From Chrysochromulina tobinii (taxonomy: Eukaryota > Haptophyta > Prymnesiales > Chrysochromulinaceae): a DNA stretch of 43,375 bases. Shown one piece after another: positions 1 to 43,375 of this stretch. A model generated the notes under the pieces. That model made no database searches. It saw nothing but the letters and a program-made list of their open reading frames with translations, and was not told the DNA's origin. Both the position numbers and the translations under genes were made by a program. Within the stretch, counting starts at the first letter, position 1; each line of letters starts with the position of its first letter. The stretch is taken from assembly GCA_001275005.1 (NCBI GenBank), contig JWZX01002168.1:1-43375 (forward strand), given 5' to 3'.

Positions 1-1322
1 GAGGGCGGCGGCGGGGGGGGATGCGAGGGCGGCGGCGAGGGCTGCGGCGGCGGTGGCGAGGGCGGCGAGGGCGAGGGCGAGGGCGGCGAGGGCGAGGGCG
101 AGGGCGGCGGCGGCAGCGGGGGCGAGGGCGGCGGCGGCGAGGACGGCGGGCGTGGCGAGAAAAGCAACGAGCAGAACTGACCGCGGAAGTGGTCGCGAAC
201 CGCACCGATGTTGGCCGCGGTGAAGGCGTAGATCGAGGCGGGGGAGGAGGAGATGGCCGCGATCGTTGCCGCGCTCGCCGTCCCGAAGCCGACGCCGAAG
301 ATCTGGACGCCGGCGGCACGGACCGTTGCTGCCTGAGCGATGGCCGCAGCGGCGCCGCCATATTCCGGGTTCTGCTCCCCGTCCGTGAGCAAGAGGAGCA
401 ACTTCAGACGTGTGCCCCAGCTACCTTTCGCCTGGAGGACTGCAAGCCCGGACGCGAGGCCGCTGCTGATGGAGGTCCCGCCATTGGCTTCCTGGGCGGT
501 GGCCAAGGCCGCGAGCACCGCGTTGAGATCGGAGGACAGATAGGACAGGACAGTGGCCGTATCGTCAAACTCCACGAGCCCCACGCGCGACGCATTCGCG
601 CCGAAATCGAGTTGAAGGAGAAGCTCGCGCGCAAACTCGAGCCCCTGGGTCTGGACGGGCGTCATACTCCCAGAGTGATCGAACACAAGCACCAGGTCGA
701 GGGGCAGCCCGTTGGTGCACTGGGGCGCACGCGGTGGCGGCGGCGGCCGCGGTAGACGCGGCCCGCAGTCGAAGCAGTCGGTGCCGTACATGCACGACGT
801 ACCGTACTCGGAGCCGGGGCCGCCATCGTCGCAATCGCCATCGAAGGCGTATATAGGCATTCCGATGCACTCGTTCGTGCAGAGAGTCAAGGACGCGCCG
901 GGGGGGAAAGGTGAAGGCGGCGGCCGCAGTTGACGCGGTCCGCAGTCGAAGCAGTCGGAGCCGTACGGGCACCACGCACCGTACTCGGAGCCGGGGCCGC
1001 CATCGTCGCAATCGGCATCGGAGGACCAGTTGCATGTGTTCGTGCACAGGCCAGGCGGTGGGGGGGGGCGCGGTTGACGCGGTCCGCAGTCGAAGCAGTC
1101 GGTGCCGTAGACGCACGACGTACCGTATTCGGAGCCGGGGCCGCCATCGTCGCAATCGCCATCGAAGGCGTACGATGGATTTCCGATGCACGTGTCCGTG
1201 CAAAGTGTTGTCTGAAGCGCGCGGCGGTTCGTCTCGCCGCTCGGGGTAATGTGCTCGCCGAGAGAGATTGCGCTCTCGGCTTGCGCGCCAAAGGCGGCGG
1301 CGACGAGCAGGAAGGGCCCCAT
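1..1322 (-). CDS. Secreted Cys-module / von Willebrand factor A / Pro-rich protein (3' end outside window)
   Basis: The reading frame opens at ATG 1322 and stays open to the left edge, so the C terminus is missing. The N terminus MGPFLLVAAAFGAQAES reads as a signal peptide. Three Cys-rich modules follow (about 1202-770), each with a C-x3-C pair, a DGDCDDGGPGSEYG or DADCDDGGPGSEYG core and a DCFDCGPR end. A vWA domain (about 720-190) starts LDLVLVFDHSGSM, which supplies the DxSxS part of a MIDAS metal site, and later has LLTDGEQN with the MIDAS Asp. After FCSLLFSPRPPSS the frame turns into Pro/Ser tracts. vWA domains with a MIDAS bind ligands or matrix through a divalent cation, so a secreted or wall-bound adhesion protein is likely. 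The Cys module is one I cannot name with certainty. Frame and signal peptide are clear; partners are unknown. Confidence 0.85.
   Translation of the reverse strand, partial: MGPFLLVAAAFGAQAESAISLGEHITPSGETNRRALQTTLCTDTCIGNPSYAFDGDCDDGGPGSEYGTSCVYGTDCFDCGPRQPRPPPPPGLCTNTCNWSSDADCDDGGPGSEYGAWCPYGSDCFDCGPRQLRPPPSPFPPGASLTLCTNECIGMPIYAFDGDCDDGGPGSEYGTSCMYGTDCFDCGPRLPRPPPPPRAPQCTNGLPLDLVLVFDHSGSMTPVQTQGLEFARELLLQLDFGANASRVGLVEFDDTATVLSYLSSDLNAVLAALATAQEANGGTSISSGLASGLAVLQAKGSWGTRLKLLLLLTDGEQNPEYGGAAAAIAQAATVRAAGVQIFGVGFGTASAATIAAISSSPASIYAFTAANIGAVRDHFRGQFCSLLFSPRPPSSPPPPSPPLPPPPSPSPSPPSPSPSPPSPPPPQPSPPPSHPPPPPP
768..1202 (-). repeat. Three tandem Cys-module repeats
   Basis: Three copies of a roughly 120-150 nt unit sit inside the vWA gene. 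The shared core on the + strand is ggagccggggccgccatcgt followed by cgcaatcg. Copies 1 and 3 are closest (AFDGDCDDGG); the middle copy reads SSDADCDDGG. Pro-rich spacers of variable length separate them. This is coding module duplication, not a noncoding satellite. Confidence 0.85.
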
Positions 1323-2449
1323 GCGGCCCTTTGTCGATAGACGCAAAATAAGAGTGCTCGCGAAGTTGGTGCGCTCGTAAGGACAAAATCGAAAAAGGTC
1401 AGCTCCGACACCTCCACAAGACTCGCGATACGCTCCACGTCGCTAACATCTCCACCGCCTAACACCGGTCACCGCCATCCAAGCCGCAGACGCCCAAACC
1501 ATCCAGCAGAACCAGCATCCTCAAGCTCAACTGCTCAAGTGCTCAACGTCGCAATCGCGCGCATGCTCCGTGTCTCGTTCTCTCGTATGGGGTCATGCAA
1601 GGTGTGTGTATTCTGAACGGGCAGTAACAGTGTCGTAGCACCGGTCGTCGCGTGTGTCGTGTAAACACACAAGCGCGACTCGGCCACTACCACACGATTA
1701 CCACACGAAACACACAATTGGAAACACAGGGACTGACACGCGCCCATCTCGTCGTCGCGGGCGGGTCCCGGGTCGTACGTCCTTCCCTAGGGCGTGCGTG
1801 CGTGTGCTAGGTATGGTCTGGTCAGCACCCAAAGCTACTTTCCTAGGGGGCTACATGACAGCTAAGGCCTTTGGAGCTCCTGACGTGCTCACTTTCCACC
1901 ATGTCACTTTCCGGTTCCCTTTCCCACTGGTCTTCCCACTTGTTCCCATGCTTGTTCCCTGAACTCTGTTACACGACCGGAAGGCGGAAGCGCTGTTCAC
2001 GTTTGAGTTAAGTGCACGATCTTCCGACCGCGCGCCGCACACCGGGACCGGCGGATGGCCGTCCCGCGACCCGCCTCCTCCGGTGCTCCGGAGCCTCCTC
2101 CGCCGGCGCGCCGCGCAAGTGTCCCGCTCGTGAGTCTGCACGCGCAGCGCTCGTATTGCTGCGGTCCATCGTCGAAGCTCGAGCTCAAAGATGATCTACT
2201 ACGTATGATCTCTCTGCCATATATCGTAATATATCTGAGCATCCATCATCCATGCGGGCTTCTCATGTTCATGTCAGATCGTTTGCGGCCAATACGCACA
2301 TGCCCCTCCCGAACTCGCGAGCACTGCCCACGCCGTGCGCCTGTTGCGACGATCCTCACCCAAAAATACTAGCACTCGAGCGCGAGCGCAAGCCCTCAGA
2401 GGACGAGGCCGCCCGCGACGGCGCGAGCTCGACCTGCGAGCGCAAGCCC
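1323..2449. other. Intergenic region, no supported gene
   Basis: About 1.1 kb lies between the vWA start and the LRR stop. Base composition drops toward 50% GC in 1500-2000. It holds a 46-nt sequence (1595-1640) that recurs at 23215-23260, an A/T palindromic patch near 2218-2236 (ccatatatcgtaatatat) and one copy of a 54-nt-period tandem duplication (2381-2417). Open frames here have no recognisable protein features. The vWA promoter should lie in the part next to 1322. Confidence 0.6.
1595..1640 (-). repeat. Dispersed repeat, copy 1 of 2
   Basis: Read on the minus strand this segment matches 23215-23260 (+) at 41 of 46 positions by eye. The shared core is CACTGTTACTGCCCG followed by TCAGAA and an ACACACAC run. 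Both copies are intergenic. It is too short to classify, but it could be part of an old mobile element or a regulatory block. Confidence 0.65.
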
Positions 2450-2471
2450 TCAGAGGACGAGGCCGGCCGCG
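2381..2471. repeat. Tandem duplication across the LRR stop codon
   Basis: Two 37-nt copies (2381-2417 and 2435-2471) share gcgagcgcaagccctcagag and continue gacgaggcc, with period 54. The copy at 2435-2471 holds the last codons and the TGA of the LRR gene. The other copy lies just downstream in the presumed 3' UTR. Confidence 0.8.
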
Positions 2472-4099
2472 GGAGCGCCTCGTGAGAGCCACGCCTCGCG
2501 AAGCTTGTCCTCCTGGTCTCCTACGATGTGGTTCGCCCGCAGCTGGAGCAGTCGAAGTGACGCATTCTGGCGCACGGCTTGAACGAGGAAGAGGACAGGG
2601 CATGCAGACACGTTGCGCTCGTCCAAGTGCCACTGGTCCATGGCCTCCGACGAGCGGCCGAGGGCATTGTCGGTCAGGTCAAGGCTCTCGAGGGTGGTGG
2701 AGGACGCGAGCGCCGCGGCGAGCGCTCGCACTCCATCGCGCACCTTGCCCCACCGCCCCAGCAGCTGGCACGAGGCGGCGTCAAGCCTTGTGAGGGAGGG
2801 CTGTGCGGCGACGATCTGAGCGAGCATCGACGCTCCTTCGTGCCCCAATGGATTGCCTGACAGGTCGAGTGAGCGCACGCCCGTCCGAACGTCACCGATC
2901 GCGACGATGAGAGCTTTGAGGGCAGCATGCGCTGAGCTCGCACTGATCATGTTGGAGCGAAGGCCAAGCTTGGTGAGGGCTGGGTGCGCTCGGACGCCCG
3001 CGCTGAGCTCGAGGAGCCCGTAGGGGTCCGTACCGCCCGCGGAGCATGCATTGATCTCGTTCATGCGCAGCGTGCGCAGGCCCTTCGCCCGCGGAAGCGC
3101 ACGCCCGATGGCAGCGGCGCCACGCGCGCCTAGAGGGTTGTGGCTCACGTCGAGGGACTGCAGCGCGCTGCTGTGGCGCATGAGCCAGCCGATCATGTCG
3201 GCGGCGTCGGACTGCAGGTTCACGCATGACACGTCGATCTTGCGCGCGTGCAGGCAGCTCATCACGTCGACGCGCGCCCTCACGGCAAAGTGCGCCAGCC
3301 AGGGCGCAAGGCACAGACACTCATCCAAGATGAATCGAGCCACGGCCACGGGAAGCACGGGCAGACCAGATCGTCCGAGCCCGCCCGTGAGCACAAGCGC
3401 GGCGGTGTATCGGCGCTCGATCGCCTCGTCCAGCAGGTAGAGGCCCCATGCGCCGCGCGAGCGAAAGGTGGGTGATGGCCGGCTGGGCTGCCGGCTAACC
3501 TCCGTGCCGAGCGGCGCTGGCGGCATGATGCTGAGCAGGTCCTTGCACGCGTGTGGTGCGAGCGTCGGTGAGCGGACGCTCACCGACCCGGGCGTGCACA
3601 CGAGCTTGGGCCACAGGGCGTACTCGTCCACGACCGCCTCGTCCGACGACGACGACGACGACGACGACGAGGAGGAGGAGGAAAGGCGAATGGCGGCGAG
3701 AGCGAGCTCGGGCGACGACGGGGAGGCGGCGCAACTGGCGGCGCCCTCATCCACGTCGTCTTCGTACTCGACGACCTCAAAGTAGATGTCTCGAGTCAGA
3801 TATATGGCCAAGATCTCGTCATTCTCCCTGGACAGCCGCGGCCGTGCTTTGGCCTCTGCAGATTGGTGCTCGACCTCGTCGTCGGTGTATTCGTCGGAGG
3901 GAGACAGGAACACGGTCGTAGTAGAAACACGCTCCGCTTTGCAGTCGGCTGGCAGGAGATCATCGGAATCCTCCCAGTCGTTAGGGACAGCTGGTGGCGC
4001 GTGCTTCTCCGAGAAGTGCGCAAAGTCCACCATGATGAGTTTAGTTTGATGAGTATCCCTCTCGAAAGCGTCCAGAGCGTCGGCACCCCGAATGCACAT
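2450..4099 (-). CDS. Leucine-rich repeat protein, ribonuclease-inhibitor type
   Basis: This is a single open frame of 549 residues from the first in-frame ATG (4099, MCIRGADALDAF). A second ATG at 4033 (MVDFAHFSEK) is possible, and the frame is open further upstream without an ATG. The N-terminal 200 residues are acidic and Ser-rich, with a run of 14 Ser. From about residue 285 come long LRRs of the cytosolic RI/NLRC type, such as LQSLDVSHNPLGARGAAAI, VRSLDLSGNPLGHEGASML and LESLDLTDNALG. Such repeats form a protein-binding horseshoe. No NACHT, kinase or membrane segment is visible, so this looks like an adaptor rather than a receptor. It carries a KLVCTPG motif that recurs as KLVCTPS in the next gene. 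Function is unknown. Confidence 0.75.
   Translation of the reverse strand: MCIRGADALDAFERDTHQTKLIMVDFAHFSEKHAPPAVPNDWEDSDDLLPADCKAERVSTTTVFLSPSDEYTDDEVEHQSAEAKARPRLSRENDEILAIYLTRDIYFEVVEYEDDVDEGAASCAASPSSPELALAAIRLSSSSSSSSSSSSSDEAVVDEYALWPKLVCTPGSVSVRSPTLAPHACKDLLSIMPPAPLGTEVSRQPSRPSPTFRSRGAWGLYLLDEAIERRYTAALVLTGGLGRSGLPVLPVAVARFILDECLCLAPWLAHFAVRARVDVMSCLHARKIDVSCVNLQSDAADMIGWLMRHSSALQSLDVSHNPLGARGAAAIGRALPRAKGLRTLRMNEINACSAGGTDPYGLLELSAGVRAHPALTKLGLRSNMISASSAHAALKALIVAIGDVRTGVRSLDLSGNPLGHEGASMLAQIVAAQPSLTRLDAASCQLLGRWGKVRDGVRALAAALASSTTLESLDLTDNALGRSSEAMDQWHLDERNVSACPVLFLVQAVRQNASLRLLQLRANHIVGDQEDKLREAWLSRGAPAAGLVL
3644..3682. repeat. Trinucleotide tract encoding poly-Ser
   Basis: A (CGA)9-like tract followed by (GAG)n on the + strand encodes the Ser run of the LRR protein on the minus strand. 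It is in frame with the gene, so expansion or contraction only changes Ser number. Confidence 0.9.
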
Positions 4100-4483
4100 G
4101 ATGAGCCGAATCGCTGCTTTTGACGAAGATTTGGGAAAACTCGCAAATTTTGACGAAATTTGACCGCGTCTTGCGGGTTTAGAGAGTTGAGGTGGCTGGA
4201 TCCGCACGAAACCTGCTCCGATCCAGCACAATCACGCCCACGCAGCCACGCTAACGACATGCGCACGCTATTCTGGGACGAGCGTGAGGCTCGAGGCTCG
4301 AGCGAGTAAATACATGCACCATAACGAGAGTCATCGCGGAGGGGGGTCTGGCCTCGAGCCCAATGTGGACGACTTGATTGCTGATCGCGCGATAGGAGGA
4401 GGAAGAGCACCTGACCACAAAGGTCTGTGACCTGACGCAGAGGGACCGAGGAGCAAGAGCACCTGATCTCTAACATAATTCGA
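4100..4483. other. Intergenic region between LRR gene and Ser/Pro-rich gene
   Basis: These 384 nt separate two minus-strand genes. The part next to 4099 should contain the LRR promoter and 5' UTR; the part next to 4484 the 3' UTR of the upstream gene. The LRR frame stays open to 4231 but has only a TTG there. I see no further gene, repeat array or hairpin. Confidence 0.5.
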
Positions 4484-5326
4484 TCAGTCCTCACTCTCGA
4501 AGTCGATCATCGATCGAGCGACGAGTGCGTTGGCGCGCAGAGAGACAATTGCGCGAGCGCGCTTGGGCGCGGGGCACTTGACGAGCGTCGCCATCGCCTC
4601 AAAGGCATGGGGGCCTGCGGGCGGCGTGTCGGTGTCGCCCGCTCGGTGGCCTGCCTGCGAGCATATGCTGAGCGAGGAGGGGAGGCTCCGAAGCGAGTTC
4701 TGCGACATGGTGCGGGTGGCGAGCATGGAATTCGATTCGACCGGGCCCGTCAGGAAGTCATCCGCAGGTGCGATCGGGCTGCCATCGCGGTTCTCCTCGG
4801 TCGCCGTCGTGGTCCTCCCGGAAAGTGGGGTACCGAGGGCAGCAAACTCGGGGAAGGAGACCTCGCCCAACTCACAGTATGTCAAGCCGGCGGCCAGCCC
4901 GACGTTCTCCTCCTGCCTCTCTCGCTTCTGCACGCGTGCCGAGCGCTCCGAGACCTCAGGGGGTGGGGACTTGAAGTGGAAGGTCTTCGGTGCGAGAGGC
5001 CTAACGCAGGGGCTGAGCACACGCACGCATTCGACCGTCCGGCTCTTGGGTGAGCCAAAGACGGAATCGATTTCATCTTCCTCTGATAGTAGGGGGGTCT
5101 GCAGGCCGAGGTTCGATGCCTTTGGCACCCGAAGCCCACTAGGGGTGCACACGAGTTTGACAGTCCGTTGTTTGGGCGAGCCAAAGACAGGCTCTCCGCC
5201 ATCCTCCTCTGGAGACGACTGCAGACGGACGCTCGCAAGGCGTGGCCGAAGCATCGCAGCTGGCGACGTCATAGGGTCGAGCGTCGTGCGGGCGCGCAAG
5301 GACGGAGGCGAAGCCCCAGTGTCCAT
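4484..5326 (-). CDS. Ser/Pro-rich hypothetical protein with an internal repeat
   Basis: The frame gives 280 residues from the first ATG (5326, MDTGASPPSLRAR) and is open to 5500 without an ATG, so an upstream exon is possible. No domain is recognised. Two related stretches stand out, VFGSPKQRTVKLVCTP and VFGSPKSRTVECVRVLSP, each preceded by an acidic SEEDE or SPEEDG patch. Many SP/TP dipeptides suggest phosphorylation by proline-directed kinases. The C terminus is basic (PAPKRARAIVSLRAN) then acidic (FESED). The KLVCTPS motif is shared with the LRR protein next door (KLVCTPG), hinting at a common ancestor or binding partner. A disordered, probably nuclear or signalling protein is a guess. Confidence 0.5.
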   Translation of the reverse strand: MDTGASPPSLRARTTLDPMTSPAAMLRPRLASVRLQSSPEEDGGEPVFGSPKQRTVKLVCTPSGLRVPKASNLGLQTPLLSEEDEIDSVFGSPKSRTVECVRVLSPCVRPLAPKTFHFKSPPPEVSERSARVQKRERQEENVGLAAGLTYCELGEVSFPEFAALGTPLSGRTTTATEENRDGSPIAPADDFLTGPVESNSMLATRTMSQNSLRSLPSSLSICSQAGHRAGDTDTPPAGPHAFEAMATLVKCPAPKRARAIVSLRANALVARSMIDFESED

Positions 5327-5601
5327 GGAGATTTGATGAAAAGTCGGCTTCGCGAGTGCTTCGTCTGCTTCGAAGACGCAACAGGGATCCTTTTTTGGTA
5401 CGAGACAGGGGAACCTCGAAAAATCTTCGCCGGAGATCACTACCTCGGAATATCTCCGGGACCAAAGTAGAGGTTCGATCTCGAGGTCGGTTGTCGTCAC
5501 ATCCTACGTAACATGGCAAAGTCTGAATATCGGGACACATCTGTCACCCCTTCCACCCTGTGCCCGTCCATTTCCCGTCCAAACAAAGGTGACCTTCACG
5601 A

Positions 5602-6441
5602 TTACCGGCCAATGTCGCCGCCGATGACGACGTCGGCCGCGGACATGTCCGTGTTGATGGAGTGCGGGACAACGCCCGCGGTCATGGGGAACTCGATGGG
5701 CGCGGTGTTGACGATGCGGACGACGTTGCCCGAGCCCGGGGTCTCGAGGATGGCGAAGAATGGCCGGTCGAGGCCGTCCTCGGTGTAGAGCTCGATGACC
5801 TGCTTGTTATTGTTCGGGCCCTGGAGGAGCTCGATGCGCGCGTTCAGCGGGCGTCCGTCGGTCTTGAGCAGCACCTGGACGCTGTCGACGGTTGGGTCGA
5901 AGGGATACGTGCGCAGGGCTCCACCTTGGATGGTCGTCGAGGCGGCGATGCAGTCGGCGGACGGGCTGTCGACCTGGTCAGCGACGACGTTGGCGGCGAT
6001 GGGGAACTCGATCTGGCCGATGTTGCGGATGGCCACGGTGTTCGGGCCGCGCGGCGTCTCGATCACCGCCGAGAAGGGGCGGAGCTGGCCGTTCTCGACA
6101 TACACGCGCATCTTGCATGGCGTGTTGTCGGGGCCGTGCCAGAGCTCGATGTCGGCATCGAGCGGGCGCCCCTCGGTGCTGAGGACGACCTGCACCTGCT
6201 CCACGGACGGCGAGCGGTACGACCACGTGCGCAGCGAGCCTCCCTGCACGAGGATGGTGGAGTCGGCCTTGACGGGCGCATTGCGCGTGGGCACGACGCC
6301 GCCAGTGTAGATCGCGGTGCCGTAGCCGACCTGCTCGCGCTGGAAGGTCTGCTGCATCACGGGTGATGCGTGGCGCAGGGCTGGCGAGGCGACCGGGCCG
6401 AGCATCAGAGCGGGGGAGGCAGCGAGGACGCAGGAGAGCAT
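5602..6441 (-). CDS. Two-domain algal protein with a targeting-type N terminus
   Basis: ATG 6441 opens a 279-residue protein. The start MLSCVLAASPALMLGPVASP looks like a signal or bipartite plastid-targeting leader (hydrophobic, Ala/Ser/Pro-rich, few acids). The body is two copies of one roughly 85-residue domain. Copy 1 runs GGSLRTWSYRSPSVEQVQVV to IEFPIAANV, copy 2 GGALRTYPFDPTVDSVQVLL to IEFPMTAGV. Shared positions include GRPL(D/N)A, IEL, QGPNN/HGPDN, VIETP/ILETP and IEFP. I have an unverified impression that similar sequences occur in diatoms and haptophytes, but I know no assigned function. The gene shares a 296-nt divergent promoter region with the F-box gene. Confidence 0.7.
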   Translation of the reverse strand: MLSCVLAASPALMLGPVASPALRHASPVMQQTFQREQVGYGTAIYTGGVVPTRNAPVKADSTILVQGGSLRTWSYRSPSVEQVQVVLSTEGRPLDADIELWHGPDNTPCKMRVYVENGQLRPFSAVIETPRGPNTVAIRNIGQIEFPIAANVVADQVDSPSADCIAASTTIQGGALRTYPFDPTVDSVQVLLKTDGRPLNARIELLQGPNNNKQVIELYTEDGLDRPFFAILETPGSGNVVRIVNTAPIEFPMTAGVVPHSINTDMSAADVVIGGDIGR

Positions 6442-6737
6442 AGTGGTGTCTTGGATGTGATCGTGAGTGCGCGAAGCTGCGATTGTGTGCAGATGTTCCG
6501 AGGTGGGTTTCGAGATTGCATCTCGCGAAACGGAGCGAAGGGCGGGGCGTGGTGAGGCGACTCTGTCCCCTATATGCTTGCCGGCCTGTGGTAGTCACCG
6601 ACCCCCCTGAACACCGCAACCCTTACACAAATCTAGAGTTTCGTTCGAAGTAGGCGTGAAGTTCGACGAAAGGTGAGCATCTTCGATTCACATTCCTCCA
6701 CATTCGGCAGTCCTAGCATCGGCAATCTTCGCCCCTG
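6442..6737. promoter_or_regulatory. Divergent promoter region (two-domain protein / F-box)
   Basis: This 296-nt gap separates two divergent ATGs, so both promoters should lie in it. It includes a GC box-like gggcggggcg at about 6540. No TATA element is obvious. Transcription starts cannot be placed from sequence alone. Confidence 0.4.
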
Positions 6738-7436
6738 ATGCGCCGTCCGCCTACGTCGCTCCTCAGCCTTCCCACGGAGGTGCTCGAGGCCGTATGCAGC
6801 CTACTGCCCTCCGAAGACATCACCTCACTCGCGTCGACCGCGAGGGCCACCGCGTCGCTGCACTACACGAGGATCGGCGTGCTTGTGGCACAACAGCGTT
6901 ATCTAACTGAGACGTCGTATGCGCATCTGGCTGCCATCGTCGGCGTGTTGCCCGGATGCAGGGCGCGCGATCAGTTGGCCGAAGTGGTCGAGCTCGCGAT
7001 GGCCGAGTTCAAGTCCAAGTGCTTCGCGGACGAGTCGCACCTGCACAGGCTGCAGCAGTTGCTGAGCCTCGCTTCCCGCTGTGAGGATGTGCCTGGCCCG
7101 ACACCTGTCGCAGCGGCGCACGACGCCGCCGAGTGCTGCCAGTCGTGCAGATGGCAGACTGCGCAGCTGCTCAGCCTGTGCACGCGCGTGCGACAGATCT
7201 GTGTGCTCGCCAGCATGTCCCCGGCACATCGCGCATGCTTCTCCGCACTCAGCAAGGAGGGCGATGTGATGCAGCCGCAGCCGCGAGCGCACCTTTTGGA
7301 GGCGTTGCCTCTGCACCTACCACTGCATCTACCACTGCACAATGAATCAGAGGCAGAGCAGGTGCTGCCCGGCGACGCGTCTCCTGCCGAACCGCACGGT
7401 GCAACTCCTCAGCAGCAGTACCGAGACCCAGTCTGA
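6738..7436 (+). CDS. F-box protein
   Basis: The frame gives 232 residues from ATG 6738. The N terminus LLSLPTEVLEAVCSLLPSED is a standard F-box (LP-x-E-x-L start, Leu spacing), which binds Skp1 and makes the protein a substrate receptor of an SCF ubiquitin ligase. The rest is helical and Cys/His-containing (ECCQSCRWQ) with no recognised WD40, LRR or Kelch substrate domain. The tail has a small repeat (LPLHLPLHLPLH). No intron is needed. The substrate is unknown. Confidence 0.75.
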   Translation: MRRPPTSLLSLPTEVLEAVCSLLPSEDITSLASTARATASLHYTRIGVLVAQQRYLTETSYAHLAAIVGVLPGCRARDQLAEVVELAMAEFKSKCFADESHLHRLQQLLSLASRCEDVPGPTPVAAAHDAAECCQSCRWQTAQLLSLCTRVRQICVLASMSPAHRACFSALSKEGDVMQPQPRAHLLEALPLHLPLHLPLHNESEAEQVLPGDASPAEPHGATPQQQYRDPV

Positions 7437-7763
7437 ACGTAAGAAATTTAGGATCGCCTGCGTCGGGCTGATGGATGAAGCGGACTGAACGTGTACTATT
7501 GATTGTAGTAGAAGCTGAGTGTCGTGGCATTCGGGCCATCGGTTCGTGTATCGTGTGGACTATAATTCCACTTTAGAACCACGTTTAGTCGAACGCACTC
7601 TCGAACGCGCAGAGGTGGCGAACAGGCGCGTCAACACGCGCTCTTAAATTCGGTATGAGCTAAGCTGTGAGCTATGACAGAGGTAGTTGAGCAGCATGCT
7701 CAATCCTCAAACTTGATGAGACGCATCAAAATCCCAATGGAATCTTGATCTTCCGTACCGCGT

Positions 7764-7780
7764 CCGGTAAAATTACCCGG
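7764..7780. terminator. Small hairpin in GPX 3' flank
   Basis: The segment ccggtaaaattacccgg can fold as CCGG/TAA pairing with TTA/CCGG, with one extra C. It may be a 3'-end processing structure or chance. Confidence 0.2.
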
Positions 7781-7881
7781 TGTATGAGGCGTCCGGCCGG
7801 CCCTCCCGCTGTGCCGGCCCGCCGAGTCGACCCCACGTGCCGCGATTTACTCCCTGAGAGAGGAGTTCGTGAATTATTGAG

Positions 7882-7945
7882 CCTCCATCGGCTGCGGCGC
7901 GCCTCAGTGAGGTTGCGCGCTTGACGACAGCCAATTTCATAGCGA
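7882..7945 (-). promoter_or_regulatory. Candidate SECIS element of the GPX mRNA
   Basis: Read on the minus strand, 41 nt past the GPX TAA, there is ATGA (7940-7937) and, 50 nt on, CGAT (7890-7887). Their bases line up as the U-U, G-A, A-G non-Watson-Crick core of a eukaryotic SECIS. Between them TTGGCTG pairs with CAGCCGA, CG pairs with CG after a bulged T, a 5' bulge TCAA supplies the unpaired AA, and GCGCGC pairs with GCGCGC, capped by CTC-ACT-GAG. That resembles a form 2 SECIS. The ATGA-to-AA spacing (14 nt) is slightly long and helix I is weak. The fold was done by hand. Confidence 0.45.
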
Positions 7946-7980
7946 GCGACACTGCACACTTTGAGGGAGTCGACGGAAGC

Positions 7981-8550
7981 TTACTCCGAGCCGCTCTGCG
8001 TGAGCAAGTACTTCAGGTCGGCCTCAACTCGCGGAAGCTCCCGCGCGGTGTATCGGCCGACGGGCTCCCCGGTCTGATCGACCAGGAATAGGGCGTCAAA
8101 GTTCCACTCGACGTCGCCAGGATAAAAGGTCTTGAGCCATCGCCAGACCGCGTCGGCTTGCTCACCATTGACCACCACCTTGGCCATGAGGTGGACATTT
8201 CTGTCCAGCGTCAGAAACTTCGAGACGAAGCATGGTAACTCATGCTCCGGAAGCTCCTGCGCCCCGAATTCGTCGCTCGGATAGAGAACGATTGAAAAGG
8301 TCGCGCCGAGCTGGTGTTTCCACATCTTCAGCTGGTTGTAGACCAGCTCCGTGTCTCCTCATTCGGATGCCACGTTCAGGAGAAGAAATGGCTTTCCTGC
8401 AAGGGAGTCGAATTTTAGCGGCGTGCCATCAAGGCGCGTGCCGCTCAATGCATGGATCGAAGACGTGGCAGGCTCCCTGGTGCACAGAACACGGCGTGCG
8501 CACGCGACGGATGCGGCGAACGCGCTCGTTCGGGCGGCCACCGCGCGCAT
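7981..8550 (-). CDS. Selenocysteine-containing glutathione peroxidase (TGA = Sec at 8361-8359)
   Basis: The frame runs through one in-frame TGA and codes 189 residues from ATG 8550 (MRAVAARTSAFAAS). The context is the GPX active site LLNVASE-U-GDTELVYNQL, so the TGA is read as Sec (residue 64). Downstream come YPSDEFGAQELP and EWNFDALFLVD, which supplies the Trp and Asn of the GPX catalytic tetrad. The enzyme reduces hydroperoxides with thiols (GSH or thioredoxin). The N terminus, Ala/Arg/Ser-rich before HALSGTRLDG, could target mitochondrion or plastid. The usual PCNQFG motif is PSDEFG here, so the tetrad Gln is replaced by Glu. The frame is also open to an ATG at 8757, but that abuts the divergent FkbM ATG, so 8550 is preferred. 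Confidence 0.88.
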
Positions 8551-8757
8551 TTCGGGAGCCCTCTCTTCGTGTATGAATACTGGACCCGAGATGAACCCAC
8601 GAGGGCGCACTTGTGCAAGCCCCGAAGTTGAGTTAGTCGGGAGCTGAACTTGTGGTGTGAACTGCATGCAAAGTTGCTTGCTTGCGGCCATTTTTTCTGA
8701 GCAGGGTGACGACGCGCAACCACTTCCAAGAAAAGATGGCTCTCTGAGCGAGCACAT
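8551..8757. promoter_or_regulatory. Divergent promoter region (GPX / FkbM)
   Basis: This 207-nt segment separates the preferred GPX start from the FkbM ATG. It has no obvious TATA box. It contains a tgcatgcaaagttgcttgc patch near 8664. Confidence 0.35.
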
Positions 8758-10186
8758 ATGCCCGCTCCCTGGCTTCGTGCTGCTCTCCTCCTTGTCGGCG
8801 CTTCACCTTGCGTCGCAGGCAGTAAGCAATACGATGCTGGCTCTAAGCGCTTTGGTTACTGCGACGTCACAGATGAAGCCCGGGGCATCGATTGCACCAA
8901 CGGCATAAAGGTCTGCAACTGTGACAGCTTCAAATCACGCGTCTTCGGGCATTACCAACATCAATCAATGTGCACTGAGATGCCTGCGATGTGCACGGTG
9001 CAACTTTATCAGCTATTCAAAGGAGCAAGGCGACTGCAGCTGGTTCCACAAATGCGATCTGGACAATCTGACCCACGGTTTTGGCTTCACATCCGCAATT
9101 GTCAAGGGCACCAACGAGAGCCACTGGGCAGGAGTCGCGACGCCGCTCATAGTCCCAGTGCATGCTGCCACATTGGTGAATGGTGTCCTCATCGACATCC
9201 CCTCCACTGCCAGCCCGATGCTTCTGGAGATTGGTTCGTCAGACCGCAATACTTTGGACGTGGAGCTGCTTCCACAACTGCCTGACGCGTTTCTACTGAC
9301 GCTTGAGCCGCTCATCGACAAGTACGCACGCGCGCTCACACGCCGCAAGCCGCAAGAGAGTGTTGTGGACACGTTGGAGCCGCTTGGAAAGCATCACGAT
9401 CGAGGGATCATCCTTCCCATCGCAGTGGCGCCTGCACCGCCGGGTGGCGAGCAGCGAACGTTTTACGCAGCAGGTGGGTGCTCGTCGCTTCTCTCCGTGG
9501 CGCATCGGATCGACTTCGGGGAGTGGTGCCGTAAAATCAAGGAGACGCGTGCTGTCTGGACAGTGCCGCTGTCAACTGTGCTAGGCTGGGTGGGCACGCG
9601 TGTGGACTTTCTCAAGATTGACGCTCAGGGGATGGACTTGGCCATCATACAGTCCGCTGGGCCTCTGTTGCACAGGCGAGTGGCACGCTTTCAACTTGAG
9701 GTGGTGTCCGACGACTGTCGCAGCTTGTATGAGAACCAGCCACGATGCAGCGAGGTTGTGAACACCTCACGCATGCTGGGATTCGAACCCATCGGGGACT
9801 TTTCCTGCTGGCCGCCGTTGGGGCGCTCCCACCTGAACCATGCGTGTGAGCTGGAGCTGGTCTTCGCCAACTCTCAGCTTCACGGCAAGCCGCATCCAGA
9901 GTACGTGCTGCCGTACCAGAATGTCGCCTTCAATGGCTGCCGCGAGGCGTATCCGTCTCAACGGCAGGAAGCCCTTCGCCGAAATCCTCCCCCAGGTAAA
10001 GTGGTTGCCGTGAGACACAAGAATGTCGTTATGTTCGTGAGTGACGCATGGCGTGGACTGAGCACTCACAGTCACGGCCGCAGTTATATGTGCCCATGCG
10101 CTTGCATCGAGCCCAGCAAACGCGCAGCCTGGGGATGTATCACCAACAGCGAGCCTGATACCGAGCAGGGTTGCATTCTTTTCTGA
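8758..10186 (+). CDS. Secreted PAN/apple-like domain plus FkbM-family methyltransferase
   Basis: The proposed model is two exons, 8758-8821 and 8928-10186 (440 residues). Exon 1 gives a signal peptide, MPAPWLRAALLLVGASPCVA. The intron 8822-8927 has donor GTAAGC and acceptor GTGACAG and restores frame. Without splicing the frame breaks near 8910-8960; a frameshift or the alternative donor GTTACT (8855) are other options. Exon 2 begins with a Cys-rich PAN-like segment (INQCALRCLRCARCNFISYS). The FkbM methyltransferase part (about 9200-9870) includes LLEIGSSDRNTLD for SAM binding and VDFLKIDAQGMDL, the family's conserved acidic strand. FkbM enzymes O-methylate sugars or small molecules. With a signal peptide, it likely acts on secretory-pathway glycans. 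The Cys-rich tail ends in GCILF. Confidence 0.75.
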
Positions 10187-10502
10187 CACGGCGACGACCC
10201 CAAACGACCCCTTGATGCGCCTGTATGTCAATTTCGATGGTATTGGGCGCGTGAGCGACGGAAATGTACCCGCAATGTACACCTGCTGGCGAATGGAATT
10301 AGTGGCGCCCTCCACGGGCTGTACGAGGGCACGAGGGCGCCCCCATTGGTTGCCTTCTACCGTTCAGACGAGACACCGCGCGCGCACAGAAGCACACAGT
10401 GTCGAATCTTGGCGCCGCACGGCGAGCAGGGCATGTGTTCTGCGAGTGCGCGCCGGGGGAATCCCTGCGTGGTCGATTGTAGATAGATGTAGAGGTCCGG
10501 GG
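10187..10502. other. Intergenic region before the TBC gene
   Basis: The TBC frame is open from 10212, but an ATG only 26 nt after the FkbM stop is an unlikely eukaryotic start. I treat this stretch as 3' UTR of FkbM plus promoter/5' UTR of the TBC gene. No repeat or RNA gene is seen. Confidence 0.5.
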
Positions 10503-13500
10503 ATGCCCTTTTTGTCGAGGTGTGAACTGCGGTGTTCGAACTTGCCGATTGAGAACTCGTCTGATTTTCTGATTGCCGCGACAGCACTACGCGGGGGAGT
10601 CATCTTCGGTTCGTCGCAGAGCGTCGGGGCCATCCGGTTGCTCACGAACGGACGCATGCGCGACGAGATCGAGCGCGAGATCATCATCGAGGAGCTTCGC
10701 TGGCTCGAGGCGCGCGCTTTGGAGTCACGCCTCGTCGCAGTGGTCACGTCCTTCAACTTCGCCATCAGCAGCCGTAAGTTTGGCCTGTCGTTAAACGAGG
10801 CGAACGTAATCCTACGCATCGACGCGGACGGTCTCGCCGCTGAGGATGGCACGCTGCGCGTCGGCGATCGCCTCATCGCCGTCAACACGACGCCCATCAA
10901 CATCGGCGACAGCATCAGCGAGGTCATCTCTGGCCTTGACCAGGTGACCTTTGTCGTCGCGCGGCGTGTAGCGACCGAGCACGGGCTGCAGGCGCGGATG
11001 GCCGCCGCAGTGTCATCATACGCCAGCCCAGCCCAGCAGCTCAAGACACCCGCCGAGCTCGCCAAGGAGATCCAGGCGCAGGCACAGAACCCACCAGACG
11101 CGGGTGCGGAGCGCACGACGTTCGCGCAGGTGCAGAACGTAGTCGGCTCCGCCGTGTCGACCCTTTTCTCGCGCCAGTTCGGCAAAAAGGATGGGCCCGC
11201 GGCCAAGACGGGAGCCGACGGTGGCAACAGCAGCACGCCCACGCTCGCGCCTTCAGACGCGTCCACAATGGAGGACTTTGGCGCCATTGGCATCGACAGC
11301 CTCGACGTGGGGGCACCGCCACCGCCGCCGCCATCCTCTAGAGCGATGACCCCGCCGCCACTCCCGGCGCCGCTCCCGGCGCCGCCACCCTCGCAGCCGC
11401 CCGACCTACAGGCGAGCCTACGGCCGCCGCCGGTGAGTGGATCGAGGTCTGCGAGTGAAAGTGCGACCGCGGCAGCCAGCGCCGCGGCCGCCGCGGCCGC
11501 CGCCGCGGTGAGTAAGAAGCTCGGCACCTACTTCCCCACACGCCGGAAGACGGTCACGGGGGGTGCGCCGGCGCCGTCGGCAGCCGGCCTCGCGACGGGA
11601 CGCGACTCGCCCGATTTGGAAGGAGAGGGGGCGCCCACGACGGCGCTCACGACGGCGCTCACGACGGCGCTCACGGCGGCGCTCACGGCGACGGAGGGCG
11701 AGGGAGGCGGCGGCTCCTCCCCCGAGGGCGCGCCGTCGCGGGCGCCACGTGCCGAAGGAGCTCACGACAGCGCGCCCTCGGCTGCGGGAGGCGCCAGCGA
11801 CGACGCGCCCTCGGCCGTCGAAGGAGCCTCGCCGCTCTCGTGCGAGAGCGGCGAGGACAGTCCCAAATTTGGGAGGCACCGCATCGGCGACGCCGTGCAC
11901 GACTCCGACATCCAGACTGTGCTCGAGACCATCTCCCCGGGCCTCTCGCGATGGAGCCGGGGGCGCGATCGCTGGCTGGCGGCGGACGGGGCGGCGGCGC
12001 CGCCGCCGTCGGTCACCGCGCCCAACACAGCGCAGGCGCCCAACACAGCGCCCGCACCTGCCGTGGAGGGCGGCACCGGCGCTGTGTTGGGCACAGACGC
12101 TGTGTTGGGCGGCACCGGCGACGGGTGCACTTCCGCCCAAGACGGCGCCGGCGCCGGCGTGGCCCTCGCCGCCGCGCGCCCGCCGCGGCAGCTCAGTCGG
12201 CACCGGCGCACCGGAGCGACCAGCGGCGCGCCCACGGCGGCGCGCCCGCCGGCGATGGCCTCGCTGCTGCGCCGGCTGCCCTCGCTCTCGGAGATTGTGG
12301 CGCAGATCAGCCCGGAGCCTCCGCGCCCTGATGAGTTGGACTCCGCGGCCTCGGCAGAGCTCGCGGCGAGGCTTCGCGTTGAGAACTCTCCCGGGCTGCT
12401 CCAGATTCAAATCGTCTCCCTCCACGCCCCGCATGACGCCCCACTCGTGCATGCAAGTGCTCACCACGGCGTCTCTCCCGGTGAGGCGGTGCCAGCTTCG
12501 TCAGGCGCGGCGCCGGCTTCGTCAGGCGCGGTGCCGGCTTCGTCAGGCGCGGCGCCGGCTTCGTCAGGCGCGGCGCCGGCTGCAGCGCCGGCTGCGATGC
12601 CGGCGGCTAGCGTGCTGCTGGGCGTTCGGGTGGAGGCAGTCGGTTTGTGTGAGGTCGGCCTGAGTGTCGACACCTGCAGCGCGGCCGGCACGCCGGACTC
12701 AGCCACTCCCGATGCGGCCTGGTCGTGGCGGTTTGCGCACTGGATGTGGTGGCCCGTGCCGCACACGGTTGCGCCGTCGGCGATCTCGGCGATCCAGCTC
12801 AAGCTCAAGCTCATCTCGCGCGACGAGGCCCCTGGGCGCCGGTCGCCCGAGCTGCTGCAGGCGAGCTACCGTCCCGACCTGCAGGCGAGCTTGAGGCCAG
12901 GTGACTTGGGGAAGAAGGAGGAGGAGGCGGAGGCGGCGCTTGGGGTGGCCGAGCTCGCATTAGCCAAGGTGCTCGCCTCTCCTCACGAGGCGCTCCTCTT
13001 CACACTCCCCGTGCATGCAAGTGCTCACAACGGCGCCTCCCCTCACGAGGCGCTCGCCTTCTCACGCCCCGTCGCCCTCACCCCATCGGGCAATGGCGGT
13101 GTGCCCGTGAACGGCACCGACAGCGCCGCCGTGGGCGCTCACGGCAGCGCCGCGACGAGCCTTCCCGCTGCCGACGGCGCCGTGGTGGGCGTCTCCGCCG
13201 CCGACGGCAGCAGTGTGCCCACACGAGGAGTCGCCCACGACGGCGCCCATGTCGGCGCTCATGATGGCGCCCACCACGGCGCCCACCACGGCGCCTCTCC
13301 CGTGGGCACGCTGCTCGTGCGCGTGACGTGGCGCCCGACGCTCGACGTGCCCGACGCAACGCTCCCGCTCGACGTGTACGGGTTCCAGGTCCCGATGGCG
13401 CACGTGCTCGCCTTCCATCGCGTGCGTGTGTCCACCGGGCGCGATAGCACCATGTGGCTCTCTCAATGGAACGCCCTGATGCGCCGCACCGGCGTCGATG

Positions 13501-15984
13501 GCTCGCTGCCCGCCGAGGCCGCGCAGCTCGCGCGCTCGAAATTCGGCCGTGTGCCCCTCCAGCATCGGCCCCACGCTTGGTTGTGCCTCTCGGGGGCACG
13601 CGACCTGATGCTCGCCTCCGCAGTACCATATCGGGAGCTCGTACGACGCGCCGAGATGGGCGAGGCGCCCATCGACCGCGACGTGAGCAAGCAGCTCGAC
13701 CGCGACCTGCCACTGATGACCTCTGATGACCTCTGATGACCTCTTGATTGCTCCCCTCATCAGGTGAGCAAGCAAATCGAGCGCGACCTGCCACGCACTT
13801 TCCCACAGCATCGAGCCTTCGCATCCCCCACAGGGCTGCGCGAGGCACTGCGGCGTGTGCTCCTCACCTATGCGTCGTACAACGTCTCGGTCGGCTACTG
13901 CCAGTCACTCAACTTTATTGTGGCCATCTTCTTGTTGGTGGCGGATGAGGAGGGCGCGTTTTGGCTCTTGGTGGCCCTCTGTCGGACGGTGGTGGCGGAC
14001 TACCACACACGCGATATGAGCGGTGCGCGGCGCGCGCGAGTCAGGAGGCCTTGCATGCAAGTGCTCACCACGGCGCTCCCCTTCCCCACAGGGCTGCGCA
14101 TCGACACGGCCGCCTTCGTGACGCTGGTACAGGAGAAGCTCCCTTCGCTGCATGCGCACTTTGTCAAGCTCGAGGTGCCTCTCGATCTCTCTGAGTTCCT
14201 TTGAGTTCGTCTGAGTGCGCCTGAGTTCGTCTGAGTGCGTCTGAGTGCGTCTGAGTGCATTGCATACAGGTGCCTCTCGAGATCCTCGCCTCGCTGTGGT
14301 GGCTCATCGCATGCTGATTGCCACCCTCATTGCATGCAGGTGCCTCTCGAGATCCTCGCCTCGCAGTGGTGGCTCTGCCTGTACGCGAACGTGCTGCCCA
14401 CCGCCACGCTGCTGCGCATGTGGGACGTGGTGCTCGCGGGCGGCGGCGTGGACACGCTCGTCGCCTCATCCCTCTCGCTGCTGCGTCGCTTCGAGCCGCG
14501 CCTTAAAGAGACAGAGGTGAGCTGATTGCGACTGCTGATGAGCGTTGATTGCGCCCCTCATCAGGTGGGCGGCGAGTGCCGAAGCACTCGAATCTTGATG
14601 ACGAATGAGTGCGGCTGATGAGCGCTGATTGCGCCCCCTCATCAGGACATTGCGGGTGTGTATGCGGTGCTCGCCGAGGCCACTACCGCCGTCTGGGACC
14701 CCGACGAGCTCATGCTCTCGATGCAGGTGCGCTGATTGCCACTGATTGCCACTGATTGCCACTGATTGCCACTGATTGCCGTGTGGGACCCCGACGAGCT
14801 CATGCTCTCGATGTAGGAGGAGCCCCCGGCACTGATTGCCACTGATTGCCACTGATTGCCACCTACATCGATGCAGGAGGAGCCCCCCGGCACAGATTGC
14901 CACTGATTGCCACTGATTGCCACCTACATCGATGCAGGAGGAGCCCCCGGCACAGATTGCCACTGATTGCCACTGATTGCCACCTACATCGATGCAGGAG
15001 GAGCCCCCGGCACAGCGCCTGGCGATGCACGAGCAGCGCGAGAGCAAGCGCAAGGAGGTGCTCGAGGCGCTCATCCGAGACCTTCCATGCTCTGAAGCGG
15101 ACGTGATGCGACTGCTGCAGGTGCGCTGATTGCCACTGATTGCCACTGATTGCCATGGATTGCCATGGACTGCCACGGATTGCCACTGATTGCCACTGAG
15201 TGCCACTGAGTGCCACTGAACGGACGTGATGCGACTGCTGCAGCTCCATGATGAGGTGCAGCGCCGCCAAGGCTTCGTGCACAAGAGTCATTCGATTGCC
15301 ATTGCTGCCGCCGAGGCCGGGGTGCCCAGCTCGGCGGCCGAGAGCACCTCGCTGTGCGCCATGTGCCTCGATAGATACATAAGTGCAACCGACCTTGCAA
15401 GGCTGCTCCTGCTCGGCAGCCCGATGGCCGGTTTGGGGCTTGCCGCGCCCATCGGGTTCACGCGCTCTCCTGAGCGCTCAATACAGCGCGGCGCGCACCC
15501 GAAGAGGCCGCCGTTACAACGGTCTGGACGAACACGTGTGCTCCCGGAGGATGCGGTCGTGGCGGCCAGGACGAAAGCACTGACCGACGATCTGATCGCC
15601 GCCATGGAGGCGGAGGCCGCAGCGGAGGCCGCAGCGGTGGCGGAGGGGGCAGCGGAGGCGGAGGTGGCAGCGGAGGCGGCGGAGGTGGCGGCGGAGGTGG
15701 CGGCGGAGGCGGAAGTGAAGACGGCCGGTGACGTTGCTGAGGCTGCCAACGGCGATGCGCACTCCGACGGGGCCGCTCGGGACGGCGCCGCTCGGGAACC
15801 CCACTCCGACGGGGCCGAGAGAGCGTACAAGGCGGCGGTGGCTGCGTCGGAGGAGATCTTCCTTGTGCTCGACCCGGAGCATGTGGGCTCAATCTCGGTG
15901 CGCCAGCTGCTCGTCGCCTTCCACCCGCCCTCCGCAGAGCTCCGGCTCGCTATAGAGAGGGCGGGGCTCGAGCTCGTCGAGTGA
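10503..15984 (+). CDS. PDZ / C2-like / TBC-domain Rab GTPase-activating protein, seven exons
   Basis: Exons: 10503-13682, 13764-14022, 14092-14174, 14340-14516, 14646-14726, 14998-15120, 15244-15984. Frames join at every junction (1547 residues). The start is uncertain (ATG 10503 or 10656). An N-terminal PDZ (GLSLNEANVILRIDADGLAA to VTFVVARR) is followed by long Ala/Pro/Ser low complexity, a C2-like strand-rich segment before 13340, and a TBC domain from about 13370. The dual-finger residues are present: IERDLPR (Arg finger, exon 2) and VGYCQSLNF (Gln finger), so it should accelerate GTP hydrolysis by a Rab. Exon 4 has LLRMWDVVLAGG. The last exon has an Ala/Glu-rich tract and a degenerate EF-hand-like LDPEHVGSISVRQLL. 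Five of six introns are repeat-built with exon copies; intron 2 (14023-14091) is ordinary. Confidence 0.85.
11640..11694 (+). repeat. 12-nt coding minisatellite
   Basis: Repeats of gacggcgctcac encode (TALT)n in the low-complexity part of TBC exon 1. Being a multiple of three it preserves frame. Confidence 0.85.
12018..12110. repeat. Paired inverted repeats inside TBC exon 1
   Basis: Two direct copies of gcgcccaacacagcg (12018-12032, 12036-12050) are followed by two copies of the complement cgctgtgttgggc (12080-12092, 12098-12110). The mRNA could fold into a strong two-register hairpin. The frame stays open (Pro/Ala and Gly/Ala/Val residues). Confidence 0.85.
12495..12578 (+). repeat. 21-nt coding minisatellite, four units
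   Basis: Four units of gcttcgtcaggcgcggcgcc plus one base encode (ASSGAAP)4, with one Ala to Val change. The unit length keeps the frame. Confidence 0.9.
12975..13070 (+). repeat. 60-nt in-frame tandem duplication in TBC exon 1
   Basis: A segment starting gcctctcctcacgaggcgct (12975) is repeated at 13035 with a few changes. The two are separated by gcatgcaagtgctcacaacg, itself related to 12450-12475 and to a stretch in intron 2 (14053-14075). The protein shows ASPHEALLFTLPV then ASPHEALAFSRPV. This is the kind of exonic duplication that elsewhere in the gene has become an intron. Confidence 0.75.
13683..13763 (+). repeat. TBC intron 1: exon copy plus decamer repeats
   Basis: This 81-nt intron starts with gtgagcaagcagctcgac and copies the first 31 nt of exon 2 with three changes. 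It then has three TGATGACCTC units and ends gctcccctcatcag before the real gtgagcaagcaaatc. The intron copy reads QLDRDLPL, lacking the Arg finger residue of the exon (QIERDLPR). Confidence 0.93.
14175..14339 (+). repeat. TBC intron 3: nested exon copies
   Basis: The intron begins gtgcctctcgatctctctga, runs through TGAGTNCGTC-type units to an acceptor-like ttgcatacag (14269), then carries a second copy of the exon-4 start (14270-14305, about 34 of 36 nt). That copy is followed by an in-frame TGA and the real acceptor ttgcatgcag (14339). Two duplication rounds are visible. Confidence 0.92.
14517..14645 (+). repeat. TBC intron 4: duplicated acceptor module
   Basis: The donor is gtgagctgattgcg. 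The module gatgagcgttgattgcgccc + ctcatcag occurs at 14538-14564 and again, with one extra C, ending at 14645. The second is used, because the sequence after the first (VGGECRSTR) hits a stop. Confidence 0.88.
14727..14997 (+). repeat. TBC intron 5: multi-copy exon-end duplications
   Basis: The donor is gtgcgctgattgcc. The 271-nt intron has TGATTGCCAC arrays, one 36-nt copy of the preceding exon end (14781-14816; CAG changed to TAG), and three roughly 62-nt units. Each unit starts with gaggagcccccggcac (copy of the exon-6 start) and ends tacatcgatgcag. Any of several AGs could act as acceptor; only the last gives the open frame. Confidence 0.93.
15121..15243 (+). repeat. TBC intron 6: upstream exon end copied to intron 3' end
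   Basis: The intron is an array of TGATTGCCAC/TGAGTGCCAC units. It ends with an exact 23-nt copy of the end of exon 6 (cggacgtgatgcgactgctg + cag). Here the duplicated piece is the upstream exon, opposite to intron 1. Confidence 0.93.
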
Positions 15985-16247
15985 GGCGTAGCACGAAGCA
16001 CGGAGCTGCCGTGCGTGCGGTGGGCGTCGGTGCGATTCTCGTCTGTGTGGCGTGGGAAAGGCTCGGCGTTTGAGGCTACGTTACATGTAGCTCGGATCCT
16101 TTGGCAGGACCTTCTAGACCTTCTCGAACTTCTTTATATTGCAGCGGATTCACAATATGCAGAGAAAATTCGCAGCTTCATTCCCCTTCCAAAAGTGGAA
16201 AAGAAGGTTTTCGCGCGATCGCGATCCATGCGGCCCACGACGCCCTC

Positions 16248-18033
16248 ATGAACCTCACGCTGCCCGCAGACCTCATCTGGACGGTGGCCGTCACTCCTCT
16301 CGAGGAGCAGCTGCCGCAGCCAACAAAGGCACCACCCCAACCCATTCCGATCCTCAAGTGCGTCCAGACCCCTGCACGCGCCTCGCAATCCTCCATCAGC
16401 AGCCCCTGACACGCGCGGTCTTTGTGTGCGCGCAGTCGCGTGGTCGTTAGCAACCACGCGGCAAAGGCGGCGTTGCGCGAACGCCGAGGCACGCATGATG
16501 CGGCTCATCGTGTAGTGATGCACGTGCCCTCGGCTCCGCCGGAGCTCCGCGTGATGATGTCGATCCCGACCATCTTCAATCCGAACTTGAACGGCATGGA
16601 GCCCATTTCCGACTTCCTTCCCAGCCCGAACGAGACGGTCGGCTTCAAGTGCGCCCCTCGCCTGTCGTGTCCTGATTGCCCGCGATGCACCGCGCGTGCC
16701 CATCTCGCAACGATGCCCGCGAGGCGCGCGCTCCCTCTCCCCACGCCATGTCTCCACGCCACCGCGTGGTTTTGTCTCATCTGCTTGCCCCCACCCTTAT
16801 AACCTCGCAGCTACAAGGTCGACGGGATCCTCGGCTCGGGCTCCTTTGCCACCGTCTTCCGCGCCGTGCACGAAGGCGCCCAGAACCGGCCCGTGGCACT
16901 CAAGTGCCTAAAGAACGCAAAGGAGACGATGGATGCCGGGCTGGGCGAGGCCCGGGTTCAATCTATGATCCGCCTACATGACCCACTCGGCCGCCGGCAC
17001 ATTGTGCGACTGCTCGACTGCTTCTACTACCGCGAGCACCTCTTTCTTGTGTACGAGCGCCTCAACGCGTCCGTCTCGGCGCACTGCACGCACCTCGAGA
17101 CACTTGGCCCGCGCGCGCGCGCTGAGTACTGGCACGCAGGCTCGATCGGGGCCCTCTCCATCCAGATGCTCGACGCGCTCGCCTTCCTCACCTACCTCGG
17201 CATCACGCACTGCGACGTCAAGACGGCCAACATCTGCATCGTCAACGCGGAGCGTCGCATCTTCAAGCTAATCGACTTCGGCTCGGTTGTCCTCACGCAC
17301 GATGCCCACATGTCCTACCTGCAGGTGAGTGCCACTGAGTGCTACTGAGTGCCCCCCGCCCGATCACCTCCCAAGTGCCTCCCGATCGCCGCGCCTCGGT
17401 GGTCCTCACGTGTTCGACACCCACCATGACGCCCACCCACCCCCTACCCTGCAGAGCCTCTGGTACCGCGCGCCCGAGGTGATCCTCGGCCTCAGCTGGA
17501 CGCCCAAGATCGACGTGTGGTCCCTCGGCTGCGTGGCCATCGAAGTCGCGCTCGGCTTCTTGCCCTTCCAGTTCGCGTCGACTGAGCTCGTCCTCGCTGC
17601 CCACAATGCTACCCGCGGGCCCTTCCCACCATGGATGATGGAAGGGCCACTCGGATCCATCTACTTCTCCGGCTCCGGCTGCGTGTACGAGATCGACCCT
17701 CGCGCCGCCGCCCCGGGCGCCTACCTGCTGCACGCCGTGCCCAACACGACGCTGACCGAGCTGCTCGTCCAACAGCTCGATCCCGCCATATTCGGCGACG
17801 TGGTCTCCTTCGGTAACTTCGCAAAGACGCTTCTGACCGTCGACCCCGACGTACGCCCTACTGCGGCGGAGGCGCTGCAGCACCCGTGGATGGCCTCGTA
17901 TGGTCTCCCCCCAATCGATCCTCCGATCGTGCCTGAGGGCCCGCTTCCCCCGATCGATCCCCAGTTCAATTCCCCGATCGGCGCGCCTGTGACGCCCGCG
18001 TCGTCGGACGAGGTCCCTCTGACGGCGAGATAG
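16248..18033 (+). CDS. DYRK-like (CMGC) protein kinase, four exons
   Basis: Exons: 16248-16357, 16436-16648, 16811-17324, 17455-18033 (471 residues). Splice sites are gtgcgt/gcgcag, gtgcgc/ctcgcag and gtgagt/ctgcag; all frames join. A short NAPA-like N-terminal region (PNLNGMEPISDFLPSPNETV) precedes YKVDGILGSGSFATVFRAV (Gly loop), VALKCLK (VAIK Lys), HCDVKTANICI (catalytic loop in the HCD form typical of DYRK/HIPK) and IDFGSVV (DFG). The activation loop reads MSYLQSLWYRAPEV; the autophosphorylated second Tyr of the DYRK YxY is kept, the first is Met. WSLGC and RPTAAEALQHPWM follow. It should be an active Ser/Thr kinase. The start may be further upstream if a 5' exon was missed. Confidence 0.85.
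17325..17454 (+). other. Kinase intron 3
   Basis: This 130-nt intron (gtgagtgccactgagtgcta to cctaccctgcag) begins with two units of the decamer type (TGAGTGCCAC, TGAGTGCTAC) but otherwise looks ordinary. It interrupts the activation loop right after YLQ. Confidence 0.85.
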
Positions 18034-18846
18034 CCCAGAGGTACACCCGAGGTAGCCCCATACTATGGGCGCGGCAGAGCTAGGCGAGCGGACCACGGCA
18101 CCGCCGCGTAGACGCACACCGCGCAGCGCCTACAGCTACACGCGCGCCGTTAGACGAGTGGCCATCCCTCCGGCGATAAAGGTGTCGTCGATGGCATTTA
18201 GGATACCTGCCCGCACGCACGCGCCTCGAGAGATACTCATGGAGCAGCCCTACGGAGTAAGGCTGGTGAGTGATCGGCGCAGCGCGCGGTGCGCCTCTTT
18301 TCGCTCTCGACGGGGGGTGCGGCAAGGGCGGTGGTTTGGCGGTGGTGGATACGGTTGGGGAGGGCGTAGGCGGAGGCAGGCATGGTGAGTGACGCATCTA
18401 GCGTGCCGCTGCTCCACGAGATGCCGGCCCGACTGCAGTTAGACTCCCTGCGGTCGCGGCCGCTCCGTGACGGCAGACATACGCTACAAGTAGAATCTAG
18501 ATCAGACGGTGCACACAGTCACATCCAAGCCGGACCGGACGGACGGCGCAAGGAGGTCTTAGTGTGTGTATTCTAAGTATTAAGTAAGTGAGTAAAGTAA
18601 TCTGTATTAAGCAATCTCCAAGCACAAGCAAGGTGACGCGAATATTCGTCAGTGTCATTCGGCGACGCGATAGATTAGAGAGTGAGATTATCAGTAACAT
18701 ATGCCTTCAATCGAATCCCATAAGTCGTTCAGTCAACCGGCGCTGCATCATTTTCTTTCTCTCTCCCGCGCGTGCTATGGATCCCGGATTCCCACCAATC
18801 CCACGTGCAGGCCGTCAGGAACAGGACGAGGCTGCCGCTTTGGCGG
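18034..18846. other. Tail-to-tail intergenic region
   Basis: About 0.8 kb lies between the kinase and GH31 stops. 18065-18400 is GC-rich with one open frame of biased composition that I do not accept as a gene. 18550-18720 is AT-rich (tattaagtaagtgagtaaag). No RNA gene or repeat array is visible. 3' UTRs of both genes are expected. Confidence 0.5.
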
Positions 18847-21800
18847 TCACGGCGCCACGATGGAGCCACTTGCCCCAATGTCGACGACATTGCTCGAAAC
18901 CACCGGCCCGCCAGTTGCCTGATAGAGGACGAGGCGCAGCTGCGTGAACATCGAAGGTGGCGAGGGCGCCCCGCGCGAGACGACCCACGAGAGCGTACGT
19001 GCCTTGTCGTCCCAGCTGAAGGTGGTGCCGCGCATCGCCGTCGCCGTCGCGTAGTCCGTCGTCTCACCATCATCCTCAATCATCTGGAACGCGCCGTCCG
19101 CGCCGCCGTACACGCGCACCTCGAGCGGCCCACCCGGCAGCGCCCCAGTGTACTGCAAGAGGGGCACGAGGGGAACGATGGCGCCCGCGGGCGCAAACAC
19201 GGGCACAGCGGTGAAGTTGTCGTCGCTGTGAACCACGTCGATCGTGGGTCCCCTGATGGGGATCGTCCTCGTACCTTCCTTATTTGGCTCCGTGTCGAAG
19301 GGATACCACAGCCCCTCAGGCAGGTAGGCCGGGCTCTTCTCAGTCTCGCTTGTGAGGATCGGCGCGACGAGGAGCTCGCCGTCGAGCCACTGCGCAGTCA
19401 GGTCGGTGACGACGGGATCGTTCGGAAAGGCGGCGGCGAGCGGGCGCATCCACAGTCTTCCGGTGGTGTGCATCGCATGTGCGAGGGAGTAGTGGAACGC
19501 GATGAGGCGGTAGCGCTGGTTGAGAGCGCTGCGCATCCGGCTCGCGTATGGTTCGGGCCACAAGAAGGGGAAGTGCGGCTTGGCGTTCAGGGTACTGTGC
19601 ACCCTCATCGTGGGGAAGAAGGCGCCCGCTTGCATCCAGCGCGTCAGCAGCGGGCCGTTGGTCTCTCCAGTGAAGCCGCCGATATCGCACGCTACGTACG
19701 GCGCACCCGCAAGACCCCATCGGAGGATCATCGCGGGTGTGGACAGGAGATCGTCCCAACTTGGGTTGATGTCGCCTGTCCATACGGTAGCGCCCAGTCG
19801 CGCCATGCCAGGCGACCACGCGCGGTTGATTGAGTAGAAGCGCGCCGTCGAATTGTGCGCTGCGAGCGTCTGCTGCTGCGCCAGGTTCCAATAATAAAAG
19901 GTGAAGTAGTCGGTCTCGCCCTCGTCGTTCCAAAAGAAGCTCACGCCGTCGCTCAGGTAGTGCTGCTGGTGCGATACGTACCATTCCCGCGCGGCCGGGA
20001 TGCTGTAGTTGAGGTTACGCTGCTCGGCGTACAGTGATTTGGAGTGCAGCGCCCGCATGGTCTCAGGGGTCTCGCTCAGATTGCGCGGCGGCGCGTCGTA
20101 CTGGGCAGTCTCCCCCCCCGGCAGCACGAAGCCCTTTTGGCGTGCCTCGTCGAGCAGCGCCGTGTTGCCGAGCCGGGGCTTGCGGATGCCGCCGAAGCGA
20201 ATGTGCCTGTCCTCACGGTACGACTGGAACTGCTGCTGCGGCTCCGGGAAGGTGGTGGCGCCGTACCTGATGAGGGATGCACTCAATGGTAATCAGTGGT
20301 AATCAAGGGTATCAAGGGATGCCGCGTAGCTGATGAGGGGCGCAATCATCGATGAGGGGCGCAATCACGGCTGCGGCTCCGGGAAGGTGGTGGCACCGTA
20401 CCCAAAGTCAGTGTACCACGAGACTCCTTCTGGGGTAATCAGTGGCAATCAGTGGTAATCAGTGGTAATCAGTGGTAATCAAGGCACCGTACCCAAAGTC
20501 AGTGTACCACGAGACTCCTTCTGGGGTAATCAGTGGTAATCAGTAGTAATCAGTGGTAATCAAGGCATCGTACCCAAAGTCAGTGTACCACGAGACTCCT
20601 TCTGGGGGGAAGCCGTAGTCGGAGATGTTTGTGAACCATTCAAACTGCGATGAGGGCGGGAGTCGAGCGAGCGTGCGAGTTCACAGCGGGTTCACAGCGG
20701 GTTCATCCGCGTCTCATGGGCGGTCAGCAGTCAGCATGCAATGAGCGGCTTCATCCATGCAATCAACGGCTTCCTCCGCGTCACATGGGGTCAGCAGTCA
20801 GCACGGGTGCACACGCGCGCGGCAGGTCGAGGGGTCCCGGCTCGCACATCGCCGATTGGATATTGGAGGTAATCCGTGGTAATCAGTGGTAATCAGTGGT
20901 AATCAGTGGTAATCAAGGCTCGCACATCGCCGATCATGGCGTCGATTGGGTATTGGCCGTCGCGGAACTGCTGGAGCATCGACTCAATGTACGCGCGGTC
21001 CTTCCATCCCCAGCGGGACGCGAAGAAGCCGAACGCGTATCGTGGCGGCACGGCCGGGGCTCCGATGAGGGCATAATACGATTGCGTGCCCTCGTCGAGC
21101 GTCGACGCGGGCATCAGGTACAGCTCGAAGCCCGTGCCCCGTCTGGGGTGATTCCACGTGACGGCGCTCGTGGTGCGGGTGAAGGTGCTGGGGAAGAGGT
21201 TCGTCTTGCCGCTCCCCGTCGTCTCGCTCTCCGGCACCACGCCAAGGCAGCCGTAGCCGTCGGTGGACCAGTAATAGGGGGCGAAGACGCGCGTGTTGTC
21301 TACGACCGGGGACACCGTACCCGTGATGCTGAGCGCCCTGGCGCTCTTGTCGGCGCCCGCCCCGTACAGCGTGCTGGTGGGCGACGCAGAGAGGACCAGG
21401 CTGCGGGGCCCGAAACCAGTCCCTAGTGTGCGGTCTGAGCGCGGCATCGTGCCATCGATGGCGGACATGAGCCAGCAGTTGCCTTCGGAGTCGCCCGGCT
21501 GTCCATAGATCCAGTGGGCGCATCCTTTCGTGGCCTTGCACTTGCTGCAGCACTCGGCCTCGTTGTGAACCGTCGCCGGATCACCCGCCCGCGTCCCAGC
21601 CGTGATGTCGGTACCCTGCTGTGCCGCGCACGTGTCATTCGATGAGCCACCGTCAATCGGCATGGAGCGCGTCAGCTCCTTGCCGTGCGCGTCGAGGAGC
21701 ACAAGCTCGGAGTTGGGAGACACGAGAACGCTGCCAATGGAGGCAGCCACGATGCCCGTGCCAGTCACACCAGACACCTTTTCGAAGCTTGCATCTGGCC

Positions 21801-21990
21801 CTTCAGGAGCGACCATTGGCGTGTCTATGGGAGCCTCGCCAGCGGTCGTGAGGAAGCGCACACGGAAGGCCGAGGTGCCTCGCGTGGACAAGGCGATCGA
21901 TCCAGAGCCAGAGGGGAGCGGCACGACTACTTCCGCGTCGAGCGCGGCGGCGGCCATGGCGGCGACGCCCATAACGAAAAGTGATGTCAT
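18847..21990 (-). CDS. Glycoside hydrolase family 31 with a PAN-like insert, three exons
   Basis: Exons on the minus strand: 21990-20926, 20644-20574, 20266-18847 (851 residues). A signal peptide (MTSLFVMGVAAMAAAALDA) starts exon 1. A Cys-rich PAN-like insert (ECCSKCKATKGCAHWIY) lies in the N-terminal part. The GH31 barrel begins FFASRWGWKDRAYIESMLQQ and continues across the introns: IDAMIGD|FEWFTNISDYGFPPEG. Catalytic motifs are FFWNDEGETDYF (nucleophile Asp) and TVWTGDINPSWDDL (acid/base Asp). The C-terminal beta domain follows. It is a retaining alpha-glycosidase of secretory or extracellular glycans; alpha-glucosidase versus another specificity cannot be told. Both introns are repeat-built and contain copies of exon ends. 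Sulfotransferase and transporter genes lie upstream on the same strand. Confidence 0.88.
20267..20573 (-). repeat. GH31 intron 2: exon copies including an uninterrupted exon-exon junction
   Basis: A 44-nt block (the end of exon 2, encoding EGVSWYTDFGYGA) occurs three times: 20564-20607 (real exon and junction), 20483-20526 and 20392-20435. TGATTACCAC arrays separate them. The third copy runs directly into a copy of the exon-3 start (20369-20400), so it preserves the sequence as it would read without an intron. The intron ends tgcatccctcatcag before gtacggcgcc, and begins gtacgatgcc. Confidence 0.93.
20645..20925 (-). repeat. GH31 intron 1: decamer array and exon copy
   Basis: This 281-nt intron starts gtgcgagccttgattaccac with four TGATTACCAC-type units. 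It then has a copy of the exon-1 end plus donor (atcggcgatgtgcgagcc, 18 nt identical), short repeated stretches (gggttcacagc and catgcaatgagcggctt types), and ends ccctcatcgcag. The exon phase is 0. Confidence 0.9.
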
Positions 21991-22046
21991 GAGGCTGGAT
22001 TGTGGGCGGCGACACCGATGACGAAACCGAAGCTCAAAGGTCAGCT

Positions 22047-23201
22047 CTAAAGTTCGAGGCGTTTCGACGCCGCCTGAGTACAAATGTACCGCCGCTGAAC
22101 GTACGTACATCCTCGAGCGGCAGGTGAACCGCCGCTGCTGCCGCGAGTGCGAATCCCACCGACGGGCTGGTCGCTCGTCGGGGCACCCGCCATGCGAGTT
22201 TGGTTTGAGCTCCGACGGCCCTCGCGCCCTGCAGGGTCCTCGCCCCAGCCGAAGCTACGACCAATAAGGGCGTAGAGCTCGGCATTGTGCGGCCGGAAGA
22301 AGGCATCAAGCTTCGCTAGTTCCACAGTGGCGAGTCGGCCGACGTACCCCGCGCCGCCCCACTGACCGCCCGCGTTGCGCTCGGCGCCCGTCTGGCCCTT
22401 CTTCTCTAGCGAGGCCATCATCGCGGAGGGTATGGCTAGCCCTGCATGCGCCAGCACTCGCCGCACCGTCGGCAGCGGGTCAGCGTAAAACTCCTCGGAG
22501 CACTCGACGAGGACGCTCTCGCGACCAAAGTGCGCAAAGAAGCGCGCAAGGTGGCGCGCGTACAGGCCGTAGTTGAAGAACATGCGCACCAAGTTCGGCT
22601 CGGCTGGGCACTCGGGTGCGCATGCTATCATCCGATCCAGGCTGGATGCAAACTCGTCGTACGTCGCACGCTTCTGGGCCGCTCGGTGCTCGTTCATGCC
22701 CATGTTGTATGCGGAGTAGAAGCGATCGCTCGGATTGCGCAGGATTGTCACAAGCCGTGCGCGCGGCCCGAGCTGCTGCCGCATCATCGCGATGCGCTCA
22801 TCGGGCAGGACGAGGTAGTCGGGCGATGCGTCAAAGGCGATGGCCGTCGACGTGGCAGCCTCGACCTCAGGGCACGCAAACAGCCGACGGTACCAGCAGA
22901 GATTGACGCCGGCCTCGATCCCACGTGAGAAATAGCGTACTTCTTTGTCCCACGTGCACATCGACTTCCGCGTCAACCTTGGCCAATCACTTCTGCCGCT
23001 CTTGCAATCTGGGAAGACGATGTCGGGATGCGCTCGCAGCATGTTCGCCAGAGCAGTCGTGCCGCATTTGCGCGCACCGATGAGCAGGAGTGATGGAAGC
23101 AAGCCACCCGCGGTGGAGCAGGACGCGTTTGCGCTGCAGTCGGTCGCCTGGGAGGAAGCCATTAAGCGGGCTTCACGCCCCCCTCGTGTGAAAAACAACA
23201 T
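22047..23201 (-). CDS. PAPS-dependent carbohydrate sulfotransferase (heparan-sulfate type)
   Basis: The frame gives 384 residues from ATG 23201; ATG 23162 (MASSQATDCS) is equally possible. LLLIGARKCGTTALANMLRA is the 5'-phosphosulfate loop and VTILRNPSDRFYSAYNMG the 3'-phosphate site of Golgi-type N/O-sulfotransferases. HPDIVFPDCK and KEVRYFS fit the family. It would transfer sulfate from PAPS to a polysaccharide. No N-terminal membrane anchor is visible, unusual for a Golgi enzyme, so a 5' exon may be missing. About 80 residues after FGWGEDPAG lack family similarity and end only 57 nt before the GH31 start, so the true 3' end may differ. Confidence 0.82.
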   Translation of the reverse strand: MLFFTRGGREARLMASSQATDCSANASCSTAGGLLPSLLLIGARKCGTTALANMLRAHPDIVFPDCKSGRSDWPRLTRKSMCTWDKEVRYFSRGIEAGVNLCWYRRLFACPEVEAATSTAIAFDASPDYLVLPDERIAMMRQQLGPRARLVTILRNPSDRFYSAYNMGMNEHRAAQKRATYDEFASSLDRMIACAPECPAEPNLVRMFFNYGLYARHLARFFAHFGRESVLVECSEEFYADPLPTVRRVLAHAGLAIPSAMMASLEKKGQTGAERNAGGQWGGAGYVGRLATVELAKLDAFFRPHNAELYALIGRSFGWGEDPAGREGRRSSNQTRMAGAPTSDQPVGGIRTRGSSGGSPAARGCTYVQRRYICTQAASKRLEL

Positions 23202-23214
23202 CGCGGTACATGCA

Positions 23215-23260
23215 TGCTACGGCACTGTTACTGCCCGCTCAGAAAACACACACGTTACAT
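23215..23260 (+). repeat. Dispersed repeat, copy 2 of 2
   Basis: It matches the reverse complement of 1595-1640 at 41 of 46 positions (tgctacggcactgttactgc start). It lies 14-59 nt upstream of the sulfotransferase ATG, pointing away from that gene. Confidence 0.65.
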
Positions 23261-23364
23261 CTCGTGTGCGTGTCGGTTTGTGAAAGCCAGAAAAACCCAA
23301 CGCGGTTCGCGGAGCGTACCGGTACCGGTATGCGCAATTGGGTATGCGACGGCACTAATACTCA

Positions 23365-23393
23365 GTCAGATACGATCTCCAATCGTATCTGAC
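23365..23393. terminator. Perfect inverted repeat, 12-bp stem, 5-nt loop
   Basis: GTCAGATACGAT and ATCGTATCTGAC are perfect complements around CTCCA. It sits 96 nt past the transporter stop, so a 3'-end structure or transposon footprint are both possible. Confidence 0.6.
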
Positions 23394-23488
23394 AAGCTCA
23401 CCACTACCGGATCTCAGCCTGCTTGCAGGAAGTCGGATGTTGAGTATACAGTCTACAAAACTCGACATGTCGCCGGAGGTCAGAAACG

Positions 23489-24808
23489 TCAGACACGCCG
23501 GTGGTGCTGCTGCTCCGGGGGGGCGGGGTCGCGGGGGCGCGGCGCGGCACGAGCGACATGCACGGCCTTGAGCTCCTTGAGCTCTGTAGCTGGTGGCGGG
23601 GCGGTTTCTGGTGCTGCAGCATCCGCTAGCTCCTCGATCAGCTCGATCTCGAGCCAGGTCCAGCCGCTCGGTCGGACCCCCGCGGTATGCAAGGCCGCTG
23701 CCGCCATCGCGTTCACCTGCTTGCGTTGCTTGACGCAGTTGTACATGAGCACGCCGAGTGAGCAGATGGCAAATCCACTCAGGTTCACAACCGTGAGGTG
23801 ATCGCCGCGGGTAACTGCCGCCAGCAAGATGGTGAGCAGCTCCTTGAGGATGCCCAAGATGGATAGCGTCAGGGATGAGGTGAGCTTCACCAGCCAAAAC
23901 TCGGCGAGCAGCAGGGCGAACACGAGAGACGAGACGATGGTGAGGAATACAAGCAGCTGCAACGAGAGCTCTGCGGAGCTGAGAAACGGGGACTCGAGTA
24001 TCTCGCTCTCGAAGGCGAGTGCCGGTACCAGCGCACAGATCGCCGTGACGGGCGAGATGTACATCACGGAGCCCAGCGGATGGGAGTGGCGGGAAAGGAG
24101 AGCGGAGGGAGGCTCTGGACCCACGGCCGGCGCAGCGCCATTTGAATGGTCGGCGCTGGGGTGGTCGGCGCTGGTTCTGCAGCTTGAAGCGTCGCTGGAC
24201 CTGGCGCTCGTGGAGCTCCCGATCGACTCGCCGCTTCCAGCCGCGCGGCCTTTCATCAGAAGCTGGGTGAGAGCCCATCGGAGGCCACTCATGGCGGCCG
24301 AGGCAAGGCCGGTGAGCAGTCCAAACCCGCTGAAGCTGACTTCGGCGGACGAGGCCAGACCGATGCCAATGCACACAAGGGCGATGCTCGCCGCGGTGAG
24401 CGTCGACATTGGCTCGAGCCTGAGCAGCCAGCCAGCGAGCAAGACGAACGCCGGAATCGTGCCCTTGATGATCATGTGAAATGAGACGGACACCATGAGC
24501 AGACTCCAGTTCGAAAAGCCGATGTCTAAAGCCGTGCACAGCCCGATGGGCACCACCACCTTCTGGATGGTCTTGCGCGCGAGGGCCGGTTGGCGAAAGC
24601 GTGGAAGGCGTGTGATCAGACAGGCAAGCGTGGCGACTACGGCGTTAGTGGAAGCTGTCATGACGAATGGATAGTGGAATTCGCGGTTGGTGAGCAAGTG
24701 CTTGTTGGCAAAGACGATTGTGATGCTGGCAAGATACCATGTGAGAATCAGTGCTAAGATGACCAGGTGGCGTCGCCACGTGGGCGCGTCCATGCCACAC
24801 AAATCCAT
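23489..24808 (-). CDS. Drug/metabolite transporter, SLC35C2 / triose-phosphate-translocator type
   Basis: The frame gives 439 residues from ATG 24808 (MDLCGMDAPTWRRHLVILAL); ATG 24793 is also possible. About ten hydrophobic helices are seen. LTWYLASITIVFANKHLLTN with REFHYPF, SFHMIIKGTIPAFVLLAGW and GLASAAMSGLRWALTQLLMK are typical of the SLC35C2-like branch. A Ser-rich cytosolic loop (AAGSGESIGSSTSARSS onward) splits the two halves. The tail is Pro/Arg-rich. Family members sit in Golgi or plastid membranes and exchange nucleotide sugars or sugar phosphates. The sulfotransferase and GH31 genes downstream suggest glycan supply. No intron is needed. Confidence 0.8.
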   Translation of the reverse strand: MDLCGMDAPTWRRHLVILALILTWYLASITIVFANKHLLTNREFHYPFVMTASTNAVVATLACLITRLPRFRQPALARKTIQKVVVPIGLCTALDIGFSNWSLLMVSVSFHMIIKGTIPAFVLLAGWLLRLEPMSTLTAASIALVCIGIGLASSAEVSFSGFGLLTGLASAAMSGLRWALTQLLMKGRAAGSGESIGSSTSARSSDASSCRTSADHPSADHSNGAAPAVGPEPPSALLSRHSHPLGSVMYISPVTAICALVPALAFESEILESPFLSSAELSLQLLVFLTIVSSLVFALLLAEFWLVKLTSSLTLSILGILKELLTILLAAVTRGDHLTVVNLSGFAICSLGVLMYNCVKQRKQVNAMAAAALHTAGVRPSGWTWLEIELIEELADAAAPETAPPPATELKELKAVHVARAAPRPRDPAPPEQQHHRRV

Positions 24809-25144
24809 GTCTTGTCGGTCGCCATGCGAATTTGCGCTGGCTGTGCGTACGCGCGTCCAAGAGCCCCGGGGAGGGACCGACGCGCAAATAACCCAAACGC
24901 GGCAAGTTCGATCCCTTCGAAGGCTGATTCTGAATCTCTCAGCGCGTGAGAGGAGGCGCACACATGTGGGCACAGCCTGCACGCACTCACCGCTGCGCAG
25001 AGTAATGGGCACGGCACATCATGATCAGGTACCGCAGTACAACATACTCCCAACTCAGTCTTCCTCGTCCGCTCTCTCCCACAGGACTCCCCAAAACCAC
25101 AAGACACGCCGCCTGTTCACTGATCGATAGTCATCCTCTGGCCT
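24809..25144. other. Intergenic region between transporter and C2-repeat gene
   Basis: This 336-nt stretch holds the transporter promoter and the 3' UTR of the giant upstream gene. The transporter frame is open to 25012 without a better ATG. No repeat array or RNA gene is seen. Confidence 0.5.
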
Positions 25145-28100
25145 TCAATTCACATTGAGGTCGATGGCGCGCAGAGGGGCGAAGCTTACATCCTCGTCCT
25201 CGGTGCACAGCATCGCGAGGGGCTCATCCACCGCGCAGCGCCGTGCAAAGTTGTCGAGCGCCGCCGCGCGCGCGTCGGCGTCTTGCTCGTCGCGCCCGTC
25301 GTACGGGGCCAGCGTAAGGAAGCCACCGCCAGCGTGCACGTCGCGCCCAAGCGAAGGGGCGACGAGCAACAGCTTGAGCAGCTCGCGCAGCTCCGATGCC
25401 TCATCTCGCGAGCCGCGTCGCTCGAGCACCTTGGCGTAGATGGAAGCGAGGGTCGAGAGTGTATCGGGGGCATCGGCGAGAGCGATGAAACCGCTCGCGG
25501 CGGCCGCCTGCTCGTGGAGGGTCGAGATCGCGTGCAATAAGAGGCCATCAGAAGAGGAAATCAAGAGGCAATTAACGACACTCGCCTGCTCGTGGAGGGT
25601 CGAGATCGCGTGCAATCAGAGGCCATCAGAAGAGGCAATCAAGAGGCAATTAACGACACTCGCCTGCTCGGCCGCGGTCGCGACTCCGTGAGGGTCGTGA
25701 TCGCGTGTAATCAGAGGCTATCAAGAGGCAATCCAGAGGCAATTAACGACACTCGCCTGCTCGGCCGCGGTCGCGACTCCGCCTCGGTGCGTGCTACTGC
25801 CGCCTCTGCCGTCGCGCCCTCCACGATCGAGACTCTTGTCGAGGTCGCGAATCCTCTCCACCGCCTCGGGCGGCGCGGCCAGCAGCTTCCGAGCCGCCGC
25901 GGCCAACTCGAGGATGTCCGTGGGCAGCAGCACGTTTGCGGGCAGCAAGTTCGCTGACCTCGTCAGCTCGCGAGGAGGGGTGCTCACGCGTACGGTCAGC
26001 GAGGGAGGCTGTGAAGAGGCCGGCTGTGAAGGGCCTCCGCCGCTCTTGCTGCCGCCCCGGCCTCGGTCGTCCCGGCCTCGATCGTCCCGGCCCTGGTCGG
26101 CGATGATGAGAGCGCGCGGGCGGAAGATAGTGCCTCCCTCGAGCACCACGTGCTGCGTGGGCGGCTCGTGCCGATCGTACCGATCGCGCGAGCCCGAGCG
26201 CGCCGGATCGTAACGGTCGCGATCCGAGCCACCCCCTGCAGCGGCCGAGATGGTCGCGAGGGGCAGCGCGCCCCACCCGAGGACCACCACCCTCTCGGGC
26301 TTCTCGGGCTCGACACCGGCGGACCGCTCGTCGCGACCATCTCCGCCGCTACGCCCAAGACGGTCGCCGCCGCGGTCGCCAGAACGGTTGCCAGCACGGT
26401 CGCCGCCGCGCTCGCCGCCGCGGTCGCCGCCGCGGTCGCCGCCGCCACCCCCCTTCGAGCGACTTGCGATGGTGACAGTGAGCTCGAGCAGCAGCTGAGC
26501 GCCACGTGGCATCGAGGCCGAGCGCAAGAGCAACTCACGAGAGCCGCGGGGCAGCAGCCACTGGTTGCGCTTCTCGTCGTAGTCGACGTCGAGGGAGAGC
26601 GTGTTCGCAAAGAAGGCATACTGCGCGCCCGAGGCGGCGCTCGGCGGCGGAGCCGAAGAAGGGCGCGCAGGGTCGTAGCGGTCGTAACGGTCGCGGCTAG
26701 ACGTGGCCGTCGGCGGCGGCGCACGCGTCATCTCAAGGATGGCGACGCGCATCGCCCGCCGTGTGATGAACTCATCTCGCGCGAGCTCCGGAGGCGGCGG
26801 CGCGCTCGCAATGTCATCGAGCTCGAGCAGGTAGCTTGGTGCTTCGAGAGGCACGAGCATCTTGAGGTCGTCGATGAGGCACGCGCGCTCGGAAAGTGGC
26901 GCGGTCACGTCGGCCGTGAGGACGGCGGAGAGCGCGTTCAGGTGCAGCCGCTGCCGCCCGCTGATCGGAGAGAGCGCGAGCGGTAGCGGAGGACGCTTCT
27001 CTTCCCCGCGCCGCTGTCGCTCGTCGTCGTCATCCTCACTGCGGTCGCGGTCGCGGTCGCGGCCGCGGTCGCGGTCGCGGTCGTTGTCGCGGTCGCTGTC
27101 CCGCCCCTTGTTGGCCTCGCCGCGCTCCTTGCCCCCTTTGGTGCGCCGCCCATCCTTCTCGTCCTCCTTGCGGTCCTCCCTGACTGCCTCGGGCAGCCAG
27201 CGCAGCGCGCTCAGCACCGACACGCTCATCGTGAGCGCGCCGACCGACACCGCCTTGCCGCCGCCGCCGCGCCGGCCGCCCTTCTCTTTGGGCTGCTCGA
27301 CCGGTTCGAGCGACCGGCGCACATTCGTCCAGTCGCCGTCTGCGGCAGCGCCCTCGTCGCCCTTGCCCTTGCCCTTGCCCTTGTCCTTGCTGCCTCTCGA
27401 GTCCTTCGCGTCCTTGGGCGGCGGCGTGCGCAGCTCGCTCAGCGGCAGGCGCAGCGTGCCTAGCAGCATGCGGTTCTCGCTCAGCCCGTGCTTGCGCTCC
27501 AAGTCGACGCCGTACAGGTTGAGCACCACCGCCTGCTCCGCCTCGGGCAGCTCCTTCAGCTTCTTGGCGAGCTCATCACGAGATCTCTTGAGCTGCGCGG
27601 TCGCCTCGCCCTTCGCCTCAGGGTCGCGCGTGCGCAGCTCGAGCGCCGCGCTGGGCGTCGCGTGGTCGTGAGCACGTCCCTTGCGCCGTCCGAGGTCGAC
27701 AGGGGGTGAGAGTGTCTCCCCCATCCCGAGCACCGAAATGCCCACCTGCAACGCGTCCACGCGCTCATCGAGCTGCTGCGGATCCGCCAAATGGACCGTG
27801 TGCACCGCCACGTGGACTCGCGTCGCTCGAAGCTCCTCGCGCAGCTTGCCCAGCGCCGAAGCGGCGAGGAGGTCGACGGTGACACTCGCGACCGTCTTGC
27901 CGCCCTCGCGCGCGAGCGTCTGCTTGTGCTTCGTGTAGTCGCCGTTCTTGAGCGTAGTCTCCAGGTTGAGCGTCGCCTCACCTGCGGCGTCAGTTGGCCG
28001 AGCTTCGTCAGAGAGGCAATCAGTGGCAATCAGTGGCAATCCGTTGCAATCAGTGGCCATCAGAGGCCATCAGTGGCAATCAGTGGCCATCAGAGGCCAT

Positions 28101-31100
28101 CAGTGGCCATCAGTGGCAATCAGTGGCAATCAGAGGCCATCAAAGGCCATCAGAGGCAATCAACGAATCTCACCCAGTTCGAAGCGTAGCTCCTCGTCGC
28201 GCTCGCCCTTGCTCCGCGAGGTCTGGCCGCGCGCGGCCGAGGCGGGCGCGAGGGCATGCAGCACCAGGTATACATCCGAGTCCTCGGGCGCCACGGTCGC
28301 AAGCGCGTCGAGCAACGCCCTGCGCGCGGGTGCACCGGCCGACGTAGCAAACGAGCGCTCGAAGGCGAGCGGCTGCGTGGTGCCGTCCTTGTAGAGGTTG
28401 AGCCTCTCCGTGTACAGCGGCGCTTCCTTGCTCGTGATCCCCTTGATGTCAATCTCAATCTGCACCGTGTCGAGACGCTCGAGGCGGTGCTTGCGGATGA
28501 GCTCGTCGATCAGATCGGTCCCTTCGCGGCTGAGCTCGAGCCCCTTGAGCGTCATGCGCAGCGGCTCGTCGACGGTCTTGCCGCCACCGCCACGCCATGG
28601 CGGCACGTCCCCACCCTTGCTCTCGCCCTTGCTGTCCTTGTCCTTGTCGTCCTTTCCGCCCTTGGTCTTCTTGGGCGAGTAAGACTCTCCTCGCGCATGC
28701 GCGGCCGAACGCTCCGCCTGCTCTGCCTCGGCTTCGATGGCGCGGCTCGCATCCTGTGGAGAAGGAGAGGCAATCAGAGGTCATCAGAGGTCCTCAGAGG
28801 TCAGCAGAGGTCATCAGTGACGGGGCGCCGTAATGAGCGCATCGCACCTGCTTCTCCTTATTGAGCCACTTTTGGAACTCAGAGAGCGCCTCGGTGCATG
28901 CAAGCGAGACGACGAGGGTGCCCACGCCCTCCTTGCCACCCGCCGGATCAGCATCTGCCAGCTCGAGCTTGCGCTCCTCGACGTCGTCGCCGAGCTTCAT
29001 CAGCTCGACCAAGTTGAGCTTCGCCTTGCCGAGGATCGAGCCCTCGGGCTTCTTGTCCGAGCTCCCTGCCTGCTTGGCCTCCTTGTCGCTCAGGCCGTAC
29101 AGCAGGAACGTCACATTCGACGCTTCCTTGTCGTCCTTGTTAGCGAGCAGCTCGAAGAACGCGCGGCGCTCCGCGGAGCCAACCGCCAGCCCGTGCGCAT
29201 GCGACCACTTGAGCGTCGTCTTCTCGTCACCCTTGTGCACCGACGAGCCGAGCTGGAGGGTCTTTCCGTCGGCGGCGGGCACCTCGATCCAGATGCGCAG
29301 GTGCGCTGGGGGCTTCTTCTTCGCCTTGCCGCCGAGCGTGAGGGAGTGCAGCTGGAACGTCATCTTGTACTTGGTTGCGAGCGCCGCCACGTCCACCGCC
29401 TTCTCGCTGCCGCCTGCGCCCGCCGCCGCCGAAACGGTCGACGGTGCGGCGGCCGCAGGCTTGTCAGTCGCGGGTGCACCTCCGCCGCTGCTCTCGCTGT
29501 TCACACTCCCCTTCACACTCCCCTTGGCGGCGGCTGGCGTCTTGCCGTCCGCTTCGTCGGCGATCAGCTTGAGCGCGGAGAAGCCCTTGACGGCGCACAC
29601 GAGCGTGCCGATCACGGCCTTGGAGCCAGATTCGACGAGATCGAGCGCGCCATCAAAGTCCTTCTGGTCGGCCAGGAGCTTCTCGAGCGAGACACGCCCG
29701 AGGCCCACCTGAGGAAGGAGGCGATCAGACGACATCAGGGATGCAAACGACATCGGGGTGCAATCAATGGTAATCAGTGGTCATCAAGGCCAGACGCTCC
29801 CCCCGAGGCCCACCTCCTTGCTGATGCCCTCCTTGTCTGTAACCACCGCCGCGAACTGCACCTCGCTATCCTCGGGCTCGCTCGTCTTGAGCGCGCGCAC
29901 AATCGCGGTGCGGAGGTCCGTTCCACCGGCCACGTCGTACGTCTGCTCGAGGGCGAGCGCCGTCGAGGTGCCATCCTTGGACTCGATGGTGATCGGCTCT
30001 GTCTTGACCTCGAGGCTCGCCACGCCGACCATGTCGATCAGGATGTGAAGCGTGCCGCTGCCGGCGGCCGCGGCGCGCCGGCCGGAGGAGGCGGCTGCGC
30101 CTCCGACGCTCGTGAGCACCGCCTTGCTGCTGATGGTGATGCTCTTGATCGCCACGGTGAGGGTGCTCGAGGCCACAGTGCGCACCGCCTCGGCCGTGAG
30201 CGCGCGCAGTCCCGCGAGGCATTGAGTGGTTACGAAGAGCGCGCCGGCTTCGGAGGCGCTCTTCGACGAGCCATCGCCTGCCCGGAGTGCAACGCGCGTC
30301 TTCGTGAGCTCGGCTCCCGTCGAGAGTAGTGTCGCCAGGGAGAGGCGCGCCGTCGCGATCACCGGCCCGTCGGCGGACCCGCCAGCGGACGCGGGCGCGG
30401 GTGCGGGCGCTGCTGGCGCAGGCGCGCCACCATCTCCAAAGACGTCAGAGTCGAAGAGGGACGGCGGCGGGTCGTCGGAGCTGAAGTCGTGCACGACGCC
30501 CTTGTCCTTGGGCTTGGGCTTCTCTGCTGTGGGTGCACTGCCGCCACCGCTACCCCCCGACGCGGCCCGCAGTGTGAAGACGACCTCCGAATCGACGGGC
30601 GTCTTCTTGGGCGCGAATGCCTTGATGGCGGCCTCACGTGGCGCCGTGCCGGGCTCGAGGGCAAACGAGGCGTCGAAATTGGCGGGAACGGCCTCACCCG
30701 CCTTGGGGGTGAGCGCGGCCGAGGTGCTCGACACGACACCGAGCAGGTCCACGTGGATGACCAACGGCGCGATGGGCTTGGGCGGGCGCACGAGCAACAC
30801 CTCATGCACGGACAGCTTGAGGTTCACCGAGCCCGGCGCGCCGCCGCCAGAGCTCTCCTTGAGCGTGCGAAGCGCGGCGAGAGCGACCACCGAGACGCTC
30901 AGCGTCCCAAGGGTCTCCTTGCCGTTGGGGGAGAGCACGGGGCGCGGCGCCATGGGTGAGAGGTCCTGCCCGGCCGCGAGCAGCGCCTTGAGCGACACGT
31001 GGCAGATGCCGTACGTCGAGGCGCTGCCGCTTCGGTCGAGGGTCTCAACCACGAGCTGAATCTCGCTCTCCTCCTCATCGGCCGCCTCGAGCGCCGTCGC

Positions 31101-34100
31101 GAGCTTCACGGCGAGCTTCGAGAGTGGCGCGAGTGTGAACGACTTGGAGAAGGGGAGTGCGTAGAGGCCTTCGCCGTGCGCGGTCGCCTTAGGGGTCGTC
31201 TCCTCGAGCTCGGCCACGCCGAGCATGTCGACGAGCAGCCGCACGCCATGGCGCGCGGCGGGCGGTGCTTTCTTGAGCTTGAGTTCCGTCACGTCGACGA
31301 AGAGTTGGTCCGAGTGCGCCGACTTGCCCATGGTGGCGAGTGCCGCGATCGCCTTGACGCCGACGGTGAGCTCGCCCACCACGACGCCGGCGCTATCGAC
31401 GATTGGGCGTGGCGTGGGCGGCAGGTCGGCGCCCTTGGCGACCAGATCATCCTCCAGATGCACACGCGCCACCTGATGAGGGGCGTCATCAGGAGGTCAT
31501 CAGAGGCAATCAGATGGCGACCAGATGGCAACCAGCATGCAATCAGAGGCGCACTCACCCCGAGCTCGGTGCATGCAATCAGAGGCGCACTCACCCCGAG
31601 CTCGGTGCATGCAATCAGAGGCGCACTCACCCCGAGCTCGGTGTGCTTCGACTTGTCCTTCGGGTCGACACCGAGCACGACGAACTGGATCTCGCCGTCG
31701 TCCTTCTCGGGCGACGCGAGCGCGTCGAGCAACGCCTGACGAAGCGGCGTCCAGGGGTCATCAGGGCTCATCAGGTGTCATCAGGGCTCATCAGGGCTCA
31801 TCAAAGGTCATCAGTGGCACTCGCCTGACGAAGCGGCGTCCCGTCGGGCTCATCAGGGCTCATCAGGGCTCATCAAAGGTCATCAAAGGTCATCAGTGGC
31901 ACTCGCCTGACGAAGCGGCGTCCCGTCGGAGACATCGTACGCCTCGACCAGCCGCAGCCCCGCGCGGCCAGAGCTCATCTTCTCCTCGGCGGCTCGCAGC
32001 TTGCCCGCGTCATTGCTGCCCGGCATATCGATCTCGATGCGCACGAGGGACGTCTTCGCAAGCTTGTCCTTGAGTCGGATCGCCGTCAGCGTCACCTGAT
32101 GAGGGGCGTCATCAGGAGGTCATCAGAGGCAATCAGATGGCAATCAGATGGCCATCAGATGGCCATCAGATGGCAATCAGCATGCAATCAGAGTCGGATC
32201 GCCGTAAACTGCACCACGATCCGCTGCGACGCGCCCGACGCTTCCTTTTTGCGCTTCTCCGCCTCCGCCACACGCGCCGTCGCGAGCTGCTCTTCGAGCT
32301 GCGCCATCGCCGTCAGCACCTTGCACGTGCACATGAGCGTGCCCACCATCGTCCCCTTGGCCGCCTCGAGTGCATCGGCCGACGCTGATGGCGCGCCGGT
32401 CGGCGGTGCCGCGAGCTCGAGGCTCTCGTTCACGAGGTCCTGATGAGGGGGGCAATCAAGAAGTCATCAGAGGTCATCAGGGAGTCGAGCAATTGGGCGA
32501 CGGTGCCCTGATGAGGGAGGCCATCAGAGGTGCACTCAGAGGTGCACTTAGAAATCAGAAGTGCAATCCACGGCAATCAGAAGTGCAAGGAGAGGTGCAC
32601 TCAGAAGTGCACTCGGAGGTGCAGCCAGGTGGGTGCCGGTAACGACTTGGGCAGGCACCTTATTCTCGTCCAGCAGCGCACCCATGTCCACCACGCCGAG
32701 CGCGAGGGGCGCCGTGCCGGGCGCGACGCCGCCCTTCTTGTCGGTCGCATGCAGCTCGAACCGAATGGTGCCCTCCCGCCCGTGGAGTACCTCGAGCGGT
32801 GTCGGCGGTTGCGCCGCCCTCGCAGGCGGCGCGTCGAGCGCGAGCAGCAGCGCGCGTGTCACCTCGCCCCCTGCGCTCACCTTGACGGAGTGGGTCAGGC
32901 TGAAGGTGCAGCTACCATCCACGCCAAGCGAACCTTCGGCCGAGAGCATCGTGATGATCAGTAAGTGGCAGTCAGTAGCAATCAGTAGCAATCAGTGGTA
33001 ACCAGTGGCAATCAGTGGCAATCACGTGACGAACCTTCGGCCGTCGCGAGCGGCTCGACGGTTGGCTGCCCGCCGAGCTTGACGAGCAGCTTCACCGGCG
33101 TCTTCTTCGCCGGCTTGGCGGAAGCGCTCGTGATCGTGGCGACCGTGGCGCCGACAGTGACCACTGCCTTGGCCGCCAGCTTGCTCGCGAGCGCCGAGAC
33201 GGGCGCTCGTCCGGCGCTGACGGCGAACGGCGTGAGAGCTGCGATCGCGCCCACGGTGCATGTGAGCTCACCGAGCTTGGCACCAATGACGCCGTCCACC
33301 GAGGTACCGATGATGGAGAGCGGGCCCGAGTGGTCCTTGCCCTCGGAGACGAGCTGCTCGAGCGAGCAGCGCGCCACGCCGATCTCACCCTCGGGCAGCT
33401 CGTTGCCCTTCTCATCGCAGGCGAGCACGACGAACTGCACCTCCGAATCCTCAATCTCGTCCGACTCGAGCGCCTTTGCAAACTGCGCCACGAGCGGGTT
33501 GCCCGCGGCCACAGCGAATTCCTTCTTGAAGGCCAAGGTCGCGCCGGAGGCTCGGCGCGGCAGAGTGATGAGCTCAGAGGCTTCCTGGGCCACGCCGAGC
33601 ATGTCGAGCTCGACGCGCAGCCGGGCGCCCTTCTCACCCAGGGAGCCCGCGGCGCGCGCCAAGACCTTATCGGCGAGCGTGAGCGATCCCATGCTCACCT
33701 GATGAGGGGCGTCATCAGGAGGTCATCAGATGCAATCAGATGACAATCAGATGGCAATCAGGTGAGCGATCCCATGCTCACCGTCACCGCCTCGGGCGTG
33801 CCCAGCGCCGTGCTGAGCGCGCCCGCGAGCGCGTCGTTCACGGCGTCGGCCCGGGGCGATGAGACTCCGTCTACCCCGGCCTCGCTCTCGGGGATCTCGT
33901 CAGATCGGATCTCGCCGCTCCTCTTTGAGGGGCTGAAGGCGCGAACCGCTTTCATCGACGCGCCGAGTCGGCGGCTCGGAGTCAGTGAGCTGTTGGGCTT
34001 CGCACTCTCGGGCTCCTTCTTCGTACTGCCGGGCGCCGCGCCTGCCTTCGAGGCCTCGGCTGCCTTGGCCGCCTTGCCGCTGAGCCCGACGCCCTTCCCC

Positions 34101-36221
34101 TCGTCCTCCTCGGTCTCGGGCGCGCGCCGACGGCGAGCCGCCTCGGCCGGCGCCGTCTTGGGCGCCTCCTCGGCCGGCTTGGGCGCCGTGGCGGGCGTTT
34201 TGGACGCGTTCTCGACCGCTTTGAGGGCCGCGATGGCGGTGATCATGCACGTGAGCTGGCCGACAGGCTCCTTCTCACCGGTGCGACGGATGGCCAGCGG
34301 GCCCGAGTGGTCCTTGCCATCGGAGACGAGCTGCTCGAGCGAGCAGCGCGCCACGCCGATCTCGCCCTCGGGCAGCTCCTTGCCCTTCTCATCGCAGGCG
34401 AGCACGACGAACTGCACCTCTGAATCCTCGGTTTCATCAGAATCGAGCGCCTCGAGATACCTAATTAGGGACATGGGGCGCTGTGGGGTGAGCGCTTGCA
34501 TGCAAGGAGACGCAGGCCATCAGTGGCAATCAACGTACGTGAGACGCAGCGCTGGTTGTGCGCGCGCGTGCATGCAAGTCAGGTCATCAACGGGCAGGTC
34601 ATCAGTGGCAATCAACGTACTTGAGCGCGAGCTTCGACTCCGGTCCGGCGAGGTAGTCTCTCTCAAACGAGAGTGGCGCACTCGCCTTCGCACCGAGCTT
34701 GCTCGGGGCCGTGCGCAGGTTCTCCTTGTCGGTAGCAAGCATATCAATCTCGACACGAATGTACGTCACCTTCTGCGGCTTGGCGTCGGCCGCGGCTCCT
34801 TTGCCCTTGTTCGCCGCCGGCAGCGTCGCGCCCGACTCGGCGAGTGTCACGGACGAGAGCGCGACGCGAACCGACGGAACGCCACTCAGAGCCGTGGCAG
34901 CCACGGCGGCGCCCTTGCCGCCACTCAGGCTCAGGATGCTCCTCTTCTTGCCGCCTTCGTCGGGCGCCGTGTCGTCTTCCTCGGCGTCGAGGCCGCGCAG
35001 CACCGCCAGGCACTCGACCGTGCACGTGAGCGTGCCGAGCGGCTGCGGATTCGTGTGGAGGCGGACATCAGAGCTCATCAGAGGCCGTCCTTAGAGGTCC
35101 TCAGAGGCAATCAGAGGTCATCTGAGGCCATCATCAGAGGTCCTCAGATGTCCTCAGAGGCCATCAGAGGCCATCAGAGGCCATCTGAGGCCAGCAGAAG
35201 GCCATCAGCGCACCTGCGGACTCTTGTCAAGGGAAAGGATCGGCAGCTCGCTCTCCTCATCCTCGACGTCGCGCAGCCCGTCGATCGACTTGCTCAGGTC
35301 CACCTCGGCCGTGCCCAGAGGCGTCGCCTTGCCCCCCTTCTTGACCGAATCCACGTAGATGCGCAGCTTCAGGCTCGACTGTCGTCGCGCCTTCATCAGC
35401 GCAGTGCAAAGCGCCGTGCCGGGCGGCACCGGCCACGTCGCGTCAAACTCCAGAGCCGCCACGCTGTCCGTGAGCGGGAGCGCCGGGCACGAGATGGGTT
35501 GGAGCAGCCCGGGCGGCACGCCCACCACCTCGCAGCGCAGCGCTGCGTATTCGACAGCCAGGGCCTTTGGGCTCTTGGCATCAAGAGCGAGCTCTGTCGC
35601 CTTGAGCACGAGCACCTGACGGCTCTTGGTAGCCTTGGCGGCGACGTCGGCGGCGGCGGCCTCCATCGCGTCGGCCTTGAGCGCCGTCATCGCAGCGAGC
35701 GAGTGCGTCGTGAGCGTGAGCTCTCCCACCTGGCTGCTCGCGGCATCCCGCACGGGCAGCGACTCCCCGTGCACCTCCTGCTTGTTGTGGAGGATCGTCT
35801 CGAGACGAAAGACGGCCGTGCCGAGGAGCGTCTCCTTGGCCGCAGCCGAATCTTTCTTCGCCGACGTGGTGGGTGCGTCCTCGTTCACGCCGTAGACGTT
35901 GATGAGCACCTCGCTATCCTCATCTTCATCGGTCAGCAGTGCGGCGATGAGCGCTTCGCGCACCGGGTTGTCGCTGCCACTCGAGCCGATTTCGTACTTG
36001 CAAAGCCAGTTGACCTTGGCCTCGCCAAGCTTGAGAACCACGGCCGCCGACCGCTTGAGCTCGTCCTCTTGCCCGGGCATGTCCAACTCGACGATCACCT
36101 TCTTGCCATCGTACCGCTGTGCGAGCTTGCTGGTGAGCGAGACGCTCACCACCGTGAGCTCGATTTTCGCGTCGGCCGGCGTGCGCGCGCCGAAGAGAGA
36201 GATGCGCGACACTGCTTTCAT
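25145..36221 (-). CDS. Giant protein with at least twelve RPGRIP1-C-terminal-like C2 repeats, 13 exons
   Basis: Minus-strand exons: 36221-35214, 35042-34621, 34460-33782, 33698-33035, 32933-32647, 32439-32215, 32095-31907, 31735-31631, 31472-29814, 29708-28848, 28753-28174, 27981-25757, 25507-25145; 3088 residues, every junction in frame. The start MKAVSRISLFGART is the first ATG. A unit of about 160-200 residues recurs: LRVELDMLGV..., (D/E)DSEVQFVVLA, (G/E)xGVARxSLEQLVxxGKD, xxGELTCTVxAIAAL. This pattern resembles the C2 domain at the RPGRIP1/RPGRIP1L C terminus, which binds ciliary transition-zone partners. I count twelve clear units plus decayed ones near the C terminus. Linkers are charged or Pro/Ala-rich; one has RDRDRDR repeats (27030-27100). 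A ciliary or haptonemal scaffold is inferred. All twelve introns are repeat-built; introns 7 and 12 are GC-AG. Confidence 0.85.
25508..25756 (-). repeat. C2 gene intron 12: GC-AG, three donor copies
   Basis: The exon ends GCCGAGCAG and the intron starts GCGAGTGTCGTTAATTGCC. The block GAGCAG|GCGAGTGTCG... occurs at the exon border and twice inside the intron. The copy near 25680 matches over about 46 nt including ggagtcgcgaccgcg. The acceptor is CTCCACGAGCAG before GCGGCC. Confidence 0.9.
27982..28173 (-). repeat. C2 gene intron 11: long decamer array
   Basis: The donor is GTGAGATTCG, followed by about fifteen TGATTGCCAC / TGATGGCCTC units and the acceptor ACGCCGCAG. Exon duplication is limited to GGTGAG at both borders. 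Phase 1. Confidence 0.92.
28754..28847 (-). repeat. C2 gene intron 10
   Basis: The donor is GTGCGATGCG. Five TGATGACCTC/TGAGGACCTC-type units follow and the acceptor is TTCTCCACAG. Only GATGCG is shared by the intron start and next exon. Confidence 0.9.
29709..29813 (-). repeat. C2 gene intron 9: 12-nt exon copy
   Basis: The intron begins GTGGGCCTCGGGGGG; the next exon begins GTGGGCCTCGGGCG. Degenerate TGATNNCC units follow and the acceptor is CCTTCCTCAG. Confidence 0.9.
31473..31630 (-). repeat. C2 gene intron 8: triplicated donor and shared 3' module
   Basis: A 36-nt unit (CACCGAGCTCGGG|GTGAGTG...) occurs three times in a row, the first at the real exon border. The 3' part (31473-31518) is almost identical to the 3' parts of introns 3 and 6 and ends CGCCCCTCATCAG. 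Confidence 0.93.
31736..31906 (-). repeat. C2 gene intron 7: GC-AG, three exon copies
   Basis: The exon ends CTTCGTCAG and the intron starts GCGAGTGCCACTGATGACC. GGACGCCGCTTCGTCAGGCG is present at the donor side, in mid intron and at the acceptor side. The two upstream copies are identical for about 45 nt. No GT donor gives a joined frame. Confidence 0.9.
32096..32214 (-). repeat. C2 gene intron 6: exon copy and shared 3' module
   Basis: The intron begins GTGCAGTTTACGGCGATCCG and the next exon GTGACGCTGACGGCGATCCG; the last 15 nt of the block (ACGGCGATCCGACTC) are identical. The 3' half matches introns 3 and 8. Confidence 0.92.
32440..32646 (-). repeat. C2 gene intron 5
   Basis: The donor is the weak GTCGTTACCG after CAA; the acceptor is CCCCCCTCATCAG. 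Inside are TGAGTGCACCTC units, an internal CTCCCTCATCAG acceptor-like site (32508-32519) and a short stretch after it sharing GCCCAA with the exon end. A micro-exon there cannot be excluded. Confidence 0.7.
32934..33034 (-). repeat. C2 gene intron 4: exact 14-nt flanking duplication
   Basis: CGGCCGAAG|GTTCG stands at both borders, with the AG|GT splice point inside it. Between them are TGATTGCCAC/TGATTGCTAC units. Confidence 0.92.
33699..33781 (-). repeat. C2 gene intron 3: exact 20-nt exon copy
   Basis: The intron's first 20 nt (GTGAGCATGGGATCGCTCAC) are identical to the first 20 nt of the next exon. Four TGATT/TGATG units follow, then the shared 3' module ending CGCCCCTCATCAG. Confidence 0.95.
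34461..34620 (-). repeat. C2 gene intron 2
   Basis: The donor GTACGTTGATTGCCACTGAT recurs about 80 nt downstream inside the intron. Two TTGCATGCA stretches follow. The acceptor is CCCTAATTAG before GTATCTC. Phase 2. Confidence 0.88.
35043..35213 (-). repeat. C2 gene intron 1
   Basis: The donor GTGCGCTGATGGCC matches the start of TBC introns 5 and 6 (GTGCGCTGAT). About fifteen TGATGGCCTC/TGAGGACCTC units fill it. TCCGCAG ends both the exon and the intron. Confidence 0.92.
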
Positions 36222-36709
36222 CTTGGCCGCTGCCTGGCTCTCGCGGCGGCAGCCGCGAGTGTGTCGAGTACTTCCACCGGTGCCTCTCCCTCCACTCACT
36301 GCTGATGATGAACGCAATCAAAAGTTTGCTTCTAAAGCAGGACCGCCATCTCGACCTCCTCGATGGTCTCAACGAGGGAGGATTCTGGCTCTGTGCTGTC
36401 TCTTAGTCTAACACTTAGTTAATTTGTGATGCCGTTGGCCGGTCATGCGCCAATGGCAATGTGCGCCTGTCATTCGCATGGTAGGATCCTTCGTGTGTGT
36501 CTGCGAGCGAGATGAAATCGGAGATACAGGCGGTGTCGCACACCGAAAATCGACGCCACACTCACCGCTCCACGCCACAGGCGTATGATACTTCATGACT
36601 TACTTTTAATCACGCATTACCGTACCATAAAGGTCGCGTCGTTCTGCACGCCTCAGAGTCCAGAAGCAGGCTTCGTTCTCGTCACTGACTCACACTCCGC
36701 TATGATGCG
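36222..36709. other. Intergenic region between the two giant genes
   Basis: This 488-nt region should hold the C2-gene promoter/5' UTR and the 3' UTR of the receptor-kinase gene. It is of lower GC between 36390 and 36720. No repeat array, RNA gene or open frame with protein features is seen. Confidence 0.55.
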
Positions 36710-39700
36710 CTAAGCATACAAGTGTCCGTCTTCCACTTGGCCATCCCCGAGTGGCGGCTTCCTGGTGCCTTCGGCCGGGGAGCCGAAAAAGAATGTTGCC
36801 AAGGAGGTCCCCCAATTGGAGATGGAAGCATTGGTTGGCGACGCGGATGCGCCCGACTGTCTCAGAACATCAGCTCGAAGCAGCTTGGTCGAGGGGCTCG
36901 AAGCACGCAACTCGCCCTGTATGTGCTCGAGCTCGTCCACGATAAAAGGGAACGCAGGCCGTTGAACAGGATTGGTCTTGAGGCACCGGGTGGTAAGCGC
37001 GAGGATGCCAGGTGGGCAGCCGGCCACTTTGCGCAGCTGGTCGAGCGGGGTCGCTTGCCCATTGACAATAATCGCCATGAGCGCGCGCAAGTCTTCCTCC
37101 GGAGGCGTTCCAGCGGGCAGTCTCACATGGCTGTACGGTATGGATCGCGTCCCCATGTGTGCGAGCATGCATCCAAAGCTCCACACGTCCGTGGGCTTGG
37201 CTTTTGCGCCCGAGGTGAGCGCAATGGCCTCGGGAGCCATGTAAGGCGGCGTGCCCGCGGCCCCCTCCGCCTGCCCGGCGTACTTGGTGAGTGCGGTGCC
37301 AAAGTCAGCCACCTTGGCGACCCAATGCTCCGTGAGTAACACGTTGCCAGGCTTCAGGTCGCGATGGACCACGCCCATCGCATGCAGGTACGCCATGCCC
37401 TTGGCCACATCGAGGGCGACGTGGATGAGAGATGCCTCCCACGTGGCGAGCTGCTCGCGCTGCCGGTGGTGGTGCAGCACATCGAGCAACGAGGCGGGCA
37501 TGAGCTCCATCAGAATGCCCGTCTTCCCATCGTCGTCGTCGTGTGCGATGCCCATGGTGAGGAGCACATTGGGGTGGTGCAGGAGCATGGTGAGCTCGAA
37601 CTCGTTCTTTAGCTCTTGTAGGGCCGCCGGCGTGGTCGCCGCCCGTAGGCTCTTGATGGCGCATGGGGTCGAGTTCCACACGGCCACACGCACCTCGCCG
37701 AAGCTGCCCGCTCCGAGTCTCTCTTTCAGAGTCAGCTCTTTCCAGCTCAAGCGTTTGACCACGGTCATCGTACCTCCCGCCAGGCTCGACATCTCAGTGC
37801 CCTCTGGGATGGGCGCGGAGTGTTGATTGCCCGGCAGTGAGCCGAGTGTGCGCATGCGCGTGCGGCCGGGGCCCTCGATGGAGACCCTCTCGTTGATTAG
37901 ATCCTTGTGTGATCGCCGATTGTTGGTGGGATCGCGCACTGACGTGGGGTATTCGTGCGTGAGCTTGTCGGACGACGCAAACAACGGATCCTTGGTGACC
38001 TCGCGCAGGTCGCGCTGGGCAGCCGCCGACGCAGCCACCGCACTCGTTTCCGCCTCCGCCGTGCCCTTCACGTTAACGGCAGGAGCGGAGGCCTTGGCGA
38101 TGGTGGCTTGGGGGGCGGGTTTGGGATTGGGAGCCTTCGGTACGACCGTCAGTGTGGGCACAACGTGGACGGTGTGCGTTGGCTCGGACACGTGGAGGAT
38201 GGGGAACTTGTTCATCGGGAACAAGGGCGGCAAGGTCTCCTCGTGGGAGGTGAGCGGCCAACATGCCCATCCTCCTCGTGTCAACGAAGGCTCCTTGCGG
38301 TCTCGCGACCTGCGCGCCTCGCCCAGCTGTTCGGTGCGCGCGCGCACGAGGTCCTCCGTCCTGAGATTATGGAGCTCGGCGCGCTTCTGATCAAACTGAA
38401 CCGCGATAGAGTCCTCAAAGTCGGAGAGCAGCTGGACAACAACCTTCCGGTCGGCGTTCCCGGTGAAGAAGATCCGCTTCAAGCGCAGCTTCTTCTTGCA
38501 CTGGCGAAGGAGGTGCTCCGGCGACTGCACGACCACCACCTCACGCGGGGCGATGCGAAGCTTGCGGACGGGACGGCCAGCACCATCTTTCCACAACTTG
38601 GGCGCGATCACGCTCTCTGTGCACTCGACTCCATCGACTGCGAGGATGAGGTCGCCCGCGCGCAAGCCTGCTTTAAATGCCGGCGAGTTCGGATCCACGA
38701 CAACCACCTTGTTGGGTTCGAAGGTCGGAAAAAAGGTCGCACCAACCCTTTCGTTCGGGTTTTTCAATTGAAGGGTGAGGTCGATCACGTCGATATTGAT
38801 GAGCTTCGGACCGCTCGCCTCCGCCTGCTTAAGCTCGTCCGAAAGGTCCTCGCCGCTCTGCTTGAGCTGCGTGAGATGCGTGAGCACAATCGAGGCAGCG
38901 GACGTCTCAAAGGTCGGCCACCCTCGCGAGCCGTACGGCCGCAAGTTGTACATTGGGTACACCACGCGGGCCTTGCGACGAAGCGGGTAGCCGCGCACGT
39001 TCAGTAAGCGCGCGGCGCGTGCCGCCCTCTGGTCGTAGATACGCACCACAACCTCACCACCCCGCCCCTTCTTCTCGCAGGCCAGCACGCGGTCGCCCAA
39101 CTCCATCTGCAGCTCCTCGAGCGACTTGTCCTTGAGCGACTTGTCTTGAACGACGAAAACGGTCCCCGTGCGCTCAGAGACGAGCTCGCTCGGCGCGACG
39201 TCGTCACTACCGAGCTTGCCAGGCGGGTTCGTGAGCTGCAGCACACAGGTGCCTGTGGCCGACGCGTAGAGGCAGCCCATGACGGAGAGGCCGCGGCAAA
39301 ACTTGAGCTCATTCTCGAAGACGTGCTCGCCCATCAGCTGTGGCTCCTTGCCGCCGCACATGCCCACGAGCTTGGGATTGTGCCGTGCCTTCTCGGCGTC
39401 GCCCTCCTTGCGGAAGCGCACGAAGCCTTCGGCAGAGACTGCCTCGTCGAAGCGGTACACACCCCTGAGGTAACGTCCGTGGAAGAGCACACTGACGTGA
39501 TCGCTCAGGCCGAGGCTCTTAAAGTCCGCAATGGAGACGAGCTCCCACTTGTTTTCCTCGCACAGGGAGACGAGCTCGTCGACGCAAACCTGCGCCTCGT
39601 CCTCCGTGGCGACGCGCTCCAACTCAAACCTGAGCACTGTGAGCGGGCCCTGAAAGACCACCTCGGACCCGAAGCGCAGCGCGATCGCCCCCGGGGCGTG

Positions 39701-42700
39701 CCACGACGGCCATGCAAAGGGCTGCGGGATGCACGCAAAGTCCACGAAGAGACCGTAGTCGCCGCTTCTGCCCCTATCCACATTCAAGTAGCTGCGAATC
39801 TTTTCGAGGGTGCGGCCATCTGGGTCGTTCATGCCCGTGCGCCAGCAGTAGCTGAGGACGCGAACGCCGCGGTGCCCCTTTTCAAAAAGGACCACGGCAT
39901 CCTTGGGCTTAAGGAAAGCTTTTTCCGGCATGTCCTGGCAGCGTGGCAGAAAGTGCTTTCCCAAGACAATTTCGATGTCCTTGGCCCCAAGCTCAGCCAG
40001 CCTCTCCTTAACCGCCTCGGCCTTGCGGCGCAGGCCGACTGCGGTGAGCGGGGCGACTTCGTCAAACGTGCTGAGGTGGAAGGTGACCACAACTGTAGTC
40101 ATGTGCCCAGCGGACGACAAATTCTCGAGTTGTATCTCCGCCAGGGCAGCCACCTCCGGAGGAGAGGAAGGCGTCCACCGCCACCTCCTCCACCGCGGCC
40201 GCACTGGCGAGGCTGGCGAGGCCGTGACAGCAACTGTATCCGGATGGGAGCTCGGCAGAGTGCTTGACGCGGCCTTGGGTGGAGGTGGCGGGCCGTTCAA
40301 GGTGGCACGCCTCGGCATTGACCTGGCCAGGGGCGCGCTGCTCCGTGGTGCAAGCGCCATCGAGCTTTGAGAGGGCGAAGCATTCGTGCGCTCGCTCACG
40401 ACCGTCCGAATAGCGACGAGCTCTGCGGCGGCGAGGCGGTCGCGTTGTTCTTTTTGCTCTTGCTCAGCCAGCGAAGCAGAGATAGCGAGCGCCAGCTCGA
40501 GCTCTTCCTGCTCATGCCTCATCCTCGCGCCAGCTCGAGCTCTTCCGCCACCCTGTCGGTGACCACCCGCTCCGGCCAGCTCGAGCTGCACCTCCGCCAG
40601 GGCAGCCACCTCCGGAGGAGAGGGAGGCGGCGACAGCGAGGCTGCCGACGCCGCCTCCACCGTGATGCAGATGGACGAGGTCCCGCAGTGCGTTGCCAAC
40701 CGTCGAACCAGCGTGCTCCTCGGCTTGTTGGAAGCGACGCGTGCCACCACCTTGGTGACGCGCGGCAGCTGCTCATCCGAGTGCGCGGAGTCTAGCAGCC
40801 ACGCACAGTTGATGAGGCGCACCGCGCCGTCGCGGAGGGCGTCCACGATCGGCTGGTCGATGATCTGAGCCGCCTCCATTTTTCCTTCAAGCATCTGCAC
40901 CAGCCCGTGCTGCAGGTAATTTTGCTGGATATACCAACGCTCAAGCGCAATATTGATGCCGACGAAAAGCACCACTCCGACTACGGAGACGATGAGCAGC
41001 GCGCCAAGGCCCAGCTCGAACGCCAGCCGAATGGACCCGTCCTGCACCGTGCCGTCGCGCGTGAGTGCGCCGTACACGCAGGCGCCGACGATGGCCAGGA
41101 TGTCGACCGCGTAGAGGAAGGTCTCGAGCCAATGCTGCTGACGCATCTCGTACGGCTGACGCCAGGCCTGCAGCCACCAGAAGCCGCCTAGGACGGCGAT
41201 CGCAAGCGCGGCAAAGACGAAGCGTGCGGTCCGGAGCGCTTCGTACGGCGAGAACCACATCAAGCAGTCCATGGCGAAGGATACGAGGAAGAGGAGCCCC
41301 TGCCGCGCCCACACGACGAGCTGCCACTGCGAGCGGAGCGGCCACCGCGCACCTCCCAGGCCGTCGTCGCTCTCGTACCGCTCGGTCAGGTAGCGCACCG
41401 CCTCCGCCGCGCTGCGCGCCCGTTTCTGCAGCTGCACAGCCTCTGCCCTCGCCACCCTCGCCGCCCGAGTCACATCCCGTGTCACATCGTGGGGGTGTAG
41501 CCATCCGCTCACCTCCCCGTTGTCATAGGTGACCTTGTATGGGTTACTAGTCCTGTTGTCGGACGTGATCTTGCCTCGCCTGCCATTAACCATGACGTAT
41601 GCACCCATCTCAATGCGGCCGGTGGGCGCTGGAGCTGCCTTCGCCGCTGCCGCCTTCTCTTTTGCTGAAGCCGCGTTCTCCGCCATCATCCGGGCCTCGC
41701 GCAGCAGCCGGTGGAAGCGCCAGAGCAGGAAGAGCCAAAAGAGCCAGAGGAGCGGCGCCACGAGGCGGGCGATGATCAGCCGAGTCTGGTCCTCGTCGTA
41801 GCGCATGAAGAGGGTCACGCTCGCACGGAGGCCGAAAGTGAAGAGAAAGCTGAAGAGCATGCTCAGAACGTCTTCGGCCCACGCCTTACGCGCGCACCGC
41901 GCGACGAGCCAGGCGCCCACGAGCGGCATCAGCACGCCGGCGGTCTCCGCGTAGCTCAGCAGCGCCTTGAGCACCGGGTCGGTCAGGATGCACGGCAAAG
42001 GGATGTAGCCCATGAGCGGCAGGTTGATCCCCGCAAGGATCTGCTGGATGATGAGCGGCCAGCCAAGCTGCAAGCTGCCGATGATGGCGAGCGTCTGCAG
42101 GTGGCCCCAGAGGATCATGATCGAGGCGACGTGGGTCTTGGCGTGCTCTGGGTACTTGCGCACGAAGTACCTGAAGACGCCCACGAGCAGCACAAGGAGC
42201 AGCACGATGCCCGCCATGCCGCCGGCGATGCCGAAGATCTCGAGCGGCGTCGGGCAGCGCACGCAACCGAGGCCGTCGAGCTCCACCTCGTAGCGCTGGC
42301 CCTGGCGGTTGAAGGCGCTGCAGCCAATGGGCGGGACACCCGAGCACTGCTCCGCGCCGAGCGTCTGGCAGCGCTGCCAGATCCGGCTGATCGCAACGGC
42401 GGACTCGGCGGCCGTCGGGTCGTCAAAGGCGTTGTTGGCGAGGCGCAGCGGCGCCAGTGACCTGAGGCGATCAAGGAGCCACTCGGGCACGCGGCCGGAG
42501 ACGCCGCCCTCGTCGTCCCACGAGCGCGTCTGCGTCAGGTCGAGGTAGGTGAGGCGCGGCCAGCAGTCGGCGGCGGAGGGAAGGCTGCCAGTGAGCGCGT
42601 TGCCCGAGAGGTCGAGGTGCTGCAGAAAGGGCAGCTCGCAGATCGCGCTGTCGAGTGAGCCGATCAGGTTGTTGGACGGGAGCAGCACCTTGACGACGAC

Positions 42701-43375
42701 GCACGTGGCAAGGTCGCGCGCGGTGCCCGTGACGGAGCCCGAGTGGCAGGCGGCGCTGCCCTGCGTCATGAGCACGCCGGTGGCTCCGCCGCCGTCGGTG
42801 GTGCACTCGTCGTCCCCGCGCAGGACCGGCAGCGCCTGTGGGCAGCAGTGCACGCCGAACCAGCCGTCGACGCACGGCTCGCCGGAGAGCCACTTAAGGC
42901 GGTTGCGCCACGCGCTACCGCCCGTGGAGTCGTAGAGCAGCGCGAGCGCGCGCACCATTTGCGTGGGCGGCATCGAGGGCGGCGGGGGCGAAGGAGGCGG
43001 CGGCGAGGGCGGCGGAGGCGAGGGCGGCGGCGAAGGAGGCGGCGGTGAGGGCGGCGGGGGCGACGGCGCCTGGATCTCGAGGATCTCGTAGGTCGAGACG
43101 ACGTTGGTGATATTCACCCCGAGGGCGCTGGAAAGCGATGCGGCGGTGAGCAAGCTGCTCGCTGGTGGCAGGGACATGAAGACGCGGACATCGATCACAA
43201 TGCTGCCAGAGCGCACCTGTAGGACGACGCTGGACACAGGGGCGCCGAGCAGCTGCGCCAGGAGCGTCCGGAAGTTGGCTACGGCCGCGGCATCAAAGTC
43301 CTCGGCGTTGCCCGCGAAGGTGAGCGCCAGGCTCAGCACGGGCCGGTACTCGGCACCGGGCTGGAGCGGCGGCGG
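36710..43375 (-). CDS. Giant LRR / multi-TM / UIM / HET-like / PDZ / TKL-type kinase receptor (5' end outside window)
   Basis: One uninterrupted minus-strand frame of over 2,200 codons enters from the right edge without an ATG. Order, numbered from 43339: SEA-like segment (1-90), (SPPPP)n linker (92-126), plant-type LRR ectodomain with LLYDSTGGSAWRNRLKWLSG and GWFGVHC (130-345), several TM helices (370-560), an SH3/Tudor-like NPYKVTYDNGEVSGWLHPHD, four more TMs (670-810), a UIM-like EELELALAISASLAEQE (~945), a HET-like core VRVLSYCWRTG ... LFVDFACIPQPF (~1160-1205), a PDZ (VVVVDPNSPAFKAGLRAGDL, ~1530) and a kinase (1860-2130). The kinase has LGAGSFGEVRVAV, CAIKSL, HRDLKPGN, DFGTA and APE, so it should be active. 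A surface receptor that signals inside is inferred; its ligand is unknown. It lacks introns, unlike its neighbour. Confidence 0.88.
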   Translation of the reverse strand, partial: PPPLQPGAEYRPVLSLALTFAGNAEDFDAAAVANFRTLLAQLLGAPVSSVVLQVRSGSIVIDVRVFMSLPPASSLLTAASLSSALGVNITNVVSTYEILEIQAPSPPPPSPPPPSPPPSPPPPSPPPPSPPPPSMPPTQMVRALALLYDSTGGSAWRNRLKWLSGEPCVDGWFGVHCCPQALPVLRGDDECTTDGGGATGVLMTQGSAACHSGSVTGTARDLATCVVVKVLLPSNNLIGSLDSAICELPFLQHLDLSGNALTGSLPSAADCWPRLTYLDLTQTRSWDDEGGVSGRVPEWLLDRLRSLAPLRLANNAFDDPTAAESAVAISRIWQRCQTLGAEQCSGVPPIGCSAFNRQGQRYEVELDGLGCVRCPTPLEIFGIAGGMAGIVLLLVLLVGVFRYFVRKYPEHAKTHVASIMILWGHLQTLAIIGSLQLGWPLIIQQILAGINLPLMGYIPLPCILTDPVLKALLSYAETAGVLMPLVGAWLVARCARKAWAEDVLSMLFSFLFTFGLRASVTLFMRYDEDQTRLIIARLVAPLLWLFWLFLLWRFHRLLREARMMAENAASAKEKAAAAKAAPAPTGRIEMGAYVMVNGRRGKITSDNRTSNPYKVTYDNGEVSGWLHPHDVTRDVTRAARVARAEAVQLQKRARSAAEAVRYLTERYESDDGLGGARWPLRSQWQLVVWARQGLLFLVSFAMDCLMWFSPYEALRTARFVFAALAIAVLGGFWWLQAWRQPYEMRQQHWLETFLYAVDILAIVGACVYGALTRDGTVQDGSIRLAFELGLGALLIVSVVGVVLFVGINIALERWYIQQNYLQHGLVQMLEGKMEAAQIIDQPIVDALRDGAVRLINCAWLLDSAHSDEQLPRVTKVVARVASNKPRSTLVRRLATHCGTSSICITVEAASAASLSPPPSPPEVAALAEVQLELAGAGGHRQGGGRARAGARMRHEQEELELALAISASLAEQEQKEQRDRLAAAELVAIRTVVSERTNASPSQSSMALAPRSSAPLARSMPRRATLNGPPPPPKAASSTLPSSHPDTVAVTASPASPVRPRWRRWRWTPSSPPEVAALAEIQLENLSSAGHMTTVVVTFHLSTFDEVAPLTAVGLRRKAEAVKERLAELGAKDIEIVLGKHFLPRCQDMPEKAFLKPKDAVVLFEKGHRGVRVLSYCWRTGMNDPDGRTLEKIRSYLNVDRGRSGDYGLFVDFACIPQPFAWPSWHAPGAIALRFGSEVVFQGPLTVLRFELERVATEDEAQVCVDELVSLCEENKWELVSIADFKSLGLSDHVSVLFHGRYLRGVYRFDEAVSAEGFVRFRKEGDAEKARHNPKLVGMCGGKEPQLMGEHVFENELKFCRGLSVMGCLYASATGTCVLQLTNPPGKLGSDDVAPSELVSERTGTVFVVQDKSLKDKSLEELQMELGDRVLACEKKGRGGEVVVRIYDQRAARAARLLNVRGYPLRRKARVVYPMYNLRPYGSRGWPTFETSAASIVLTHLTQLKQSGEDLSDELKQAEASGPKLINIDVIDLTLQLKNPNERVGATFFPTFEPNKVVVVDPNSPAFKAGLRAGDLILAVDGVECTESVIAPKLWKDGAGRPVRKLRIAPREVVVVQSPEHLLRQCKKKLRLKRIFFTGNADRKVVVQLLSDFEDSIAVQFDQKRAELHNLRTEDLVRARTEQLGEARRSRDRKEPSLTRGGWACWPLTSHEETLPPLFPMNKFPILHVSEPTHTVHVVPTLTVVPKAPNPKPAPQATIAKASAPAVNVKGTAEAETSAVAASAAAQRDLREVTKDPLFASSDKLTHEYPTSVRDPTNNRRSHKDLINERVSIEGPGRTRMRTLGSLPGNQHSAPIPEGTEMSSLAGGTMTVVKRLSWKELTLKERLGAGSFGEVRVAVWNSTPCAIKSLRAATTPAALQELKNEFELTMLLHHPNVLLTMGIAHDDDDGKTGILMELMPASLLDVLHHHRQREQLATWEASLIHVALDVAKGMAYLHAMGVVHRDLKPGNVLLTEHWVAKVADFGTALTKYAGQAEGAAGTPPYMAPEAIALTSGAKAKPTDVWSFGCMLAHMGTRSIPYSHVRLPAGTPPEEDLRALMAIIVNGQATPLDQLRKVAGCPPGILALTTRCLKTNPVQRPAFPFIVDELEHIQGELRASSPSTKLLRADVLRQSGASASPTNASISNWGTSLATFFFGSPAEGTRKPPLGDGQVEDGHLYA
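42975..43070 (-). repeat. (SPPPP)n coding repeat
   Basis: Tandem 15-nt units of ggcggcgaaggaggc type encode SPPPP/SPPP repeats linking the N-terminal segment to the LRR domain. This is an extensin-like rigid linker. Confidence 0.9.

Follow-up and report, generated by a model that had tools for sequence, protein, structure and literature searches.

Introner-like introns with 10-nt repeat arrays in Chrysochromulina tobinii and their probable origin by host-duplicating insertion

Results

Repeat arrays in the introns of four genes

The window (the whole 43,375-nt stretch of DNA that was analyzed) presents a TBC gene and a kinase gene with introns on the plus strand, and a GH31 gene and a C2 gene on the minus strand. 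Twenty-one introns are listed in these four genes (TBC 6, kinase 1, GH31 2 and C2 12), amounting to 3378 nt (Table 1). Their repeat is a 10-nt unit made of CTGAT and five variable bases. Matches to the strict form CTGATKRCCW number 65, compared with 0.74 expected from shuffled sequence, and they occur only on the plus strand at 13.7-15.2 kb and only on the minus strand at 20.2-35.2 kb. All 65 lie, in sense orientation, inside 18 modelled introns of the TBC, GH31 and C2 genes; the kinase-gene intron has no strict unit. The first-pass annotation had counted about twenty introns in four genes, which is correct if loose units are included (21 introns) and becomes 18 introns in three genes for strict units. 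Its observation that the unit is missing from intergenic DNA is true of the window, which has little such DNA. Unit dialects differ gene by gene (P 0.001).

Splicing of the modelled introns is predicted from the DNA, and homologous proteins continue across the junctions. For the C2 gene the program gave 14 introns; two that lacked units were dropped and five were re-drawn, four of them by eye (34620-34461, 31906-31736, 31630-31473 and 25756-25508) in addition to 33034-32934. The GH31 junctions, set by eye, match eight of nine aligned homologues, three of the eight being from transcriptomes; the ninth begins beyond the second junction. Separately, the best named matches of the pyrenoid-shell protein, among those listed, are from Aureococcus (82%), Haptolina (80%) and Prymnesium (76%).

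Table 1. Listed introns of the window and their sequence features
Intron	Positions	Strand	Features
TBC intron 1	13683..13763	+	31-nt copy of next exon start (GTGAGCAAG..), CTGATGACCT array and CCCCTCATCAG
TBC intron 2	14023..14091	+	no array; second dispersed motif GCATGCAAGTGCTCAC ahead of CCCCACAG
TBC intron 3	14175..14339	+	CTGAGTGCG-type array, then copy of next exon start (GTGCCTCTCGAGATCC..) and one CTGATTGCCA
TBC intron 4	14517..14645	+	two 3' modules, ends CCCCTCATCAG and CCCCCTCATCAG; units all loose
TBC intron 5	14727..14997	+	CTGATTGCCA arrays; 34-nt exon copy TGGGACCCCGACGAGC..; 60-nt tandem repeat; 3' splice site within copied exon
TBC intron 6	15121..15243	+	GTGCG 5' splice site from insert; 3' splice site from copied exon end (..CTGCTGCAG)
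Kinase-gene intron	17326..17455	+	CTGAGTGCY units only
GH31 intron 2	20267..20573	-	42-nt and 32-nt exon copies enclose CTGATTACCA arrays
GH31 intron 1	20645..20925	-	CTGATTACCA array
C2-gene GC-AG intron	25508..25756	-	tandem 78- and 93-nt repeats of exon copy and units; boundaries by eye
C2-gene intron	27982..28173	-	about 15 units
C2-gene intron	28754..28847	-	CTGATGACCT array
C2-gene intron	29709..29813	-	12-nt exon copy GTGGGCCTCGGG (copy by eye)
C2-gene intron	31473..31630	-	three tandem 36-nt copies, then 31-nt 3' segment also in the 32096 and 33699 introns
C2-gene GC-AG intron	31736..31906	-	intron end copies exon end GGACGCCGCTTCGTCAG; boundaries by eye
C2-gene intron	32096..32214	-	start like next exon (15 identical nt from offset 9); shared 31-nt 3' segment
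C2-gene intron or intron pair	32440..32658	-	two CCCTCATCAG ends
C2-gene intron	32934..33034	-	absent in close relative P0244; both splice sites in 13-nt copy GGCCGAAGGTTCG
C2-gene intron	33699..33781	-	63-nt insert flanked by exact 20-nt copy GTGAGCATGGGATCGCTCAC
C2-gene intron	34461..34620	-	CTGATGACCT and CTGATGGCCT units; boundaries by eye
C2-gene intron	35043..35213	-	5' end GTGCGCTGATGGCC; exon-side ends have only TCCGCAG in common, may be chance

Constraint on the CTGAT core

In 182 middle units, each of the positions 1-5 (C, T, G, A, T) is kept in 93-94%, and at positions 6-10 the commonest base reaches 59, 54, 76, 79 and 38%. This five-base constraint suits a branch-point motif, and the branch-point reading of the first-pass annotation is plausible, with CTGAT as a putative site. 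Avoidance of AG or GT within the array is unsupported in the same units, as 36 contain AG and 21 contain GT. The other earlier reading, that selection has made the array a stop-codon trap sending unspliced RNA to decay, has in its favor that every 10-nt unit carries TGA and that three units cover all frames. It requires TGA alone, yet C1 and T5 are equally constant, which weakens it; in the relative P0241, moreover, the reading continues for 16 residues beyond the shared exon copy into apparent repeated units of the intron (by eye). We set the trap aside as the sole function on these two grounds and regard it as very improbable. The presence of CTGA and TGATGA boxes would also be expected if the arrays were intron-encoded C/D-box snoRNAs, and six weak matches to Rfam C/D families were found (best E 0.0024). 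All six lie below the gathering score, the commonest unit, CTGATTGCCA, contains no TGATGA, and a usual C/D guide does not fit in 10-nt spacing; this reading was rejected and we give it almost no credence.

Copies of exon sequence on both sides of the insert

In about half of the studied modules (the 3' splice-site modules described below) the intron start copies the start of the following exon over 14-55 nt, and elsewhere in the family it is sequence of the preceding exon that recurs at the intron end. Array DNA is in this way enclosed by two host copies, which would provide the splice site missing from the insert. A copy of the exon start was found at the intron start in 39 of 81 CCTCATCAG sites versus 33 of 507 control CAG sites drawn away from units (Fisher P 4e-19), 16 of the 33 control matches coming from one tandem-repeat locus (L012). 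An earlier control (42/345 sites at a score of at least 14, versus 35/81) was poor because it included tandem-repeat genes. When the start of the copy was left free, 42 of 76 modules were positive, this set being the 81 sites minus five without.TGA at -20. The direct repeat of adjacent exon across a new intron, which is the mark of break repair, is therefore present in both scans. Against a displaced null (1.1% of 270), 19 of 55 blocks exceeded the threshold, two of them array-to-array matches; the original cross-locus null was contaminated by array flanks.

With tandem and second-order cases left out, 23 duplications are clean, with a median length of 24 nt and a range of 14-55 nt whose lower limit is partly made by the method, since copies below about 10 nt do not reach the score threshold. 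No duplication is detectable in about half of the modules. These lengths bear on whether the introns are ordinary introners, that is, non-autonomous DNA transposons that carry their own 3' splice site and insert with a transposase-made target duplication. Passages of Gozashti et al. 2022 (PMC9860276) give target duplications of 3-9 bp for some introner families and report Chrysochromulina introners with 4-bp duplications, the latter in favor of such an element. A dispersed consensus (a 36-mer in 59 contigs, with 12 exact copies in 10 contigs) and the inverted repeat CTGAT..ATCAG at the insert ends point the same way, although this inverted repeat is short and in part required for splicing. Against such an element, the 23 duplications that could be measured are longer than 3-9 bp, with shorter ones possible in the unmeasured half; the 5' insert ends vary, three splice-site arrangements occur in one gene, and copies away from splicing contexts seem to be few. 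We consider a DNA transposon unlikely. The same passages describe other introner families that lack both the short duplication and the terminal inverted repeats, so these observations bar the DNA-transposon kind only.

Retroposition, in which intron RNA or a short retroposon would be reverse-transcribed at a nick, predicts variable duplications, a constant 3' end and 5' truncation. Such LINE/SINE-type features are seen at the modules: the duplication is variable in length, a constant 3' ATCAG stands beside the duplicate and the 5' end varies, with the unit start at the 5' junction overlapping host bases in 9 of 11 cases (microhomology). The genome also holds 26 matches to the reverse transcriptase RVT_1, 22 of them over the cut-off. 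Splicing, however, likewise demands the constant 3' end; two inserts (15121-15243 and 33034-32934) lack the ATCAG end and do not suit a single fixed one; and a free RNA element would not be expected to spread locally. Retroposition is thus possible but, in our judgment, rather unlikely.

Genome-wide dispersal and orientation

The 20-nt 3' splice-site module CTGATNRCNNCCCTCATCAG has 1387 copies in the 53-Mb genome, where the reversed module has none and the inverted arrangement five. GT or GC follows in 1133 of the 1387 (82%), which indicates that few copies seem to be outside splicing contexts; after 76 modules the exon begins with GT in 50 and with GC in 15. Of 20 ten-kb regions sampled at regular intervals along the contig numbering, 7 contain clusters of at least three units. 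Relative to the flanking coding strand, as called by a codon model trained on the genes of the window, 65 clusters divide into 46 sense, 6 antisense and 13 unresolved, the random-position control for coding strand giving 1184 and 1147 of 3000. A first scoring of the same clusters had given 44 sense, 4 antisense, 4 mixed and 13 unresolved. Overlapping loci (L002-L006 and L029-L031) were removed before counting. Arrays are thus present in many contigs with a strong sense bias; the claim of the first-pass annotation that the unit is always sense stands in the window and fails outside it, where one locus (L010) has two modules, at 6803-6843, on the strand opposite to the gene. Among the first 100 of the 1387 places, which were used for module strand and clustering counts, neighboring modules 150-3000 nt apart are on the same strand in 23 of 24 cases.

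Local sharing of variants

Highly similar introns at non-homologous sites, the hallmark of introners, are seen in the 1387 modules and in the 36-mer, of which there are 93 copies. After removal of all pairs in which either member equals the consensus, the sharing of derived changes in the 36-mer is 0.471 for same-contig pairs 150-5000 nt apart (29 pairs, 10 contigs) versus 0.043 for pairs from other contigs, a difference reached in 0 of 5000 permutations. The value falls to 0.367 without contig C201 and to 0.255 without C201 and C930, the two most repetitive contigs; sharing is seen in six of the ten contigs and absent in four, and segmental duplication could be a partial cause. As neighbors share private 36-nt variants above the level of other contigs, the family appears to spread both locally and genome-wide. 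Modules differ by 1.90 mismatches within a locus and 2.46 between loci (P 2e-7), and the 31-mer common to three introns is absent elsewhere in the genome at up to three mismatches. For the 80 nt upstream of the modules, sequences from one locus do not rank as closer to each other than sequences from different loci (P 0.23). A search for donors with insert 13-mers gave matches within the locus as well as elsewhere, most of them words of the array.

The many tandem copies of exon piece and array (units of 36, 60, 78 and 93 nt), and AG directly followed by GT inside some duplicates, would fit an origin of the introns by tandem genomic duplication of exon pieces, with arrays grown by slippage from a branch-point-like seed. 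This origin is at odds with 33699-33781, where an insert is present and the duplicate is exact and single, with the 31-nt segment shared by introns at three different targets, and with the recurrence of the 36-nt segment in 59 contigs. We judge it improbable.

An empty site in a close relative

Intron 33034-32934 is missing from P0244, whose frame continues through a single copy of the 13-nt duplicate. P0244 is not a spliced message, since intron-like read-through is kept at both its ends (by eye). It offers one allele without the intron, as recent insertion would leave, with the reservation that this metagenome protein, whose upstream exon order is unlike that of the window, may be a paralogue.

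Discussion

We propose, with a probability of about 0.6, that this introner-like family consists of young spliceosomal introns, which arise by host-duplicating insertion of copies and spread locally and genome-wide. We infer the copying reaction and the manner of insertion from the footprints described above. Part of an array intron already present would be copied into an exon, and host sequence at the target would end up on both sides (14-55 bp as measured, 13 at the empty site). The duplicate would give the 5' splice site when the copied piece carries ATCAG, the 3' splice site when it carries GTGCG or GTGAC, and both when it carries neither; all three arrangements occur within one gene. Splicing would restore the message because the duplicate supplies the missing site. 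Copies would reach the whole genome and, above chance, nearby sites on the same contig, and could later grow by tandem duplication and unit slippage. The sense orientation may follow from the fact that only this orientation is spliced, and perhaps also from the use of a neighboring intron as template; CTGAT is probably kept as branch point.

More tentatively, introns may give rise to new introns in the same gene: an adjacent intron, in the form of DNA or of freshly excised RNA, may template the filling of a staggered break in an exon, with the exon duplicate completing the splice sites. We hold this to be a possibility short of an expectation. If it is true, the sense orientation, the gene dialects and the scarcity outside splicing contexts follow without a transposon.

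The introns recognized by the first-pass annotation are supported, and their sense orientation, occurrence in many contigs and CTGAT constraint are in line with it. It did not notice the exon duplications beside the arrays, the shared 3' module or the local spread, features that jointly tell how the introns may arise. The origin of introns is a long-standing question, and many young introns have no clear trace of their birth. Here the insert, the duplicate and sometimes a likely donor can be read in one gene. Public metagenome data contain at least one empty site as well, so models of intron gain become testable site by site.

Tandem duplications after paired nicks have reportedly been described by Schiml et al. 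in 2016, and the inserts of staggered-break intron gain in Daphnia are said not to form one recurring family. In the Daphnia case, as passages of the source give it, the duplications measure 4-12 bp, compared with 14-55 bp here (PMC4202315). Tandem genomic duplication, as described in part of PMC3443670, is similar in the duplicated exon piece and the use of latent splice sites, and differs in that array DNA separates the copies here. Likewise, the new introns gained by repeat expansion in Cryptococcus are identical to neighbors in one gene, but passages of PMC2395259 place them in a repetitive region of that gene, whereas the present ones occupy different target sites in many contigs. A further likeness is to introners, with cases in Chrysochromulina and Aureococcus: according to the passages of PMC9860276, these too are similar introns at unrelated sites, a host duplicate gives a splice site, and several arrangements exist. 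In contrast to them, the duplications measured here are 14-55 bp and variable, the body is a 10-nt array, one gene shows three arrangements, and copies spread to nearby sites in addition to dispersed ones. In the literature searched, part of it in passages, no introns were described that combine 10-nt arrays with host duplications of this length. Within the limits of these sources, introner-like intron gain is a known process, and the long, variable host duplications with 10-nt arrays are new within that kind.

Array introns in the window and across the genome

The genome searched comprises 53.15 Mb in 2253 contigs, of which the window is one complete contig (C1067). Among its genes are those of a TBC RabGAP, a kinase, a GH31 glycosidase, a sulfotransferase and a diatom-type pyrenoid-shell protein, as well as a giant C2 gene with RPGRIP1-type C-terminal domains; with this gene content the source is most probably an alga. 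The CTGATKRCCW unit occurs 65 times in the window, against 0.74 expected. The first-pass annotation had described about twenty array introns in four genes, and this description is borne out if looser units are counted: 21 predicted introns are listed across the TBC, kinase, GH31 and C2 genes, with all 65 strict units inside 18 of them, those of the TBC, GH31 and C2 genes. The intron models give back long reading frames; for the C2 gene, two of the 14 introns output by the program were dropped and five were re-drawn. Compared by eye, both GH31 junctions read through in eight aligned GH31 homologues, three of them from transcriptomes, and P0245, a protein of a more distant relative (43% identity), reads through three C2 array-intron sites. 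Two array introns are GC-AG by eye, and GC directly follows the 3' module at 15 of 76 sites. The intron-dense C2 gene has an intron-free LRR-PDZ-kinase gene as its neighbor.

Coordinates of array introns, motif sites and related features
Feature	Location	Strand	Description
Clearest duplication	window 33781-33699		63-nt insert
Copy provides both splice sites	window 33034-32934	-	C2 gene
Insert provides 5' site, copied exon end 3' site	window 15121-15243		
Same arrangement, two cases	L010, near 7626-7843		
GC-AG introns	window 31906-31736, 25756-25508		
LRR-PDZ-kinase frame	window 36713-43375	-	unbroken, 2221 codons, open at contig end, adjoins C2 gene
GCATGCAAG[CT]GCTCAC	window 12449, 13013, 14053	+	
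GCATGCAAG[CT]GCTCAC	window 34503	-	
GCATGCAAG[CT]GCTCAC	L010 6753; L016 4187; L020; L023; L033		
Inverted units (..GCAATCAGG..)	L010 2490-2720, 6790-6850		~21-nt repeats, in a gene with otherwise sense arrays
Gene-sized tandem repeat	L012 6200-10000		CTGAT matches often 127-138 nt apart, no 10-nt array

At least one unit cluster was found in 7 of 20 ten-kb regions chosen at even steps along the contig numbers. The earlier claim of sense orientation stands in the window; outside it, a few clusters are antisense. Against the flanking coding strand, the 65 clusters in all sequence examined divide into 46 sense, 6 antisense and 13 unassigned, while random positions gave 1184 and 1147 of 3000. Since window genes served to train the codon model behind these calls, a fairer count comes from the 47 clusters lying elsewhere: 30 sense, 6 antisense and 11 unassigned. 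A 21-nt repeat, as in the inverted units of locus L010, can leave the reading frame open.

The 20-nt 3' module CTGATNRCNNCCCTCATCAG has 1387 genomic copies (685 + 702), compared with 0 matches when read backwards and 5 with its last half inverted. GT or GC directly follows 1133 of the 1387, where we estimate about one in six from base composition. Among the first 100 places, 23 of 24 neighboring pairs 150-3000 nt apart have both modules on the same strand, compared with 8 of 11 pairs at greater distances, and the sites, merged at 300 nt, fall in 38 contigs, against an average of 56 and a minimum of 46 for random placement.

Duplicated exon sequence at the intron ends

The clearest duplication reads as exon, GTGAGCATGGGATCGCTCAC, an insert beginning CTGATTGCC and finishing CCCCTCATCAG, and a second GTGAGCATGGGATCGCTCAC that starts the next exon. 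Exon copies occur at 39 of 81 CCTCATCAG sites. Controls show them at 33 of 507 sites, and a single tandem-repeat locus contributes 16 of those 33. A scan with free repeat start found copies in 42 of 76 modules. Once cases that repeat one another in tandem are set aside, 23 remain, with copies of 14-55 nt (median 24); shorter copies would slip below the score threshold. A DNA transposon as source would account for the dispersal of the introns, but leaves these variable duplications unexplained.

In most modules with a copy, the 5' splice site comes from the copy and the 3' site from the insert; the two other arrangements are listed in the table. The 5' counterpart, CAGGTGCGCTGATNRCC, has 37 matches in the genome. 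The 3' junction is exact in most cases with a copy, and 11 of 29 cases have a unit beginning right at the 5' junction, although a pair from L035 among these 11 is almost one and the same site. In 9 of the 11, the first base or bases of the unit double as host bases (P 0.001, C frequency 0.33).

A near relative bears on the C2 intron 33034-32934. P0244, a metagenome protein cluster of 50 members, shares 94% identity with a C2 stretch across the aligned third of the query. At the site of this intron it has ..PTVEPLATAEGSLGVDGSC.., the same peptide that results when the flanks in the window are joined at AAG|GTTCG. Intron-like read-through at both ends of P0244, seen by eye, makes its source unspliced DNA or RNA rather than message. 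The comparison indicates that the intron is absent from this relative, the difference being the insert plus one 13-nt duplicate. Given its different upstream exon order, P0244 may be a paralogue of the C2 gene. A second protein, P0241, shares the exon end at 33781 and by eye continues as IRMIASLIRMIASLIR, which at the protein level would be two 21-nt units instead of the window's array; the array itself may thus vary among strains.

Constraint on the unit and probable local spread

In 182 units flanked on both sides by CTGAT units, each of positions 1-5 (CTGAT) is constant at 93-94%, compared with 38-79% at positions 6-10; in the 36-nt copies described below, too, few columns have changed less than those of CTGAT. 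The branch-point pattern is CTRAY, which the constraint on CTGAT would fit. The TGA stops had been proposed to mark unspliced RNA, but stops alone would not account for the constancy of C1 and T5. The array may offer several candidate branch points one after another, or else a place where copying primes.

Array introns form a dispersed family, since a 36-nt segment has 93 copies in 59 contigs, with 12 unchanged copies in 10 contigs. A 31-nt segment common to three C2 introns with different duplicated exons has no other genomic match at up to 3 mismatches. Derived changes in the 36-nt copies are shared at 0.471 within a contig (150-5000 nt apart) versus 0.043 between contigs, a value reached in 0 of 5000 permutations. 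The 29 same-contig pairs come from ten contigs, one supplying 9; sharing drops to 0.367 without the top contig and 0.255 without the top two, and four of the ten show none. Segmental duplication may lie behind part of it. Unit types form gene dialects (0.155 within, 0.094 between, P 0.001), and modules differ less within loci than between them (1.90 vs 2.46, P 2e-7), but the 80 nt upstream of modules show no greater likeness within loci by rank (P 0.23), which counts against local spread.

Observed directly are the insert between two host copies, the mostly precise 3' junction, one empty relative and the local sharing. We propose that a staggered-end break or nick in the exon would be filled from a neighboring array intron, and that the intron would later lengthen by tandem duplication and slippage. 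We give this general account a probability of roughly 60%; that local templating operates without any transposon seems rather unlikely. Intron RNA as template would suit the constant 3' end well, but some inserts lack that end, and splicing also selects it. The genome contains 26 reverse transcriptase RVT_1 matches, many inside long open frames.

Another dispersed motif, GCATGCAAG[CT]GCTCAC, has 13 matches in 266 kb, frequently with CACGGCGC coming next. Several of these sites immediately precede a CCCCACAG-type intron end and two fall within the long TBC-gene exon; the motif perhaps marks a second intron family.

Comparison with known intron families

Introners are the nearest known family. 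PMC9860276 already describes duplicates that provide splice sites, with duplications of 3-9 bp in families having them, and PMC4202315 describes exon repeats of 4-12 bp at Daphnia neointrons. Relative to these known kinds, three features would be new: duplications that are long and of variable length, a branch-like array of 10-nt units, and spread that is local.
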